This document shows positions 1 through 47,741 of a DNA stretch of 47,741 nt, one piece after another (position 1 is the stretch's first letter; each line of letters begins with the position of its first letter). The translations under genes and the position numbers were made by a program. Under the pieces are notes generated by a model that saw nothing but the letters and a program-made list of their open reading frames with translations, did not search any database and was not told where the DNA came from. Where the stretch lies: positions 1-47,741 of the IMG/VR virus record IMGVR_UViG_3300008267_000225. One strand, given 5' to 3'. The stretch comes from a virus.

Positions 1-42
1 GAGTCGTCACGCGCAGCTACCCTGTTTATTTTGATCTATTGC

Positions 43-49
43 TATTTAT
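43..49 (+). promoter_or_regulatory. TATTTAT late-promoter-like motif
   Basis: TATTTAT followed by T, ending 4 nt before the ATG at 54. It belongs to the CTATTTATTA subtype that recurs before gene groups across the window. Promoter function is inferred. Confidence 0.5.
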
Positions 50-53
50 TACC

Positions 54-362
54 ATGAAACAACAAATTAACGAAGCAGTTAGACTTAAACAATTAGCTGG
101 TATTTTATCCGAGAATATTGATGATATGCCTGTTAGTGAGGCATCTAATCAAATGACTCCTGAAACACGTGCAGCGCTTAGTTCTGTGACGATGTTGAGT
201 GCTCCTGAGGTTGAAGACTTCTTAGTTGGATTAGTTAAGTATTTTAATTATGTTAGTGGTGGAGATGGAGACGATAATGAACTACCTAACATCGATGTAA
301 AAGCACTAACACATCATCTAAGCCAAGCTGCCTCTGTACTCGCTGCTAGAACCGGCAATTAA
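54..362 (+). CDS. Small leader-tagged protein, predicted internal head protein
   Basis: Unrecognised acidic protein of 102 residues. I start it at ATG 54 rather than the in-frame TTG at 39, because a TATTTAT motif sits just upstream and because its first 25 nt are identical to the start of the gene at 33852, whose body differs. Residues 1-20 (MKQQINEAVRLKQLAGILSE) form an amphipathic leader ending in L-S-E, the (L/I)xE pattern cut by T4-type prohead protease. I therefore infer a capsid-targeting peptide and a packaged protein. The rest is rich in Ser, Asp and Glu with no known motif. The frame is open to the left edge, so a longer start cannot be excluded. Bases 1-53 hold no other gene I can assign. 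Confidence 0.75.
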   Translation: MKQQINEAVRLKQLAGILSENIDDMPVSEASNQMTPETRAALSSVTMLSAPEVEDFLVGLVKYFNYVSGGDGDDNELPNIDVKALTHHLSQAASVLAARTGN

Positions 363-386
363 AAAATCCTATAGTAAATATATAAG

Positions 387-418
387 CACCTCTCCAACTA
401 CGGAGGGGTGTTCGTGTT
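387..418 (+). terminator. Probable terminator hairpin
   Basis: Stem 387-395 pairs with 402-410 (nine pairs, one G-T wobble) around a six-base loop. The run that follows, ttcgtgtttt, is only partly T-rich, so termination may be weak. It lies between two leader-tagged genes. Confidence 0.5.
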
Positions 419-426
419 TTAGGTGC

Positions 427-433
427 TATTTAT
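427..433 (+). promoter_or_regulatory. TATTTAT late-promoter-like motif
   Basis: CTATTTATTA subtype, 16 nt before the ATG at 450 and directly after the hairpin at 387-410, which fits a terminator followed by a new transcript. Confidence 0.5.
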
Positions 434-449
434 TATAGTAAAACAAACC

Positions 450-1469
450 ATGAATCATTTGTTATTAGAATACTTAATTCGTCAAATCCTTTCCGAGGAA
501 GGGTTTACCTCTCTCAATATCCGCTCGTTTGCAGATCGTGATACTAGAACTACTAAGTTTGTTAATGCTCTTGAAGCAGGTACACCACTCACGCTTACAA
601 AAGGTGATGATAAAGTAGTTGTTGATAGAGTGCAGATTATTTGGAAAGCTCCTAAAGAGGGTGTTGAGTCTGAGCAAAATTACGAGACATCTTCTAAAGA
701 GGATATGACTAAATTAAAACAAGACTTACCTGAATTGAAGTCTGGTGATAAGTTGTATCTATTTGATAAGAGTAATAAAAGATATAGCATTACAGCAGTT
801 GCTAAAACAACAGAGCTCGGAGGAAAAGGAAAAGGTGGTACGTTAGGACCTGAGAGAGCTGCTATTGCAAGTTTAGAGAAGCAGTTTGCTGAGATTGGTG
901 AGGCTATAACAGTCACGCTGGGTGGTAAAGAGTACCCTGGCATAACTGGTGTTACTAATGTTAAGGAAAATCAAAAAGCAGATTTTGCTTTAGTAGCTGG
1001 TGACACTCCAGTTATCTTTATATCATATAAGCCAGGTAGCTCTGTTAAGGATATTATTTCTTACGGTGGTATTACAGGTGCTATTGCAGATAATGAGGAT
1101 GTTGCAGCTTTTATCAAAGCGGTTCAAGGTAAAGTATCCGATTTCAAAAATCTTGGATATGAGTTTGGTGTTCCACTCGCAGATGAATCAGTTGCTCAAA
1201 AAGCAATATATGGTTCTAATTTTGGAGCCGAGTTTGGTATTAATAATGTTCAAGCTCTTATGCAAGGAGACGTTAAATTAACACCTAATGGTGAGGTATA
1301 TGAATTAACGAGTAACCACACTATATTATCTCCAGCTGTTCCTGACGGCTTGTATGAACCTTACTTAAATGCAAGATTTGCTGGTGATAGAAATCAATTC
1401 GGTATAAAGCACTGTAGAATGGGTGTTATACCAAAAGGTGCTAGAACAAATATAAGAAGTCCATTCTAA
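450..1469 (+). CDS. Leader-tagged protein, possible PD-(D/E)xK-like fold
   Basis: Protein of 339 residues without a confident family. ATG 450 is preferred over TTG 423 because it gives the leader MNHLLLEYLIRQILSE, ending in L-S-E at residue 16, like the other leader-tagged proteins here. Residues 178-194 run D178 ... I-S192-Y-K194 across a hydrophobic strand, after a helix near residues 135-150. This is laid out like a PD-(D/E)xK nuclease core with Ser in place of the usual acidic residue; the match is weak and may be chance. The C-terminus is basic, with KHCRMGVIPKG near 323. If packaged, it would enter the host with the DNA. The gene sits between two other small head-type genes. Confidence 0.7.
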   Translation: MNHLLLEYLIRQILSEEGFTSLNIRSFADRDTRTTKFVNALEAGTPLTLTKGDDKVVVDRVQIIWKAPKEGVESEQNYETSSKEDMTKLKQDLPELKSGDKLYLFDKSNKRYSITAVAKTTELGGKGKGGTLGPERAAIASLEKQFAEIGEAITVTLGGKEYPGITGVTNVKENQKADFALVAGDTPVIFISYKPGSSVKDIISYGGITGAIADNEDVAAFIKAVQGKVSDFKNLGYEFGVPLADESVAQKAIYGSNFGAEFGINNVQALMQGDVKLTPNGEVYELTSNHTILSPAVPDGLYEPYLNARFAGDRNQFGIKHCRMGVIPKGARTNIRSPF

Positions 1470-1470
1470 C

Positions 1471-1477
1471 TATTTAT
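1471..1477 (+). promoter_or_regulatory. TATTTAT late-promoter-like motif
   Basis: CTATTTATTA subtype in the 12-nt gap before the ATG at 1482. Confidence 0.5.
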
Positions 1478-1481
1478 TACT

Positions 1482-1925
1482 ATGATAAAACTATCCGACT
1501 TAATAGATCTACAGGTACAGCCTAGTGAGCCTACTAGAATGAGTAATTTCTTATACAGAGGTTCGAGAGAGCATAATAGTGAAATGCAACCAAATAGATT
1601 TAATGTCGGTGATGGTGGTACTATTGAAGGAAAGGGTATGATTCAAATAGATCATCCTGAAAATACACAATATCAAGTTGGTAAGTCATGGGAAGAGCCT
1701 AACTTGTTTGAAGATGAGTCAATCCAAGACGCTTTACTTGGTAGAGAAGCTCAGACACTTGCAGATCTATCTAAGATGGCATCTAGATTAAGGCAGGCTG
1801 GATATGTGCAGAGTGATATCGATACTCTAGTGAAAAGTTACATGGTACCGCAAGAGCAGATGGGGATTGGATTTGTTATGAAGGTGCGCTCAGCAGATCC
1901 TTTAAACGACCCGTTGGAAATGTGA
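1482..1925 (+). CDS. Small protein with a degenerate MIKL leader
   Basis: Unrecognised protein of 147 residues. It begins MIKLSDLIDL, clearly related to the MIKLxDILNE leaders elsewhere, but position 10 is Leu rather than Glu, so the usual cleavage point is missing; the nearest Glu is residue 16. The body is hydrophilic with a FLYRGSREH stretch near residue 23 and a Gly-rich segment near 45. It may be an internal head protein whose tag has decayed or is not cleaved. A TATTTAT motif precedes it and 93 nt of AT-rich DNA follow. Confidence 0.7.
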   Translation: MIKLSDLIDLQVQPSEPTRMSNFLYRGSREHNSEMQPNRFNVGDGGTIEGKGMIQIDHPENTQYQVGKSWEEPNLFEDESIQDALLGREAQTLADLSKMASRLRQAGYVQSDIDTLVKSYMVPQEQMGIGFVMKVRSADPLNDPLEM

Positions 1926-2018
1926 AATATTTTCCGTAACTTCTTTTAATACTTTAATAGTATTTTATTTTAAAAAGTAGAAAAGAGGAGAAAGGAAAAA
2001 ACAAAAAGAATAAAAGCA

Positions 2019-2339
2019 ATGAAAAAAGTAAAGGTTTTGCGGCTTAGTGGCTGTAAGAAATGCCAAGGCTTAATGGTAGCTTTAGATGATTTAAAAATAC
2101 CATACACATCTATCGACGCTAACGATAACGGTGCTTTAGCTGACGAAGTTGAATTATTGCTGGATACGTGTAGTTATCCGATCATAGTAGTAAAAGACTC
2201 AACAACAACTACCTACCTTTATTTATCCGATAACTTGTCCGATTTAGGATTTTTCCCAATTACATATCAAGTATTTAAAATAGCATGCGCTACTACGATC
2301 GATATGGTCGAGCGATTAAAAACATTATTAAACAACTAA
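2019..2339 (+). CDS. Glutaredoxin-like thiol-disulfide protein
   Basis: 106 residues with a thioredoxin/glutaredoxin layout: an N-terminal strand, then the redox pair C12-K-K-C15 at the start of a helix, and a cis-proline-type SYPIIVV strand with P54. Phage glutaredoxins typically supply electrons to ribonucleotide reductase; that partner is not in this window, so the pathway is inferred. The C-terminal part (IACATTIDMVERL) is a helix. The 93 nt upstream hold an AT-only inverted repeat (AATACT/AGTATT) and a purine-rich stretch whose AGGAG is too far from the ATG to be a normal ribosome binding site. No TATTTAT motif precedes it, so it may be expressed before the late genes. Confidence 0.85.
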   Translation: MKKVKVLRLSGCKKCQGLMVALDDLKIPYTSIDANDNGALADEVELLLDTCSYPIIVVKDSTTTTYLYLSDNLSDLGFFPITYQVFKIACATTIDMVERLKTLLNN

Positions 2340-2341
2340 CA

Positions 2342-2533
2342 ATGCGTTACAAAACACTGGTTACATCTAAATTAGACAACCTACTCAACACCCTGAATAC
2401 TCTGCAACATAAAGTTTATCAAGGATCATCAGCTCACGAAGTAGAGCAGTGGTTCAACACGATCAAGGAAAAAATAGAGGATATTCAAACCCTAATCAAC
2501 ACAGAAAACGAGCAGGGACAAGGTTCTTGGTAA
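2342..2533 (+). CDS. Small helical protein, unknown
   Basis: Unrecognised protein of 63 residues, predicted helical, with heptad-like Leu spacing in residues 7-22 (VTSKLDNLLNTLNTLQ) and a second helix near 35-55. ATG 2342 is chosen because it lies 2 nt after the stop of the glutaredoxin gene; an in-frame start at 2285 would overlap that gene by 55 nt. It is probably co-transcribed with the glutaredoxin gene. Confidence 0.6.
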   Translation: MRYKTLVTSKLDNLLNTLNTLQHKVYQGSSAHEVEQWFNTIKEKIEDIQTLINTENEQGQGSW

Positions 2534-2538
2534 AAAAG

Positions 2539-2572
2539 TTGCTAATTGGTTAAAAAGTTAGTATGGTATAAT
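2539..2572 (+). promoter_or_regulatory. Sigma-70-like promoter candidate before the HD gene
   Basis: TTGCTA (2539-2544), 17 nt, then TATGGT (2562-2567), overlapping a perfect TATAAT (2567-2572) that could instead pair with TTGGTT (2546-2551) at a 15-nt spacing. It lies in the 53-nt gap before ATG 2587. Confidence 0.4.
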
Positions 2573-2586
2573 TAAAAACATATACT

Positions 2587-3360
2587 ATGCTATCAGCAGA
2601 ACAAATTCAAAACAACTTACAAACCTTCTACGCTACTATTGAGCAGCATATTGCTGAGCCTAGAAGATCGCAGCTATTAGAGCTTTATAAAGGACAAGAA
2701 GAAATACTTGCTCTTGCTCCAGCCTCCTCTAAAGCATCTTTCCATAACTCATTTGCAGGTGGTTACGTTGATCACGTTAATAGAGTCGTGCAGTGTGCTA
2801 TCGATATGCACAATGTATGGAAACTTAGCGGAGCAAATACAGACACCTACACAAAAGAAGAGCTTGTATTCTCAGCACTTAATCATGACTTAGGTAAATT
2901 AGGGCTTAACGGTAAACCTCGCTACATTCCAAATGACTCTGAGTGGCACGTAAAGAATCAAGGTGCTAACTATAAGCCTAACGCAGAGCTACCATTCCTA
3001 CCAGTTCAGGATAACTCACTATTTATACTACAGTCTGCAGGCATCCAACTAACTGTAAACGAATACATTGCTATCAAAATTCACGACGGATTATATGATG
3101 ACGGTAACAAAGCCTACTTAATTTCAGGTCAAAACGAATCTAAATTAAGAAGTTGTCTACCTCTAATCCTACATCAAGCAGATATGATGGCATCTCGTAT
3201 TGAATGGGAAAGAGAGTGGTTGGATAAGGTAGGTATACCTGCTAAGAAAGAAGCTAAGCCTGTAACTCCAACACAATTCAAGCAACAAGCGGATGCTAAG
3301 AAGCTACAAGCGATTGGTAAAGGTAATGCTGGATTATTAAATGCACTTAAAACTTTATAA
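2587..3360 (+). CDS. HD-domain metal-dependent phosphohydrolase
   Basis: 257 residues with the HD-superfamily metal ligands: H63 (GGYVDHVNRVV), H100-D101 in NHDLGKLG, H166, H196 and D199 (HQADMMASR). The family hydrolyses phosphomonoesters or phosphodiesters, often nucleotides; the substrate here cannot be read from sequence. HD proteins of this kind occur in T4-like marine phages and are often linked to nucleotide metabolism, which fits the glutaredoxin neighbour. The C-terminus (225-257) is a basic, Lys/Gln-rich tail. The upstream signal is sigma-70-like rather than the TATTTAT motif, suggesting expression before the late phase. Confidence 0.88.
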   Translation: MLSAEQIQNNLQTFYATIEQHIAEPRRSQLLELYKGQEEILALAPASSKASFHNSFAGGYVDHVNRVVQCAIDMHNVWKLSGANTDTYTKEELVFSALNHDLGKLGLNGKPRYIPNDSEWHVKNQGANYKPNAELPFLPVQDNSLFILQSAGIQLTVNEYIAIKIHDGLYDDGNKAYLISGQNESKLRSCLPLILHQADMMASRIEWEREWLDKVGIPAKKEAKPVTPTQFKQQADAKKLQAIGKGNAGLLNALKTL

Positions 3361-3361
3361 T

Positions 3362-3634
3362 ATGGTATTTGGAATGATAATGTTATCCATATGGGTAATC
3401 ACAGTTGTTGGATGGGTTATTTATAATCTATATCAAAAAAACGTAAAACTTGAAAGAACTGTAGTTAATCAAGCTATCTTCATAGCTGGACTACAGTCAC
3501 TAATCGGTGAATCAGATAGAGCTCTTAAAGGGTTAGATGATAAGATTTGGATGGAAAGCGACAAAGAACTGCAAACAGTATTTCATAATTTAAAAGCTGT
3601 GCAAGAAGCTTTAAACCAATTCAATAAAAGCTAA
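3362..3634 (+). CDS. Small membrane-anchored coiled-coil protein
   Basis: 90 residues from ATG 3362, one base after the HD gene stop. Residues 1-26 are one strongly hydrophobic helix (MIMLSIWVITVVGWVIYNLY region), followed by a charged helical stretch to the end. The topology is that of an inner-membrane anchored protein, as in i-spanins or small host-membrane effectors, but no lysis partner is nearby. The next gene starts immediately after the stop. Function unknown. Confidence 0.7.
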   Translation: MVFGMIMLSIWVITVVGWVIYNLYQKNVKLERTVVNQAIFIAGLQSLIGESDRALKGLDDKIWMESDKELQTVFHNLKAVQEALNQFNKS

Positions 3635-4408
3635 ATGGTAAACGATCTATTCAAGGCAGATGATGCAGAGGTAACACTAACCAAAGATGGTAAGATTCGA
3701 AAGAGAAGGCCTAAAAAATCAATAGACTACTTCACAGCTGACACACAGCAGGCAATCTTAGATTACCGAATTGAGACATCACAAGCTAAGCGCAATCAAA
3801 TCTTCAATGATAAGATCTATTACGCCTTCTACAAGTTAGCTGAGAATATTATACACACCTTCAAGTTCTACTATACTGAGGTTGATAATATCGATGAGCT
3901 AAAGCATGAGGTAATAGCATTTCTATTAGAGAAGCTGCACTTATACGATGACTCAAAAGGAAAAGCCTATTCCTACTTCGGCACAATCGCGAAGAGGTAT
4001 CTGATAGTATACAACAACAATAACTATAAGAGATTGAAAGGCAAAGCGACTGTAGAAGAGGTTGACGAAGACAAAAGAATAGTAAACAACATCATTCTAG
4101 AGCAACAAGACTACCCAGAATCACTACCATTCTTTGATATCTTTATTAATCACATCGACGATAATCTGCTTGAAATATTTCCAAAAGCACAGGATGCAAG
4201 AGTAGGAGATGCTATATTAGCATTATGTAAGCGTAGAGAGCACATCGATATTTTTAATAAGAAAGCCTTATTCATATATATTAAGGAAATTACTGATGCG
4301 CCTACCCCAACTATTACAAAAGTAATCAAAGTATTGAAGAGTATTTACAAAGAAATGTTGAATAAATATCTAGAAGAGGGAACAGAGATCAACATTTTTG
4401 CTCGTTAA
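3635..4408 (+). CDS. 55: gp55-like late-transcription sigma factor
   Basis: 257 residues. A basic N-terminal segment (KIRKRRPKK, about 20-28) is followed by a helical region centred on LHLYDDSKGKAYSYFGTIAKRYL (about 107-130). This resembles sigma region 2 and the pattern I associate with gp55-type factors of T4-like phages. In T4, gp55 with the sliding clamp directs host RNA polymerase to TATAAATA late promoters. Here the recurrent TATTTAT(A/T)A motif before structural genes is the obvious candidate target, with the first such case after this gene at 4410. The sliding clamp and gp33 are not in the window. The alternative is another small phage sigma-like DNA-binding protein. Confidence 0.7.
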   Translation: MVNDLFKADDAEVTLTKDGKIRKRRPKKSIDYFTADTQQAILDYRIETSQAKRNQIFNDKIYYAFYKLAENIIHTFKFYYTEVDNIDELKHEVIAFLLEKLHLYDDSKGKAYSYFGTIAKRYLIVYNNNNYKRLKGKATVEEVDEDKRIVNNIILEQQDYPESLPFFDIFINHIDDNLLEIFPKAQDARVGDAILALCKRREHIDIFNKKALFIYIKEITDAPTPTITKVIKVLKSIYKEMLNKYLEEGTEINIFAR

Positions 4409-4409
4409 C

Positions 4410-4416
4410 TATTTAT
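4410..4416 (+). promoter_or_regulatory. TATTTAT late-promoter-like motif
   Basis: CTATTTATTT, 13 nt before ATG 4430. It opens the baseplate gene block. Confidence 0.5.
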
Positions 4417-4429
4417 TTAAAATAGTACT

Positions 4430-4795
4430 ATGGAATTAGAATTCGATTTGTATGAAGGAAAGAAGTATTCTGATCTCATAAAAGACATTATCAAAAACCA
4501 TAAAAACAAGCAAGCACAGATAAAAGCTCTACTAGAGCAGCTTGCTGAAATGGTCAGTGAACCGGGTGATGCGGTAATGCTAGTACCTTTGATAAAGGGT
4601 TATATTGACTCTGATATTAAAAATGACGAAGCATTACTTAAACTAGCTCAAATTGTTCAAAAAGCTAATCAGCCAGCTGCTGGTGATAGTGGTGCTTTTA
4701 GTGATAAGGATCTAGAATTATTATTTAGTGACATACAAAAAAGCACAACACCTTTGGATCAAAAAGAGATAAAGGAACTACCCAACTCACAGTAA
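4430..4795 (+). CDS. Conserved-looking small protein, unknown, baseplate block
   Basis: 121 residues, not recognised. The N-terminal 80 residues are helical and charged (DLIKDIIKNHKNKQAQIK, then ALLEQLAEMV), followed by a low-complexity Ala/Gly/Ser stretch and an acidic C-terminus. It is the first gene of the baseplate operon and ends 5 nt before the next start, so a role in tail assembly is a reasonable inference. A catalytic function is unlikely: no conserved Cys/His or nucleotide-binding motif is visible. Confidence 0.65.
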   Translation: MELEFDLYEGKKYSDLIKDIIKNHKNKQAQIKALLEQLAEMVSEPGDAVMLVPLIKGYIDSDIKNDEALLKLAQIVQKANQPAAGDSGAFSDKDLELLFSDIQKSTTPLDQKEIKELPNSQ

Positions 4796-4800
4796 AAGTC

Positions 4801-5757
4801 ATGGCTAACAATAACCAAACCTATTTAGATGTCGTACGGTCGCTTAATCAAGCGCCTACTGAAGGTGGTCCAGGATCAACGTTTTTAGCAAGGGTTGTAC
4901 ATGTGGTAACAGGCCCTATCGACGGTCGTACAGGCAACCCTGATCCAAGTTATAATGATCCAACCGACATAGGTAAGATATTATTTCAAGTTTTAATAGG
5001 AGCTCAAGATAGAACGCTTGCAGGCGATTCAAATCCACCAGCAAAACCGATGAGCTCTGCAATGAAGCGCATACCGGTAGAAGGAGAAATTGTTAAGATA
5101 GTTGTTGGTCCTAGTATAGGATTAAATATTTCTAAGAATAGCATTGACTACTACTACACAGAACCTTTTAATTTATGGGGATCCAATCATCATAACGCCT
5201 TTCCTGACTTAGGCGATTTGAGTTTATACGCTAACACATCTACTGTTGATTACCAAGAAAATACAACAACAAATAGAACCAACAATCCAGTTTCAGGATC
5301 ACAACCGTTTCCACTAGGGCCATACTTTTCTGAACAAGCGAATAGAAGAGTTTTGAGACCCTTCGTAGGGGATGTTACAGTAGAAGGCAGATGGGGTAAC
5401 TCGATTAGATTCGGATCAACTAGTCCGGTCCCAGAAGACAACTACTGGTCAGCAACTGGATCAGTTGGAGATCCTATCACTATTATTAGAAACGGTCAAG
5501 GTATTCAATTCGACAAACAACCGTGGATACCAACGGTTGAAAACATTAATAGAGATCATTCATCAATATACTTAACATCAGGTCAACAAATTGTAATAGA
5601 CGATATTCAAAATAATTTTCCACTAACTAGCTGGCAACTTACATTAGATAGCTCACAAGTTAGATCAATACCACTACAAGAACAGTTGACTAGCTACGAT
5701 AATATATCACCAGCGGAACAAGATAGAAGAACCAACGAAGCAGTAAATAATGTATAA
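4801..5757 (+). CDS. Baseplate hub/spike protein with OB-fold-like N-terminus
   Basis: 318 residues. The N-terminal 110 residues (FLARVVHVVTGP ... MKRIPVEGEIVKIVVGPS) alternate strands in the way of the OB domain of gp5-type spike proteins. A second region around 195-210 has VEGRWGNSIRFGS. No lysozyme domain is present. The gene precedes a small beta-rich protein and a large hydrophobic tail protein and overlaps the next gene by 8 nt, so translational coupling is likely. I infer the central baseplate spike or hub; the family assignment is from pattern, not from a search. Confidence 0.55.
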   Translation: MANNNQTYLDVVRSLNQAPTEGGPGSTFLARVVHVVTGPIDGRTGNPDPSYNDPTDIGKILFQVLIGAQDRTLAGDSNPPAKPMSSAMKRIPVEGEIVKIVVGPSIGLNISKNSIDYYYTEPFNLWGSNHHNAFPDLGDLSLYANTSTVDYQENTTTNRTNNPVSGSQPFPLGPYFSEQANRRVLRPFVGDVTVEGRWGNSIRFGSTSPVPEDNYWSATGSVGDPITIIRNGQGIQFDKQPWIPTVENINRDHSSIYLTSGQQIVIDDIQNNFPLTSWQLTLDSSQVRSIPLQEQLTSYDNISPAEQDRRTNEAVNNV

Positions 5758-6178
5758 ACCAGCGTTTCCATATCTAGGTAATCAAGTAATAATTACATCA
5801 GGTAGAGTAGTAGCACATTCTAAGGATGATATGATATTTTTATTTGGTAAGAAAGGCGTAGGAGTATCAACTCCTGCAACATTTAACATAGATGCCGACG
5901 AAAGAGTACTAATAACATCTCCTAAAATAGAATTAGGATACCAAGCAGAGGTATACGGTCAACCGATTTTATTAGGCAATAGTACAGTAGCACAACTAAG
6001 ATTATTACTAGATCAACTAAAAGCCTTAGCTGATGGATTAGTTCTAATGAAATCAACTGAACTAGAAGTATCAATTCCAAAGATTGTACAAGCAGCAACA
6101 GTATTATCAGGTCAGATACCAGGAATACAATCAGCTCTATCAAACGGTTGCTTATCTCAAAATACATACACTAAATAA
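5750..6178 (+). CDS. Small beta-rich baseplate protein, spike-tip candidate
   Basis: 142 residues; its start overlaps the previous gene by 8 nt and its stop overlaps the next ATG by one base. Residues 10-75 are short strands and turns (IITSGRVVAHSKDDMIFLFG, then ITSPKIELG) such as occur in gp5-type spike C-terminal beta-prisms. The C-terminal half is helical. With the preceding OB-fold-like protein it could form a spike split over two genes. Not matched to a named family. Confidence 0.5.
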   Translation: MYKPAFPYLGNQVIITSGRVVAHSKDDMIFLFGKKGVGVSTPATFNIDADERVLITSPKIELGYQAEVYGQPILLGNSTVAQLRLLLDQLKALADGLVLMKSTELEVSIPKIVQAATVLSGQIPGIQSALSNGCLSQNTYTK

Positions 6179-8220
6179 TGGATAGTAAGATAGCAACTCC
6201 TTTAGAAAAAATTATAGTCGCGTCGGCAAAAGGATTAGGCACTACTCAAGTAGCTATCAATTTAGTATTGTGGGGTAAAGGAAATAACGAACCGAAATTA
6301 ACAGCCAGCTACGATACTAAGACAGGTCAGATAGTATACACACGAGCAACGCCAACAGGAGCGACTCCAAGGCGAAATCTACTAACTGCAGGACTGTTTA
6401 ATGCATTAGATGAGCTTAATAGAGTTGACTTGTGTAATATAATTGGATATTTTGCATCAAACATAAGATTTCCAAAAAAACAAAGAGATCCAGATGCTAA
6501 AGGCGCAAAGAAACAATTTTATAGACTACAAGACATTTGTGAAGAGGTCGTAAAGATGATTGATAAGTATACAGCTTATCCAAACGTTCTGATAGGCAGC
6601 TATACAGGACCAGGATCAAATACACAAGTATCAACAGAAGTAATTCCTCCAGGAGAAGAGAGTACTGTTAAAAAGAAAAATTTATATAATTTATTAAATA
6701 ATATTAGAGATCTTTTTGATTCCCTCTCACCAACCAATAACACAGAAACCTCTATATTTAGTGCCGACGATATTGCTACATTAGGAGCAATTCCAGGATT
6801 AATGAATCAGGTGAATGTAATCAACGATTTCATAGCAGGATTGTATAGATACACTGACTACACAAGTATACCAAGCTCTGATTTAGATAAATTAGAGAAT
6901 AGAATAAATACAATAAGAAGTATCTGTGTAGCAATACAAGGACTTGATTTTACAAGTGCAGCAGCAATAGTAGGTAATTTTCTTAACGTTGATATACGCA
7001 GTGAAATACAAAGGATAAGTAATTTTATAAATCCTCAAAGGATATTACCAACTCTAAGAGATATAAATACAAAGCTACAGTCATTTATTAAAATGGCTAA
7101 AAAAATACAGAATACAATTAATACAATGCAGTTTTTTATAAAACTCGGAATATTATTAATTAAAATATTTAGATTTATTGTAGCATTTTTTAAAGCAAAT
7201 CCACTTCCTAACTTATTTACGACAGCAGGTATACAATCGAGTTTAGAAACAGCAAAACAGACAGTTCAAACAGAGGTTGACGGAACGACTAAAATATTAA
7301 AAGAAATAAATGCTTTTTTAGCTGTTGTAGTTTCGTTCATTAGATATCTACTTGCAAATACGAATGAATTAATAACAAGACTACAAATCCTAATTATTAA
7401 ACTAGAGGCATGTGACCATACAAAGGATTCAGACGTGCTACAAGAGCTTAAAAATACTGTTACAGATTTACAGAATTTAGAAGAGCAATTAGCGATCTAT
7501 ATTACAGCCATCGACACAAGAACAAATTCAAATGAATCATCTTTTGGCGACTATACAATCAGAGTAATTGATGAAGAAGTTGTTGATCAATCAATACAAA
7601 ATAAACGCAGAAGAGGTATTGCATTAGATAAGAATGGGGCTATAGTTGTACAATCCGATTTAACATTTGCAACAAATACAACAGTTATAATAGAAGAGGT
7701 TAAACAAAAACTAGTATCAAGCGGTTTAGTACAGCCAGCACTAGGAGCCTTGACTACTGACCAAGCAGCCATCATAGCAGAATCGCTAGGATACCTAGAG
7801 GATACTGACATACCAGATGAAGATCTATCACTAGATATGTATGATCTAGACTCACCGGAGAACGAAGATGAGGATTCAGGCTTAGGTCTAAATGCGTTTA
7901 TTAATAAGTTGAAAGGTGGTAAGAGGTTAAGACGTAGAACTAAGAGAGCACTTGCTGAACAGAAACAACAATTAGCTAAATCAGTAGCTAACGCAGATCC
8001 AAGCGGTAAGTACACAAGTAGAACAGTATCGAAACTTAATAGGTCGGCTATTTTAGATAAGATAGAAGCTGAAAAAGCCAATATTAAAATCCTACAAGAA
8101 GAGATAGCGCTGCTAGCAGTAACAGCGATCAATCCAGTATCAGCTGCAATAATCTACAAAAAAACAAAACAAATTAAGGATACACAGCAATTAATTAAAG
8201 AATTGCAAAAACAGTTATAA
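6178..8220 (+). CDS. Large tail protein with hydrophobic segments, tape-measure or hub candidate
   Basis: 680 residues, largely helical. Two strongly hydrophobic stretches lie near 316-336 (FFIKLGILLIKIFRFIVAFF) and 379-394 (AFLAVVVSFIRYLL), flanked by coiled-coil-like regions at 270-315, 350-380 and 630-680. An acidic segment (about 540-575) precedes a basic one near 580-600. Long helical proteins with membrane-like segments beside baseplate genes are usually tape-measure or hub proteins, as T4 gp29 is. It overlaps the upstream gene by one base. The assignment rests on length, composition and position only. Confidence 0.5.
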   Translation: MDSKIATPLEKIIVASAKGLGTTQVAINLVLWGKGNNEPKLTASYDTKTGQIVYTRATPTGATPRRNLLTAGLFNALDELNRVDLCNIIGYFASNIRFPKKQRDPDAKGAKKQFYRLQDICEEVVKMIDKYTAYPNVLIGSYTGPGSNTQVSTEVIPPGEESTVKKKNLYNLLNNIRDLFDSLSPTNNTETSIFSADDIATLGAIPGLMNQVNVINDFIAGLYRYTDYTSIPSSDLDKLENRINTIRSICVAIQGLDFTSAAAIVGNFLNVDIRSEIQRISNFINPQRILPTLRDINTKLQSFIKMAKKIQNTINTMQFFIKLGILLIKIFRFIVAFFKANPLPNLFTTAGIQSSLETAKQTVQTEVDGTTKILKEINAFLAVVVSFIRYLLANTNELITRLQILIIKLEACDHTKDSDVLQELKNTVTDLQNLEEQLAIYITAIDTRTNSNESSFGDYTIRVIDEEVVDQSIQNKRRRGIALDKNGAIVVQSDLTFATNTTVIIEEVKQKLVSSGLVQPALGALTTDQAAIIAESLGYLEDTDIPDEDLSLDMYDLDSPENEDEDSGLGLNAFINKLKGGKRLRRRTKRALAEQKQQLAKSVANADPSGKYTSRTVSKLNRSAILDKIEAEKANIKILQEEIALLAVTAINPVSAAIIYKKTKQIKDTQQLIKELQKQL

Positions 8221-8225
8221 TACAA

Positions 8226-8234
8226 TATTTATAA
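8226..8234 (+). promoter_or_regulatory. TATTTATAA late-promoter-like motif
   Basis: ATATTTATAAG subtype, 4 nt before ATG 8239, in the short gap after the large tail gene. Confidence 0.5.
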
Positions 8235-8238
8235 GCAT

Positions 8239-8676
8239 ATGGCAAAATTAGACTTACTTAGAAAGATCATTAGAGAAGAAGTTAAAGCAGTGTTTCAAGA
8301 AGAATTAGCAGGTATTTTAAAAGAAGCTATCATGGTCAATAAAGGTACACCTATAACGGAGGTAACTCGACCTAGACAGCAACCAAAGGTACCAGCAACA
8401 TTGAATACAGCACAACCTAGAGTAATTGCTCCTGATTTAGGTGCAAAAAATCCATTAAGCAGCTTACTAGCGGAAACTGCACAAGCAATGACAGAAGATG
8501 ATCTACAGAGCTTAGGCGATGGAGTAGGCGTTGAAAGAGATATTCCGATCGTTGAATCAGTAAACGGTATGTTTGCAGCTGCAAGACCAAGTTCTAACTT
8601 AGACGCAATTCAAATAAATGCAGTACCAGATTTTACAGGATTGATGGCTAAAATGAAAGCAAACGGAGAAATCTAA
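8239..8676 (+). CDS. Small baseplate-block protein, unknown
   Basis: 145 residues, not recognised. The first 30 residues are an amphipathic helix (MAKLDLLRKIIREEVKAVFQ) with I-R-E at 11-13. This resembles the leaders of the internal head proteins, but the gene is in the tail block and the helix continues beyond the putative cut, so I do not count it with them. A Pro/Thr-rich linker (about 38-70) leads to an acidic middle and a short helical C-terminus (FTGLMAKMKANGEI). The stop overlaps the gp25 start, so it is probably co-translated with the wedge genes. Confidence 0.65.
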   Translation: MAKLDLLRKIIREEVKAVFQEELAGILKEAIMVNKGTPITEVTRPRQQPKVPATLNTAQPRVIAPDLGAKNPLSSLLAETAQAMTEDDLQSLGDGVGVERDIPIVESVNGMFAAARPSSNLDAIQINAVPDFTGLMAKMKANGEI

Positions 8677-9089
8677 TGGCCTACAACTTACGAAATATTA
8701 ATGTTTTAGATCTACAGCCCTCAACTGGAATTGGAGTTGCATTGCCATTTTCAAGCCCATCAGTATTCACAACGGTATATACAACTAAAGAGCAACTAAA
8801 GTATAACATAATTAACTTTCTACTAACAGATAAGCGTGAGAGAGTTTTCAATCCAACTTATGGGGCTGGAATTAGACAGAAGTTGTTTGAGCAGATATCG
8901 CAAGATACGGTTGATGATTTAGACGCACAAATCAGAACTGGGATTGAATCAAACTTTCCACTCGTAAGAATTACACAGCTAACTTTTGGAGGCAACCCAG
9001 ATCAGAATCAACTAACAATTCAGTTTTCATATACAATTAATAACACTGGTGAATCAGACACTGTAATACTAAACCTAGATGGCCAATAA
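8676..9089 (+). CDS. 25: Baseplate wedge protein gp25
   Basis: 137 residues, close to T4 gp25 (132). The gp25/gpW-type core is visible: TTKEQLKYNIINFLLTDKRERVFNP (about 36-60) then the conserved NPTYGAGIRQKLFEQ, and a strand-rich C-terminus (LTIQFSYTIN). gp25 is a core wedge subunit that contacts gp6 and the sheath. The gene overlaps gp6 by 11 nt, keeping the 25-6 order of T4. Confidence 0.93.
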   Translation: MAYNLRNINVLDLQPSTGIGVALPFSSPSVFTTVYTTKEQLKYNIINFLLTDKRERVFNPTYGAGIRQKLFEQISQDTVDDLDAQIRTGIESNFPLVRITQLTFGGNPDQNQLTIQFSYTINNTGESDTVILNLDGQ

Positions 9090-10938
9090 AGATATAAAAT
9101 ACCTCAATAAAGACTTTACCAGCTTTAAGCAGGCATTGATTGAGTACGCAAAAGCGTACTATCCGCAGTCGTATAACGATTTTACAACATCATCACCGGG
9201 AACCATGTTTATTGACATGGCATCGTACGTTGGAGATGTATTATCTTTTTATCTTGACAACCAATTACAGGAAACCTTTCTCGAATATGCTAAACAAACA
9301 AACAATCTATACGCATTAGCATACATGTTGGGATATAGGCCTAAGGTAACATCAGCAGCATTAGTTGATATAGATGTCTACCAAGAGATACCATCAAAAG
9401 GAATGCTTTACGAACCAGATTTCAATTATGCTCTTCTAATTCCAGAAGGAATGCAAATAAGATCTAACGTAAACGCATCGAGCTATTTCTATTGTCCAAA
9501 CAGTGTAAATTTCAATTTATCATCATCACTTGATCCAACGGAAATAAGTGTATATACGACTTCGAATGGTAATCCGAACACATATCTGCTAAAGAAAACG
9601 ACAAAAGCGATATCAGGGCAAGTTAAAACAGCAACACTAGCATTTGGAGCTGCTGAAAGATTTGCAATAAGAACAATTCAAGATAGTGGCATTATTGAGA
9701 TACTAAGTGTATATGATGATAATGGTAATAGGTGGTACGAAGTACCGTACTTAGCACAGGACTACATTTTAAACCCAGTTCAAAATACAGCTACAAACTA
9801 CCCAAGCCTATATAATCAAGCAAACGAGGTACCATATATTCTAGAGAGATTAGATGTGCCAAGACGATTCGTTTCAAGATTTAAAACAGCAAATAGTTTA
9901 GAATTAGAATTCGGAGCAGGGGTTACAACAGACCCAGCAGCAGTTCCAAATCCATTTAATGTTGGAATAGGTACAGTTAATGGATTAGACCTACTTAACA
10001 CGGCTTTTGATCCAACAAATTTCGTATCTAATCCTAGCTATGGACTACCACCATCAAATACAAATCTAACAGTTACATATTTAGTGGGTGGTGGAGCTGG
10101 TGCGAACGCACAATCAAATGAATTGACTTATATAGCACAATCAGCTCAAACCTTCGTTAATCCAGTTAATCCAACAATAGCAGCTGGTATAGCGAGCACC
10201 TTAGCAGTAAACAATCCATCTGTAGCAGTTGGAGGAGGAGATGGTGATACAGCAGACCAACTACGTCTTAATACAGCAGCAATGTATCCCTCTCAAATGA
10301 GAGCAGTTACACAGCAAGATTATTTAGGAATGATACTTGGAATGCCAGCTAAGTTTGGAAAAGTAGCAAAGGCATACGCAACAAAAGACTCGGCAATATT
10401 CGCACCATATTTAGTAGGAGAGCCTGGAGAAAGGGATCCGTTAGCAACCTCCATGTATCTACTAACCTATGATGCGTTAGGTGCCTTTACCGCACCAGGA
10501 CCAGCTTTGCTCCAAAACATACAAACATACTTGGAAGAGTATAGAATGCTGACAGACACAATCTTACTTAAACCAGCATACATAGTAAACATACAAGTAA
10601 CTTTTGATATTATTATAAGACCTGATTATACATCGAGAGAGGTTGTAGGAATGTGTCTGAGAGTGCTAAAAGATTATTTTAATAGAGATAAGTGGCAAAT
10701 AAATCAACCAATTATACTATCTGAGATTTACACTTTAATAGATAGAGTAGCAGGTGTACAAACAGTACAGCAAGTAACAATCAACAATGTTTCAGGAGTA
10801 CCAACGGGATACTCTTTCTATAGTTACGACATACCAGGAGCAACATTAAATGGAGTAATTTACCCATCATTAGACCCATGCATATTTGAGGTTAAATATC
10901 CAGATGTAGATATACAAGGACGTGTAGTAACAATGTAA
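9079..10938 (+). CDS. 6: Baseplate wedge protein gp6 (J-like)
   Basis: 619 residues against 660 for T4 gp6. The N-terminus (DFTSFKQALIEYAKAYYPQS, then a segment ending SSPGTMFIDMASYVGDVLSFYLDNQ) is the hallmark of gp6/baseplate J proteins. The central part has strands and a Gly-rich loop near 350-400, and the C-terminus has the repeated small alpha/beta units of the J family (for example MRAVTQQDYLGM). gp6 dimers form the ring of the baseplate around the hub. It follows gp25 directly and is followed after 2 nt by another wedge-type gene. Confidence 0.93.
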   Translation: MANKDIKYLNKDFTSFKQALIEYAKAYYPQSYNDFTTSSPGTMFIDMASYVGDVLSFYLDNQLQETFLEYAKQTNNLYALAYMLGYRPKVTSAALVDIDVYQEIPSKGMLYEPDFNYALLIPEGMQIRSNVNASSYFYCPNSVNFNLSSSLDPTEISVYTTSNGNPNTYLLKKTTKAISGQVKTATLAFGAAERFAIRTIQDSGIIEILSVYDDNGNRWYEVPYLAQDYILNPVQNTATNYPSLYNQANEVPYILERLDVPRRFVSRFKTANSLELEFGAGVTTDPAAVPNPFNVGIGTVNGLDLLNTAFDPTNFVSNPSYGLPPSNTNLTVTYLVGGGAGANAQSNELTYIAQSAQTFVNPVNPTIAAGIASTLAVNNPSVAVGGGDGDTADQLRLNTAAMYPSQMRAVTQQDYLGMILGMPAKFGKVAKAYATKDSAIFAPYLVGEPGERDPLATSMYLLTYDALGAFTAPGPALLQNIQTYLEEYRMLTDTILLKPAYIVNIQVTFDIIIRPDYTSREVVGMCLRVLKDYFNRDKWQINQPIILSEIYTLIDRVAGVQTVQQVTINNVSGVPTGYSFYSYDIPGATLNGVIYPSLDPCIFEVKYPDVDIQGRVVTM

Positions 10939-10940
10939 TT

Positions 10941-12281
10941 ATGGCAATATATAAAATTTTCCCATCAGCAGACGCAACAGTCTACTCAGCTTATCCAGCT
11001 AAAAATACTGGTAGGGATGAGATATTGGAAGTATCAGTAAAAAACTCACAAGATCCGTTAAGGTTTACTGATCGTAGTGCATTAACAAAATCACCGTACT
11101 ATAACTACGATTTAGCAGTTAACGATAACTACAGTATTCCACTAAACATAGCAAGTATTCCAGACATTAGAAGACCGCTACTACAATTCTCAAATGCTGA
11201 TATACTAAAGCTACAGAGCTTTGCATCGCAATCAATAAGCGGTTCCTGGAAAGCATCACTGCAGCTAAGTCTAGCAACGGCTCAAAATTTAAGCACAACG
11301 TATACACTAGAAGCCTACGCAGTATCTCAATCATGGGAAATGGGTACAGGTATGTATGCAAACTTACCAGAGCAGAGAAACGGAGTATGTTGGGATTTTA
11401 CAGGACCGTACAGCGGATCAGCTCCTTGGTCAGGTAGCTACGGTATGAATGTATTATGGCAGAACATAACAACATTTTGGAATAACATACCTATAAATTG
11501 GAGTGGCACACCACCAGCTCTACCAAACGGAGGTGGAGCATGGTACACATACTACGGAGCAACGCAATCCTTTGATTACATGAGTAATAAGGACGTTAAT
11601 ATGGATGTTACTAATATAGTAGATGCCTGGATATCAGGCTCTATTCCTAACTACGGTTTAATAGTAAAGCATCCATTTGCAATAGAAGAGAACTCAGGGT
11701 CGTTTATAGACTTGAAGTTCTTCTCAGTTGACACACATACAATATATCCACCAGCTATTGAGTTTAAATGGGCAGATGCATACTACTATCCACAAGGAAC
11801 TAACTACGTACTTAATGATCAAATAACAGTAACATTAAGTAATAATCCTGGAGAGTTAAGACAGAACGAGGTATATAAAATGAGAACAGCTGTAAGAAAC
11901 ACTTACCCAGCTAGACAATTTACAACATCCTCCGTGTACCTACAAACACTATATTTCTCAGAAGACACTTGTTGGGCAATACAAGATGCTAAGACAAATG
12001 AGATGGTAGTTGATTTTGATAGTGAATACACAAAACTAAGTGCAGATAGTGTTAGTAATTATTTTACTTTATACACAAGTGGGTTGGAAGTTAACAGATA
12101 TTATCGTATATTAATAAAAACAAAGATATATTCTACAACATACGGACCGCTGTCAGTATATGATAACGAACAATCAATATACAACGCTTTATCACTATAC
12201 GGACCAGAGGACCTAAAATTATTACCAGCAGAGGAAGTAATTTACAGTGGTCAAAATTTAATGTTTAAATTGATAGGATAG
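10941..12281 (+). CDS. DNRLRE-like baseplate wedge/structural protein
   Basis: 446 residues. The N-terminus (MAIYKIFPSADATVYSAYPA, then RRPLLQFSNADI) follows the DNRLRE-domain pattern of a strand, Asp-Ala-x-Val-Tyr, and a later L-L-x-F strand, known from secreted and phage structural proteins. The middle (about 150-270) is Trp/Tyr-rich. The C-terminal 170 residues are beta-rich. It occupies the place of gp7/gp8 after gp6, so a wedge or wedge-attached role is inferred. No enzymatic motif was seen. Confidence 0.65.
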   Translation: MAIYKIFPSADATVYSAYPAKNTGRDEILEVSVKNSQDPLRFTDRSALTKSPYYNYDLAVNDNYSIPLNIASIPDIRRPLLQFSNADILKLQSFASQSISGSWKASLQLSLATAQNLSTTYTLEAYAVSQSWEMGTGMYANLPEQRNGVCWDFTGPYSGSAPWSGSYGMNVLWQNITTFWNNIPINWSGTPPALPNGGGAWYTYYGATQSFDYMSNKDVNMDVTNIVDAWISGSIPNYGLIVKHPFAIEENSGSFIDLKFFSVDTHTIYPPAIEFKWADAYYYPQGTNYVLNDQITVTLSNNPGELRQNEVYKMRTAVRNTYPARQFTTSSVYLQTLYFSEDTCWAIQDAKTNEMVVDFDSEYTKLSADSVSNYFTLYTSGLEVNRYYRILIKTKIYSTTYGPLSVYDNEQSIYNALSLYGPEDLKLLPAEEVIYSGQNLMFKLIG

Positions 12282-12282
12282 T

Positions 12283-12627
12283 ATGCAACAGCAACTTAAT
12301 TTAACAAAGGAAGTATATGGTAGAAATACCTACACAAGGGTAATCGACACACAATTTAGTGAGCTATACACAGCTGTAACAGCATCAGCAGCTATAGATA
12401 CGATTACAATAGAGCAGTTTTTCGATTACTATAATCAACTTTTCTTTGAGATACCTGCAACAGGGTTAGTCAATTCACATGAATACCTTGTAAAGAGGAG
12501 TACAGAATATATTGGTAGCACAGTACTAACTGATAATGAAGAAGCATACATTGATGAAATTAACGCACTAAGAGGTCAATTAGTGGAAGCAAATCAAAAT
12601 ATATTGGCCTTTAATAATATTGTATAA
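12283..12627 (+). CDS. Small baseplate-block protein, unknown
   Basis: 114 residues, mostly helical, without a recognised family. TIEQFFDYYNQLFFEIP and NSHEYLVKRSTEYIG are the most distinctive segments. It starts one base after the previous stop and overlaps the ATG of the giant structural gene by one base. Its position suggests an adaptor or chaperone for the 1523-residue protein. Confidence 0.65.
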   Translation: MQQQLNLTKEVYGRNTYTRVIDTQFSELYTAVTASAAIDTITIEQFFDYYNQLFFEIPATGLVNSHEYLVKRSTEYIGSTVLTDNEEAYIDEINALRGQLVEANQNILAFNNIV

Positions 12628-15600
12628 TGGAGATAGTAAACGTTGCATATTTAGGATCTAACGGTCAGTACCAGACATACGAACAATCAGATTTATCACT
12701 GATTAATAATTCCATCATAACAGCTAGGTTTGGTGGATTTGATGATTACATTGAATACTACATAAAAGATGTCACAGGGAATATTCTTAGTAGCAACTAC
12801 AATGCAACGCAGTATAATATAGGTAGTGTCGTAGATCCTATAACAGGCACAACAACACAACTACAACTAGATCCAGAAACCGATTGTAAAAATGCTGGAT
12901 ACAATAGAGGATCTATCAACGTAAAGTATAATTTCTTTACAAGGCAATTAGCATCAGCGCCATCTCAGACATTTTGGATTAAAGAAATCTCAACATCGAG
13001 AACTGAGATTAAGGTAGCGAGGCAAGATCTATCAAACAGTGCACTACAAACAGCCTTCACAGCATTTAGTAATACATTAGCAGCAGATGCCTACTACCCT
13101 GACTTTTTACTAAACTTCGGTTTAGATAGACAGATAATAGGAGTAAATGCAGTATATGTTGAAGAAGGACAGGACGCGTATATCATATTCAAATTATACG
13201 AACCATTACCATCTGACTTTGCTCTTAGATCAACTTTCTGGGTAGTTACAACAGCAGCAGATCCGGCAGAGTTTAATGTTAATATACAGGCAGAGCCGGA
13301 AACTATACAAACATCAACACCACTTAGAGGACCGAACTATAAAATAAATGTACAAGATACGATAGGTCAAACAACCCCCTATTACAGCTACCAATCACTA
13401 TTTAACACTGCCATTTCATCATCTTATCAACAACTGCAATCGATGATGGATGAAAAAGGCATTCAAATTAATGTCGATTATAGTGATCTAAGCAACTTCG
13501 TACACTTTTCCTCTGCAACGGAGAGAATTAATAACTTTGTATATAAACTGCAGTTAATAGAATCAGCATCAGCTGGACTATCCGCAGCAAATACAGTATC
13601 TGCACAATTAGCGCTACAAAATAGCATAGATAGCATTATAACTAAATTTGATGGATACGAGTACTATCTATACTACACATCAGCATCTACAGCATGGCCG
13701 AAGAGTAACAGCACGCAGCCATACACCTTATATTCAGTCTCATCATCAGAAGCATCAAACTGGCTAGGTACATCAACAACAGTACCAACACCAACAACGA
13801 TGAGTATGTACTACTCAGCATCAAGCTACGATGATACGAATAGTGATCTATTAAGATATTCAATGCCAGCATATCTAAGAGACGATTCTGGGAATGAACC
13901 ATATATGATCTTTCTAGATATGATAGGTCAGCACTTTGATAACATCTGGATATATTTAAAAGACGTCTCAAATAGATTTTCAGCAGAGAATAATCCGTTC
14001 GTAGGCATTTCAATGGATCAAGTAGCAGATGCACTTAGAGGATTAGGGACAAAGCTATATACAAACACGAGCATATCGGATAACATCTACTACTCGCTTT
14101 TTGGAATTAACCCAGACGGCAGTCTACTACCTCCAACTGGATCAGAAGTAATAGATACATATGTAACATCGAGCATACAAACATTACCAGGCACTCAAAT
14201 AACTAATGAGATATACAAGAGATTGTATCATAATCTATCATACTTATTGAAAACAAGAGGTACTGAGAGAGGTGTGCGAGCTTTAATTACAACCTACGGT
14301 ATACCTAACGATATCTTAACTGTCCATGAATTTGGTGGATACGATATCAATCTTGTAACAGGAATACAAGAGATAGCAAATGAAAAAATCATAACAGGTA
14401 GTGGGCTCCAGCAAATAAATACCTCACTACTATCACCGTACGCAACACTACAGTACTATGATAATAACTTAATGAAAAGCTCCATTGATCTTGAGATAGG
14501 CTTCTCACCCGCAGACTCAATCAATGCAGATATTACATCAAGTTATATAACATCATCAACTCAACCGGGATACTTCGATATAATGCAGTATATTGGAGAT
14601 CCCAACCTACAATATTCAAGCTCGTATACACCATTAGTTGATTTAAGCAATGATTACTTTGCAACATACTATACAAGTAGGTACAATGTTTGGGACTTCA
14701 TTAGACTAATAAAGTACTATAACAACTCTCTATTCAAGATGTTAAGAGACTGGGTACCTGCAAGATCGAGTGCTGCTACAGGTATTATTATTAAATCACA
14801 TATACTAGAGAGAAATAAGTATGCAAGACATGAACCAACCTATATAACAAGTTCATACGACGGACTATATTTGTTAGGGTATGTTAGTGGATCAAGCGGT
14901 GGATGTGTTAGTGGATCAACAGCCTACACAATGGCAATCCCAGTACAGTACAACGGTACAGCATCCGCGGCCCTATCACAGTCACTGGGTACTATATACA
15001 TGCCGTCGACAGATGGCGTGCAGGCATATAATGGTGAGTTTGGTGGTAGCTATATTCAAATGGACGTGAGTCCCTTTGACCAAACCGAAAGATCAACATA
15101 CGTGTATCCGAGAACATCCTCAATAGCCGGTCCACCAAATGTAATGTTTTTGACGTACTCAATCAGTCCATTGTTTGAAAATGTAACCGATCAGGTAACC
15201 TCGCAAAGATTTTTAGATTTAGATTATAATGGATCACAGATACTACCAACTAACTACGGATTGATTACAAAATCAATACAGGATACTATATTATATGGCA
15301 ATGTATATCAAAGCGAACAACCTTATTCACAGTACGCACGTTTACAAGACTACAACTATAGTTATAGAGGTTCAATTAATGCAAGATATAGTGGATCAAC
15401 ATTATCAGGAAGAATATATAATAGATATACAGGAGGGGATATATCATACGGATACGATCCGGTAATAAACTACCATACAAATAAACTAGGATACTTTACA
15501 CAGATACAATCAAGCTCCTATTTAACAGGAAAGGTAAATGCAACGTTAGCATACATGGCAGATGTGTCTGGTGGTTTGTTTGAGTTAAACCAGAATAATA

Positions 15601-17198
15601 AACACTGGGAAGATATTCAAAATACTTTTAAAGCTGGTACAACTTTAACAATAAAACAGTTTGATAACAAAAAATATAGTAATCAAGTAGCAACAGATGG
15701 AGTCAAGCAAATTTATAGTAGCGGATACAACTATACACCACAACTATACTTTTCGGCATCAGATAATCCGATATATTTTGAATACGGATCAGCTGCAGAC
15801 TCAGAATATTTTATAGCCCGTAACATAGGCCCTAACGCATTCATAAGCGGGGCAGCTGGACCGAGTTACCCAGCATCATCTGGCTCAAAAAGTATAGTGT
15901 TACCATCTCCGTACGGCACTGCACGCGGTAGGTATATTGTAAATTTGTTTAATCAAGTAGATGTAGGTAGTGGCGTCTACACACCAGGAAGCATAGGCGC
16001 ATCCTTTGGTACTTATACACCAACACAGAACGGTACCAAAACATTCACAACCCAAGCTACGATAAATATACAGGTACAAAGTCCAGATGTAACAGTTATC
16101 GCTGGCACAGAGTTATGGGTTAACGGTGCGTTCAGGCAGAATTTCCCATCTAGCAGTTTTAGATCATCGGCATTTAGAATTAACCCAACAGTGCTTGCAG
16201 GAGTATTACCTACGGACTACACAATCGGAAACGGTTTAATTGGACCTATATCACCTCAGATTTTCGGACCGTTTGTAGTAAGCTGGGGTGTTGCTCGTGG
16301 AGGACCAACATCGTGGATAAGAATACAGGAAATAGACTTAATATACCAAGGACAGCGAATACAATACGACTGCATTGTACAAAGAAGCTCTGACTTAAAT
16401 AGCTATCCAATCCTATTCCCAATTTGGAATGAATACCTGCCAAGTATATCAGTGCTATCCTACTTTACTCCTGGCTCATCAGGACAATTACTATCAGGTG
16501 ACATACAGTTACCAGGAAGCACTGTACCAACCCAATTAAACACAGGAGATACGGTACAATTCAAACACTGGATAGCAAGTACAGATCAAAATTACACAGC
16601 ATCCATTAGCTATGGAGATCAGAGTCTACTGACAGTTGGTAGTACCTCGAACGGAGCGTACGCACAAGCGACAACAGCCTCAGCGGATTTTCTACAAGAT
16701 TTAGTAAACACGACAAGTAATAGAGGGTACATGCTACTAAACAGTAGTGTATCGCAATACACGGACTGGATTTTTACACCCTACTTTGAATCAGGATCAC
16801 GAATATACTCAAGCAGTTTGTATACGACATACGGAGATATAAATGCATCTTTTAATCCAGAAGCAGGAGATATAGTAACATTGATAGATAATACAGGACT
16901 GAAACAAGAGTTGACAGTACTGGATAGTTATTTACAAGGTACGCAGCTACGTGTAGACGTGACACCTAGTATAGTATCTAACTGGGTAGACGATGCAACG
17001 TTGGTACAAAAAATACTATTCTTAAAAAGGTATAAAGATGAGCAAAATGTAATTGTACAATACACAAAACCACCCGGAGCAACATCCTACGGATTCCTAA
17101 TACCAGACAAGACAAACCCAGAGGTATTAGCCAAGATCAACACACTACAATCCGCTGTACAATCACAAGTATTGAACAATCAAGGCGGTGGAGTTTAA
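12627..17198 (+). CDS. Giant baseplate/tail structural protein
   Basis: 1523 residues, the largest protein in the window. Rich in Ser, Thr, Tyr and Asn with many short strands, typical of peripheral baseplate and fibre-attachment proteins. One non-fibrous segment near 530-575 (YLLKTRGTERGVRALITTYG) is helical and probably a conserved anchor. The C-terminus ends in a helical stretch (about 1490-1515). By position it is the counterpart of T4 gp7 or gp10, but I cannot align it with either. The gene ends the operon; a TATTTAT motif precedes the next one. Confidence 0.75.
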   Translation: MEIVNVAYLGSNGQYQTYEQSDLSLINNSIITARFGGFDDYIEYYIKDVTGNILSSNYNATQYNIGSVVDPITGTTTQLQLDPETDCKNAGYNRGSINVKYNFFTRQLASAPSQTFWIKEISTSRTEIKVARQDLSNSALQTAFTAFSNTLAADAYYPDFLLNFGLDRQIIGVNAVYVEEGQDAYIIFKLYEPLPSDFALRSTFWVVTTAADPAEFNVNIQAEPETIQTSTPLRGPNYKINVQDTIGQTTPYYSYQSLFNTAISSSYQQLQSMMDEKGIQINVDYSDLSNFVHFSSATERINNFVYKLQLIESASAGLSAANTVSAQLALQNSIDSIITKFDGYEYYLYYTSASTAWPKSNSTQPYTLYSVSSSEASNWLGTSTTVPTPTTMSMYYSASSYDDTNSDLLRYSMPAYLRDDSGNEPYMIFLDMIGQHFDNIWIYLKDVSNRFSAENNPFVGISMDQVADALRGLGTKLYTNTSISDNIYYSLFGINPDGSLLPPTGSEVIDTYVTSSIQTLPGTQITNEIYKRLYHNLSYLLKTRGTERGVRALITTYGIPNDILTVHEFGGYDINLVTGIQEIANEKIITGSGLQQINTSLLSPYATLQYYDNNLMKSSIDLEIGFSPADSINADITSSYITSSTQPGYFDIMQYIGDPNLQYSSSYTPLVDLSNDYFATYYTSRYNVWDFIRLIKYYNNSLFKMLRDWVPARSSAATGIIIKSHILERNKYARHEPTYITSSYDGLYLLGYVSGSSGGCVSGSTAYTMAIPVQYNGTASAALSQSLGTIYMPSTDGVQAYNGEFGGSYIQMDVSPFDQTERSTYVYPRTSSIAGPPNVMFLTYSISPLFENVTDQVTSQRFLDLDYNGSQILPTNYGLITKSIQDTILYGNVYQSEQPYSQYARLQDYNYSYRGSINARYSGSTLSGRIYNRYTGGDISYGYDPVINYHTNKLGYFTQIQSSSYLTGKVNATLAYMADVSGGLFELNQNNKHWEDIQNTFKAGTTLTIKQFDNKKYSNQVATDGVKQIYSSGYNYTPQLYFSASDNPIYFEYGSAADSEYFIARNIGPNAFISGAAGPSYPASSGSKSIVLPSPYGTARGRYIVNLFNQVDVGSGVYTPGSIGASFGTYTPTQNGTKTFTTQATINIQVQSPDVTVIAGTELWVNGAFRQNFPSSSFRSSAFRINPTVLAGVLPTDYTIGNGLIGPISPQIFGPFVVSWGVARGGPTSWIRIQEIDLIYQGQRIQYDCIVQRSSDLNSYPILFPIWNEYLPSISVLSYFTPGSSGQLLSGDIQLPGSTVPTQLNTGDTVQFKHWIASTDQNYTASISYGDQSLLTVGSTSNGAYAQATTASADFLQDLVNTTSNRGYMLLNSSVSQYTDWIFTPYFESGSRIYSSSLYTTYGDINASFNPEAGDIVTLIDNTGLKQELTVLDSYLQGTQLRVDVTPSIVSNWVDDATLVQKILFLKRYKDEQNVIVQYTKPPGATSYGFLIPDKTNPEVLAKINTLQSAVQSQVLNNQGGGV

Positions 17199-17233
17199 GA
17201 TAAATAATATATAATGCTTTTACATAAACCTTC

Positions 17234-17242
17234 TATTTATAA
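17234..17242 (+). promoter_or_regulatory. TATTTATAA late-promoter-like motif
   Basis: CTATTTATAAG, 20 nt before ATG 17261, in the 62-nt gap that separates baseplate from fibre genes. Confidence 0.5.
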
Positions 17243-17260
17243 GAAGAAAAACAATTAAAC

Positions 17261-17920
17261 ATGGGATATTTAAGTAACACATCGATAGTTGTAGATGCTA
17301 TTCTAACAGACAAAGGCAGGCAACTATTAGCTCAAAACGATGGATCATTTCGAATTACACAATTTTCATTATCTGATGATGAAGTAGATTATTCACTTTA
17401 CAACCCAAACCATCCATCAGGCTCAGCCTTCTACGGTGAGGCAATTGAAAATATGCCAATCCTACAAGCGTTTCCACAATCTGAAGAGATGTTAAAGTAT
17501 AAGCTAATAACACTACCAAGAGGAACTGCTAAACTACCAGTAATTACAATTCCTACAAACGTAATTACTTTGATACAAGGTGCATCTACATCGATTACAC
17601 CACAGACATTAAACTACTTAGGTGCAACATCAACGTTCGAGCAATCAGGATACGTTGCAACAATAGGAGACGTTAGAACTACATCCGCTTTCACAGGCGT
17701 AGGTATTAATACAGCTCAAGCAACTGCTTTGAATGCAGGAACAACAACCATCGGCACAAATGTATCTAAAACTGTAATTGGTACTACGATCAATATTACA
17801 GCCACTACAGTAAACACATTATTTGGTAATTTAACAACACTATACACAACCTTGACAATCACCGGTCGTGATTCAGGTGCAAGACTATTCGTTCCAGTTC
17901 AAATAACAAAAGCACAATAA
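17261..17920 (+). CDS. Tail/fibre-base structural protein with ILTDKGRQLL motif
   Basis: 219 residues. The N-terminal 60 residues (SIVVDAILTDKGRQLLAQND, then SFRITQFSLSDDEVDY) are a conserved opening I recognise from structural proteins of marine T4-like phages, with no defined role. The C-terminal 120 residues are Thr-rich with repeated short strands (TTIGTNVSKTVIGTTINITA), as in fibrous segments. It is probably the first of the fibre-attachment proteins. The next gene begins 6 nt later. Confidence 0.65.
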   Translation: MGYLSNTSIVVDAILTDKGRQLLAQNDGSFRITQFSLSDDEVDYSLYNPNHPSGSAFYGEAIENMPILQAFPQSEEMLKYKLITLPRGTAKLPVITIPTNVITLIQGASTSITPQTLNYLGATSTFEQSGYVATIGDVRTTSAFTGVGINTAQATALNAGTTTIGTNVSKTVIGTTINITATTVNTLFGNLTTLYTTLTITGRDSGARLFVPVQITKAQ

Positions 17921-17926
17921 TATAAT

Positions 17927-19009
17927 ATGTCATTTACAAGATTTGCTCCAACAGACTTCGTCGTTAGCTCCGATTCAGTAACAGCTCCAGCTTGGAGTTC
18001 GAATCAGCCAACTCTAGATGGAATATACCAAGGCACACCAACAATTAGCACAACGATTAACCAAGGTGCGTTTTATTTAAACGCGTACCAAGTACCACCA
18101 GCTAATAACGGTGCGGCTGTGCAATTTTCGATTGCTTACGGTAATAAACAAGGATCAGGATCACTGTGGTATAACTCATTAGTACCAGGAGTATCACCCT
18201 CCATGACAACCTATAAGCAGTATAGAACACTTACGTATGGACCAGAAATATCATCTTCACAGGGATTTAATTTCGGAGGTGCTGCTTTAGACGCACAAGA
18301 TATTTACGTAATTAACGTAGACAGAAATAGATATAAGCAGAGCTTATTTCCAGGAACCTTCAATCTAAGCTTATCTAGCTCAGCTGGACTTATAACAGTC
18401 TGTGATAATAGTAACGACACATCAGTTATAAAATACTTAGACTGCGGTCGAGTATTTGATATCGTATCGGGATCCTACGGTAAAGCAGCACAAACCAATG
18501 CACTAGGTCAAATAGCACCTGGATACACTGTATCAGGTTCCTACGGTTTATTCTTGCCCGACATCGGAACAATTATACTAAACGCATCTGCATTAAGACT
18601 AACACCGGCATATGGTGGCATATCCATTGTAACAGATTTACAAAATTATGGAGATCCGGCTTTTACACCACCAGCATCAGCATATTACAGCTCTGTCAAT
18701 AACTCAAGACTATTTACAGTTATTAATAGCGGCTCAAACTTTCAATTAAATTCTCAAGAAACAATTTCAGCTGACTATGTGTTTGTTAGAATAAATAACG
18801 CAGATTATAACTACTCATCGAATCCAACTTTCTCATCGGGATCAGGTAATGTGTTATTCGACACGATGATATACAGCCCACAAACGTACATTACGACGGT
18901 AGGTATGTATAATGATAACAATGAGTTGTTAGCTGTTGCAAAAATGTCAAAGCCGCTAGTAAAAGATTTCACAAAAGAAGCATTGATTAGAGTTAAGTTA
19001 GATTGGTAA
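17927..19009 (+). CDS. Fibre-type structural protein with a reused C-terminal module
   Basis: 360 residues, beta-rich. The C-terminal 90 residues hold two segments that recur in separate genes downstream. ADYVFVRINNADYNYSSNPT resembles the start of the product of 25484, and YITTVGMYNDNNELLAVAKM resembles the product of 27054. This suggests a common attachment domain reused or split among fibre proteins. The N-terminal part has Tyr/Gly/Ser-rich strands. No catalytic motif was seen. It is likely co-transcribed with 17261 and 19022. Confidence 0.7.
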   Translation: MSFTRFAPTDFVVSSDSVTAPAWSSNQPTLDGIYQGTPTISTTINQGAFYLNAYQVPPANNGAAVQFSIAYGNKQGSGSLWYNSLVPGVSPSMTTYKQYRTLTYGPEISSSQGFNFGGAALDAQDIYVINVDRNRYKQSLFPGTFNLSLSSSAGLITVCDNSNDTSVIKYLDCGRVFDIVSGSYGKAAQTNALGQIAPGYTVSGSYGLFLPDIGTIILNASALRLTPAYGGISIVTDLQNYGDPAFTPPASAYYSSVNNSRLFTVINSGSNFQLNSQETISADYVFVRINNADYNYSSNPTFSSGSGNVLFDTMIYSPQTYITTVGMYNDNNELLAVAKMSKPLVKDFTKEALIRVKLDW

Positions 19010-19021
19010 TAAAATAACAAA

Positions 19022-20179
19022 ATGAGTAGATCATCGAATAGTCTTAGAACATCGGATGTCATAACTACTCCAATCAAACTAAAGTATACATCATCATACG
19101 ACTGCACTGCAGCGAGTGAAGCTGGTATAAAGGTTTATGATGGAGTTAATGGAAGTATTACAATCACAGGATCTGTTCCATTTACAACCTTAGTATATCA
19201 TTCGGTAAAACAGCTCTATTACGGCACAGCCTTATCAGGTTCCATTTTCATACCAGATTTATCAGGATCCTACGCAGCAACGACATCGAGCTATAACAAC
19301 TCACTACAATCGACAGCTGCCTTTGGAACATACGACGCAGACATTAGAAATTTTCCAACCGCATCAGGTGCACAAATACAAGTACTATCCTTTCCTAGAA
19401 GTACATACGGGGATAACATATCAAGAGGAAGCGTCTACATAGATTCAAACGGAACTATCCTAGGGGATGACGGAAATGGTAATTTATTCGATTTTTCAAC
19501 CGCACCATACGTAAACAACCAATTCTTTTCACCATCTTATTTGAACTGGTATACTACAGAAGGTCCCCCAATATACGTTGGTAATGTTTTTTACAAACAA
19601 GGTATTATTGTAATAACAAATCCTGACTACATAGGAATCATTCCATCTAACCCAACATTAACTAATGACACGGTACGCTTTGATAATACGTTTTCACCTA
19701 AAACGATCAACGTATTAGCAAATGACAATCCCGGAGGAGGGACATTCTTACCAGCAACAGTAACACTGACAGGAGGTGATGTAAGTTTATTTACAAATAA
19801 CTTAGACGGAACAATAACACTAAATACAACAACAAATGGCGTATACACTGTTACCTACACAGTCCAAAGTGAACTACCAGGAGGTTGTTTAGTACAGAGC
19901 GTTAACCAAGGAGTTGTGAGAGTATTAGTTGAAGAGGAAGTATGTGACTGTGCAACGTTCAAGTTAACACTTAAACCAGGAAAATCAGGCGTAAAAGCAA
20001 CCTATAAATCATGTACAAAAGGACAACGCGATGAAATAACACTATACAACACACTGATCCCAGAATTAATATGTGCATGCGACAATTCAGTATCGGCACC
20101 AAGTCAAATAAGTGTACAAAAGTTATCAATGGGATGTGTACCGGATTGTACATTGGTAGGTAAAATTACGGAGCTTTAA
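19022..20179 (+). CDS. Adhesin-like protein with Ig-like domain and Cys-rich C-terminus
   Basis: 385 residues. Residues about 205-305 hold a tandem-Ig/cadherin-like domain of the type common in Bacteroidetes surface proteins (NDTVRFD ... INVLANDN ... GVYTVTYTV). It is followed by a Cys-rich tail with CDC, CACDN and GCVPDC within the last 80 residues. Disulfides or metal binding are plausible. The N-terminal 200 residues are beta-rich. Position among fibre genes suggests a virion surface adhesin; the domain may have been taken from a host. Confidence 0.65.
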   Translation: MSRSSNSLRTSDVITTPIKLKYTSSYDCTAASEAGIKVYDGVNGSITITGSVPFTTLVYHSVKQLYYGTALSGSIFIPDLSGSYAATTSSYNNSLQSTAAFGTYDADIRNFPTASGAQIQVLSFPRSTYGDNISRGSVYIDSNGTILGDDGNGNLFDFSTAPYVNNQFFSPSYLNWYTTEGPPIYVGNVFYKQGIIVITNPDYIGIIPSNPTLTNDTVRFDNTFSPKTINVLANDNPGGGTFLPATVTLTGGDVSLFTNNLDGTITLNTTTNGVYTVTYTVQSELPGGCLVQSVNQGVVRVLVEEEVCDCATFKLTLKPGKSGVKATYKSCTKGQRDEITLYNTLIPELICACDNSVSAPSQISVQKLSMGCVPDCTLVGKITEL

Positions 20180-20197
20180 TGTAAATAAGTAAGATAA

Positions 20198-22264
20198 ATG
20201 GCAGATAGAAATTTCTTAGTACAACTAACAACAGCTGGCTTAAGTACCGGCCCGTTTAACATATACACAGATGCCGACGGTTTTACAAATGCGATTGAAA
20301 CAAACGTACCGAAATCCAATTTATTATGGGGGTATGCAATACGAACACCTGAGTCAGTCACAATAATAAGAGTGCAGTCGGTAAATGCAACGTGTAATAA
20401 CTACATTGATATAGCAGTAGATCCACAAGGTTTCAAAAGTGTGTGGGCTACAACAACTAATTGGGAAACCATCACATTACCGTTCATTGCTAGCGGTACT
20501 TACAATTGCTACGTCGATTGGGGAGATGGCAGTCCAGTAAGCTACATTGTACAATATAACCAAGCAGAGACAACACACACCTACCAATTCCCAGGTGAGT
20601 ATCAAGTGACAATCTGGGGTACGGTGAGAGGAGTGGGCTGGCAAAATAATCCATTCGGAAACGGTATAAGTAACGACAACGCAAAGTTGAAAGAAATACT
20701 AAGATGGGGACCGTTGGAGCTAACAGATGACGGATACGGTTTTAAAGATTGCGTTAATTTAACGCTTCTAAACGTAGAGGATGCATTAAATTTAAACGGA
20801 TGTACTAGTTTGAAAGGCTTTTTCTACAACTGCCAGGAGATTACGACAATAAATGAGGTGGGCCAATGGCGCACGTCTAATATCATAAACATGCATTCTA
20901 TGTTTGAGAGTGCAATAAAGTTTGATGACCAAGACATAGCTAGATGGGATGTATCAAATGTTAAGGATATGTTGGGTATGTTCTCTGGTGCACAATCCTT
21001 TAATCAAGATCTTGATAATTGGAATACAAATAATGTTACAGACATGAGTTTCATGTTTAAATATGCAACCTCATTCGACGGCGACATTACAACATGGCGT
21101 ACAGATAGTGTTGAAACCATGAAAGAAATGTTTGCCTATGCAACGGCTTTTAATCAACCGATTAATACCAACGGCGACTACTGGATAGTATCAAGTGTTA
21201 CGGATATGGGTGGGATGTTTCTAAATGCAACACTATTCAATCAACCACTTGCAAGCTGGGATGTGTCAAATGTAGTAGATATGGAGCTAATGTTTGCAAA
21301 CACACAAGATTTCAATCAACCACTTGCAAGCTGGGATGTGTCAAGCGTAATAAGTATGCAGGGAATGTTTTATAGTGCAGTTGCATTTAACCAACCACTA
21401 AACGCATGGGGCAATAGAGTAGGGAATGTTAAATATATGGGAGGCATGTTCGCAGGTGCAGCAGTCTTTAATCGAGATCTTGATAATTGGGACGTAACAA
21501 ATGTACAGGATATGTCGAGTATGTTCGCTGGTGCATCCTCATTTAATGGTGCGCTAAATGGATGGAGTACCAAAGTCGGTGGCGTACTGACTATGCAGTA
21601 TATGTTTATTGGCGCAAGTTCCTTCAATAGGCCGATTGGAAATTGGACTGTAACTCGTGTTGAAAATATGCAAGGTATGTTCGAAAACGCTGTAGTGTTC
21701 AATCAATCGCTAAACGCATGGGGCAGTACAACATCAAATGTTCTAACCATGGAGGGTATGTTTAAAGGCGCAACACTGTTTAATGGCCTTGTAGATAACT
21801 GGAATGTATCAAGTGTTCAATCAATGGCATATATGTTTAATAATGCTACAGCCTATGATCAACCACTAAATAACTGGGGTACCAAAACATCAAATGTTAC
21901 AAATATGAGAGCTATGTTTTTTGGTGCAACCGCATTCAATCAAGATCTCAAATCATGGGACGTGTCTAGCGTTCAAAACATGCAAAGCATGTTCCATAAT
22001 GCAACCGCGTTTGTACAGGATATAAGTAGTTGGAATTTTGCAAGCATAGCAAACATGGTTAACTTCATGGCAGGACTAACCTATCCAACTTATCCAGCCG
22101 CCTATTACAGCAGCTTACTAGCAACAATAGCATACGGATCATCAACATTCAATGTAACAGCTAACTTTGGAGGATTGAAATATACAGCCAACGCAGGTGC
22201 ACGAGGAAGAAGCCAGTTGGTAAATAACCGCCAATGGACTATAACAGATGGAGGTATAGTGTAA
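20198..22264 (+). CDS. DUF285/BspA-repeat tail adhesin with PKD-like domain
   Basis: 688 residues. An N-terminal region of about 95 residues is followed by a PKD-like domain (YVDWGDGSP ... YQFPGEYQVTIWG, about 105-145). From W224 come 15 repeats plus one degenerate one, mostly 25 residues, of the form W-(D/N)-V-S-(N/S)-V-x-x-M-x-x-MF-x-x-A-x-x-FNQ-x-L: the DUF285 (PF03382) repeat seen in BspA-like surface proteins. The C-terminus GGLKYTANAGARGRSQLV and WTITDGG is the usual closing signature of such bacterial proteins. I infer a receptor-binding fibre protein; capture from a Bacteroidetes-like host gene is likely. Confidence 0.88.
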   Translation: MADRNFLVQLTTAGLSTGPFNIYTDADGFTNAIETNVPKSNLLWGYAIRTPESVTIIRVQSVNATCNNYIDIAVDPQGFKSVWATTTNWETITLPFIASGTYNCYVDWGDGSPVSYIVQYNQAETTHTYQFPGEYQVTIWGTVRGVGWQNNPFGNGISNDNAKLKEILRWGPLELTDDGYGFKDCVNLTLLNVEDALNLNGCTSLKGFFYNCQEITTINEVGQWRTSNIINMHSMFESAIKFDDQDIARWDVSNVKDMLGMFSGAQSFNQDLDNWNTNNVTDMSFMFKYATSFDGDITTWRTDSVETMKEMFAYATAFNQPINTNGDYWIVSSVTDMGGMFLNATLFNQPLASWDVSNVVDMELMFANTQDFNQPLASWDVSSVISMQGMFYSAVAFNQPLNAWGNRVGNVKYMGGMFAGAAVFNRDLDNWDVTNVQDMSSMFAGASSFNGALNGWSTKVGGVLTMQYMFIGASSFNRPIGNWTVTRVENMQGMFENAVVFNQSLNAWGSTTSNVLTMEGMFKGATLFNGLVDNWNVSSVQSMAYMFNNATAYDQPLNNWGTKTSNVTNMRAMFFGATAFNQDLKSWDVSSVQNMQSMFHNATAFVQDISSWNFASIANMVNFMAGLTYPTYPAAYYSSLLATIAYGSSTFNVTANFGGLKYTANAGARGRSQLVNNRQWTITDGGIV
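20867..22080 (+). repeat. DUF285 repeat array inside the adhesin gene
   Basis: About 16 units, mostly 75 nt. Two neighbouring units share an identical 34-nt run (21236-21269 and 21311-21344, exactly one unit apart), evidence of recent unit duplication or conversion. Confidence 0.85.
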
Positions 22265-22280
22265 TAATAGGTTTATGCAA

Positions 22281-22288
22281 TATTTATA
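22281..22288 (+). promoter_or_regulatory. TATTTATA late-promoter-like motif
   Basis: Motif 20 nt before ATG 22309. An AAAAGGAAAA stretch about 10 nt before the start may act as ribosome binding site. Confidence 0.45.
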
Positions 22289-22308
22289 TTAAAAGGAAAA
22301 CTTAACAA

Positions 22309-25300
22309 ATGCCACTCATATTAAGAACCACGAAAGGATCCCCATTAACGTACTTAGAGCTGGATGATAATTTTGTGTATATAACACAGAATTACGTAGA
22401 AAATACGTATACAAGCTCATTCGTAACATTCCCATATACTGGAAGTGGAGCAATATCAGGCGATCTAAACGTAGCAGGAGCTATTACAGCATCAAGTGCC
22501 CTAATTAACGGTACTCTAACCGCAGTCACATTATATACACAGTATGTAACATCGAGCATTGATATACTAACAGGTTCAACTGTATTCGGCAGTACGCTTA
22601 CAGACACCCACGAAATGACGGGATCATTCTCAACAACTGGGTCAGTTTCTTTCACAGGCTTATCATCAAACAGCGGTAACAGCGTATTAACATACGACAG
22701 TGCATCAGGTCAACTATACTTCACAGCATCGACAGCTGTTGGAAATCCAACCATTAGCACAGGTAGCTTCTTAGTAACAGCTTCTGTAGCAAGCAATACA
22801 GTCACTTTCACGCAAGGAGATAATAACACCTTTCAAATAACAATTGCTACCGGATCGAATTACATATCACAGTCTTACAACACGATATACTCAACAACAC
22901 CGGCAGCAGGAGTTCCAGTAGCAGCTTCTAACAATTCTATATTTCTAGGATCAGGATCAGGGTATCAAGCATACTCTGCAAGCAATTCGGTATTTTTAGG
23001 ATTTGAGGCAGGCTCTGGTTCGACAAACGCATATCATTCAGTAATTTTAGGTAGCACAGCGGGTGGCGGAGCTTTAAATGCAGCGTATTCAAACTTCATT
23101 GGAGAGGGTGCAGGCTACGGAGCAACTAATGCAGATAATTCAAATTTTATAGGAAACGGGGCAGGTCAGGATGCAACAAATGCTCTTCATTCAAATTTTA
23201 TAGGAGCTGGAGCTGGTTTTCAAGCAACGAACGCAGAGTACTCAAACTATATAGGCGACAACACAGGTACAGGTGCAACAGATGCACCATACTCGAACTA
23301 CATTGGATACTATGCTGGAAATGCTGCATTATATGCAGCGTATTCAAACTTCATTGGAAACAGCGCCGGGCTTCAAGCAGTGTCAGCATCTTATTCAACA
23401 TTCCTAGGACTCAACGCAGGATATAATGCAGGAGGTGTTGGAGTTGGCTCCAATAATATAATTATCGGTACAAACATCACCCTACCAGATAACACTGTAG
23501 ATTCGATCAACTTAGGCGGTATTATATTTGCAACTGGATCCTATTCAAATATCTACACCAATCCATTCTCAGGATCAGTAACAGGTGCAAAAGTAGGTAT
23601 CGGAACCACAACGCCAGCAGCAACACTACACGTATCGGGAACAGCAATTATAAGTAACCTATCACTATCTGCAGAATCAAACATAGTGATGTATAACACA
23701 TCATCAGGTCAGTTATACTTTACATCATCTGCTGCATTCCAAGGAGGCACTACAACTACAGGATCAATAGCTACGACTGGATCAACAATCTATTCAACAC
23801 AACCAGTCTCAACAACACCGAACCCATTAACAAATACGAACTCTATTTTCTTAGGATCTGGATCCGGTGATTTGGCAATTAGTGCAAGTGATTCAACCTT
23901 TGTAGGATACCAAGCCGGATATAGTGCATCGAGAGCTGATTACAGCAACTATTTAGGAAACAGTGCAGGATACGGAGCTTACACAGCAAGCTACTCGAAT
24001 TTTGTTGGATACTACGCAGGTTATCAAGCGGTATTTGCCGAAAAGTCAAACTTTATAGGAAAAGAAGCTGGCTACCAAGCATATACAGCATCCAACTCAA
24101 ACTTCATTGGACAAGAAGCAGGATACTTAGCATACTCAGCGGCAGACTCTAACTTTATTGGATATCAAGCAGGCCAGTATGCAACAAATGCAAACTTATC
24201 AAATTTTATAGGAGCAGCAGCTGGTGTAGCAGCAAACTACGCAAACGAATCAAATTTTATAGGAGTTAGTGCAGGTGATACAGCAGTCTACGCTTCGGAT
24301 TCAAACTTTATAGGCACTGAGGCTGGTTACCAAGCAACAAATGCAAACTTATCAAATTTTATAGGATATCAAGCAGGCTACAGTAATGCTAATGCAGACG
24401 GCTCGAATATGATAGGATTACAAGCTGGATATAGTGCTTCAAATGCAGCCAACTCAAATTTTATAGGTAATCAAGCAGGTTTTAGAGCAACATACGCAAC
24501 TAGCTCTAACTTCACGGGAGTAGCAGCTGGATACAGTGCCTCAAATGCAGTCAACTCAAATTTTATAGGTTGGTATGCGGGATTCAATGCAACTTACGCA
24601 GCTAACTCAAATTTTATAGGGGCTAGTGCAGGTAATGGTGCTTATAGTGCATCCTTTGCTAATTTTATAGGTGCAAACGCAGGAGATGGTGCAACAAACG
24701 CCTCTCAATCAAACTTTATAGGAAGTAACGCGGGCTACACAGCAGCTTCTGCAAGCTACTCAAACTTTATAGGAGTTGAATCAGGCAATGGCGCAACAAA
24801 CGCTCTTGGCTCAAACTTTATTGGATACCAAGCAGGTCTTTCAGCAACAGATGCTATCATATCAAACTTTATAGGATTAAATGCAGGTGATAATGCAGCA
24901 TACGCAGCCTACTCAAATTTTATAGGTCAATCCGCTGGAAGTGCAGCAACTGCTGCCTCTAGTTCAAATTTCATAGGATTAGGTGCTGGTGGAGGAGCTT
25001 ACAACGCACATAGATCCAACTTTATAGGATTCGGTACAGGTCAGAATGCACATGATGCATCATACACGACCCTAATAGGATATAGAGCAGGACGCGCAAC
25101 AACAGCAGCAAGCATTGGAACAAACAACATTATAATCGGTACAAACATTACCCTACCAGATAACACTGTAGATTCAATTAATATAGGAGGTATAATCTTT
25201 GCAACAGGATCCTACAGCACAACTACAGGTAACCCATTCTCAGGCTCAGTACAAACTGCCAGAGTAGGTATCGGAACAACAACACCATCATCAACACTAG

Positions 25301-25458
25301 AAGTATCAGGATCGACTACAATCAACGATATACTAGTAATAAAACCAAGAACAACAACACCAGTGAGTCCAGCATCAGGTAGTATTATAGTATCTGGATC
25401 GGGAGCAACAATAGTACCATACTTCTGGGATGGTTCAACTTGGAATCCACTGTATTAA
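22309..25458 (+). CDS. Long tail fibre with 17-residue SNFIG repeats
   Basis: 1049 residues. The start MPLILRTTKGSPLTYLELDD is a common phage fibre opening. Residues 210-380 hold ten and residues 512-937 twenty-five copies of a 17-residue unit, SNFIGxxAGxxAxxAxx. Each block ends in a near-identical 65-residue cap (SNNIIIGTNITLPDNTVDSI ... VGIGTTTPAATLHVSG). The periodic I-G and A-G pattern resembles the YadA-head/left-handed beta-roll class, so a trimeric rod is inferred. The C-terminal 45 residues (PYFWDGSTWNPLY) are probably the tip. It likely sets host contact; block length may vary by recombination. Confidence 0.85.
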   Translation: MPLILRTTKGSPLTYLELDDNFVYITQNYVENTYTSSFVTFPYTGSGAISGDLNVAGAITASSALINGTLTAVTLYTQYVTSSIDILTGSTVFGSTLTDTHEMTGSFSTTGSVSFTGLSSNSGNSVLTYDSASGQLYFTASTAVGNPTISTGSFLVTASVASNTVTFTQGDNNTFQITIATGSNYISQSYNTIYSTTPAAGVPVAASNNSIFLGSGSGYQAYSASNSVFLGFEAGSGSTNAYHSVILGSTAGGGALNAAYSNFIGEGAGYGATNADNSNFIGNGAGQDATNALHSNFIGAGAGFQATNAEYSNYIGDNTGTGATDAPYSNYIGYYAGNAALYAAYSNFIGNSAGLQAVSASYSTFLGLNAGYNAGGVGVGSNNIIIGTNITLPDNTVDSINLGGIIFATGSYSNIYTNPFSGSVTGAKVGIGTTTPAATLHVSGTAIISNLSLSAESNIVMYNTSSGQLYFTSSAAFQGGTTTTGSIATTGSTIYSTQPVSTTPNPLTNTNSIFLGSGSGDLAISASDSTFVGYQAGYSASRADYSNYLGNSAGYGAYTASYSNFVGYYAGYQAVFAEKSNFIGKEAGYQAYTASNSNFIGQEAGYLAYSAADSNFIGYQAGQYATNANLSNFIGAAAGVAANYANESNFIGVSAGDTAVYASDSNFIGTEAGYQATNANLSNFIGYQAGYSNANADGSNMIGLQAGYSASNAANSNFIGNQAGFRATYATSSNFTGVAAGYSASNAVNSNFIGWYAGFNATYAANSNFIGASAGNGAYSASFANFIGANAGDGATNASQSNFIGSNAGYTAASASYSNFIGVESGNGATNALGSNFIGYQAGLSATDAIISNFIGLNAGDNAAYAAYSNFIGQSAGSAATAASSSNFIGLGAGGGAYNAHRSNFIGFGTGQNAHDASYTTLIGYRAGRATTAASIGTNNIIIGTNITLPDNTVDSINIGGIIFATGSYSTTTGNPFSGSVQTARVGIGTTTPSSTLEVSGSTTINDILVIKPRTTTPVSPASGSIIVSGSGATIVPYFWDGSTWNPLY
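22936..23448 (+). repeat. Fibre repeat block 1: 10 units of 51 nt
   Basis: 513 nt = 10 x 51 + 3. Each unit encodes 17 residues of the SNFIGxxAG type; the last unit carries one extra codon. Divergent first units (SIFLG, SVFLG) lead into regular ones. Confidence 0.9.
23449..23643 (+). repeat. Cap module copy 1 of the fibre
   Basis: Encodes 65 residues from SNNIIIGTN to HVSGT; 52 of 65 positions are identical to the copy at 25120-25314 by my alignment. Confidence 0.85.
23842..25119 (+). repeat. Fibre repeat block 2: 25 units of 51 nt
   Basis: 1278 nt = 25 x 51 + 3, again with one extra codon in the last unit. It starts with the same SIFLGSGSG unit as block 1, so the two blocks are whole-module duplicates with different copy number. 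Confidence 0.9.
25120..25314 (+). repeat. Cap module copy 2 of the fibre
   Basis: Second copy of the 65-residue cap. It shares an uninterrupted 26-nt run with copy 1 (within the LPDNTVDS codons). Confidence 0.85.
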
Positions 25459-25472
25459 TATATACACTTAGA

Positions 25473-25481
25473 TATTTATAA
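25473..25481 (+). promoter_or_regulatory. TATTTATAA late-promoter-like motif
   Basis: GATATTTATAAG, 2 nt before ATG 25484. A transcript from here would have almost no leader. Confidence 0.5.
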
Positions 25482-25483
25482 GT

Positions 25484-25945
25484 ATGCCGGATTATAGTAT
25501 AAGATTAACAGCGGAGACAACAATCTACCAAAACGAGGTTAAGTGTAGAGTATTGGAGAATGATTTTAATTATTCACAGAATCCAACCGTTCTTATAAAT
25601 CCGACCTACTCAGCTAACGCACAAGCGACGATAACAATAACAGTTGCAAACGGAGCAGGTTACCAAGTTACAGTAATCGTTAATGACCCGCAATTAGGAT
25701 CGACGATACTAGGAATATACACCACTACGGTAGCGGATACAAACGTAAACACGTTAGCAACAAACCTTGCAGCAGTACTAGCAAATAACTCAGCTGGCTA
25801 CAACATTTCAGTGTTTCAAAATGTAATAACGATAGAGGCAAGACAAGGAGTGGGTAGCTTGATAAATGGTGGAAATAATTTAGTGGTTGTAATTTCATTA
25901 ACAAACAAAATATTTAGTCAAGCATTTGATCAAACGTACAATTAA
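25484..25945 (+). CDS. Fibre-associated protein with NYSQNPT module
   Basis: 153 residues. Residues 1-35 (RLTAETTIYQNEVKCRVLEN, then DFNYSQNPT) resemble the C-terminal region of the product of 17927 (ADYNYSSNPT). The rest is strands (ATITITVANGAGYQVTVIVN) and a short helical segment. It sits between two fibre genes; a virion attachment or connector role is inferred. Not matched to a named family. Confidence 0.6.
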   Translation: MPDYSIRLTAETTIYQNEVKCRVLENDFNYSQNPTVLINPTYSANAQATITITVANGAGYQVTVIVNDPQLGSTILGIYTTTVADTNVNTLATNLAAVLANNSAGYNISVFQNVITIEARQGVGSLINGGNNLVVVISLTNKIFSQAFDQTYN

Positions 25946-25956
25946 AATAAAACACA

Positions 25957-27024
25957 ATGGTAAATACAGATTTACAGTTATTAACTGAAGCGAATGTAAT
26001 AAAGAACGAAACAGCTACAGGTGCTAACACTGCAACAAGAGTGGGTACGATGTTAGATAACTTAATCTACAGCAAGATCAATAGTGGATCTATTAGTGCA
26101 AACGCAGCGTTAGGAACAAGCAATGTACTAGTACCATCACAATACGCAGTAAAGCAGTACGTTGATACAAAAGCTACGACACTCACCACCACCAGCTCGT
26201 TTAACAGCTACACAGCATCAGTTGCGAATACCTACATATCAACTGGCAGTATTAGTATAGTGCAGGCTATCACAGGCAGTCTAAGAATTACAGGGAGTCT
26301 AACAGCAACTGGATCAGTAAATATAACAGGTAGCTTAAGAGTGACTGGATCAATACGTGCAACACAATTACAAGGTGAAACAACAAATACAAGCTTCCTA
26401 TATCCAACACCCTACTATGCACCGCTAAACGTAACTTACAATACACTAATACCATCAGCCTCGGGATACGAATACTATCAATCACAGTTTCCAAGTATGA
26501 CACCATATAGTAATGGTGGCGGCTCTAGTGGTGGTGGCGGTAATGCGTTCTACTACTACATAGGTGATTTAGGAATTGGAAATAATGGATACACAACAAC
26601 AGGTTACCCAATGTTAGAAGCCATTTATCTAAAGACGTATCAAACGGCAGGTCCACAAGCAGCCACATTGACTCCCGCTAAATCAATAGTTAGAACAATT
26701 ATATCAGATAATAGCGCATTGGATATCTTTACAGATATCGACTCATTAATAACTGCTAACAATAGAACCCATATACTAACAGTAACTGGTAGCATGCTAG
26801 CAATAGACGGAGTATCTTTAGGTACAAATATCGCAAACAAGCACTACATTACAGGATCAGTGAAAATGTCAGGTAGTTTTCAAATGAACTCAACTGGATC
26901 ATTTATACTGCCTACTACAGCATCAGCATCACCGATAGTTGGTCAAGTGTACTTCAATTTTAAAACAAATAAGTTATACGCATACAACGGTACTGCGTGG
27001 GTAACAGCTAGCTTAGGTAGCTAA
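25957..27024 (+). CDS. Tail fibre with beta-strand repeats and Gly-rich hinge
   Basis: 355 residues. The N-terminus (LTEANVIKNETATGANTATR, then VGTMLDNLI) is a conserved fibre attachment segment. Residues about 105-135 run in short repeated strands (ITGSLRITGSLTATGSVNIT), a beta-helix or triple-stranded shaft. A Gly/Ser hinge (GGGSSGGGG, about 189-197) separates it from a C-terminal domain that ends in GQVYFNFKTNKLYAYNGTAW, the typical fibre tip signature. It probably forms a short fibre or a branch beside the long fibre. Confidence 0.75.
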   Translation: MVNTDLQLLTEANVIKNETATGANTATRVGTMLDNLIYSKINSGSISANAALGTSNVLVPSQYAVKQYVDTKATTLTTTSSFNSYTASVANTYISTGSISIVQAITGSLRITGSLTATGSVNITGSLRVTGSIRATQLQGETTNTSFLYPTPYYAPLNVTYNTLIPSASGYEYYQSQFPSMTPYSNGGGSSGGGGNAFYYYIGDLGIGNNGYTTTGYPMLEAIYLKTYQTAGPQAATLTPAKSIVRTIISDNSALDIFTDIDSLITANNRTHILTVTGSMLAIDGVSLGTNIANKHYITGSVKMSGSFQMNSTGSFILPTTASASPIVGQVYFNFKTNKLYAYNGTAWVTASLGS

Positions 27025-27053
27025 ACATATAATGCACGATAAACTAATATACA

Positions 27054-27269
27054 ATGCAAGTAGTAGTATCACAATTTAGCGGAGGAGTACAGGGATTATA
27101 CGGAGGCACGTTAATAGATGCTGTAACTGGATCAGATTTTCGTCCCTATACAACTACGGTAGGACTCTACAACGAAACAAACGAGTTATTAGTTGTTGGC
27201 AAACTAGCAACACCCTATCCAATCCCATCTAACACAGATATCACTTTTATCATTAAGTGGGATTCTTAA
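27054..27269 (+). CDS. Stand-alone TTVGLYN fibre module
   Basis: 71 residues. The last 40 (YTTTVGLYNETNELLVVGKL and following, ending IIKWDS) match the end of the 17927 product (YITTVGMYNDNNELLAVAKM ... RVKLDW). It is a separate gene with its own ATG rather than an obvious fragment: its N-terminal 30 residues (VVVSQFSGGVQGLYGG) are different. I infer a fibre-connecting domain. It closes the fibre block. Confidence 0.6.
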   Translation: MQVVVSQFSGGVQGLYGGTLIDAVTGSDFRPYTTTVGLYNETNELLVVGKLATPYPIPSNTDITFIIKWDS

Positions 27270-27278
27270 AAAATATTT

Positions 27279-27725
27279 ATGGCAAAAAAGAAAAAGATCA
27301 GTGCAAGAGCGAGAGCTATTAAGCACGGTTACAGAAGTGGTTTAGAAGAAGCGGTTGCAGAGCAACTACAAAAACAAAAAATATATTACGATTACGAAGA
27401 CAAAGCTAACACAGTTAAGTATACAGTACCGGCAAAAGACCACACCTACCTACCCGACTTCAAATTATGGAACGGAATTATCGTAGAAACTAAAGGTAGA
27501 TTCGTACTTGCAGACAGAAAGAAGCACAAGCTAATCAAAGAACAACACCCAGAACTAGACATTAGATTCGTATTCAGCAATTCTAACACAAAGATATCTA
27601 AGAGATCAAAGACGACTTATGGTAGCTGGTGTGAATCACTAGGCATTCCATACGCAGATAAGACAATTCCCGATAGCTGGTTAGAAGAACAACCAAAAGA
27701 TGTTGCTACTCCGAAAAAAAAGTAG
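27279..27725 (+). CDS. Endonuclease I, T7 gp3-type Holliday junction resolvase
   Basis: 148 residues (T7 endonuclease I: 149). The PD-(D/E)xK active site is intact: E23/E24 in YRSGLEEAV, D60 in TYLPDF, E70-T-K72 in GIIVETKG. The D-E-K spacing (10, 2) equals that of T7 (D55, E65, K67). DRKKHKLIKEQHPELDIRFV and TTYGSWCESLGIPYADK continue the family match to the end. It resolves branched DNA during recombination and before packaging. T4 itself uses endonuclease VII (gp49), so this is a replacement of that function. The ATG overlaps a TATTTAT run at 27274-27280. Confidence 0.96.
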   Translation: MAKKKKISARARAIKHGYRSGLEEAVAEQLQKQKIYYDYEDKANTVKYTVPAKDHTYLPDFKLWNGIIVETKGRFVLADRKKHKLIKEQHPELDIRFVFSNSNTKISKRSKTTYGSWCESLGIPYADKTIPDSWLEEQPKDVATPKKK

Positions 27726-27731
27726 TATACT
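27703..27731 (+). promoter_or_regulatory. Sigma-70-like promoter before the primase gene
   Basis: TTGCTA (27703-27708), 17-nt spacer, TATACT (27726-27731), 20 nt before ATG 27752. It starts inside the end of the endonuclease gene. Confidence 0.5.
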
Positions 27732-27751
27732 TAAGGTTAAAGTCATAGAAT

Positions 27752-28684
27752 ATGCAAGAAAAAGCAAGACTAGTATTAGGCTTACTACATACGGTTCTTG
27801 GCAGATCGAAACCATCTACGAAGGGTAATCACGCCTTTCACTGCCCATTTTGCAAGCATCATAAACCGAAGCTTGAGATAGATCCTACCACAGGATTCTA
27901 CAATTGTTGGACGTGTCAACCTGCAACAAAGGGCAGAAATCTAGTGTCATTACTGAAGAAACTACACGCAGATCCCGCTCAAGTAAGCGAAATGAGATCG
28001 TATTTTCCGGACGGAAAGGGTGAAGAACAGAACAAAACCTACCAAGTTGTCACACTTCCAAAGGAGTTTGAGCCGTTATCCAAGGCAAGCACGAAGCTTT
28101 CCTACAGACAAGCTAAGGCATACGTAGCCAAAAGAGGCATATCAGATGCAGATATAATCAAATATAACATAGGATATTGCGAGTCTGGCAAGTATCCAAA
28201 CTCAATAATTGTACCATCATACGATAAATCAGGACGAATAAACTACTTCATCTCAAGATCATTCGAGAAAGATCCGGGAAGAAAGTACAATGCACCGTCC
28301 TGCAACAAGAATGAGCTGATTGGATTCGAGTATTATATCAATTGGAAGGTACCAGTCATACTATGTGAAGGTATTTTTGACGCAATAGCACTCAAAAGAA
28401 ACGCTATTCCACTCTTTGGTAAGACAATTCCAAAGTCTCTTATGATGAAGCTTGTAGAGAATGATGTTAAAACGGTTTATCTTGCGCTAGATAACGATGC
28501 ATTGAAGGAAGCATTGAATTACTCACACCAATTATTAAACCTCGGTAAAGACGTTTATTTAATAGAATTACAAGGAAAGGATCCATCCGATCTAGGTTTC
28601 GAAAATGTAACAAAGTATTTACACACAGCACAGCAATTAACATTTAGTGGCTTGTTGTTAAAAAAGATGCAACTATGCAAATAA
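27752..28684 (+). CDS. DnaG-like primase (zinc finger plus TOPRIM)
   Basis: 310 residues. A zinc-binding region is made by C31-P-F-C34 with C52-W-T-C55. The TOPRIM core is VILCEGIFDAIAL (E206, D210) and YLALDNDA (D247, D249). It makes RNA primers for lagging-strand synthesis, the role of T4 gp61 with the gp41 helicase; no helicase domain is fused and none is in the window. It overlaps the exonuclease gene by 10 nt. The promoter upstream is sigma-70-like, as expected for a replication gene lying within a late region. Confidence 0.92.
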   Translation: MQEKARLVLGLLHTVLGRSKPSTKGNHAFHCPFCKHHKPKLEIDPTTGFYNCWTCQPATKGRNLVSLLKKLHADPAQVSEMRSYFPDGKGEEQNKTYQVVTLPKEFEPLSKASTKLSYRQAKAYVAKRGISDADIIKYNIGYCESGKYPNSIIVPSYDKSGRINYFISRSFEKDPGRKYNAPSCNKNELIGFEYYINWKVPVILCEGIFDAIALKRNAIPLFGKTIPKSLMMKLVENDVKTVYLALDNDALKEALNYSHQLLNLGKDVYLIELQGKDPSDLGFENVTKYLHTAQQLTFSGLLLKKMQLCK

Positions 28685-29328
28685 TAGAACAGAGAAGCCA
28701 GGAATGGTTCAAAATTAGAAAAGGAAAGATAACAAGCTCAGAAATCCATAAGATTATGGGAAAGGACAGCTTTAGTGAGACTGCGAAAACGTATTTACTA
28801 GAAAGAGTTTCTGAGTTTTTTGGTGGAGCTGGCAACTCTGCAACAGGAGCAGCACTTGAATGGGGAACAAACTGGGAGCCAGTAGCAATAGAACACTATT
28901 CGGATACGTGTGGCATACCGGTAGAGAAGGCATCGTTTATCACATACAACGATTATTACGGTGGATCTCCAGACGGAATAACACCACCAGATGGTATCAT
29001 AGAAGTAAAATGCCCATACACATCAGCAAAACACTTCAAACATGGCATGATTAAGACTGATGCAGACTTCAAAAAGATAGCATCAGACTACTACTACCAG
29101 TGTATTTCGAATATGATTTGCGCAAATGCACAATGGTGTGACTTTATTAGCTTCGATCCAAGAGTGGATACAGAGTACACAATGTTTGTTTATAGGCTTC
29201 ACCGCAATGAAGATGAGGTAAAGAACATGCTGGAAAGAGTTGACCAGGCTGCAAAACACATGGAAGACTTGAAAAAGCTGTTTAAAACAGGGAATAAACA
29301 GTTAATTACAGAAGCAGATCCAGCTTAA
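28675..29328 (+). CDS. YqaJ/lambda-type recombination exonuclease
   Basis: 217 residues with the viral recombinase exonuclease pattern: QRSQEWFKIRKGKITSS at the N-terminus, E68 in WGTNWEP, D100 in GGSPDGI, E110-V-K112 in IIEVKCP, and the helix YYYQCISNM. It degrades the 5' strand at double-strand breaks to give 3' tails for annealing. T4 uses gp46/gp47 for this, so the enzyme is of lambda/YqaJ type in a T4-like genome. No annealing protein is adjacent. It overlaps the primase gene and is probably translated with it. Confidence 0.92.
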   Translation: MQIIEQRSQEWFKIRKGKITSSEIHKIMGKDSFSETAKTYLLERVSEFFGGAGNSATGAALEWGTNWEPVAIEHYSDTCGIPVEKASFITYNDYYGGSPDGITPPDGIIEVKCPYTSAKHFKHGMIKTDADFKKIASDYYYQCISNMICANAQWCDFISFDPRVDTEYTMFVYRLHRNEDEVKNMLERVDQAAKHMEDLKKLFKTGNKQLITEADPA

Positions 29329-29331
29329 TGA

Positions 29332-29338
29332 TATTTAT
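29332..29338 (+). promoter_or_regulatory. TATTTAT late-promoter-like motif
   Basis: ATATTTATTA, 6 nt before ATG 29345. It marks the return from DNA-metabolism genes to late genes. Confidence 0.5.
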
Positions 29339-29344
29339 TATCAT

Positions 29345-29998
29345 ATGATCATGGACTACACAGCAATAGGCAGATTAATAGTTGAAGAGGTTGTAAATGA
29401 GGCAGGCATCTGTTTCTACCCAGCAGGCTTCAAACCACCACATAAAGGGCATTTCAAAGCAGCTAAAAACTTAGCATCGAGAAACTACATAACGGAAGTT
29501 GTTGTAATAATAAGCAGAAAGTCGGAAGAAGGTATCACACCGGAGCAGTCACTGCAGATTTGGAAGATGTATTTAGCAGCAGAACCAAATCCAAAAATAA
29601 AACCAAGAATAGCAGAAGCAGACAGTCCAGTAGAGGACATCTTTTCTTATTTAGGAAAGCATCAAGACGTGAGTGCAATATACGTTGCAGGTGGAGATGA
29701 TGAAAAAGATGACCAAGAATACTTAAAGAGTATACAAAGTAGATATCCTAACATCGTAAAAACAATATCAATCCACGAGAAGGATGGTAGAGTTAATTCA
29801 TACTACGTGAGAGAGTTATTGAGAAATCAAGATTACGAATTATTCAAAACAACTATTCCCGAAGCAGCTTACAATAAAGGATTCGCTCCAAAAATATTTC
29901 AAATGCTGACAGCAACAGTTCAGCCACCGGAAGAGCAACCAGAAGAAAAACCAACACTAAAAGCACCACCAATGCCAAATGAACCAGAACAAGCTTGA
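29345..29998 (+). CDS. Nucleotidyltransferase (HxGH, NMNAT-like) with leader
   Basis: 217 residues from ATG 29345, or 215 from ATG 29351. Counting from the latter, H31-K-G-H34 in PAGFKPPHKGHFKAAKNLA is the HxGH motif of the cytidylyltransferase/NMNAT fold. VAGGDDEKDD and a NSYYVRELL stretch (position of the ISxxxxR motif) follow. It transfers a nucleotidyl group; whether the substrate is NMN, a phospho-sugar or other cannot be told. The first 17 residues (MDYTAIGRLIVEEVVNE) resemble the cleavable leaders here, with I-V-E and V-N-E. The C-terminus is a Pro/Glu-rich tail. It may be a packaged enzyme. Confidence 0.85.
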   Translation: MIMDYTAIGRLIVEEVVNEAGICFYPAGFKPPHKGHFKAAKNLASRNYITEVVVIISRKSEEGITPEQSLQIWKMYLAAEPNPKIKPRIAEADSPVEDIFSYLGKHQDVSAIYVAGGDDEKDDQEYLKSIQSRYPNIVKTISIHEKDGRVNSYYVRELLRNQDYELFKTTIPEAAYNKGFAPKIFQMLTATVQPPEEQPEEKPTLKAPPMPNEPEQA

Positions 29999-30782
29999 TA
30001 CAATAAAACACTTCATTAGATTCTGCAAAGAAGAACTAAATATTCAATCGCTACCAGCTATTAAGTTGATAAGTGACAGGAGTTTTGTTGAGCAGTTTAG
30101 ATCATATGGTGAGTATAGTGTACACCAAAATCAAATAAAACTATTCTATCCAGGCAGAAATTTAGCAGATATCTGTAGAAGTCTTGCACATGAACTAGTG
30201 CATCACAGACAAAAAGAGCTAAATATGATAGGTGCTAACTCAGGAGAGACTGGATCTGAGATTGAGAATGAAGCAAATGCGTTAGCTGGTATATTGATGA
30301 GAGATTATGGCAAGCTGAATTTAAGTGTATACGATCTTGATTCACCGATGGGTCAGCTATCAGAGGCTAAGATCAAACCAGAAAATGAAATATTCTCAGC
30401 ATACAACGGTAGATATTTGTTCGATGTAACGAAGGCATACCAAATGATCGAGTCAGGAAAGGTTAAAAGTAGTATCAAGCCCTTCAAACCGTACATGATG
30501 AAGCAGTTATCCCATCCTGAATTTAGCGTAGCTGAGCCAGGAAAAGTGGCTGCAATGAAATTAGACTACAGCAAACCGTTGGGAATTGTGGTAAAGTTTG
30601 AAGATCCTGAAACAAACAAAAGTGAGTGGATTTTAATTGACGGTAATCATAGAACGAGGAAGGCCTCTGAGAGTGATCAAGACGGGTTATTTTATGTAAT
30701 CACTGATCCAAAAGACGTAAATAAGTTTATGAAAGTTGATACAACCAAAGCACATCAACTATTTCCAGACGACGACGAATAA
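29979..30782 (+). CDS. Zinc metallopeptidase fused to a ParB/sulfiredoxin-like domain
   Basis: 267 residues. H71-E72-L-V-H75 in SLAHELVHHRQ is the HExxH zinc motif, with E96/E98 in ETGSEIENEAN as likely third ligand, so the N-terminal half is a gluzincin-type peptidase. From about 135 a second domain ends in WILIDGNHRTRKA (D221-G-N-H-R225), the DGxHR signature of ParB/Srx-fold proteins. L-S-E-A at about 127-130 lies between the two. The start overlaps the previous gene by 20 nt. The target is unknown; peptidases of this type are common small-gene neighbours in marine T4-like phages. Confidence 0.8.
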   Translation: MNQNKLDTIKHFIRFCKEELNIQSLPAIKLISDRSFVEQFRSYGEYSVHQNQIKLFYPGRNLADICRSLAHELVHHRQKELNMIGANSGETGSEIENEANALAGILMRDYGKLNLSVYDLDSPMGQLSEAKIKPENEIFSAYNGRYLFDVTKAYQMIESGKVKSSIKPFKPYMMKQLSHPEFSVAEPGKVAAMKLDYSKPLGIVVKFEDPETNKSEWILIDGNHRTRKASESDQDGLFYVITDPKDVNKFMKVDTTKAHQLFPDDDE

Positions 30783-30793
30783 AATAAAATGTT

Positions 30794-31243
30794 ATGGACA
30801 ATAATTTAAAGAAAGAATTTGCACCGAGAGACGTGCAAAGGATGAGAAACATCATCACAGGTGACACCGGAGCAGCAACACAGCTACAATCAGGTTGGGA
30901 AAAAGAAAAAAAGAGTTACGGAGAAGGTGATATTATAGAGAAGAAAATGTGGGCTATTCACGGTAAGTGTTTTAGTTGTGTGCTTGAAATGGAAGCTGAA
31001 ATAAAAAGACAAGGCAAGTGGGAAGAGTACACATCGGGTGTAATGAATAAGAATAAAAATGCAGAGCTTACAGATATTGAAATAGTACTGGATGAGTGGA
31101 TGACTGAGAAAGATACATTCGTATCAGAAGCTGGAGAGGTTGAAAAGTGGGGAGGTGGTGATAAAAAAGCTATATATCAACAGGTAAAAGAACGTATAGC
31201 TGAACTTAAGAAACTTGATATTTATAATCAAAAAGAATTATAA
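30794..31243 (+). CDS. Conserved-looking phage protein with CxxC, unknown
   Basis: 149 residues, charged and helical. RDVQRMRNIITGDTG near the N-terminus and KCFSCVLEMEAEIKRQ in the middle are the notable segments; the single CxxC is too little to claim metal binding. No leader of the head type is present. A TATTTAT motif for the next gene lies within its last codons (31219-31225). Confidence 0.65.
   Translation: MDNNLKKEFAPRDVQRMRNIITGDTGAATQLQSGWEKEKKSYGEGDIIEKKMWAIHGKCFSCVLEMEAEIKRQGKWEEYTSGVMNKNKNAELTDIEIVLDEWMTEKDTFVSEAGEVEKWGGGDKKAIYQQVKERIAELKKLDIYNQKEL
31219..31227 (+). promoter_or_regulatory. TATTTATAA motif in the end of the preceding gene
   Basis: GATATTTATAAT, 17 nt before ATG 31245 but inside codons of the upstream gene, so a promoter role is less certain here than at the intergenic copies. 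Confidence 0.35.
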
Positions 31244-31244
31244 C

Positions 31245-31895
31245 ATGCCAGCAGTATCAAAAGCACAACAGCAAGCAGCCGGAGCAGCTTTAGCAGCTAA
31301 AAAGAAAGGTAAAACAACCGGACTTAAAGGCGCAGCTAAATCAATGGCTAAGATGACTAAAAAAGAATTAGAAAAAGTAGCATCCACAAAGCACAAAGGA
31401 CTTCCAAAACACATAAAAGAATCAGTAGAGGAAGGTGAGATGATAGATGAAGCTATGGGATATACAGATAATGTTTATTTTTGGATGGTACAAAAACCAG
31501 AAAGTGATGGAGCTGACCCACAAGAATTAGTGTATCCAGGAGACGAACAAGGCGAGCAAGGCATGGATCCGTTTACATTTGCTAAAATTGTAATGGGTGG
31601 TCTTACACCTAGTCAAGTATACGGATTTTATTCATCAAAAGATGAAGCACTAAACGCTGCTCACGATATAGTAGTAGCAGTAAACGAAGCTGCAAAAACG
31701 CTAGAAGAGAAAAAGCACACTGTTACATCTAAGATTGAAGAAACAATCAAAAAGCTACAGAAAGAAGTTAATCGCTGCATGGAAGAAGGAAAGGATCAAA
31801 AAGCTCAACAAATAATTCAAAGGATAGCAGAGTTACGCAGCAAGCATCAAATGGTAGAAGCATCTAAAAAAGAAATCGAAAAAGAAGAGGAATAA
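31245..31895 (+). CDS. DUF3008-type protein with C-terminal coiled coil
   Basis: 216 residues from ATG 31245, chosen over an upstream in-frame start at 31215 that overlaps the previous gene. Residues 1-65 (MPAVSKAQQQAAGAALAAKK ... KELEKVASTKHKGLPKH) follow the DUF3008 pattern: MPAVSKAQQ, basic middle, T-KHKGLPxH end. The middle part (about 65-140) is unknown, and residues 145-216 form a long charged helix, likely a coiled coil. Function unknown; the basic N-terminus might bind DNA. Confidence 0.75.
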   Translation: MPAVSKAQQQAAGAALAAKKKGKTTGLKGAAKSMAKMTKKELEKVASTKHKGLPKHIKESVEEGEMIDEAMGYTDNVYFWMVQKPESDGADPQELVYPGDEQGEQGMDPFTFAKIVMGGLTPSQVYGFYSSKDEALNAAHDIVVAVNEAAKTLEEKKHTVTSKIEETIKKLQKEVNRCMEEGKDQKAQQIIQRIAELRSKHQMVEASKKEIEKEEE

Positions 31896-31897
31896 TT

Positions 31898-32260
31898 ATG
31901 GAACAGTACGCACAATTCATCAGTACGCTTTTTGCATCACGCACTCAAGCACACATCTTTCACCTACAGACAACTTCATTTGCAGCTCACGCAGCTCTGA
32001 ATACATTCTACGATGAAATCGTTGATTTAGCAGACGGATTAGTAGAAAGCTTTCAAGGTAGATACGGAATCGTTAGAGGCTACACAAGCCCAGCTTCTTT
32101 CAAAGAAGACGATCAAGTAGTGCCTTACTTCGAAGCTCTATCAAAGTATGTAGAGACAGCTAGAAAAGGATTACCACAGGATAGCTACATTCAAAATGAA
32201 ATTGATAATGTGGTAGGATTGATCGAATCAACTAAATACAAACTAAAATTCTTACACTAA
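31898..32260 (+). CDS. Small helical-bundle protein, unknown
   Basis: 120 residues, nearly all helical. ASRTQAHIFHLQTTSFAAHA and FYDEIVDLADGLVESFQG give regularly spaced His, Asp and Glu on helices, a layout reminiscent of ferritin-like/Dps bundles, but the metal site is not clear enough to call. It begins 2 nt after the previous stop and ends one base before a leader-tagged gene. Confidence 0.65.
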   Translation: MEQYAQFISTLFASRTQAHIFHLQTTSFAAHAALNTFYDEIVDLADGLVESFQGRYGIVRGYTSPASFKEDDQVVPYFEALSKYVETARKGLPQDSYIQNEIDNVVGLIESTKYKLKFLH

Positions 32261-32261
32261 G

Positions 32262-32552
32262 ATGAAATTAATTAACGAAACAAAAAGAATGCAGCAATTA
32301 GCTGGATTACTAACAGAATCTCAGATAAACGAATTTGGAGGCTATGGCTTTAAGGAACCTAATCCCGAAGATATCGATTTTGTAGTAATGAATAGAAATA
32401 CGCCTGCTTATGTACAAGCATTTTCACCTCGTGAGCGTTTAGATATGGATCCACTTACTGATGATGAATTACGTTTACATATTAAAGCTACTGTAGATAG
32501 AGATGATTTGAAAGATGCTAGAGCATACATGGAAGAATTGATGAACGCTTAA
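32262..32552 (+). CDS. Leader-tagged small protein, predicted internal head protein
   Basis: 96 residues. The leader MKLINETKRMQQLAGLLTE ends in L-T-E at 17-19 followed by Ser, matching (L/I)xE cleavage, and is the same type as those at 54 and 33852 (I-N-E ... R-M-Q-x-L-A-G). The body is acidic, with PEDIDFVVMNRNTPAYVQAF and a C-terminal helix, and has no known domain. It opens the densest stretch of leader-tagged genes. Confidence 0.7.
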   Translation: MKLINETKRMQQLAGLLTESQINEFGGYGFKEPNPEDIDFVVMNRNTPAYVQAFSPRERLDMDPLTDDELRLHIKATVDRDDLKDARAYMEELMNA

Positions 32553-32575
32553 TACATTAAAAAGTTAACTTAGTA

Positions 32576-33187
32576 ATGTTAGACGAAAAGAAAAGTATTT
32601 GCTGCCATGACTGTGGACACATGCATCCAATGGATACATCGTGCCCTAAGCCTTTTTTAACAGGCAAGAGAAGCTGTGCAAGAAGATCACTAAAAGAAAC
32701 GGATGAAGAAATCAAATGTAAAGAGTGTGGCTGGCATTGGAATATAGCAGATGGAGGAAAAGATCCATACACATGCCATAAGTGTGGATGCGACAACACA
32801 CCAGTACGGAGAGAACTACACACAATGGATCACGATGGACATGATGAGCACCATCAACTAAGAGTCGATGTAGAGGAGGCAATGGATTACTGCCCACAGT
32901 GTCTAGCAGAGTACATCGAAGAGCATTGGAATACATTAGAAGAAGCAGAGTACAAAGGTCGCAAAGTTAGCTTAGGTAAACCCTTCCTAACACCAGGCGG
33001 ACCCAAGAAGAGATCAGTATACGTTAAGAATGCGAAAGGAAATGTTGTTAAGGTAAACTTTGGTGATCCTAACCTAAAGATAAAAAAGAACATCCCAGCT
33101 CGTAGAAAGGCATTTAGAGCAAGACATAAGTGTGCAACTGCGAAGGATAGAACATCACCAAGATACTGGAGCTGTAAACATTGGTAG
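32576..33187 (+). CDS. Multi-zinc-ribbon protein with basic RYWSCKHW C-terminus
   Basis: 203 residues, no leader. Cys pairs C9/C10-C13 (CCHDCGHMH), C48-C51 (CKECGWHW), C67-C70 (CHKCGC) and C106-C109 (CPQC) indicate several zinc sites. The C-terminal 80 residues (YKGRKVSLGKPFLTPGGPKK ... FRARHKCATAKDRTSPRYWS) form a basic module I recognise from many marine phage proteins of unknown role. The modules look joined from separate families. Nucleic-acid binding is a fair inference, not shown. Confidence 0.72.
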   Translation: MLDEKKSICCHDCGHMHPMDTSCPKPFLTGKRSCARRSLKETDEEIKCKECGWHWNIADGGKDPYTCHKCGCDNTPVRRELHTMDHDGHDEHHQLRVDVEEAMDYCPQCLAEYIEEHWNTLEEAEYKGRKVSLGKPFLTPGGPKKRSVYVKNAKGNVVKVNFGDPNLKIKKNIPARRKAFRARHKCATAKDRTSPRYWSCKHW

Positions 33188-33188
33188 C

Positions 33189-33476
33189 ATGATCAAACTA
33201 ATCGATATACTAGCTGAGATGTATCCACCTTACAAAGCGAATATGCTGCAGAAAGTGAGGTATAAAGCATCCGATACATTTACCAATGATCCTAAAGTAG
33301 CTACAAAAAGAGGGTATGCAGAAGGATACCACGATCCAGTGGAACCAGGAATAGTTAAAAAGAGATTAGGAAAGTTGTCCTGCACACGAGTGAGATCAGC
33401 AAAAGCAAAACTAAAAGATAAAGGAACTCACTACGCAAAAGCACTACAAAGATATCTAAACTACCACTGCCAGTGA
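33189..33476 (+). CDS. Leader-tagged basic protein, predicted internal head protein
   Basis: 95 residues. ATG 33189 is chosen, one base after the previous stop, rather than an in-frame start at 33132, because it gives the leader MIKLIDILAE followed by Met. The body is basic, with KKRLGKLSCTRVRSAKAKLK and HYAKALQRYLNYHC at the end, a C-terminal pattern I associate with other small phage proteins. DNA contact inside the capsid is plausible. It overlaps the GTG start of the next gene. Confidence 0.72.
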   Translation: MIKLIDILAEMYPPYKANMLQKVRYKASDTFTNDPKVATKRGYAEGYHDPVEPGIVKKRLGKLSCTRVRSAKAKLKDKGTHYAKALQRYLNYHCQ

Positions 33477-33850
33477 TTAAACTTATCGACATATTGAATG
33501 AAGTGCTTGAAGAGAAGAAAGCAGATCGCTGTCTTCGTATCGCAAGACAGAAGTACGATAAGCCATCTGCCTATAGGTCAGGAGCGATTGTAAGGTGTCG
33601 TAAAGGTGATATCTGGAAGGCTATAAAAGAAGATGAATCCCTACACAAATGGTTCTCTAGAAAAGGTGGATCAGGATCATCAAAGGGGTGGGTAGATTGT
33701 AACACATGTCGTCAAGTAGACGGTAAAACTAAATGCAAAACATGTGGTAGACAAAAGGGAGAAAAAAGATCAAAGTATCCATCATGCCGTCCAACACCAA
33801 GTGCTTGTAAAGATTCAGGCAAAGGTACAAAATGGGGTAAAACAAAATAA
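33473..33850 (+). CDS. Leader-tagged Cys-rich protein (DUF5872-like)
   Basis: 125 residues from GTG 33473, which overlaps the previous stop. The leader MIKLIDILNE is exactly ten residues. The body has two parts: KADRCLRIARQKYDKPSAYR plus IVRCRKGDIWK, and ESLHKWFSRKGG ... WVDCNTCR ... CKTCGRQKGEKRSKYPSC. The second part resembles the DUF5872 family as I recall it. The Cys pattern (CxxC twice, then single Cys) could bind zinc. Predicted packaged; function unknown. Confidence 0.75.
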   Translation: MIKLIDILNEVLEEKKADRCLRIARQKYDKPSAYRSGAIVRCRKGDIWKAIKEDESLHKWFSRKGGSGSSKGWVDCNTCRQVDGKTKCKTCGRQKGEKRSKYPSCRPTPSACKDSGKGTKWGKTK

Positions 33851-33851
33851 A

Positions 33852-34061
33852 ATGAAACAACAAATTAACGAAGCAGCGAGAATGCAAGAATTAGCCGGGG
33901 TACACAACGAAAACCCAGCGTCAAACCTACTATCATTACTAGCATCACCGGAAATGAAAACATATATGAATCAACTATTAGATACTCTGGGTAACGATAA
34001 GTTCATGCGAGTAAAAAAGTTGTACGATGGATTATATGCAGAGTTGAAAAAATACGAATAA
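33852..34061 (+). CDS. Leader-tagged short protein, variant cleavage site
   Basis: 69 residues from ATG 33852. Its leader MKQQINEAARMQELAGVHNE shares 25 identical nt with the start of the gene at 54, but the last part is V-H-N-E, so the Leu/Ile normally two positions before Glu is His. Cleavage may be weak or absent. The body is one or two helices (LLSLLASPEMKTYMNQLLDT). It follows the previous stop by one base. Confidence 0.7.
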   Translation: MKQQINEAARMQELAGVHNENPASNLLSLLASPEMKTYMNQLLDTLGNDKFMRVKKLYDGLYAELKKYE

Positions 34062-34070
34062 AATAATAGA

Positions 34071-34184
34071 ATGGCAAGAGCAAAAGCTAAGAAGGTACCG
34101 ATGAAATCAAAAAGAAGCGGTATTAAAAAGCAAAAACAGATAGATCAAAACAACGCGATCTTGAAAAAGTATAAAGCAAAATGA
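34071..34184 (+). CDS. 37-residue highly basic protein
   Basis: ATG 34071 to TGA 34184. Very Lys/Arg-rich (MARAKAKKVPMKSKRSGIKK), with no acidic residue before a single Asp. Its stop overlaps the next ATG (ATGA). The composition suits DNA or RNA binding, perhaps DNA neutralisation in the head. It is short, but the tight coupling to both neighbours supports it as a gene. Confidence 0.6.
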   Translation: MARAKAKKVPMKSKRSGIKKQKQIDQNNAILKKYKAK

Positions 34185-34408
34185 AACCAATCATAGCAGT
34201 CGACAAAGCAAACCACTTCATAGCAGGGACAGTAATCTACTGTCTATCTCTATTTTTACTATCACCACTAGCAGCTCTAATACCAGTAATAGTAATAGGA
34301 GCCGCTAAAGAAGTATATGATGAAAAGAAGAGAAAAGGAAGAGGAGACATTTGGGATTTTTTATATACAGTAGCAGGAGCAATACCTGTATTAATAACAC
34401 ACTTATGA
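34181..34408 (+). CDS. Small membrane protein, 2-3 helices
   Basis: 75 residues. DKANHFIAGTVIYCLSLFLL and SPLAALIPVIVIGAAKEVYD are membrane helices, and a third weaker one ends the protein (FLYTVAGAIPVLITHL). The pattern H-F-x-x-G ... K-E-x-Y-D ... D-x-x-D/F-x-x-T-x-x-G-A is that of a small membrane-protein family found in phages and bacteria (DUF2279-like). A holin role is possible from size and topology but not shown. It is paired with the next membrane gene by an ATGA overlap. Confidence 0.7.
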   Translation: MKPIIAVDKANHFIAGTVIYCLSLFLLSPLAALIPVIVIGAAKEVYDEKKRKGRGDIWDFLYTVAGAIPVLITHL

Positions 34409-34683
34409 AAAATATAAAAAGAATATTAGGACTACCTCTAATAATAGGTATACCGTTTCCTATCCTATTTGCAGATCAAGACCATCAAATGTGGTATGCG
34501 GTATTAGCATATCTATTTGCATTTATCGGAACCGGGCTAACAATGGGATTCTCTAACTATAAAACAAGACCATACCATATCGGTAACATGGATAGCGATA
34601 ATATCCAACCAAAGATTAACCAAACGTGGATGATATTTTTTATAGCACTTATTATCAATCTAACCGTAGCTAATTTATTCTAA
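34405..34683 (+). CDS. Small membrane protein, 3 helices
   Basis: 92 residues from ATG 34405, which overlaps the previous stop; an in-frame start at 34351 would overlap too far. Hydrophobic stretches lie at about 7-22 (LGLPLIIGIPFPILFA), 30-50 (YAVLAYLFAFIGTGLTMGFS) and 74-92 (TWMIFFIALIINLTVANLF). No family recognised. Together with the preceding gene it makes a two-gene membrane pair inside the internal-protein island. Confidence 0.68.
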   Translation: MKNIKRILGLPLIIGIPFPILFADQDHQMWYAVLAYLFAFIGTGLTMGFSNYKTRPYHIGNMDSDNIQPKINQTWMIFFIALIINLTVANLF

Positions 34684-35036
34684 TGATCAAACTAACAGAC
34701 ATACTAAACGAAGCAAAAAAAGAAGAACCTAAACTAGGAGCCTTCGAAGAATTTGCTGGAACTAGAGAGAAGGGTGCTGAGAAAATAGCAAAGAATGCTA
34801 AAGAGAAAGGTGGTCTTTCCATGTTAACTTATCACCATTTTCACGTTAAATTACCATACTACAAAAAAGCAGCAGAGGGTAAATTGGACATGGAAGCAAC
34901 CCACAAAGAGTATAAAGATTTACTAAAGCAGCTACATACAGCAACTAAAACTAATATGAACATTGATCAAGTAGCTTTCCAAAAGCTGGTTGGCAAGATA
35001 GAAGTATTAGGTGAGTTACTAATAAAACATAAATAA
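34683..35036 (+). CDS. Leader-tagged protein, predicted internal head protein
   Basis: 117 residues. Leader MIKLTDILNE followed by Ala, the best match in the window to the T4 sequence MKTYQEFIAE followed by Ala. The body is helical and Lys-rich; LTYHHFHVKLPYYKKAAEGK is its distinctive segment and looks conserved. Both ends overlap neighbours by one base, so it is co-translated in the island. Confidence 0.75.
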   Translation: MIKLTDILNEAKKEEPKLGAFEEFAGTREKGAEKIAKNAKEKGGLSMLTYHHFHVKLPYYKKAAEGKLDMEATHKEYKDLLKQLHTATKTNMNIDQVAFQKLVGKIEVLGELLIKHK

Positions 35037-35455
35037 TGATTAAGCTCCTAGATATCCTAAACGAAGTGGAAATTAGCAAGTGTCCACCAGCCACTCAGAA
35101 CATAGAGTTAAACTTGCAAAATAGGCAAAAAGCTATTAACGAATACGGCTACGGACCACTTAATCCAAATAACCCCAACGAAAAGTTTTGGCAAGCCAAA
35201 GCGGATATGTGGAAGCTAGACTCGGTAGAAGAAGCTAAGTCATCAAAATGCGGTAATTGTGCTGCATTCGACATAACAAAGAAGACTTTAGATTGTATTG
35301 CCAAAGGAATAGGCGACGATCAAGGATCGGAGGATCCCTTTGATGTTATCGAGGCTGGGAAGTTAGGATACTGTAGATTTTTAAAATTCAAATGCGCTGC
35401 AGCCAGGACATGTGATGCATGGGTTGTCGGCGGACCAATAACTGATAGCAAATAG
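35036..35455 (+). CDS. Leader-tagged Cys-rich protein, predicted internal head protein
   Basis: 139 residues. Leader MIKLLDILNE, then a segment QNRQKAINEYGYGPLNPNNP and a Cys-rich C-terminal half: C74 and C77 (CGNC), C87, C112, C119 and C124 (CRFLKFKCAAARTC). Such a set could hold an Fe-S cluster or zinc, though no named family fits. The segment before the leader-free part (KCPPATQN) adds one more Cys. Packaged as inferred from the leader. Confidence 0.73.
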   Translation: MIKLLDILNEVEISKCPPATQNIELNLQNRQKAINEYGYGPLNPNNPNEKFWQAKADMWKLDSVEEAKSSKCGNCAAFDITKKTLDCIAKGIGDDQGSEDPFDVIEAGKLGYCRFLKFKCAAARTCDAWVVGGPITDSK

Positions 35456-36090
35456 TGCAACTAATACTAACAGATAGCCAATTTGATCCTAAAACATCCT
35501 GGGAAAATCCCATACGTAAATACGACAACCCTTTTATAAATTGTGTTGATTTATTTGATACGAACGGATACGATCTAACAGAGCTAGAACAAGATTACGC
35601 AGAAGTAAACACCCCAGCAGCTCATCACAGATATAAAAAAGCTTTAAAATACACTTGGTTTAAAACAACAGAAGCTGTTATAGAGGGAGTGCATATAAAT
35701 CACGCTTTGCTATTTGAGAGAAAAGCATACAGCGGAGCAGCACTAACACAACTAAAAGACTGGGGTAGTAAGATACCCCTTGTAAATAAATTAACAAAGA
35801 TAAAGTCTAAATGGGGGATTGATTTAGCAATTGACTACGTTGATAGAGAAGGAAATGTATTTGAGGTATTCCACTACGAGTGGGACGATTTTCACTACGA
35901 AAACGTAATGGCTGCGAAGGAGAAAGTTGAGAAATTAGCGCTAAATACGGACTGGGCTGACGCAGCTAAGGAATTACTAAAGCGGAGAGATGAGTGGATG
36001 TCACTACCCTTTTTTGAGCAGAGTGACTGGAAATGTAAGTTTTACGGAATAGAACCTGAAAAGTTCAAAATAATTATTTGGAACGATTAA
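35455..36090 (+). CDS. Protein of unknown function without leader
   Basis: 211 residues, starting at GTG 35455 that overlaps the previous TAG. It is rich in Trp, Tyr and acidic residues; GIDLAIDYVDREGNVFEVFH and DDFHYENVMAAKEKVEKLAL are the most structured parts, with a strand pair then helices. The E/D-rich Y-V-D-R-E-G-N-V-F-E segment might bind metal. It interrupts the series of leader-tagged genes and so may act before packaging. Confidence 0.7.
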   Translation: MQLILTDSQFDPKTSWENPIRKYDNPFINCVDLFDTNGYDLTELEQDYAEVNTPAAHHRYKKALKYTWFKTTEAVIEGVHINHALLFERKAYSGAALTQLKDWGSKIPLVNKLTKIKSKWGIDLAIDYVDREGNVFEVFHYEWDDFHYENVMAAKEKVEKLALNTDWADAAKELLKRRDEWMSLPFFEQSDWKCKFYGIEPEKFKIIIWND

Positions 36091-36092
36091 AC

Positions 36093-36099
36093 TATTTAT
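36093..36099 (+). promoter_or_regulatory. TATTTAT late-promoter-like motif
   Basis: ACTATTTATTA, 15 nt before ATG 36115, in the only real gap within this part of the island. Confidence 0.5.
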
Positions 36100-36114
36100 T
36101 AAAAATACAGATTA

Positions 36115-36552
36115 ATGATTAAACTAATTAACCTTCTTGTAGAAAATAGCAACTATTCTGAGTATTCAAACGATGCTCTAAAAGATATGATTATTAATCT
36201 ATCAAGATACGAAGGTAACGAGGAAATTATTGCTAAAGTAAAAGATGAGTTGAAAAAAAGAGAATTAGCTGAATGCGGTGGATGTGAAAGACAGGGAACC
36301 GACTACACTCACGGACATGATCACGAAGCTTCAATGGCTGACAGCGAATTAAGAGATATGATCTCAAACGCATCCAAGCTACAAAATATGATTCAACCAG
36401 GAGACGAACTACCAGGATGGGTATCTGCTTACATCAGCCTAGCCGCTGATTATATGCATTCAGTTGCAGAATATATGGCAGGGCAACAAGCTGAAATGCA
36501 AGCAACAGCACCAACACCTGGATTTGCTATAGTAGCGGAAAAAAAGAAATAA
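36115..36552 (+). CDS. Leader-tagged protein with helical C-terminal domain
   Basis: 145 residues. Leader MIKLINLLVE (ten residues, L-V-E) followed by Asn. Residues 58-72 have a Cys/His patch (CGGCERQGTDYTHGHDHE) that may bind metal. The C-terminal 80 residues (ADSELRDMISNASKLQNMIQ ... WVSAYISLAADYMHSVAEYM) form a helical domain I recognise from many small marine phage proteins of unknown role. Predicted packaged. Confidence 0.75.
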   Translation: MIKLINLLVENSNYSEYSNDALKDMIINLSRYEGNEEIIAKVKDELKKRELAECGGCERQGTDYTHGHDHEASMADSELRDMISNASKLQNMIQPGDELPGWVSAYISLAADYMHSVAEYMAGQQAEMQATAPTPGFAIVAEKKK

Positions 36553-36553
36553 T

Positions 36554-37036
36554 ATGAACAACATAGCGATTATAAGAAGGCTTATTTTAAACGAAGTGGA
36601 GAGAATGGAACCAAACGTACAATCGTTTGAGGATAACCCAATTGCTTTCCTACTCAAAAAGTACCCGACACTAAACAAGACTCTTGAAATGCTAATGACA
36701 CCAGCATTCAAAGACTACGTTACAGGTATCTATATCATAGCTCCTAAGCCAACAACGTTCAAAATAACACTACACAACGATCAGGAGTTCTTATTGACAT
36801 TCTTAGAAAGGGCATACGAAGCAACTGTAGCAGGTAAAAAGTTCTATCTAAGAACAATAGGTGAGAAAGAGAGATGTATAAATGCGATAGCAAGACTATT
36901 AACTCTAGGTAATCCAATTGAAACAAAAGGACCAGAGGGAGAAGAACAAACAGCAGACGAAGGTACAGGAGAACCTGAAACAGCAGCAGCAGAAGCACCA
37001 CCAGCAGAAACTGAAGCAGGTGAAACTGAATCATAA
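36554..37036 (+). CDS. Leader-tagged protein with acidic C-terminal tail
   Basis: 160 residues. Leader MNNIAIIRRLILNE, ending L-N-E at residue 14. The folded part (about 25-120; AFLLKKYPTLNKTLEMLMTP, ITLHNDQEFLLTFLERAYEA) appears compact alpha/beta. The last 40 residues are almost only Glu, Ala, Pro, Gly and Thr. Acidic tails are common in head-core proteins. It is the last gene of the island and is followed by an intrinsic terminator. Confidence 0.75.
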   Translation: MNNIAIIRRLILNEVERMEPNVQSFEDNPIAFLLKKYPTLNKTLEMLMTPAFKDYVTGIYIIAPKPTTFKITLHNDQEFLLTFLERAYEATVAGKKFYLRTIGEKERCINAIARLLTLGNPIETKGPEGEEQTADEGTGEPETAAAEAPPAETEAGETES

Positions 37037-37055
37037 ACTAGGTAAAACCACTCTT

Positions 37056-37068
37056 GGGATAGTATCCC
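37056..37068 (+). other. Short hairpin upstream of the terminator
   Basis: GGGAT, loop AGT, ATCCC: a five-pair stem 6 nt before the stronger terminator stem. It may add to termination or protect the 3' end. Confidence 0.35.
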
Positions 37069-37074
37069 TTGATT

Positions 37075-37106
37075 GACCCGACCCCGTAAGGTTGGGTTTC
37101 TTTTTT
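37075..37106 (+). terminator. Intrinsic terminator
   Basis: Stem 37075-37083 pairs with 37090-37098 (nine pairs, two G-T wobbles) around loop CCGTAA, followed by TCTTTTTT. It is the clearest terminator in the window and separates the internal-protein island from the next unit. Confidence 0.8.
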
Positions 37107-37111
37107 AGTTG

Positions 37112-37140
37112 TTGGTAATATAAAATGGTTTGAGTATATT
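37112..37140 (+). promoter_or_regulatory. Sigma-70-like promoter candidate
   Basis: TTGGTA (37112-37117), 17-nt spacer, TATATT (37135-37140), 19 nt before ATG 37160 and directly after the terminator. The region also contains an imperfect GGTTT ... AAACC inverted repeat (37128-37152) that could be an operator. Confidence 0.45.
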
Positions 37141-37159
37141 ATAGTATAAACCAAATAAT

Positions 37160-37408
37160 ATGAGATCAACAACAACCTACAAAACAATGAAAACTGCCTG
37201 CGGTAAAACAATTACATACATGCAGACGACAGGTCAAAATGCAAAGCCACACTCAATGGAAGGACCTGCTATTATTTATCCTGAAAGTGACAACACTGCA
37301 CCGGAGTATTACATCAACGGAATTAAGTATAGTAAAGCTGATTGGCAGATATTAGTAGCGCAAGATAAAGTTTTACTAGCAGGTGAACCAACCAACCTTG
37401 ACTTCTAG
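37160..37408 (+). CDS. Small protein with HSMEGPA/YYINGIKYS pattern
   Basis: 82 residues. KPHSMEGPAIIYPESDNTAP and YYINGIKYSKADWQ follow the repeat-like pattern (N-G-x-P-H-R-x-x-G-P-A ... Y-Y-x-x-G-x-x-Y-S-x-x-x-W) of small phage and large-virus proteins related to MORN/YwqK repeats. The function of those is not known. The gene has its own promoter candidate and lies alone between a terminator and the terminase promoter motif, so it may be expressed at a different time from its neighbours. Confidence 0.7.
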   Translation: MRSTTTYKTMKTACGKTITYMQTTGQNAKPHSMEGPAIIYPESDNTAPEYYINGIKYSKADWQILVAQDKVLLAGEPTNLDF

Positions 37409-37415
37409 TGCCAAC

Positions 37416-37422
37416 TATTTAT
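37416..37422 (+). promoter_or_regulatory. TATTTAT late-promoter-like motif
   Basis: ACTATTTATTA, 32 nt before the terminase ATG at 37455. It opens the head-gene block. Confidence 0.5.
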
Positions 37423-37454
37423 TAATAAACACTCGTAGGTTATAACCTAGACAA

Positions 37455-39044
37455 ATGGCACAACAACCAAGCATATCAGATGCAATAAAGCAGGAACTAA
37501 TTAAATGTAAGCAGGATGCTGTGTACTTCATGAAGAAGTACTACACAATCCAGCACCCTACCAAAGGTAGAATGACTTTCAATCTCTACCCATTTCAGGA
37601 AAAGACTTTAAAACTCCTGCAGAGATACGATTACACGATCATAAATAAATCAAGACAGCTCGGTATATCAACACTGAGCTCTGCATTTGCTCTTTGGATG
37701 ATGCTGTTTGAGCAGGATAAAAACATTCTTGTACTTGCAACTACGCAAGCAACAGCAAAGAATATGGTAACGAAGGTTAGGTTTGCATACGACAATCTAC
37801 CTAGTTGGATGAAGCTACCGGTAATGGAGCACAACCGTCTTAGTTTAAGACTCAAGAACGGATCTCAAATCAAAGCAGTATCAGCAGCAACTGACTCAGC
37901 TCGTTCGGAAGCGGTATCACTACTTGTGATAGATGAGGCTGCGTTCATTGATAGAATCGAAGACATCTTTACAGCTGCACAACAAACCCTTGCAACGGGT
38001 GGTCGATGTATTGCACTATCAACTCCAAACGGTGTTGGTAACTGGTTTCACAAAGAATTCACAAGAGCTCAAGTTGGAGAGAATAAATTTACTCCAATCA
38101 GCTTACCATGGACAGTGCATCCGGAAAGAGAGCAGTCCTGGAGAGATGAACAAACAGCTCAGCTAGGACCAAGAGCAGCTGCACAGGAGTGCGATTGCGA
38201 CTTTAGCACATCAGGTGATACTGTAATTGAACCAAACACATTAAACTACTACCAAGAAAACACAGTAAGAGAACCAGTAGAAAGAAGAGACCAGGGAGGT
38301 AACTACTGGCTATGGAAGTACCCTGATTCAATGAAAACCTACATGGTTGTAGCTGACGTTGCTCGTGGTGATGGAAAAGACTTTTCAACTTTCCACGTAT
38401 TCGATGTAGATGAGCTAGAACAAGTAGCAGAATTTAAAGATCAAATACCAACCAAAGACTTTGCACGCAAACTAATATCAGTTGCAACCGATTGGAACAA
38501 CGCAATGCTAGTCGTGGAGAATGCAAGTATTGGATGGGATGTTGTAACAACAATCCAAGAAGCTGGCTACGCAAATCTATACTACTCTCCTAAATCAGAA
38601 GTAGTAGGTACTCAAATAGACTTATACGTAGCTAAGTTTGATAGAGGAGATGGAATGGTCCCAGGCTTCAGTATGAATCAAAAGACAAGACCGTTAGTAA
38701 TTGAGAAAGCGAGATCCTTTATAGAAGAAAAAACAGTAACAATAAGATCACAAAGATTCTTAGATGAGCTAAGAGTTTTCATTTGGAAGAACGGCAGAGC
38801 TCAGGCAATGAACGGATACAACGATGACTTAGTAATGCCGGGCTGCGTAGGACTATTCCTACGTGATACAGCGCTCAGATTTAGGCAGACAGCAATGGAT
38901 CTAACCTATGCAAGTCTCAATAGTTTCACAAGAACCACAAACGACGGTTTTCAAGTCTACACACCGTCATCAAACAACCAAAATAATCCTTGGACAATGC
39001 AGGCTGGAAATGAGCAAACAGACATAACTTGGCTGCTGGGATAA
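37455..39044 (+). CDS. 17: Large terminase subunit gp17
   Basis: 529 residues (T4 gp17: 610). ATPase domain: K65-S-R-Q-L-G-I-S-T (Walker A region), LLVIDEAAF with D160-E161 (Walker B), and ALSTPNG near 187-193 (coupling motif). Nuclease domain: D301 (VVADVARGDGKDFST), E355 (LVVENASIG) and D457/D458 (GYNDDLV). It pumps DNA into the prohead and cuts the concatemer. The P-loop lacks the Lys that T4 has in SRQLGKTT and has one at the start instead, as in lambda gpA. Sheath and tube genes, which follow gp17 in T4, are not here; the portal gene follows directly. Confidence 0.96.
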   Translation: MAQQPSISDAIKQELIKCKQDAVYFMKKYYTIQHPTKGRMTFNLYPFQEKTLKLLQRYDYTIINKSRQLGISTLSSAFALWMMLFEQDKNILVLATTQATAKNMVTKVRFAYDNLPSWMKLPVMEHNRLSLRLKNGSQIKAVSAATDSARSEAVSLLVIDEAAFIDRIEDIFTAAQQTLATGGRCIALSTPNGVGNWFHKEFTRAQVGENKFTPISLPWTVHPEREQSWRDEQTAQLGPRAAAQECDCDFSTSGDTVIEPNTLNYYQENTVREPVERRDQGGNYWLWKYPDSMKTYMVVADVARGDGKDFSTFHVFDVDELEQVAEFKDQIPTKDFARKLISVATDWNNAMLVVENASIGWDVVTTIQEAGYANLYYSPKSEVVGTQIDLYVAKFDRGDGMVPGFSMNQKTRPLVIEKARSFIEEKTVTIRSQRFLDELRVFIWKNGRAQAMNGYNDDLVMPGCVGLFLRDTALRFRQTAMDLTYASLNSFTRTTNDGFQVYTPSSNNQNNPWTMQAGNEQTDITWLLG

Positions 39045-39057
39045 TACAACTAAAAGA

Positions 39058-39066
39058 TATTTATAA
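39058..39066 (+). promoter_or_regulatory. TATTTATAA late-promoter-like motif
   Basis: GATATTTATAAG, 3 nt before the portal ATG at 39070. Confidence 0.5.
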
Positions 39067-39069
39067 GAT

Positions 39070-41016
39070 ATGGCAGAACAACAAACGCAGAGGAATCTGT
39101 TTTCAACACTAAAGAGGTTATTCTCCACGGACGTTATTATACGTAACGATGGTGGTGAGCTAAAAACGGTGGATGTTGAGAAAATCCAAGTGGACGGTGT
39201 ACTACAAACGAATGCGCTTGTAGACCGTTTTAACCGTATTTACACCACATCAACTTCTTATGGTGTAAACCTTAATCTCGCTCAAAACTACCAAAATGTA
39301 CGTGTTCAAATATACGCAGACTACGAAGCAATGGACACAGATCCAATCGTAGCATCAGCTTTGGATATTATTGCAGACGAGTGTACTTTGAAGAACGCTA
39401 CAGGAGATGTACTACAAATCAGATCAGCTGATGAGAACATACAGCAGATACTTCGTAGTTTATTCTACGATGTACTGAATATTGAATTTAATTTGTGGTT
39501 CTGGATTAGAAATATGTGTAAATATGGTGATTTCTTCTTGAAATTAGAGATCGCAGAAAAGTTTGGAGTATACAACGTGATTCCTTTCTCGGCATATAAT
39601 ATTGTGCGTTTAGAAGGAACCAACCCAAGCAACCCATCCGAAGTAATTTACAAGTATGATCCAACAGCTGCCTTAGGTGCAACTGCAGGATACTCAACAT
39701 CATACCAGAATACGGATATGGGTATTACGTTTTACAATTATGAAATGGCTCACTTAAGATTGATTGGAGATATTAACTATCTACCATACGGCCGTTCATA
39801 CTTGGAGCCAGGTCGTAGATTGTACAAGCAATACGTTTTAATGGAAGATGCGATGTTAATCCACCGTATCACACGTGCCCCAGAAAGAAGAATTTTCTAC
39901 GTAAACGTCGGAGCAATACCTCCAAATGAAGTAGAAAACTACATGCAAAGAATGATTAACAAGATGAAGAAAACTCCACTTGTTGATCAGAAAACTGGCC
40001 AGTATAATCTTAACTTTAACGTGCAGAATATGATGGAAGACTTCTTCATTCCTGTACGTGGTAATGATACCTCAACTAGAATTGATACGGCTAAAGCGCT
40101 GGATTACAACGGTATAGAGGATATAAACTACCTATTAAACAAGCTATTTGCAGCCTTAAAGATACCAAAAGCGTTCCTTGGATACGAAAAAGATCTTACA
40201 GGTAAAGCAACTTTGGCAGCTGAAGACATTAGATTTGCACGTACAATCGAGAGAATTCAGCGTATTGTACTTAGTGAATTAACTAAAATTGGACTTGTTC
40301 ACTTGTATGCACAGGGCTATACAGACGAGTCTTTAACGAATTTTGAGCTTAGTTTAACAACTCCATCCATCATTTACGAGCAAGAGAGAGTGGCTTTAAT
40401 GAAAGAAAAGATGGATTTAGCAGCTCAAATGATGGAAACTAACCTATTACCGACTGACTGGATATACGATAAACTGTTCCACTTCTCTGAAGAAGAGTTC
40501 GATGAGTACAGAGACCTTGTTGCAGAAGACAAAAAGAGAGCATTTAGGTTCAAACAGATTGAAGAAGAGGGTAATGATCCAGCTCAATCAGGTCAGGCAT
40601 TCGGTACACCGCACCAGATCGCATCAATGTACGGTGGATATGGTAATACGAATCTCGCTGGTACAGAGGTTCCACAGGGCTACGATGAGATTAATCCTAA
40701 CGAACCTGTTAAATTACCAGGCAGACCGCAGGATAAAGTATCACTTATTAACACATCAGATGATCCATTAGGACGTGATAGAATGGGTGTTTATGATTTA
40801 AAATCCAAACCAACTACTGGAGAGGATAATTTAAAGACGAAATACAAAGGAAACTCACCATTATCGCTAAAAGAGGGTAGAGAACACAGCAATACAACGG
40901 TTGCGGCTTACTTAAGAAACAAGAGTGCTTTAGAGGCATTTGGTAAAAGACGCGTCGATCTGTACAAGGAGAGCGACCTGCTTAATGAGAACCAAATAAA
41001 ACCTGATTTAACCTAA
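39070..41016 (+). CDS. 20: Portal protein gp20
   Basis: 648 residues (T4 gp20: 524). Recognisable portal segments are YEAMDTDPIVASALDIIADE near 88-107, the wing/stem region MAHLRLIGDINYLPYGRSYL, EDAMLIHRITRAPERRIFYV and EDINYLLNKLFAALKIPKAF, then LTGKATLAAEDIRFARTIER. Twelve subunits form the DNA channel and the prohead start point. The last 110 residues are an extension with no T4 counterpart that I can place; it ends YKESDLLNENQIKPDLT, containing L-L-N-E-N like the head leaders. Confidence 0.95.
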   Translation: MAEQQTQRNLFSTLKRLFSTDVIIRNDGGELKTVDVEKIQVDGVLQTNALVDRFNRIYTTSTSYGVNLNLAQNYQNVRVQIYADYEAMDTDPIVASALDIIADECTLKNATGDVLQIRSADENIQQILRSLFYDVLNIEFNLWFWIRNMCKYGDFFLKLEIAEKFGVYNVIPFSAYNIVRLEGTNPSNPSEVIYKYDPTAALGATAGYSTSYQNTDMGITFYNYEMAHLRLIGDINYLPYGRSYLEPGRRLYKQYVLMEDAMLIHRITRAPERRIFYVNVGAIPPNEVENYMQRMINKMKKTPLVDQKTGQYNLNFNVQNMMEDFFIPVRGNDTSTRIDTAKALDYNGIEDINYLLNKLFAALKIPKAFLGYEKDLTGKATLAAEDIRFARTIERIQRIVLSELTKIGLVHLYAQGYTDESLTNFELSLTTPSIIYEQERVALMKEKMDLAAQMMETNLLPTDWIYDKLFHFSEEEFDEYRDLVAEDKKRAFRFKQIEEEGNDPAQSGQAFGTPHQIASMYGGYGNTNLAGTEVPQGYDEINPNEPVKLPGRPQDKVSLINTSDDPLGRDRMGVYDLKSKPTTGEDNLKTKYKGNSPLSLKEGREHSNTTVAAYLRNKSALEAFGKRRVDLYKESDLLNENQIKPDLT

Positions 41017-41024
41017 TACACAGA

Positions 41025-41033
41025 TATTTATAA
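41025..41033 (+). promoter_or_regulatory. TATTTATAA late-promoter-like motif
   Basis: GATATTTATAAG, 15 nt before ATG 41049; the head-core block follows. Confidence 0.5.
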
Positions 41034-41048
41034 GTAAGCTAAAACGCA

Positions 41049-41900
41049 ATGATAAAGCACAGCAAATACAAAAATACCGGGATACTATTTGAACTTTTGG
41101 TAAGACAAGCAACGTCGGATCTAATGTCAAACAAGAACCCGATATCCGTAAAAATCTTCAAGAAATACTTTACAAATACAGAACTCAGCAAAGAGTACGA
41201 CTTGTACAACACAGTATTAAACGCTCCAAAATTAAACGAAACTAAAGCTGATATATTAATATCAACGATTACGGAGCAAGCAAAAAAACTAGACAGAGAT
41301 CAATTAGCTAAAGAAAAGTACAACCTAATAAAAGAAGTTAAAAAGAACTACGATCTTGATAATTTCTTTAAGGCTAAAATCGATGCTTACAAAGTATATG
41401 CATCGGTTTACACTTTGATTGAGGCAACACTCTCTGCAAGTGCGACTGATACAAAGCAGATCGTTACAAATAAACTAACTCTACTCGAGCATATCACAAA
41501 AGAAACTCTTACAGAAAGAAAAGTAGCGTCTAAGGTAGTTGAGGAGTTCATGAAAGAAGATAAAGAGATTAGAGTGCTGGCTTACAAAATACTCGTAGAA
41601 AAGTTTAACAGTAAGTACTCAACACTATCAAATGAGCAAAAGGATCTACTAAAAGAGTATATCAATAACATATCTGATACAAAGCAACTAAGAAGCTATT
41701 TGAATACTAAACTAGTTGAGGTAAAAGTAGAGCTAAGTAGCCTAAAAGAAAAAACACAAGACAAGGTATTGCAAATAAAATTAAACGAAGTGCTAAACTT
41801 CGTAAAGCCAATAGGACCTAACGAGTCAATAAAGGACGAGGTGTTGATTGGTTTAATGCAGTATTATCAATTAGTAAGCGAGCTTAAAGCCATCAAATAA
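41049..41900 (+). CDS. Head-assembly-region helical protein, unknown
   Basis: 283 residues, almost all helical and Lys/Glu-rich. The start MIKHSKYKNTGILFELLVRQ looks conserved and is unlike the MIKL leaders: no Glu stands at position 10. Residues about 215-260 could form a coiled coil. It lies where T4 has the core genes 67 and 68, between portal and protease. A scaffold or core role is inferred from place and composition; it overlaps the next gene by one base. Confidence 0.7.
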   Translation: MIKHSKYKNTGILFELLVRQATSDLMSNKNPISVKIFKKYFTNTELSKEYDLYNTVLNAPKLNETKADILISTITEQAKKLDRDQLAKEKYNLIKEVKKNYDLDNFFKAKIDAYKVYASVYTLIEATLSASATDTKQIVTNKLTLLEHITKETLTERKVASKVVEEFMKEDKEIRVLAYKILVEKFNSKYSTLSNEQKDLLKEYINNISDTKQLRSYLNTKLVEVKVELSSLKEKTQDKVLQIKLNEVLNFVKPIGPNESIKDEVLIGLMQYYQLVSELKAIK

Positions 41901-42988
41901 TGAATCAACAATTTGCAACACAGTTTTTATTGGAAGATTACGATGAGAAGTTTGAGTCGGTAAAAAGCACGTTAATACAAGCTGGAGCAAGCGAAGACGC
42001 TGCTATAATGCTCGCTACTGCAGTTAAGAACGGTCACCTAGAACCATCAGCAGCTATTCAAATTGTAAAAAATACAACTGGATTAAGTGAAGACGGTGGA
42101 GCACCAGCAGCAGCAGGTGGCGGATCAACAACTGGCGGAGGTGTTACTAACGGAGCTTCTTTCACAGTAGGCACAGGAGAGCAGTACGCAAGTACAAAGG
42201 CTTTTAAGAAAAGAGTACACGAGGGTGACAGCAAACCAATGTTTAAGGTAGGTGACAAAGTAAAATATCTAGGACATCCCGCTGTAATTACCAAAGTTGA
42301 GAAGGATGTAATGGATAGATGGCAGTACAATGTGTCATATAATAAGGGTACAGGTTTAACAAAAGCAACCAATATTCTAAATAAAGGCGGAGAGATCAAA
42401 CCAATAAGCGAAGATGCTCCAATGTACGCAGCTGGCAAAGCAGACATCAGCACATACACACAAGACGGGTTTAAAAAAGTAGAAGGACATCCAAAACTGA
42501 AAAGCATAGAACCTAAAGATTTATGGGGGACTAGCCCAACAGCGATGAGCGAAGATGTGGATGAAGTTTGGGATAGAGCAGATTTTCCGAAAATAACAAA
42601 GCTACTCGATAAAATAAAGCAGCAGAACGCTGACCTTTACGATAAGATTAAATGGGCTCTTGAAATGGACTTAGCACCACACACTTACGATGACGTAGAA
42701 GCTATGGCAACAAAGGCTGGATTACAACTCAACCTACAAGAAAACTACAATCGCTTCAAAAAAGAAACAAAGATACGTCCAAAACAAGACCAGTATCACG
42801 AAGCAATCAAAGTCGTAAACAAAAAGCTAGACGAAGTAAACAGACTTTTAGAATTTACATCTAGAATGAGAGAAGAATTATCAGAAGGAGAGGAGACCTT
42901 GGAAGTAAAAGCTCGTACAGCTAAAACAATGGATAAGCTAAAAACAAAAATAGCAGAAGCATATAAAAAACTAAAACACTTAAACTAA
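41900..42988 (+). CDS. Leader-tagged head-core protein with SH3-like domain
   Basis: 362 residues. Leader MNQQFATQFLLE ends L-L-E at 10-12, close to T4 MKTYQEFIAE in its F-hydrophobic-x-E end. A helical domain (to about 65) is followed by an Ala/Gly/Thr linker (68-90). Then comes an SH3/KOW-like segment (MFKVGDKVKYLGHPAVITKV, about 113-132) and a helical C-terminus with a coiled coil (about 290-362). It lies in the prohead core region between portal and protease. It is probably packed in the core and partly digested, as T4 core proteins are. Confidence 0.7.
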   Translation: MNQQFATQFLLEDYDEKFESVKSTLIQAGASEDAAIMLATAVKNGHLEPSAAIQIVKNTTGLSEDGGAPAAAGGGSTTGGGVTNGASFTVGTGEQYASTKAFKKRVHEGDSKPMFKVGDKVKYLGHPAVITKVEKDVMDRWQYNVSYNKGTGLTKATNILNKGGEIKPISEDAPMYAAGKADISTYTQDGFKKVEGHPKLKSIEPKDLWGTSPTAMSEDVDEVWDRADFPKITKLLDKIKQQNADLYDKIKWALEMDLAPHTYDDVEAMATKAGLQLNLQENYNRFKKETKIRPKQDQYHEAIKVVNKKLDEVNRLLEFTSRMREELSEGEETLEVKARTAKTMDKLKTKIAEAYKKLKHLN

Positions 42989-43413
42989 TGGCAGATAATT
43001 TTAATTTCAAGCAGTTCCTAATGGAAAATAGATTAGGAGCTTACTCAAAAGCAGGAATGGCTCAAGAAGCCGATGAAACACCAACAGAGGACAGCAATAC
43101 TGGTGGAGACGCACTTGCAGACGGTGAAGCTATTGGAGGGTTTGTTATAACTCCAGATAAAACTGACCCACAATATACACGTGTAGAGTTTGATGTACAG
43201 GGCTTTACACAGAACGGAAGCAGACAGATCAACTACGAACTAACATTTTTTCCAGCAACTAAAAGAATTACAGCTAGAAACAAAAAAGAATCAACAGGAA
43301 GAACACAAAGTGCAGCTAGCATTCTCAAAGGTGGCGGTTACGTAGATTTAGGTACTGATAACGTATCGGTACCAACCAAATATCAAGATTATCTTAAAAA
43401 GTACGCAATATAG
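42988..43413 (+). CDS. Leader-tagged small head-core protein
   Basis: 141 residues. Leader MADNFNFKQFLME ends L-M-E at residue 13; F-K-Q-F-L-M-E is the closest in the window to the T4 core Y-Q-E-F-I-A-E. After an acidic linker (about 25-48) there is a beta-rich domain (YTRVEFDVQGFTQNGSRQIN, LTFFPATKRITARN). It overlaps the previous gene by one base. Internal head protein inferred. Confidence 0.72.
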   Translation: MADNFNFKQFLMENRLGAYSKAGMAQEADETPTEDSNTGGDALADGEAIGGFVITPDKTDPQYTRVEFDVQGFTQNGSRQINYELTFFPATKRITARNKKESTGRTQSAASILKGGGYVDLGTDNVSVPTKYQDYLKKYAI

Positions 43414-43421
43414 TTTATAAA

Positions 43422-43553
43422 ATGGCAAAAGCAAAATCATCAGCAGGCTCATCTACAAAAATCACTTTCGGAAAAAGAAAGTCAGGTAAAGCAGCAAAGT
43501 CAAGAAACAAGCATAACAGAACAGAAAAAACATATCGCGGTCAAGGCCGCTAA
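43422..43553 (+). CDS. 43-residue basic protein ending YRGQGR
   Basis: ATG 43422 to TAA 43553. Extremely basic (FGKRKSGKAAKSRNKHNRTE), ending TYRGQGR, a terminal pattern I recognise from small phage proteins of unknown role. It lies 8 nt after the previous gene, in the head-core block, and has a TATTTAT motif right behind it. DNA binding in the capsid is a reasonable guess. Confidence 0.68.
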   Translation: MAKAKSSAGSSTKITFGKRKSGKAAKSRNKHNRTEKTYRGQGR

Positions 43554-43556
43554 AAC

Positions 43557-43563
43557 TATTTAT
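43557..43563 (+). promoter_or_regulatory. TATTTAT late-promoter-like motif
   Basis: ACTATTTATTA, 4 nt before ATG 43568. Confidence 0.5.
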
Positions 43564-43567
43564 TAGT

Positions 43568-45274
43568 ATGAAGAATATACAAGCGCAGTACCAAGACCTT
43601 TTAGAAGGTAAAATGTCAAAAGCTAATTTCATGGTGAACGTACGCAGAGACTTTCCTCACTGGGTAGCTTCTGGAAACTCGTTTAACGATGCTGTAAAGA
43701 TTTTGAAGAGTAAGAGAATTTTGAGTGAAAGCCACGAAGGAAACACTCAGTGGTTAGAGACCTTTAAACAGGATATCGAAGCAGCAAACCTATCACCTGA
43801 AAAGAAAGAAGAGGCGGAAGCAGCTATGAGATATTTAGGAGATCATGGATTAGTTGATATGTATGGAATGATGCAATCACCATTTGCTGCCAGAGCTTTT
43901 ATGGGAGATGCTAGCGAGATTGTGAAAAGAGCTGAGGATGAAATGATTAGAAAGCACGATGACGAAGAGAGAGGAGAGCGTGACGTACTAGCTCAGTGGG
44001 ATCTAAACGAAAAAGATGAAGATAAAGGAGAGAGAATAGGCAACATACATATTGCTACAGATACAAAAACCGATTCAGATATTTATTTTGATCCTACGAC
44101 AGGCGTCTTCTCTATCAACATAGTTGATGCTGCGGGAAATAGACGGAATAAACTACAAGTCAACACCATCGACGATGTGGTAGCTAAATTTCCTGCTTTG
44201 AAATGGACAAAAAAAGGTATAGCTGAGTTTCAACCTGAAGACCAAGATACTGTTAATACCCTTGCTCTGCACGAAGCAGTACAAAAGCCAGAAGGAAAAT
44301 ATAAAGAAGTAACAGGTAAAGTTGAATACGATTTCTTCCCAGGAGCTGATCACGTAAACTACTACCAACTAATGAAAGGTCTACAATACGAGCTTTCTAA
44401 GATGGGAGAGATTACAGATGAGGCATTGGTAAAAGCCAAGCAAAAAGCTGTTAAGAATCTTGTAAAAGATCCAAACGCATACAGAGACCTAGTTATTGCA
44501 AACGTTAAGGATATCGAGAAAAAAGATAAAGATCTTAGAATGCAACCAGTTAAAAAAGATAACACGGTTGATAAGGCAAACGCAATGAAAGTTGTTGAGA
44601 AAGATGCAAAAGGAAACGTACAAGATAGCTTAGGAAAGAAGGAAAAAGCAAAAAATAAAAATGGTGAAGGTGTTAAACAAATGACACAAACTCCAAAAAA
44701 AGCTAAAGGCATTGCACAGGTAATGGAAGTTCCTGGCAAAGAAAAAGTACTAGCACTTAAAGAACATTTATTAGAAGATCTAACAGTAGAGAATCCAATC
44801 AAAAAACAATTTTCAGTTGGACAGAGAGTAGAGACTAACGACGGACGCTTCGCAGGAGAGATAACTAAGTTTGACGGTCATACAGCAACTGTAAAGTTAG
44901 ATACAACTGATCAAGAAAGAGATTTCCAACCAAACTTCTTAAAACACTCAGACGCAGCTCCAAGACCAAAGCTACCAAACTATCAATCAGATTATATAAA
45001 GAATGCACCAGCTCTTGCACAAAAAGAGAACATGAGCAGAGAGGATAAGCTAAAGTCAATCAAAGAGAAGTTGATGAAAGCTGTGAAAAAAGAAATGGAA
45101 GAAGGCGCAATTCTTGCAACAGGTAAGGTAGGGGATACAACCACACAATCGACACCAGTGTACTCAGGACCAACTGCAGCAGCTGCTATGCAAAAAGGTA
45201 AAGCAATCAAAGCAGCTACAAAAGATCCACTTAAAGTAATAGATACTAAAACAGGAAAAGAAACTCAAGTATAA
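43568..45274 (+). CDS. Large head-core protein with leader and SH3-like domain
   Basis: 568 residues. The start MKNIQAQYQDLLEGK contains Y-Q-D-L-L-E-G, matching (L/I)xE followed by Gly, the preferred T4 gp21 site. SKANFMVNVRRDFPHWVASG and FNDAVKILKSKRILSE follow as a conserved-looking domain (15-55). The middle is helical and charged with long Lys/Glu tracts (about 310-390). Residues about 418-455 hold an SH3/KOW-like unit (FSVGQRVETNDGRFAGEITK). It lies directly before the protease gene, overlapping it by one base. A scaffold or core protein that is processed is inferred. Confidence 0.7.
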   Translation: MKNIQAQYQDLLEGKMSKANFMVNVRRDFPHWVASGNSFNDAVKILKSKRILSESHEGNTQWLETFKQDIEAANLSPEKKEEAEAAMRYLGDHGLVDMYGMMQSPFAARAFMGDASEIVKRAEDEMIRKHDDEERGERDVLAQWDLNEKDEDKGERIGNIHIATDTKTDSDIYFDPTTGVFSINIVDAAGNRRNKLQVNTIDDVVAKFPALKWTKKGIAEFQPEDQDTVNTLALHEAVQKPEGKYKEVTGKVEYDFFPGADHVNYYQLMKGLQYELSKMGEITDEALVKAKQKAVKNLVKDPNAYRDLVIANVKDIEKKDKDLRMQPVKKDNTVDKANAMKVVEKDAKGNVQDSLGKKEKAKNKNGEGVKQMTQTPKKAKGIAQVMEVPGKEKVLALKEHLLEDLTVENPIKKQFSVGQRVETNDGRFAGEITKFDGHTATVKLDTTDQERDFQPNFLKHSDAAPRPKLPNYQSDYIKNAPALAQKENMSREDKLKSIKEKLMKAVKKEMEEGAILATGKVGDTTTQSTPVYSGPTAAAAMQKGKAIKAATKDPLKVIDTKTGKETQV

Positions 45275-45903
45275 TGAGCAAAGAAGTCTTAATAGAATAC
45301 ATGACATTCAAGCCACTGCCTAAGCAGTTGCACGAAGCTAGAATGAACCCAAGGGCTCAGTTCTTAGTATCAGGAAAGGTGCAAGCGGCTGACATGCCAA
45401 ATGCAAATAAGCGTATCTACGACTATGACACCCTACACAAGCAAGTAGCTTTGTATATAGACGGACCTATTGCAGAAAAAAGAGCTTTAGGTGAATTAGA
45501 CCACCCAGAAACGTCTGTAATCAACTTAAAGAACGTTTGCCACAACATCACAAGACTTTGGTGGGAAGGAAAAGAACTATACGGTGAATTTGAAATACTA
45601 GACACTCCATCAGGAAACATATTAAAAGAATTATTCCTAGCAGGAATTAACGTCGGTGTATCATCAAGAGCAATGGGATCTGTAATGCCAATAGGCGAAG
45701 GTCTTGTTCAAGTGCAGGATGATTTGGAATTAATATGCTGGGATTTTGTATCCACTCCATCAACCTATGGAGCATACGTAAAACCTGTAGGAGGCTTAAA
45801 TGAAAGCTATAATCCACAAATAAACAACAATAGACGTGCAGGAGTTGACAGACTGATCTCAGATATCATCTGCACACAGTCGGGAGTTTGTTGCATAACT
45901 TAA
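45274..45903 (+). CDS. 21: Prohead protease gp21
   Basis: 209 residues, similar to T4 gp21 (212). The serine protease fold of the phage prohead/herpes assemblin type is shown by H77 in GELDHPE and S130/S131 in GVSSRAMGS. W/F strands lie between (RLWWEGKELYGEFEI), and DLELICWDFVSTPS follows. It cleaves core and shell proteins after (L/I)xE during head maturation. Its own N-terminus has Q-L-H-E-A at 18-22, a possible self-cleavage site. It is the enzyme that would remove the leaders described here. Confidence 0.95.
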   Translation: MSKEVLIEYMTFKPLPKQLHEARMNPRAQFLVSGKVQAADMPNANKRIYDYDTLHKQVALYIDGPIAEKRALGELDHPETSVINLKNVCHNITRLWWEGKELYGEFEILDTPSGNILKELFLAGINVGVSSRAMGSVMPIGEGLVQVQDDLELICWDFVSTPSTYGAYVKPVGGLNESYNPQINNNRRAGVDRLISDIICTQSGVCCIT

Positions 45904-45924
45904 TATATTTAAAAAACAAATAGA

Positions 45925-46260
45925 ATGAACGAAGCAAAATTATGGCAATTAAGAGCCGGACTTATAACAGAAAGTGAGTACCAAGCATCAATGAAAGAGA
46001 CAAACGGTAGCATAGAACAAGAGCCAGTAGTCGGTGATGCAGAAGAAAAATCAGCAGTAACAAACTCAGCGACTCTCAAATTATACCTTAAAGATATAAG
46101 TACGGGTAAAATAAAATTGGATCTTGATCCTAAAGAAGCAGTAGAATTGTATAATTTTATCAACCAATTTGTAGAAAAGGGTAGCAAAGCAAGCATCTCA
46201 GGCATAGCTAGGACAACAAATGCAAACTTCACTAGAACTGTGAAAAACGTAAAAGCTTAA
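45925..46260 (+). CDS. Leader-tagged small head protein
   Basis: 111 residues. Leader MNEAKLWQLRAGLITE ends I-T-E at 14-16 followed by Ser, related to the L-A-G-x-x-x-E leaders. The body has an acidic linker and a small alpha/beta part (TLKLYLKDISTGKIKLDLDP, EAVELYNFINQFVEKG). A TATATTTA run at 45903-45910 upstream is a weaker form of the common motif. Placed between protease and scaffold, it is very likely a head-core or internal protein. Confidence 0.72.
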   Translation: MNEAKLWQLRAGLITESEYQASMKETNGSIEQEPVVGDAEEKSAVTNSATLKLYLKDISTGKIKLDLDPKEAVELYNFINQFVEKGSKASISGIARTTNANFTRTVKNVKA

Positions 46261-46271
46261 TTATTTTAAGA

Positions 46272-46829
46272 GTGATTAAGTTTGTTAATATACTAAAAGA
46301 GTTAGAAGAAGAAAACTCTATCGATCTATCAGATTTGAGAGACCTTCCTGATTTAATAGGTAAAGAGTTAGAAAAAGCTTCAAAGCAAGAGAACGAATCA
46401 ATACTAGGTGCCACCGCACTTGTACTAGCAGCACCAGGCATTGTTAATGCAGTTATGAAGGTCGTAGAAGTAATCGCTAAGAAAAGTGGCATTGACTTAA
46501 AAAAGAGGAAAGGTCCGAGTTGGTATAAAACCATAGAAAAAGTAACTGCTAAAATAGACGGCTATCTAGACACTCCTTTCAAACTAATGCTTCGCCCATT
46601 CATATCAGATCAGACGAAGAGAGACAAAGTTGCTAAATTTTTAAAAGCAATAACACTAGCAAGTATGGCAGTTTTAGGAGCAGTAGATCTAACCAAACTA
46701 GAGAGTACAGCAGCAGCAATAAGAGATCTTGCAGGCCAATCGAGCGGTGAGATTATACAAGCGGTTAGCGAACGCAGTGCGCCAAAACTAACACAGATAG
46801 TAAAAAACTTTATAACAAATCTTAAGTAA
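46272..46829 (+). CDS. Leader-tagged protein with membrane-like helices
   Basis: 185 residues from GTG 46272. Leader MIKFVNILKE is ten residues, ending L-K-E. An acidic helix (15-45) is followed by hydrophobic helices at about 45-67 (LGATALVLAAPGIVNAVMKV) and 118-133 (ITLASMAVLGAVDL), with basic stretches around them. It could insert in a membrane after ejection or be an amphipathic core protein. No family recognised. It is followed by a 129-nt gap. Confidence 0.72.
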   Translation: MIKFVNILKELEEENSIDLSDLRDLPDLIGKELEKASKQENESILGATALVLAAPGIVNAVMKVVEVIAKKSGIDLKKRKGPSWYKTIEKVTAKIDGYLDTPFKLMLRPFISDQTKRDKVAKFLKAITLASMAVLGAVDLTKLESTAAAIRDLAGQSSGEIIQAVSERSAPKLTQIVKNFITNLK

Positions 46830-46857
46830 CCAGCACAGTTTTAGCCTAACTCCCTGA

Positions 46858-46864
46858 TATTTAT
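46858..46864 (+). promoter_or_regulatory. TATTTAT late-promoter-like motif before the scaffold gene
   Basis: GATATTTATG, 94 nt before ATG 46959, farther than the other copies. The leader between them holds a perfect inverted repeat. Confidence 0.45.
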
Positions 46865-46869
46865 GAATG

Positions 46870-46891
46870 TATGTCATCCCAATATGACATG
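46870..46891 (+). promoter_or_regulatory. Inverted repeat in the scaffold leader
   Basis: ATGTCAT (46871-46877), loop CCCAAT, ATGACAT (46884-46890), plus an outer wobble pair. No T-run follows, so it is more likely an operator or mRNA 5' structure than a terminator. The rest of the 46830-46958 gap shows nothing else I can name. Confidence 0.4.
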
Positions 46892-46958
46892 ATAATTTCA
46901 TTTTACCCCTATATTGCTACTACTCTAATAAGCAATCCCCGAAACAACATTTAAGAAA

Positions 46959-47741
46959 ATGGAAAGCAATCAAGACTTGTACAGACAAGCGATCTTGGAT
47001 GCAAAAGCAGTACGTGAGACGGCAATGGCTGCAGCCAGAACAACTCTCGCAGAACACTTTGAACCAAAGATCAGAGAAATGATGAGTCAGAAACTTTCTG
47101 AAGACGTGGAAGAGAGCATCGAAGAAGACCTTGAGGAATCAATGGGCGATGACTCTAACATGGAAGAAAGAATGAACGACGAATCAATGCACACAGAAGA
47201 TGCCAGCATGGTGGACGAATCTACTCTTGATGAAATCTTAGCTGAACTCGATGCATTGTCGGAAGACATGGATGGAGGTATGACAGATGAGTCAATTGAA
47301 GAAGGTCACATCAATTCAGATGGTTACACTGGAAAAAAAGGTAAAGGTAGCACTGGCTATGACGAATCAGACAAGGTATCTCATAGCGAGAAAAAAGGTC
47401 TACACGAAGCTGATGACGAAGATGCTGAAGAAGAAGCTCCAGAAGGAGACGATGACATGGCAGATTTACCAGCAGGTGGTGAAGAAGGTCCTGTAACAGA
47501 CTCAGACGAAATGGTTGAGTTAACAGTTGGCGAGCTTAAAGACATCATCCGTGACGTATTCATGCAGATGCAAGGCGGTGGAGCACCAGAAGGTGACTTA
47601 GACGCTGGAACTGACATGGCTGCTGAAATGGGCACAGACGACGAAATGAAAGAGATTTCTCTTGAAGAAATTCTAGCTGAGCTCGAGGAAGATGAAAAGA
47701 AAATGGAAGAAGCTGCTGAGCCAGGAAAGATCCCAGGTGGA
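46959..47741 (+). CDS. 22: Prohead core scaffold, gp22-like (partial, runs off window)
   Basis: ATG 46959; 261 codons open to the window end without a stop. Very acidic and helical, starting MESNQDLYRQAILDAKAVRE. It carries two similar peptides, TLDEILAELDALSED (about 88) and ISLEEILAELEEDEKK (about 231), each with L-A-E sites, and many other (L/I)xE points. Position after gp21, composition and abundance of cleavage sites fit T4 gp22, the main scaffold that is chopped to small peptides. The major capsid gene should follow beyond the edge. Other acidic core proteins cannot be ruled out. Confidence 0.75.
   Translation, partial: MESNQDLYRQAILDAKAVRETAMAAARTTLAEHFEPKIREMMSQKLSEDVEESIEEDLEESMGDDSNMEERMNDESMHTEDASMVDESTLDEILAELDALSEDMDGGMTDESIEEGHINSDGYTGKKGKGSTGYDESDKVSHSEKKGLHEADDEDAEEEAPEGDDDMADLPAGGEEGPVTDSDEMVELTVGELKDIIRDVFMQMQGGGAPEGDLDAGTDMAAEMGTDDEMKEISLEEILAELEEDEKKMEEAAEPGKIPGG

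Follow-up and report, generated by a model that had tools for sequence, protein, structure and literature searches.

Short N-terminal leaders on many unrelated proteins of an uncultured T4-like phage as probable cleavable capsid-targeting propeptides

Introduction

Proteins injected by phages disarm host defences and seize the host, and few are known beyond T4 and a handful of models. The closest described system is the capsid-targeting sequence (CTS) of the T4 internal proteins IPI, IPII and IPIII and of Alt, which is cut by gp21. Mutagenesis of the IPIII CTS attributed targeting to positions 4 and 7 and processing to positions 8 and 10 (PMC9026906). The T4 protein gp24 also loses a short propeptide cut by gp21 (PMC5694885). 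Internal proteins are polymorphic among T-even phages, where at least ten are recorded and Ip1–3 inhibit Type IV restriction enzymes (Repoila et al. 1994, as cited in PMC12373910). In phage P1, N-terminal residues of DarB bring a reporter into the head (PMC9024508).

The window studied here, that is the whole stretch of DNA analysed, is a linear 47.7-kb IMG/VR fragment from a T4-like phage; it encodes a gp21-type (S77) protease and terminates before gp23. About 16 of its proteins carry a short N-terminal leader terminating in (L/I)-x-E. We consider it very probable that these leaders are cleavable, CTS-type propeptides and that most of the bodies behind them are head cargo that would reach the host along with the DNA. 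A search of the open-access literature returned no paper describing them, and a nucleotide search with the window among phage records gave no match.

Results

Leaders of the window

The leaders and the proteins that carry them are as follows (all on the plus strand).

33189..33218 (+), MIKL-class leader MIKLIDILAE, protein 33189–33476; orthologs retain MIKLxDIL(A/N)E
33473..33502 (+), MIKL-class leader MIKLIDILNE (GTG start), protein 33473–33850; body DUF5872-like, leaders exchanged in relatives
34683..34712 (+), MIKL-class leader MIKLTDILNE, protein 34683–35036
35036..35065 (+), MIKL-class leader MIKLLDILNE, protein 35036–35455; [LI]xE in 25/27 distinct ortholog leaders
36115..36144 (+), MIKL-class leader MIKLINLLVE, protein 36115–36552; MIRLANLLNE and MIKLKDLLPE in relatives
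46272..46301 (+), MIKL-class leader MIKFVNILKE (GTG start), protein 46272–46829
1482..1511 (+), degenerate MIKL-class leader MIKLSDLIDL
54..113 (+), LAG-class leader MKQQINEAVRLKQLAGILSE, protein 54–362; first 24 nt those of the 33852 leader
32262..32318 (+), LAG-class leader MKLINETKRMQQLAGLLTE, protein 32262–32552
33852..33911 (+), LAG-class leader MKQQINEAARMQELAGVHNE with degenerate cleavage site
45925..45972 (+), LAG-like leader MNEAKLWQLRAGLITE, protein 45925–46260
450..497 (+), leader MNHLLLEYLIRQILSE, protein 450–1469; body phrog_13937 (1.1e-28)
29345..29386 (+), leader MIMDYTAIGRLIVE, cytidylyltransferase-like protein 29345–29998 (phrog_3041, 3.1e-7)
36554..36595 (+), leader MNNIAIIRRLILNE, protein 36554–37036
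8239..8277 (+), leader-like N-terminus MAKLDLLRKIIRE, protein 8239–8676; away from the head/cargo block
41900..41935 (+), F-type leader MNQQFATQFLLE, protein 41900–42988; between gp20 and gp21, the T4 gp67/gp68 position
42988..43026 (+), F-class leader MADNFNFKQFLME, protein 42988–43413; relatives have NFDLKKFLVENKLT
43568..43606 (+), N-terminus MKNIQAQYQDLLE of a 568-aa protein upstream of gp21, a probable core/scaffold protein

All 16 leaders listed in the initial annotation were found at the starts assigned to them. The six short leaders of ten residues do follow one pattern: across all frames of the window [MV][IV]K[LF]xx[ILV]LxE is found six times, and all six positions are plausible as gene starts. 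Two earlier descriptions, of 1482 as a degenerate copy (position 10 is not Glu) and of 33852 as the exception to a good (L/I)xE, were also correct, but the list had overlooked the leader-like N-terminus at 8239 (MAKLDLLRKIIREE). The acidic residue claimed for position 6 is seen in four short leaders, whereas the other two, 36115 and 46272, have Asn there. The start at 33189 is an internal ATG within a longer mechanical ORF (33132).

The N-terminal motif is enriched by region. Each window gene was scored for hydrophobic-(L/I)-x-E within its first 25 residues, which was found in 9/17 genes of the cargo region (29345–37036), 6/10 of the head region (37160–46829), 2/3 at the left end (54–1925) and 2/26 of all others (Fisher p=1.5e-4 for regional enrichment; background, 6.3% of random internal 25-mers). 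One of the nine cargo-region matches, 32576 (MLDE), looks like chance. In the Flavobacterium phage immuto, 18/33 genes of the head/cargo block at 102–129 kb carry the motif versus 17/196 elsewhere (p=5.8e-9); immuto isolates are the only cultured phages in which tblastn found shared leader peptides, with one further weak match in an uncultured phage record. Location is not strict, since a few N-termini of leader type are found away from the head block (8239; immuto 1803, 24569 and 25061). In immuto, MKLDLLKKLIKEAV at 81525 is directly upstream of the baseplate gene.

Leader classes, exchange and selection

The leaders had been described as one family, a view that could not be kept. They form at least four classes of different sequence, MIK(L)xDILxE, MKKSELRQIIKEExxKxLNE, (K)RMQKLAG(I/L)(I/L)TE and NFDLKKFLxENKLTxNS, each represented by at least about 120 stretches in viral contigs. 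Three classes are found on at least 244 unrelated body families, 10 of those listed bearing more than one class, and the F-class leader is found on at least 56; among its matches listed, 109 of 115 proteins have the motif at residue 3 or 4. The leaders are modular: the 33473 body carries different leaders in relatives, and so does the 34683 body. Descent of all from a single leader is ruled out by the number of classes and by unlike leaders on orthologous bodies. Some orthologs carry T4-like forms (MKNQVKQFGEFINE in L571 and MINFKQFFLEQ in L563). Controls with reversed patterns gave zero matches. A cellular nature of the leaders is ruled out: genomes of bacteria and archaea (257 Gb) contained 10 matches, of which one is real and nine arose by chance, most of them within very short ORFs.

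The leader peptide is under selection, as the initial annotation had proposed: pN/pS is 0.33–0.37 in the leader and synonymous sites are saturated. Among the matches listed, the 15 copies of MIKLKDILNE have 14 DNA forms, the copies being coded nearly all differently. Both observations, together with the (L/I)xE kept by dissimilar leaders on one body, speak against the idea that the N-termini have no common function and owe their spread to duplication, to hitch-hiking on recombination (new genes arising by fusion with an existing start) or to an advantage in starting translation. This idea, already disfavoured and scarcely credible, would accommodate the tandem runs of leader genes (L252 and L281, eight matches each) and the 24 identical nt shared by the 54 and 33852 leaders. 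Because of that identity, one or more copying events look recent, and the old age claimed for the copies applies to the MIKL set but not to this pair.

Retention of the cut site

The cut site is retained where the rest of the leader changes. In families picked by body rather than by leader, [LI]xE is present in 55/55 and 35/36 distinct leaders (phylogenetically non-independent inside one family), while composition-preserving shuffles of the same leaders contain it in 32.5 (max 44) and 21.0 (max 31). Orthologs of 29345 have it in 31/33 distinct leaders despite differing leader sequences. In the 33473 family, six leaders have Gln or Asp at position 10 and all six have another (L/I)xE just downstream. 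The KKSELR class has a second (L/I)xE in 96 of 112 families among the matches listed (shuffles 50, max 64). The residue following the LAG-class site, not fixed by the search pattern, is A, S or G in 64 of the 74 families listed versus 111/492 internal sites (p=1e-26). Chance occurrence of (L/I)xE as the source of the leaders is ruled out by decoys, by these shuffles and by the genome-wide test in immuto.

In the ten-residue MIKL-class leaders positions 4, 7, 8 and 10 are conserved (position 4 being partly set by the selection pattern, the other three not) and positions 5 and 9 are free, in agreement with the positions identified in T4 IPIII (PMC9026906). That positions 4 and 7 are as strongly conserved as 8 and 10 could also be expected of uncleaved tags docking on the core, the portal or another virion part, in the manner of encapsulin cargo-loading peptides, with the Glu as binding surface. 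We regard such tags as unlikely: (L/I)xE is the sole feature common to all leader classes, each 33473-family leader whose tenth residue is Gln or Asp has its downstream site, the LAG class has a small P1′ residue, and an S77 protease co-occurs.

Linkage to the S77 protease and the head module

The head genes of the window are the following.

37455..39044 (+), gp17-type large terminase (phrog_2, 1.1e-48)
39070..41016 (+), gp20-type portal protein (phrog_213, 9.3e-66)
45274..45903 (+), gp21-type prohead protease (Peptidase_S77), presumed leader-cutting enzyme (PF03420, 1.9e-24; phrog_207, 1.2e-47)

The catalytic H, S and D of the protease are conserved, H77, S130/S131 and D157 being invariant with T4 gp21. 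Leaders and protease are linked: S77 is encoded by 22/23 leader contigs of at least 100 kb versus 6/18 random contigs (p=2.5e-5), and a nearly size-matched control, with few such contigs, gives 5/9 random contigs of at least 88 kb (p=0.015). The lone long leader contig without S77 is also without gp23 and terminates in its own cargo block before any head module. This co-occurrence is in favour of capsid targeting, against which equal frequency of leaders in phages lacking a gp21-type protease had been named as evidence. The protease is not sufficient for leaders, because S77-positive phages without these patterns exist.

The leaders are amphipathic, some cargo consists of cell-wall hydrolases and a small number of leader genes are located away from the head block, all of which might suggest sorting elsewhere than the head (membrane, replication compartment or envelope) by amphipathic helices whose (L/I)xE results from composition. 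Such sorting appears very unlikely, given that shuffles preserving composition do not reproduce the motif, that the leaders track the S77/gp23 head module and that N-termini of this kind are also seen on proteins encoded between gp20 and gp21. The proteins at 41900, 42988 and 43568, and gp21 itself, are at the sites of T4 core/scaffold genes and may be assembly factors rather than cargo.

Bodies behind the leaders

In the AlphaFold model of 34683 the leader helix is detached (pLDDT ~58), the linker (residues 10–14) is below 50 (disordered) and the body, a compact helical bundle, is above 95. Searches with this protein pointed to no function, giving no PDB match below E 0.001 and one match from an uncultured phage. 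The 33473 model is poor (mean pLDDT 64) and uninformative; its body matches Pfam DUF5872 at 2.5e-5, below the cutoff. No homologues of IPI–III or Alt are found among the PHROG, Pfam and NCBIfam matches listed for leader bodies. Annotated bodies include M23, lysozyme and Hydrolase_2 cell-wall hydrolases, and some (RIIB-like) are unexpected in heads. A by-eye likeness of the YHFT cargo family to ADP-ribosyltransferases was not adopted, having no supporting Pfam or PDB sequence match.

Discussion

The capsid-targeting reading of the initial annotation is supported in each computational test that might have overturned it: co-occurrence with S77, absence in cellular genomes, purifying selection and an (L/I)xE kept on exchange. 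The sequences establish the N-terminal placement of the leaders, their modularity, the selection on the peptide, the kept cut site and the link to the protease; docking, cutting, packaging and, most tentatively, ejection of the leader proteins are inferred. The short amphipathic segment would dock the new protein onto the prohead core, and the S77 protease would cut after (L/I)-x-E, releasing the body within the maturing head. Most bodies would remain there as cargo and reach the host together with the DNA, in the manner of T4 Alt and the IP proteins, while some, encoded between gp20 and gp21, would be core proteins. The four or more classes of leader are interchangeable.

It is possible, though rather less than an even bet, that a large uncultured T4-like clade uses a modular address system of interchangeable, cleavable head-entry tags, possibly with different core partners and many proteins per particle. 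Hundreds of effector families, gained and retagged by leader exchange, would then make up a 'secretome' recognisable by its tags, among them perhaps cell-wall hydrolases, zeta-toxin-like kinases, RimK-like ligases, nucleases and nucleotidyltransferases. If the leaders are CTS-type tags, a simple search of N-termini can draw a list of likely injected proteins from the sequences of uncultured viruses, with at least about 300 candidate body families from the four class searches, and the cultured phage immuto offers a direct test. One phage would then be able to mark a dozen or more different proteins for head entry and swap tags among them.

Several described systems resemble this one in part. 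phiKZ and SPN3US head and ejection proteins also have N-terminal propeptides cut by the prohead protease and probably head-targeting, but these are mostly longer than 100 residues, have A-x-E or S-x-E sites and no shared short tag. The P1 Dar proteins have no common sequence and belong to another head system. As with T-even IPs, in so far as the cited account describes them, many different injected proteins would stand under one N-terminal signal and a counter-defence role is expected; the body families that carry leaders here number in the hundreds, and for most of them no function has been named, compared with the at least ten IPs of that account. Within T4, the sequence most like the MIKL class is the gp24 N-terminus, MAKINELLRE, with ten residues, hydrophobic 7–8 and Glu 10, which is however on a shell protein. 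Similarity to the T4 signal MKTYQEFIAE is at the level of pattern only, the peptide being too short for homology. Like the T4 CTS, the leaders are N-terminal, about 10–20 residues long and end in (L/I)xE; the key positions are 4, 7, 8 and 10, unrelated bodies follow one signal and an S77 protease is encoded by the same phage. Unlike it, they fall into at least four classes exchanged between orthologs, they occur on about 16 proteins of a 47.7-kb fragment (three IPs and Alt in T4), their genes cluster in one block immediately upstream of gp17, and none of the searches showed homology of their cargo to the T4 IPs. The best reading is that of the known T4 mechanism in a new, diversified and modular form.

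Layout of the window and distribution of leaders

Along the window, a viral fragment of 47,741 bases from IMG/VR, the tail and baseplate genes come first and those for DNA enzymes next; a block made up of small genes follows, and then a head module of T4 type. The fragment stops ahead of gp23.

29345-37036, block of small genes (cargo block)
Following the cargo block, T4-type head module: large terminase, portal and gp21-type protease

The protease is a genuine Peptidase_S77 (1.9e-24), and residues H77, S130/S131 and D157 are invariant in alignment with T4 gp21. Its nearest annotated relatives (44–46% identity) are from Microcystis phage Mel-JY01 and Flavobacterium phage immuto.

The initial annotation described leaders, short N-terminal peptides ending in (L/I)xE, on many unrelated proteins, and every one was present at the position claimed. 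A hydrophobic-(L/I)-x-E motif within the first 25 residues occurs in 9/17 genes of the cargo block, 6/10 of the head block and 2/3 at the left end, compared with 2/26 remaining genes (p=1.5e-4) and 6.3% of internal 25-mers. One of the nine cargo-block genes, that at 32576, is probably a chance match. Across all six frames of the window there are six occurrences of the exact ten-residue form, each at a plausible gene start; position 6, reported as acidic, is so in four of these and Asn in two. The view that the copies are old does not hold for all: the first 24 leader nucleotides of the genes at 54 and 33852 (54-77 and 33852-33875) are exactly alike while the proteins are otherwise unrelated, an identity that suggests that leader DNA was copied from one site to another in this genome not long ago.

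The complete, annotated genome of immuto carries a counterpart of the cargo and head blocks at 102-129 kb. The motif is present in 18/33 genes there versus 17/196 elsewhere (p=5.8e-9); several matches outside the block (1803, 24569, 25061) are plainly the same leaders. Leader MENFDLKKFLVENKLT... is found on four different immuto proteins. A leader-like N-terminus missed initially lies in a gene directly upstream of a baseplate gene, at 8239-8676 in the window (MAKLDLLRKIIREE) and 81525-81944 in immuto (MKLDLLKKLIKEAV); either this is a genuine leader that lies apart from the head block, or it is an unrelated helix.

Leader exchange and selection

Orthologous proteins can carry different leaders. 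The body (the protein beyond the leader) of the immuto ortholog of 33473 has an unchanged start, KKADRCLRIARQKYDKPSAYRSGAIV, behind a different leader, and the leaders seen among 54 relatives of 34683 include MIKLTDILNE, MKIFDLIIE, MNKLNEQLLRLSGLLTE and MKNQVKQFGEFINE; Glu 10 is almost invariant in the alignment. Both sets were picked by body, so that the motif was not part of the selection. [LI]xE was retained in 55/55 distinct leaders of the 33473 set and 35/36 of the 34683 set, where 2000 composition-preserving shuffles gave means of 32.5 (max 44) and 21.0 (max 31); for the cytidylyltransferase at 29345 the figure was 31/33, and since related leaders are not fully independent these numbers are weakened, their direction being unaffected. 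The proposed selection on the peptide is borne out by a pN/pS of 0.33-0.37 in leaders versus 0.23-0.25 in bodies.

Signs of targeting and cleavage

In the MIKL class (MIK(L)xDILxE) positions 4, 7, 8 and 10 are almost fixed while 5 and 9 are free. Work on T4 IPIII, as outlined in PMC9026906, attributed targeting to positions 4 and 7 and processing to 8 and 10; our sequences were chosen without use of this match, apart from a partial constraint on position 4. In the LAG class ((K)RMQKLAG(I/L)(I/L)TE) 64/74 families have A, S or G directly after the site, versus 111/492 internal sites (p=1e-26). In the KKSELR class (MKKSELRQIIKEExxKxLNE) Glu follows the first site, but 96/112 families (shuffle mean 50, max 64) have a second site around residue 16-20, which is therefore the probable place of cleavage. 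In the AlphaFold model of 34683 (mean pLDDT 91) the body is compact and confidently predicted, the leader helix is weakly held, and residues 10-14 form a disordered linker.

Breadth in viral and cellular sequences

DNA patterns of the MIKL, LAG and KKSELR classes each matched at least about 120 stretches of viral contigs, with an exact 15-mer of arbitrary sequence matching 52 in a comparison scan. Estimated chance matches were <1 for LAG and KKSELR and only a few for MIKL, and reversed-pattern controls gave none. The three classes comprise at least 395 distinct proteins in at least 244 body families, of which, among the matches listed, at least 10 carry more than one class. A fourth, NFDLKKFLxEN, again matched at least about 120 stretches (at least 115 proteins, at least 56 body families), the motif starting at residue 3 or 4 in 109/115 proteins among the matches listed. 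Two stretches (L252, L281) each include 8 genes starting with a MKKSELRQIIKEE-type leader, 7 of them inside ~2.5 kb.

The LAG pattern has 10 matches across 257 Gb of genomes from bacteria and archaea, 9 by chance and one true leader protein, the only one in the bacterial collection, on Fluviicola MAG contig JAJTEO010000009.1 (L639). This bin belongs to the Bacteroidota, in agreement with a Bacteroidota host.

Linkage to the S77 protease

The proposed association with a gp21-type protease was supported: among leader contigs 100 kb or longer, 22/23 encode S77, versus 6/18 random contigs (p=2.5e-5), or 5/9 random contigs in a size-closer comparison (at least 88 kb; p=0.015). The same 22 also encode gp23. 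The exception, of 102 kb, lacks both; the assembly probably missed its head module, since a leader block like that at the end of this contig directly precedes terminase in the window. This run of ~12 leader genes (L361:924-13121) includes a zeta-toxin/AAA_33-like kinase behind MKLLDILKE and a cytidylyltransferase ortholog. None of these leader patterns was found in the random S77-positive contigs, so the protease is not sufficient, and the signals may differ in other T4-like phages. In three contigs (G004, G010, G018; those of L173, L242 and L369) the S77 match lies inside open frames of ~590-630 aa, far above gp21 length, a possible fusion with an adjoining head protein.

Cargo proteins

The majority of bodies have no known function. 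Those named among 130 families include cell-wall types (M23 peptidase with lysozyme, phage lysozyme, cell wall hydrolase), zeta-toxin/AAA kinases, RimK-type ligase, NUDIX, DEDD exonuclease and deoxyribonucleotidase, a set compatible with proteins active early in a new host, together with one RIIB-like protein, which is not expected in a head. A family with a YHFT motif (L106, L192, L349, L351, L431, L438) carries both MIKL and LAG leaders; its likeness to an ADP-ribosyltransferase-type fold was seen by eye only, with no database support.

Proposed mechanism and relation to known systems

As judged by sequence comparison, the leaders are modular, selected N-terminal peptides that retain a gp21-type cut site in phages with that protease. 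The peptide would dock its protein on the prohead core and be removed by gp21 during maturation; the body would remain among the DNA in the head, and most bodies would be ejected. The products of 41900, 42988 and 43568, located where T4 has core genes, may be core components.

This class of mechanism is already known from the T4 capsid-targeting sequence, a signal reported to have been used for finding more internal proteins of T-even phages (PMC12373910). No earlier description of the present leaders was found in the open-access papers searched, an incomplete set. The novelty lies in the leader sequences and classes themselves, in how many proteins a single phage tags, in the exchange of leaders between orthologs and in their extent across uncultured phages.

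Follow-up and report, generated by a model that had tools for sequence, protein, structure and literature searches.

The question raised by this locus is why an uncultured T4-like phage should keep, beside its head genes and on one strand of the 47,741 nt analyzed here (the window), a tightly packed island of small genes (32262-37036) of which many begin with the same short leader. The first-pass annotation saw in it a candidate store of injected anti-defence or host-takeover proteins, by analogy with the internal proteins of T4. The reading favored here is that the island is probably a hypervariable locus of cargo genes, whose products this phage would package into its virions and inject.

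Organization of the island

An independent codon-usage gene caller, together with manual inspection, placed 13 genes in the island (Table 1), such that the coordinates and one-strand packing described earlier stand, while the count of 15 genes in less than 5 kb does not. Likewise, the overlaps of 1-4 nt previously given for the island are found at six of the 12 junctions, with gaps of 1 nt at three and of 9-24 nt at the other three. The shared leader was also seen correctly, but on eight genes rather than seven: five bear the strict type A (MIKLxDILNE/, about 10 residues; i3, i4, i9, i10, and i12), two the type B (...RMQxLAGLLTE/, 17-20 residues; i1 and i5), and i13 a longer variant (...RRLILNE/V). 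The remaining five (i2, i6, i7, i8, and i11) have no leader. The earlier description of zinc-ribbon, basic, and membrane proteins among them is borne out by i2, whose N-terminus is Cys-rich and zinc-ribbon-like by sequence inspection (no significant Pfam match) and whose C-terminus is basic, by the basic i6, and by the hydrophobic i7 and i8.

A terminator had been proposed at the end of the island and is confirmed at 37075-37098, the strongest terminator-like match in 28001-47000 (9 pairs, 5 G-C). As that interval has just as many such matches as expected from shuffled sequence, and the hairpin has a fold z-score of only -1.65, the assignment is best backed by recurrence, a hairpin and T-run being found at the same position in 35 of 55 relatives. 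Whole-island megablast against phages gave no match, and neither Rfam families nor tRNAs were found in the window.

Table 1. Features of the island and of other parts of the window. A slash marks the end of the leader; relatives are the number, out of 28 related contigs spanning the island, in which the gene was found.
Feature	Coordinates	Strand	Length (aa)	Leader	Relatives	Remarks
Leader B protein	54..362	+		B, MKQQINEAVRLKQLAGILSE/N		Left end of window
Weakly cytidylyltransferase/NMNAT-like protein	29351..29998	+		Leader-like N-terminus, ...EEVVNE/A		phrog_3041, E 3e-7; upstream of island
DUF5856/phrog_858 protein	31898..32260	+				Conserved left flank of island
i1	32262..32552	+	96	B, MKLINETKRMQQLAGLLTE/S	1	Acidic body
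i2	32576..33187	+	203	None	28	phrog_7595, E 9e-13; probable core part
i3	33189..33476	+	95	A, MIKLIDILAE/M	16	Basic body, pI 10
i4	33473..33850	+	125	A, MIKLIDILNE/V	11	GTG start; basic body, pI 10; DUF5872-like, E 2.5e-5, just under Pfam cut-off
i5	33852..34061	+	69	B, MKQQINEAARMQELAGVHNE/N	0	
i6	34071..34184	+	37	None	1	Very basic, pI 11
i7	34181..34408	+	75	None	1	Hydrophobic, probable membrane protein
i8	34405..34683	+	92	None	1	Hydrophobic, probable membrane protein
i9	34683..35036	+	117	A, MIKLTDILNE/A	9	
i10	35036..35455	+	139	A, MIKLLDILNE/V	0	Cys-rich C-terminus
i11	35455..36090	+	211	None	2	GTG start; two copies, one phage
i12	36115..36552	+	145	A, MIKLINLLVE/N	25	Acidic body
i13	36554..37036	+	160	Variant, MNNIAIIRRLILNE/V	28	Acidic tail
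Intrinsic terminator	37075..37098	+				Closes island; terminator-scan match and relatives
Terminase large subunit (gp17-type)	37455..39044	+				Right flank of island
gp21-type prohead protease	45274..45903	+				phrog_207, E 1.2e-47; downstream of island
Leader B-like protein	45925..46260	+		B-like, MNEAKLWQLRAGLITE/S		Adjoins protease gene
Leader A protein	46272..46829	+		A, MIKFVNILKE/L		Near protease gene
gp22-like scaffold candidate	46959..47741	+				Acidic translation with repeated LDEILAEL and EEILAEL (LxE motifs); cut by window end

Gene turnover and the bodies behind the leader

Among the 28 related contigs, several of which are near-duplicates at this locus, i2, i12, and i13 are retained in 25-28 and the other ten genes in 0-16. 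Comparison across relatives, as the first-pass annotation had suggested, therefore revealed rapid gain and loss alongside a conserved leader for ten of the 13 genes; one contig with a 98% identical terminase is missing five island genes and possesses two new leader genes. Homologs of i10 exist in other leader-bearing contigs despite their absence from all 28, and i13 has a homolog as well in the cultured relative Flavobacterium phage immuto (MW353175; host Flavobacterium sp. LMO8), where proteins with a leader lie at 103366, 109856, 111184, 111675, and 112261. Perfect conservation, which was to indicate structural parts rather than effectors, is absent for the ten but nearly attained by i2, i12, and i13, and because of this retention the three look like, and probably are, structural or core parts, i13 being probably a core or head part.

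The bodies that follow the leader are diverse. Across IMG/VR, leader A precedes differing mature bodies that form about 85 clusters with a mean column identity of 6%, although these were single-linkage BLAST clusters of short proteins and may include split remote relatives and a few spurious ORFs; M1 and E10 are invariant, in part imposed by the search motif. Domains recognized behind leader A in relatives comprise ART-PolyVal (1e-27), zeta toxin of the P-loop type (2e-9), GGACT (3e-9), Pribosyltran (6e-8), ParB_N (1e-7), GNAT (1e-6), and NTP_transf_2 (6e-5). ART bodies were found in L105 (ART-PolyVal, 1.3e-27), weakly in L163, and by inspection in L110, L119, and L146. Many leader-bearing bodies matched no assignable function. 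In searches against the PDB with phmmer, the zeta-like body weakly matched a tRNA(Sec) kinase (7e-4), and the kinase-like (L094), ART (L105), and i11 bodies gave chance-level matches only. Within the window itself, family scans of the bodies returned usable matches only for i4 (DUF5872, sub-threshold) and i2 (phrog_7595), with no significant match to ART, and most bodies were without an assignable fold. Structure prediction, proposed earlier as a route to known inhibitors, did not lead to one: the AF2 model of i9 has an all-helical body (pLDDT 91) with the leader as a separate low-confidence segment, and yielded neither a Foldseek match at E < 0.001 nor a convincing PDB match, while the AlphaFold model of i10 reached a pLDDT of 44. 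A fold claim for i9 was dropped, as its best VIA Z (6.2) does not rise above the noise seen for helical bundles.

It could be argued that the leader proteins belong to the structure or the scaffold core of the head (as core fillers, DNA-condensing proteins, or size determinants), so that they would be packaged and cleaved but do nothing in the next host. The location of the island in the head operon and the conservation of i2, i12, and i13 would fit this, as would the strongly basic bodies of i3 and i4, which recall T4 internal proteins touching DNA (PMC3012670). However, essential parts would persist, whereas most island members are missing in close relatives, even in the one with the nearly identical terminase; several bodies are acidic; and those of the relatives include ART, zeta-toxin-like, GNAT, and nucleotidyltransferase domains. 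For the leader proteins at large, a purely structural role is thus unlikely.

The leader peptides and the prohead protease

Leaders A and B share the ending [IL]xE, the motif at which the T4 prohead protease gp21 cleaves, so that each of the eight island genes has an N-terminal propeptide of the kind that defines T4-type internal proteins, with i5 (VHNE) as the weakest case. Position by position, leader A has the length and the key positions of the T4 ipII/ipIII leader (MKTYQEFIAE/A); in the T4 capsid-targeting sequence, positions 4 and 7 matter for targeting and 8 and 10 for cleavage (PMC9026906). Among 30 distinct N-termini of i9 homologs, picked by body homology, 83% are hydrophobic at position 8 and have E at position 10. 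The recurrence of leader A is not due to chance, as the strict motif was found in 6 ORFs of the window, where motifs with permuted positions averaged 0.05, and 99 times against 1.0 expected in an unbiased set of relatives gathered by terminase alone, in which one permuted motif, close to the real one, reached 65. Leaders A and B interchange on four homologous bodies; for example, the homolog of i12 in L155 and that of the 46272..46829 protein in L136 carry leader B. Further, zeta-like homologs in HTVC008M and Melnitz bear different leaders, ending in LKE/ and LQE/, directly before the same body start.

The genome also encodes a gp21-family protease, which presumably cuts the leaders. Of 22 long leader-bearing contigs, 16 have such a protease, and the six in which none was found may be fragments; in all 16 every leader match lies on the strand of the protease, while the reversed pattern had no matches. 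These observations bear on the suggestion that the island consists of ordinary accessory genes, expressed late and never packaged, whose common N-terminus would be a signal for translation or for the membrane. The hydrophobic proteins do indicate that the operon holds other types of genes too. However, the gp21 motif ends the leader at the junction with the body even where the rest of the leader differs, the leader always shares the strand of the protease in contigs that have one, and it is nearly absent from cellular genomes, making this suggestion very improbable. In 84,980 cellular genomes leader A was matched twice, once apparently by chance and once in a phage contig, and the idea that it is a common bacterial N-terminus was therefore rejected. 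A further possibility is that the 5' ends are conserved only as DNA homology, either as seeds for recombination or as remnants of a recent duplication, while the peptide has no role. This would agree with the high turnover and modular swapping, but is scarcely credible and was rejected, as codons at conserved leader positions in the genes of the window differ mostly synonymously (49 synonymous, 18 non-synonymous, 38 identical), such that it is not the DNA sequence that is preserved and selection acts on the peptide.

Comparison with known systems

T4 injects its internal proteins into the host, where type IV restriction enzymes are blocked by Ip1-3 (PMC12373910, PMC9026906). Like the island, IPI, IPII, and IPIII of Tevenvirinae combine a short [LI]xE/ leader on otherwise unrelated small proteins with a gp21-type protease and variable gene content. 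The island differs in its leaders, one with the consensus MIKLxDILNE and the other longer and of the LAG type; in being compact and directly upstream of the terminase gene, where T4 has two ip loci; and in the breadth of body types that follow the leader across contigs, about 85 clusters including enzyme domains, when T-evens are reported to have about 10 ip genes. No family-level match of a body to the T4 internal proteins was seen. T4 Alt is a head-packaged ADP-ribosyltransferase that is processed by gp21 and injected, and ART bodies lie behind leader A in relatives of this phage, although these are ART-PolyVal rather than Alt-type and no ART was recognized in the window.

The polyvalent proteins of phages and plasmids, single polypeptides of 2-15 domains that are predicted to be injected (Iyer et al. 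2017, PMC5512222), share with the relatives' bodies a repertoire of ART, kinase, ParB, nucleotidyltransferase, and metallopeptidase. They are defined by at least two disparate effector domains, whereas the island proteins (37-211 aa) have at most one recognizable domain, mostly one body per small protein with its own leader; the resemblance lies in the proposed mode of action only. In Agrobacterium phage Atu_ph07, gp053-gp062 form a run of ART proteins that are related to one another and begin with a leader (M[KR]Wx[QD]L[TN]E/). They lie within CDS 31-76, a gene cluster for which, taken as a whole, mass spectrometry of virions detected 29 proteins (PMC6102473). That leader is a different one, and one amplified body family takes the place of the many unrelated bodies of the island.

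A model for the island and its implications

The model proposes that leaders A and B serve as capsid-targeting sequences that, as the head is being assembled, would dock each protein to the scaffold core of the prohead. A gp21-type protease would then cut after [IL]xE and release the body within the head, and at infection the released bodies could exit with the DNA and act immediately on host defences or machinery. While i2, i12, and i13 would be core or head parts, the remaining island genes would be exchangeable cargo. An anti-defence function is suggested by the T4 internal proteins and by the cargo of relatives; the first-pass proposal of an anti-defence or takeover store gains from the turnover and from the effector domains in relatives, and is weakened by the three core-like genes, by the five leaderless ones, and by the finding that no body in the window matched a known inhibitor. 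Whether this leader of ten residues acts as a portable address tag for loading almost any protein into the head, in a wide group of uncultured T4-like phages, is evenly balanced.

The principle is already known from T-even phages, and what is new is the leader, the breadth, and the enzyme content. The T4 internal-protein idea, of a few small restriction inhibitors with a common leader, is widened to enzyme cargo of environmental phages that is ART-, zeta-toxin-, acetyltransferase-, and probably kinase-type. Phage-injected proteins are normally identified phage by phage via proteomics, and here a short sequence tag, statistically clean, marks candidates directly in metagenomic DNA; the long-standing question of which cargo is delivered in the first minutes of infection is made testable by a single virion proteome. 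The leader may also serve as a short, naturally occurring tag with which proteins of choice could be brought into phage heads. If the leader is indeed a portable address tag, reading genes by it alone would provide a sequence-based catalogue of phage-injected effectors, which would include new families of inhibitors against the defences of non-enterobacterial hosts.

Results

The island at 32262-37036 holds 13 genes, on which a codon-usage gene caller trained on the core genes and a manual reading agree, and this replaces the 15 of the first-pass annotation. The packing by 1-4 nt overlaps that it described is found at six of the 12 junctions, the others being spaced by 1 nt (three) or 9-24 nt (three), and the leader it had seen on seven genes is present on eight, in two forms. 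Leader A reads MIKLxDILNE/ (the slash marks the presumed gp21-type cleavage point); leader B is longer and ends RMQxLAGxxxE/. Both types reappear beside the protease, and leader B additionally at the left end of the window. That a terminator closes the island was borne out: the region's top candidate does not fold unusually against shuffles (z -1.65), and a hairpin with a T-run occurs at the same position in 35 of 55 relatives. The window, a 47.7-kb virus record, has a T4-like late module, with terminase, portal and prohead protease types identified; the closest cultured-phage terminases are those of Flavobacterium phage immuto (57% identity) and Microcystis phage Mel-JY01 (50%), and no nucleotide-level match to cultured phages was found.

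Island genes, their presence in related loci, and other features (window positions unless a locus is named; single numbers are gene starts)
Feature	Location	Leader	Loci (of 28)
i1	32262	B	0-2
i2	32576	none	28
i3	33189	A, strict	16
i4	33473	A, strict	11
i5	33852	B	0-2
i6	34071	none	0-2
i7	34181	none	0-2
i8	34405	none	0-2
i9	34683	A, strict	9
i10	35036	A, strict	0-2
i11	35455	none	0-2
i12	36115	A, strict	25
i13	36554	A, variant	28
Terminator	37075-37098
gp17-type terminase	37455
Portal	39070
gp21-type protease	45274
Genes beside protease	45925, 46272	B-like and A, respectively
Left-end gene	54	B
Zinc-ribbon module	32576-33187; L135 5525-; L182 8112-8543
Basic 43-aa protein	43422-43553
Gene divergent in L002	30794-31243
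immuto leader gene pair	L084 24569-25456	A and B
immuto Que/FolE/DpdA genes	L084 18607-37015
immuto 907-aa protein	L082 6115-8838
Atu_ph07 gp053-gp062	L212 21485-31508

Turnover was followed in 28 loci, each spanning the DUF5856 gene to the terminase, whose counts are not fully independent because a few loci are near-duplicates. Island size ranges from 2.1 to 9.3 kb, and the frame is fixed while its contents are exchangeable: seven genes recur in 0-2 loci and three in 9-16, with the leader conserved. Even L004, a contig whose terminase is 98% identical, lacks i3, i4, i5, i10 and i11 and carries two other B-leader genes absent from the window island. Turnover of the kind proposed for an arsenal is seen in ten genes, but not in i2, i12 and i13, which are kept in 25-28 loci and more plausibly serve as components of the core or head. 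Elsewhere, contig L002, otherwise near-identical to the window, diverges at one gene (77% identity), which suggests local replacement. A zinc-ribbon module (CxxCGWxWxxxxGGxDxYxCHKCGxDN) turns up in proteins with and without a leader, in the manner of a mobile building block. The very basic 43-aa protein (MAKAKSSAGSSTKITFGKRKSGKAAKSRNKHN...), without annotation, is conserved in many relatives, where its position just ahead of the gene at 43568 is also kept.

In relatives gathered by terminase similarity alone, the strict A motif heads 99 ORFs; motifs with permuted positions head 1.0 on average, although a single permutation close to the real motif scored 65. Homologs of 34683 chosen on the body alone have 30 distinct N-termini, of which 83% keep a hydrophobic residue at position 8 and E at 10, as do 9/9 homologs of 33189. 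At conserved leader positions within the window, codons are synonymous in 49 cases, non-synonymous in 18 and identical in 38; because they differ mainly at synonymous sites, it is the peptide, not the DNA, that is conserved. A scan of 84,980 cellular genomes found the pattern in 2, once in an apparently chance frame and once on a phage-like contig in a metagenome bin. The contig L207 (JAIOYD010000128.1), assigned to a Rickettsiaceae metagenome-assembled genome, is a fragment of a phage belonging to this group; it bears four leader-type genes and is probably misbinned.

The DNA pattern for MIKLxDILNE was found in at least 119 IMG/VR stretches, and among the matches listed all 126 distinct ones stand at the start of an open reading frame, in no case a short one. 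All loci pooled yield at least 283 complete leader-A ORFs in at least 85 body clusters, with Pfam matches to ART-PolyVal (1.3e-27), AIG2_2/GGACT (5.9e-14 and 2.6e-9), zeta toxin (2.2e-9), Pribosyltran (6e-8), ParB_N (1e-7), GNAT (1e-6) and NTP_transf_2 (6e-5), and weakly to Kinase-PolyVal and KptA-type domains. Inspection added HAD 5'-nucleotidase-like bodies (DMDGVLVDF) in three loci (L200, L063, L012) and an HExxH protein in L187. These types agree with the polyvalent proteins predicted to be injected (PMC5512222) and with the head-packaged ARTs treated in PMC9503650.

Leaders are also swapped. Four B-leader proteins share homologous bodies with A-leader proteins, as between i12 and an L155 protein (71% identity, C-terminal part) and between 46272 and an L136 protein (28%). 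A zeta-like body begins MIPFILKE/GLYDPGIF in Pelagibacter phage HTVC008M, MKTFAELQE/GVYDPNIF in Methylophilales phage Melnitz and MIKLxDILNE/GVYDPGIF in IMG/VR copies; the cleavage-type motif is therefore retained at a constant point before the body although the leaders differ.

Among 22 long contigs with leaders, a gp21-type protease was detected in 16, and the other six may be fragments; the 14 control genomes gave no such protease. In those 16, all leader hits share the protease strand, and the pattern read backwards has no match. Across the nearly whole immuto genome covered, leader-like N-termini cluster in the head region at 102-119 kb; one A- and B-leader gene pair lies far from it, at 24.6-25.5 kb. 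Immuto also carries genes annotated QueC/QueD/QueE/FolE/QueF and DpdA, which suggests 7-deazaguanine DNA modification, and a 907-aa protein annotated NMN adenylyltransferase, which occupies the slot filled in the window by a 215-aa cytidylyltransferase-like protein whose start resembles a leader. An independent parallel is offered by Agrobacterium phage Atu_ph07, in which gp053-gp062 are consecutive ART-like paralogs that begin with M[KR]Wx[QD]L[TN]E/ (MRWHQLIE/ in gp062), most with an ART-like YRGM motif. They fall within the cluster CDS 31-76, for which PMC6102473 gives 29 proteins in virions by mass spectrometry, a cluster-wide count not specific to gp053-gp062.

Discussion

Leader A equals in length the start of T4 ipII and ipIII (MKTYQEFIAE/A in the T4 record), in which mutagenesis assigned positions 4 and 7 to targeting and 8 and 10 to processing (PMC9026906); leader A has L4, I7, L8 and E10, and is often followed by A or V where T4 has A. 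A structure model of 34683-35036 has a leader helix, a low-confidence linker and a compact helical body, as would be expected of a removable tag, and an acidic scaffold candidate with repeated ILAE motifs lies at the right end of the window. By analogy with T4, it is most likely that each leader would dock its own protein to the prohead core and be cut off by the gp21-type protease, and that the freed body would then enter the host together with the DNA. The five leaderless island genes fall outside this mechanism.

Leader-sharing, hypervariable injected proteins are already known in T-even phages, with at least 10 ip genes reported (PMC12373910). In the literature searched, whose incomplete coverage is no proof of absence, no description of this leader was found; new here are the leader consensus, the existence of a second type of leader, the arrangement in one compact locus adjoining the terminase gene, and a cargo that is broad and enzymatic in character. 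T4 Ip1-3 are alike in the leader only, and each blocks different GmrSD enzymes (PMC12373910). From Ip1-3, Alt and the cargo of relatives, we infer that the injected bodies may serve in anti-defence or host takeover.
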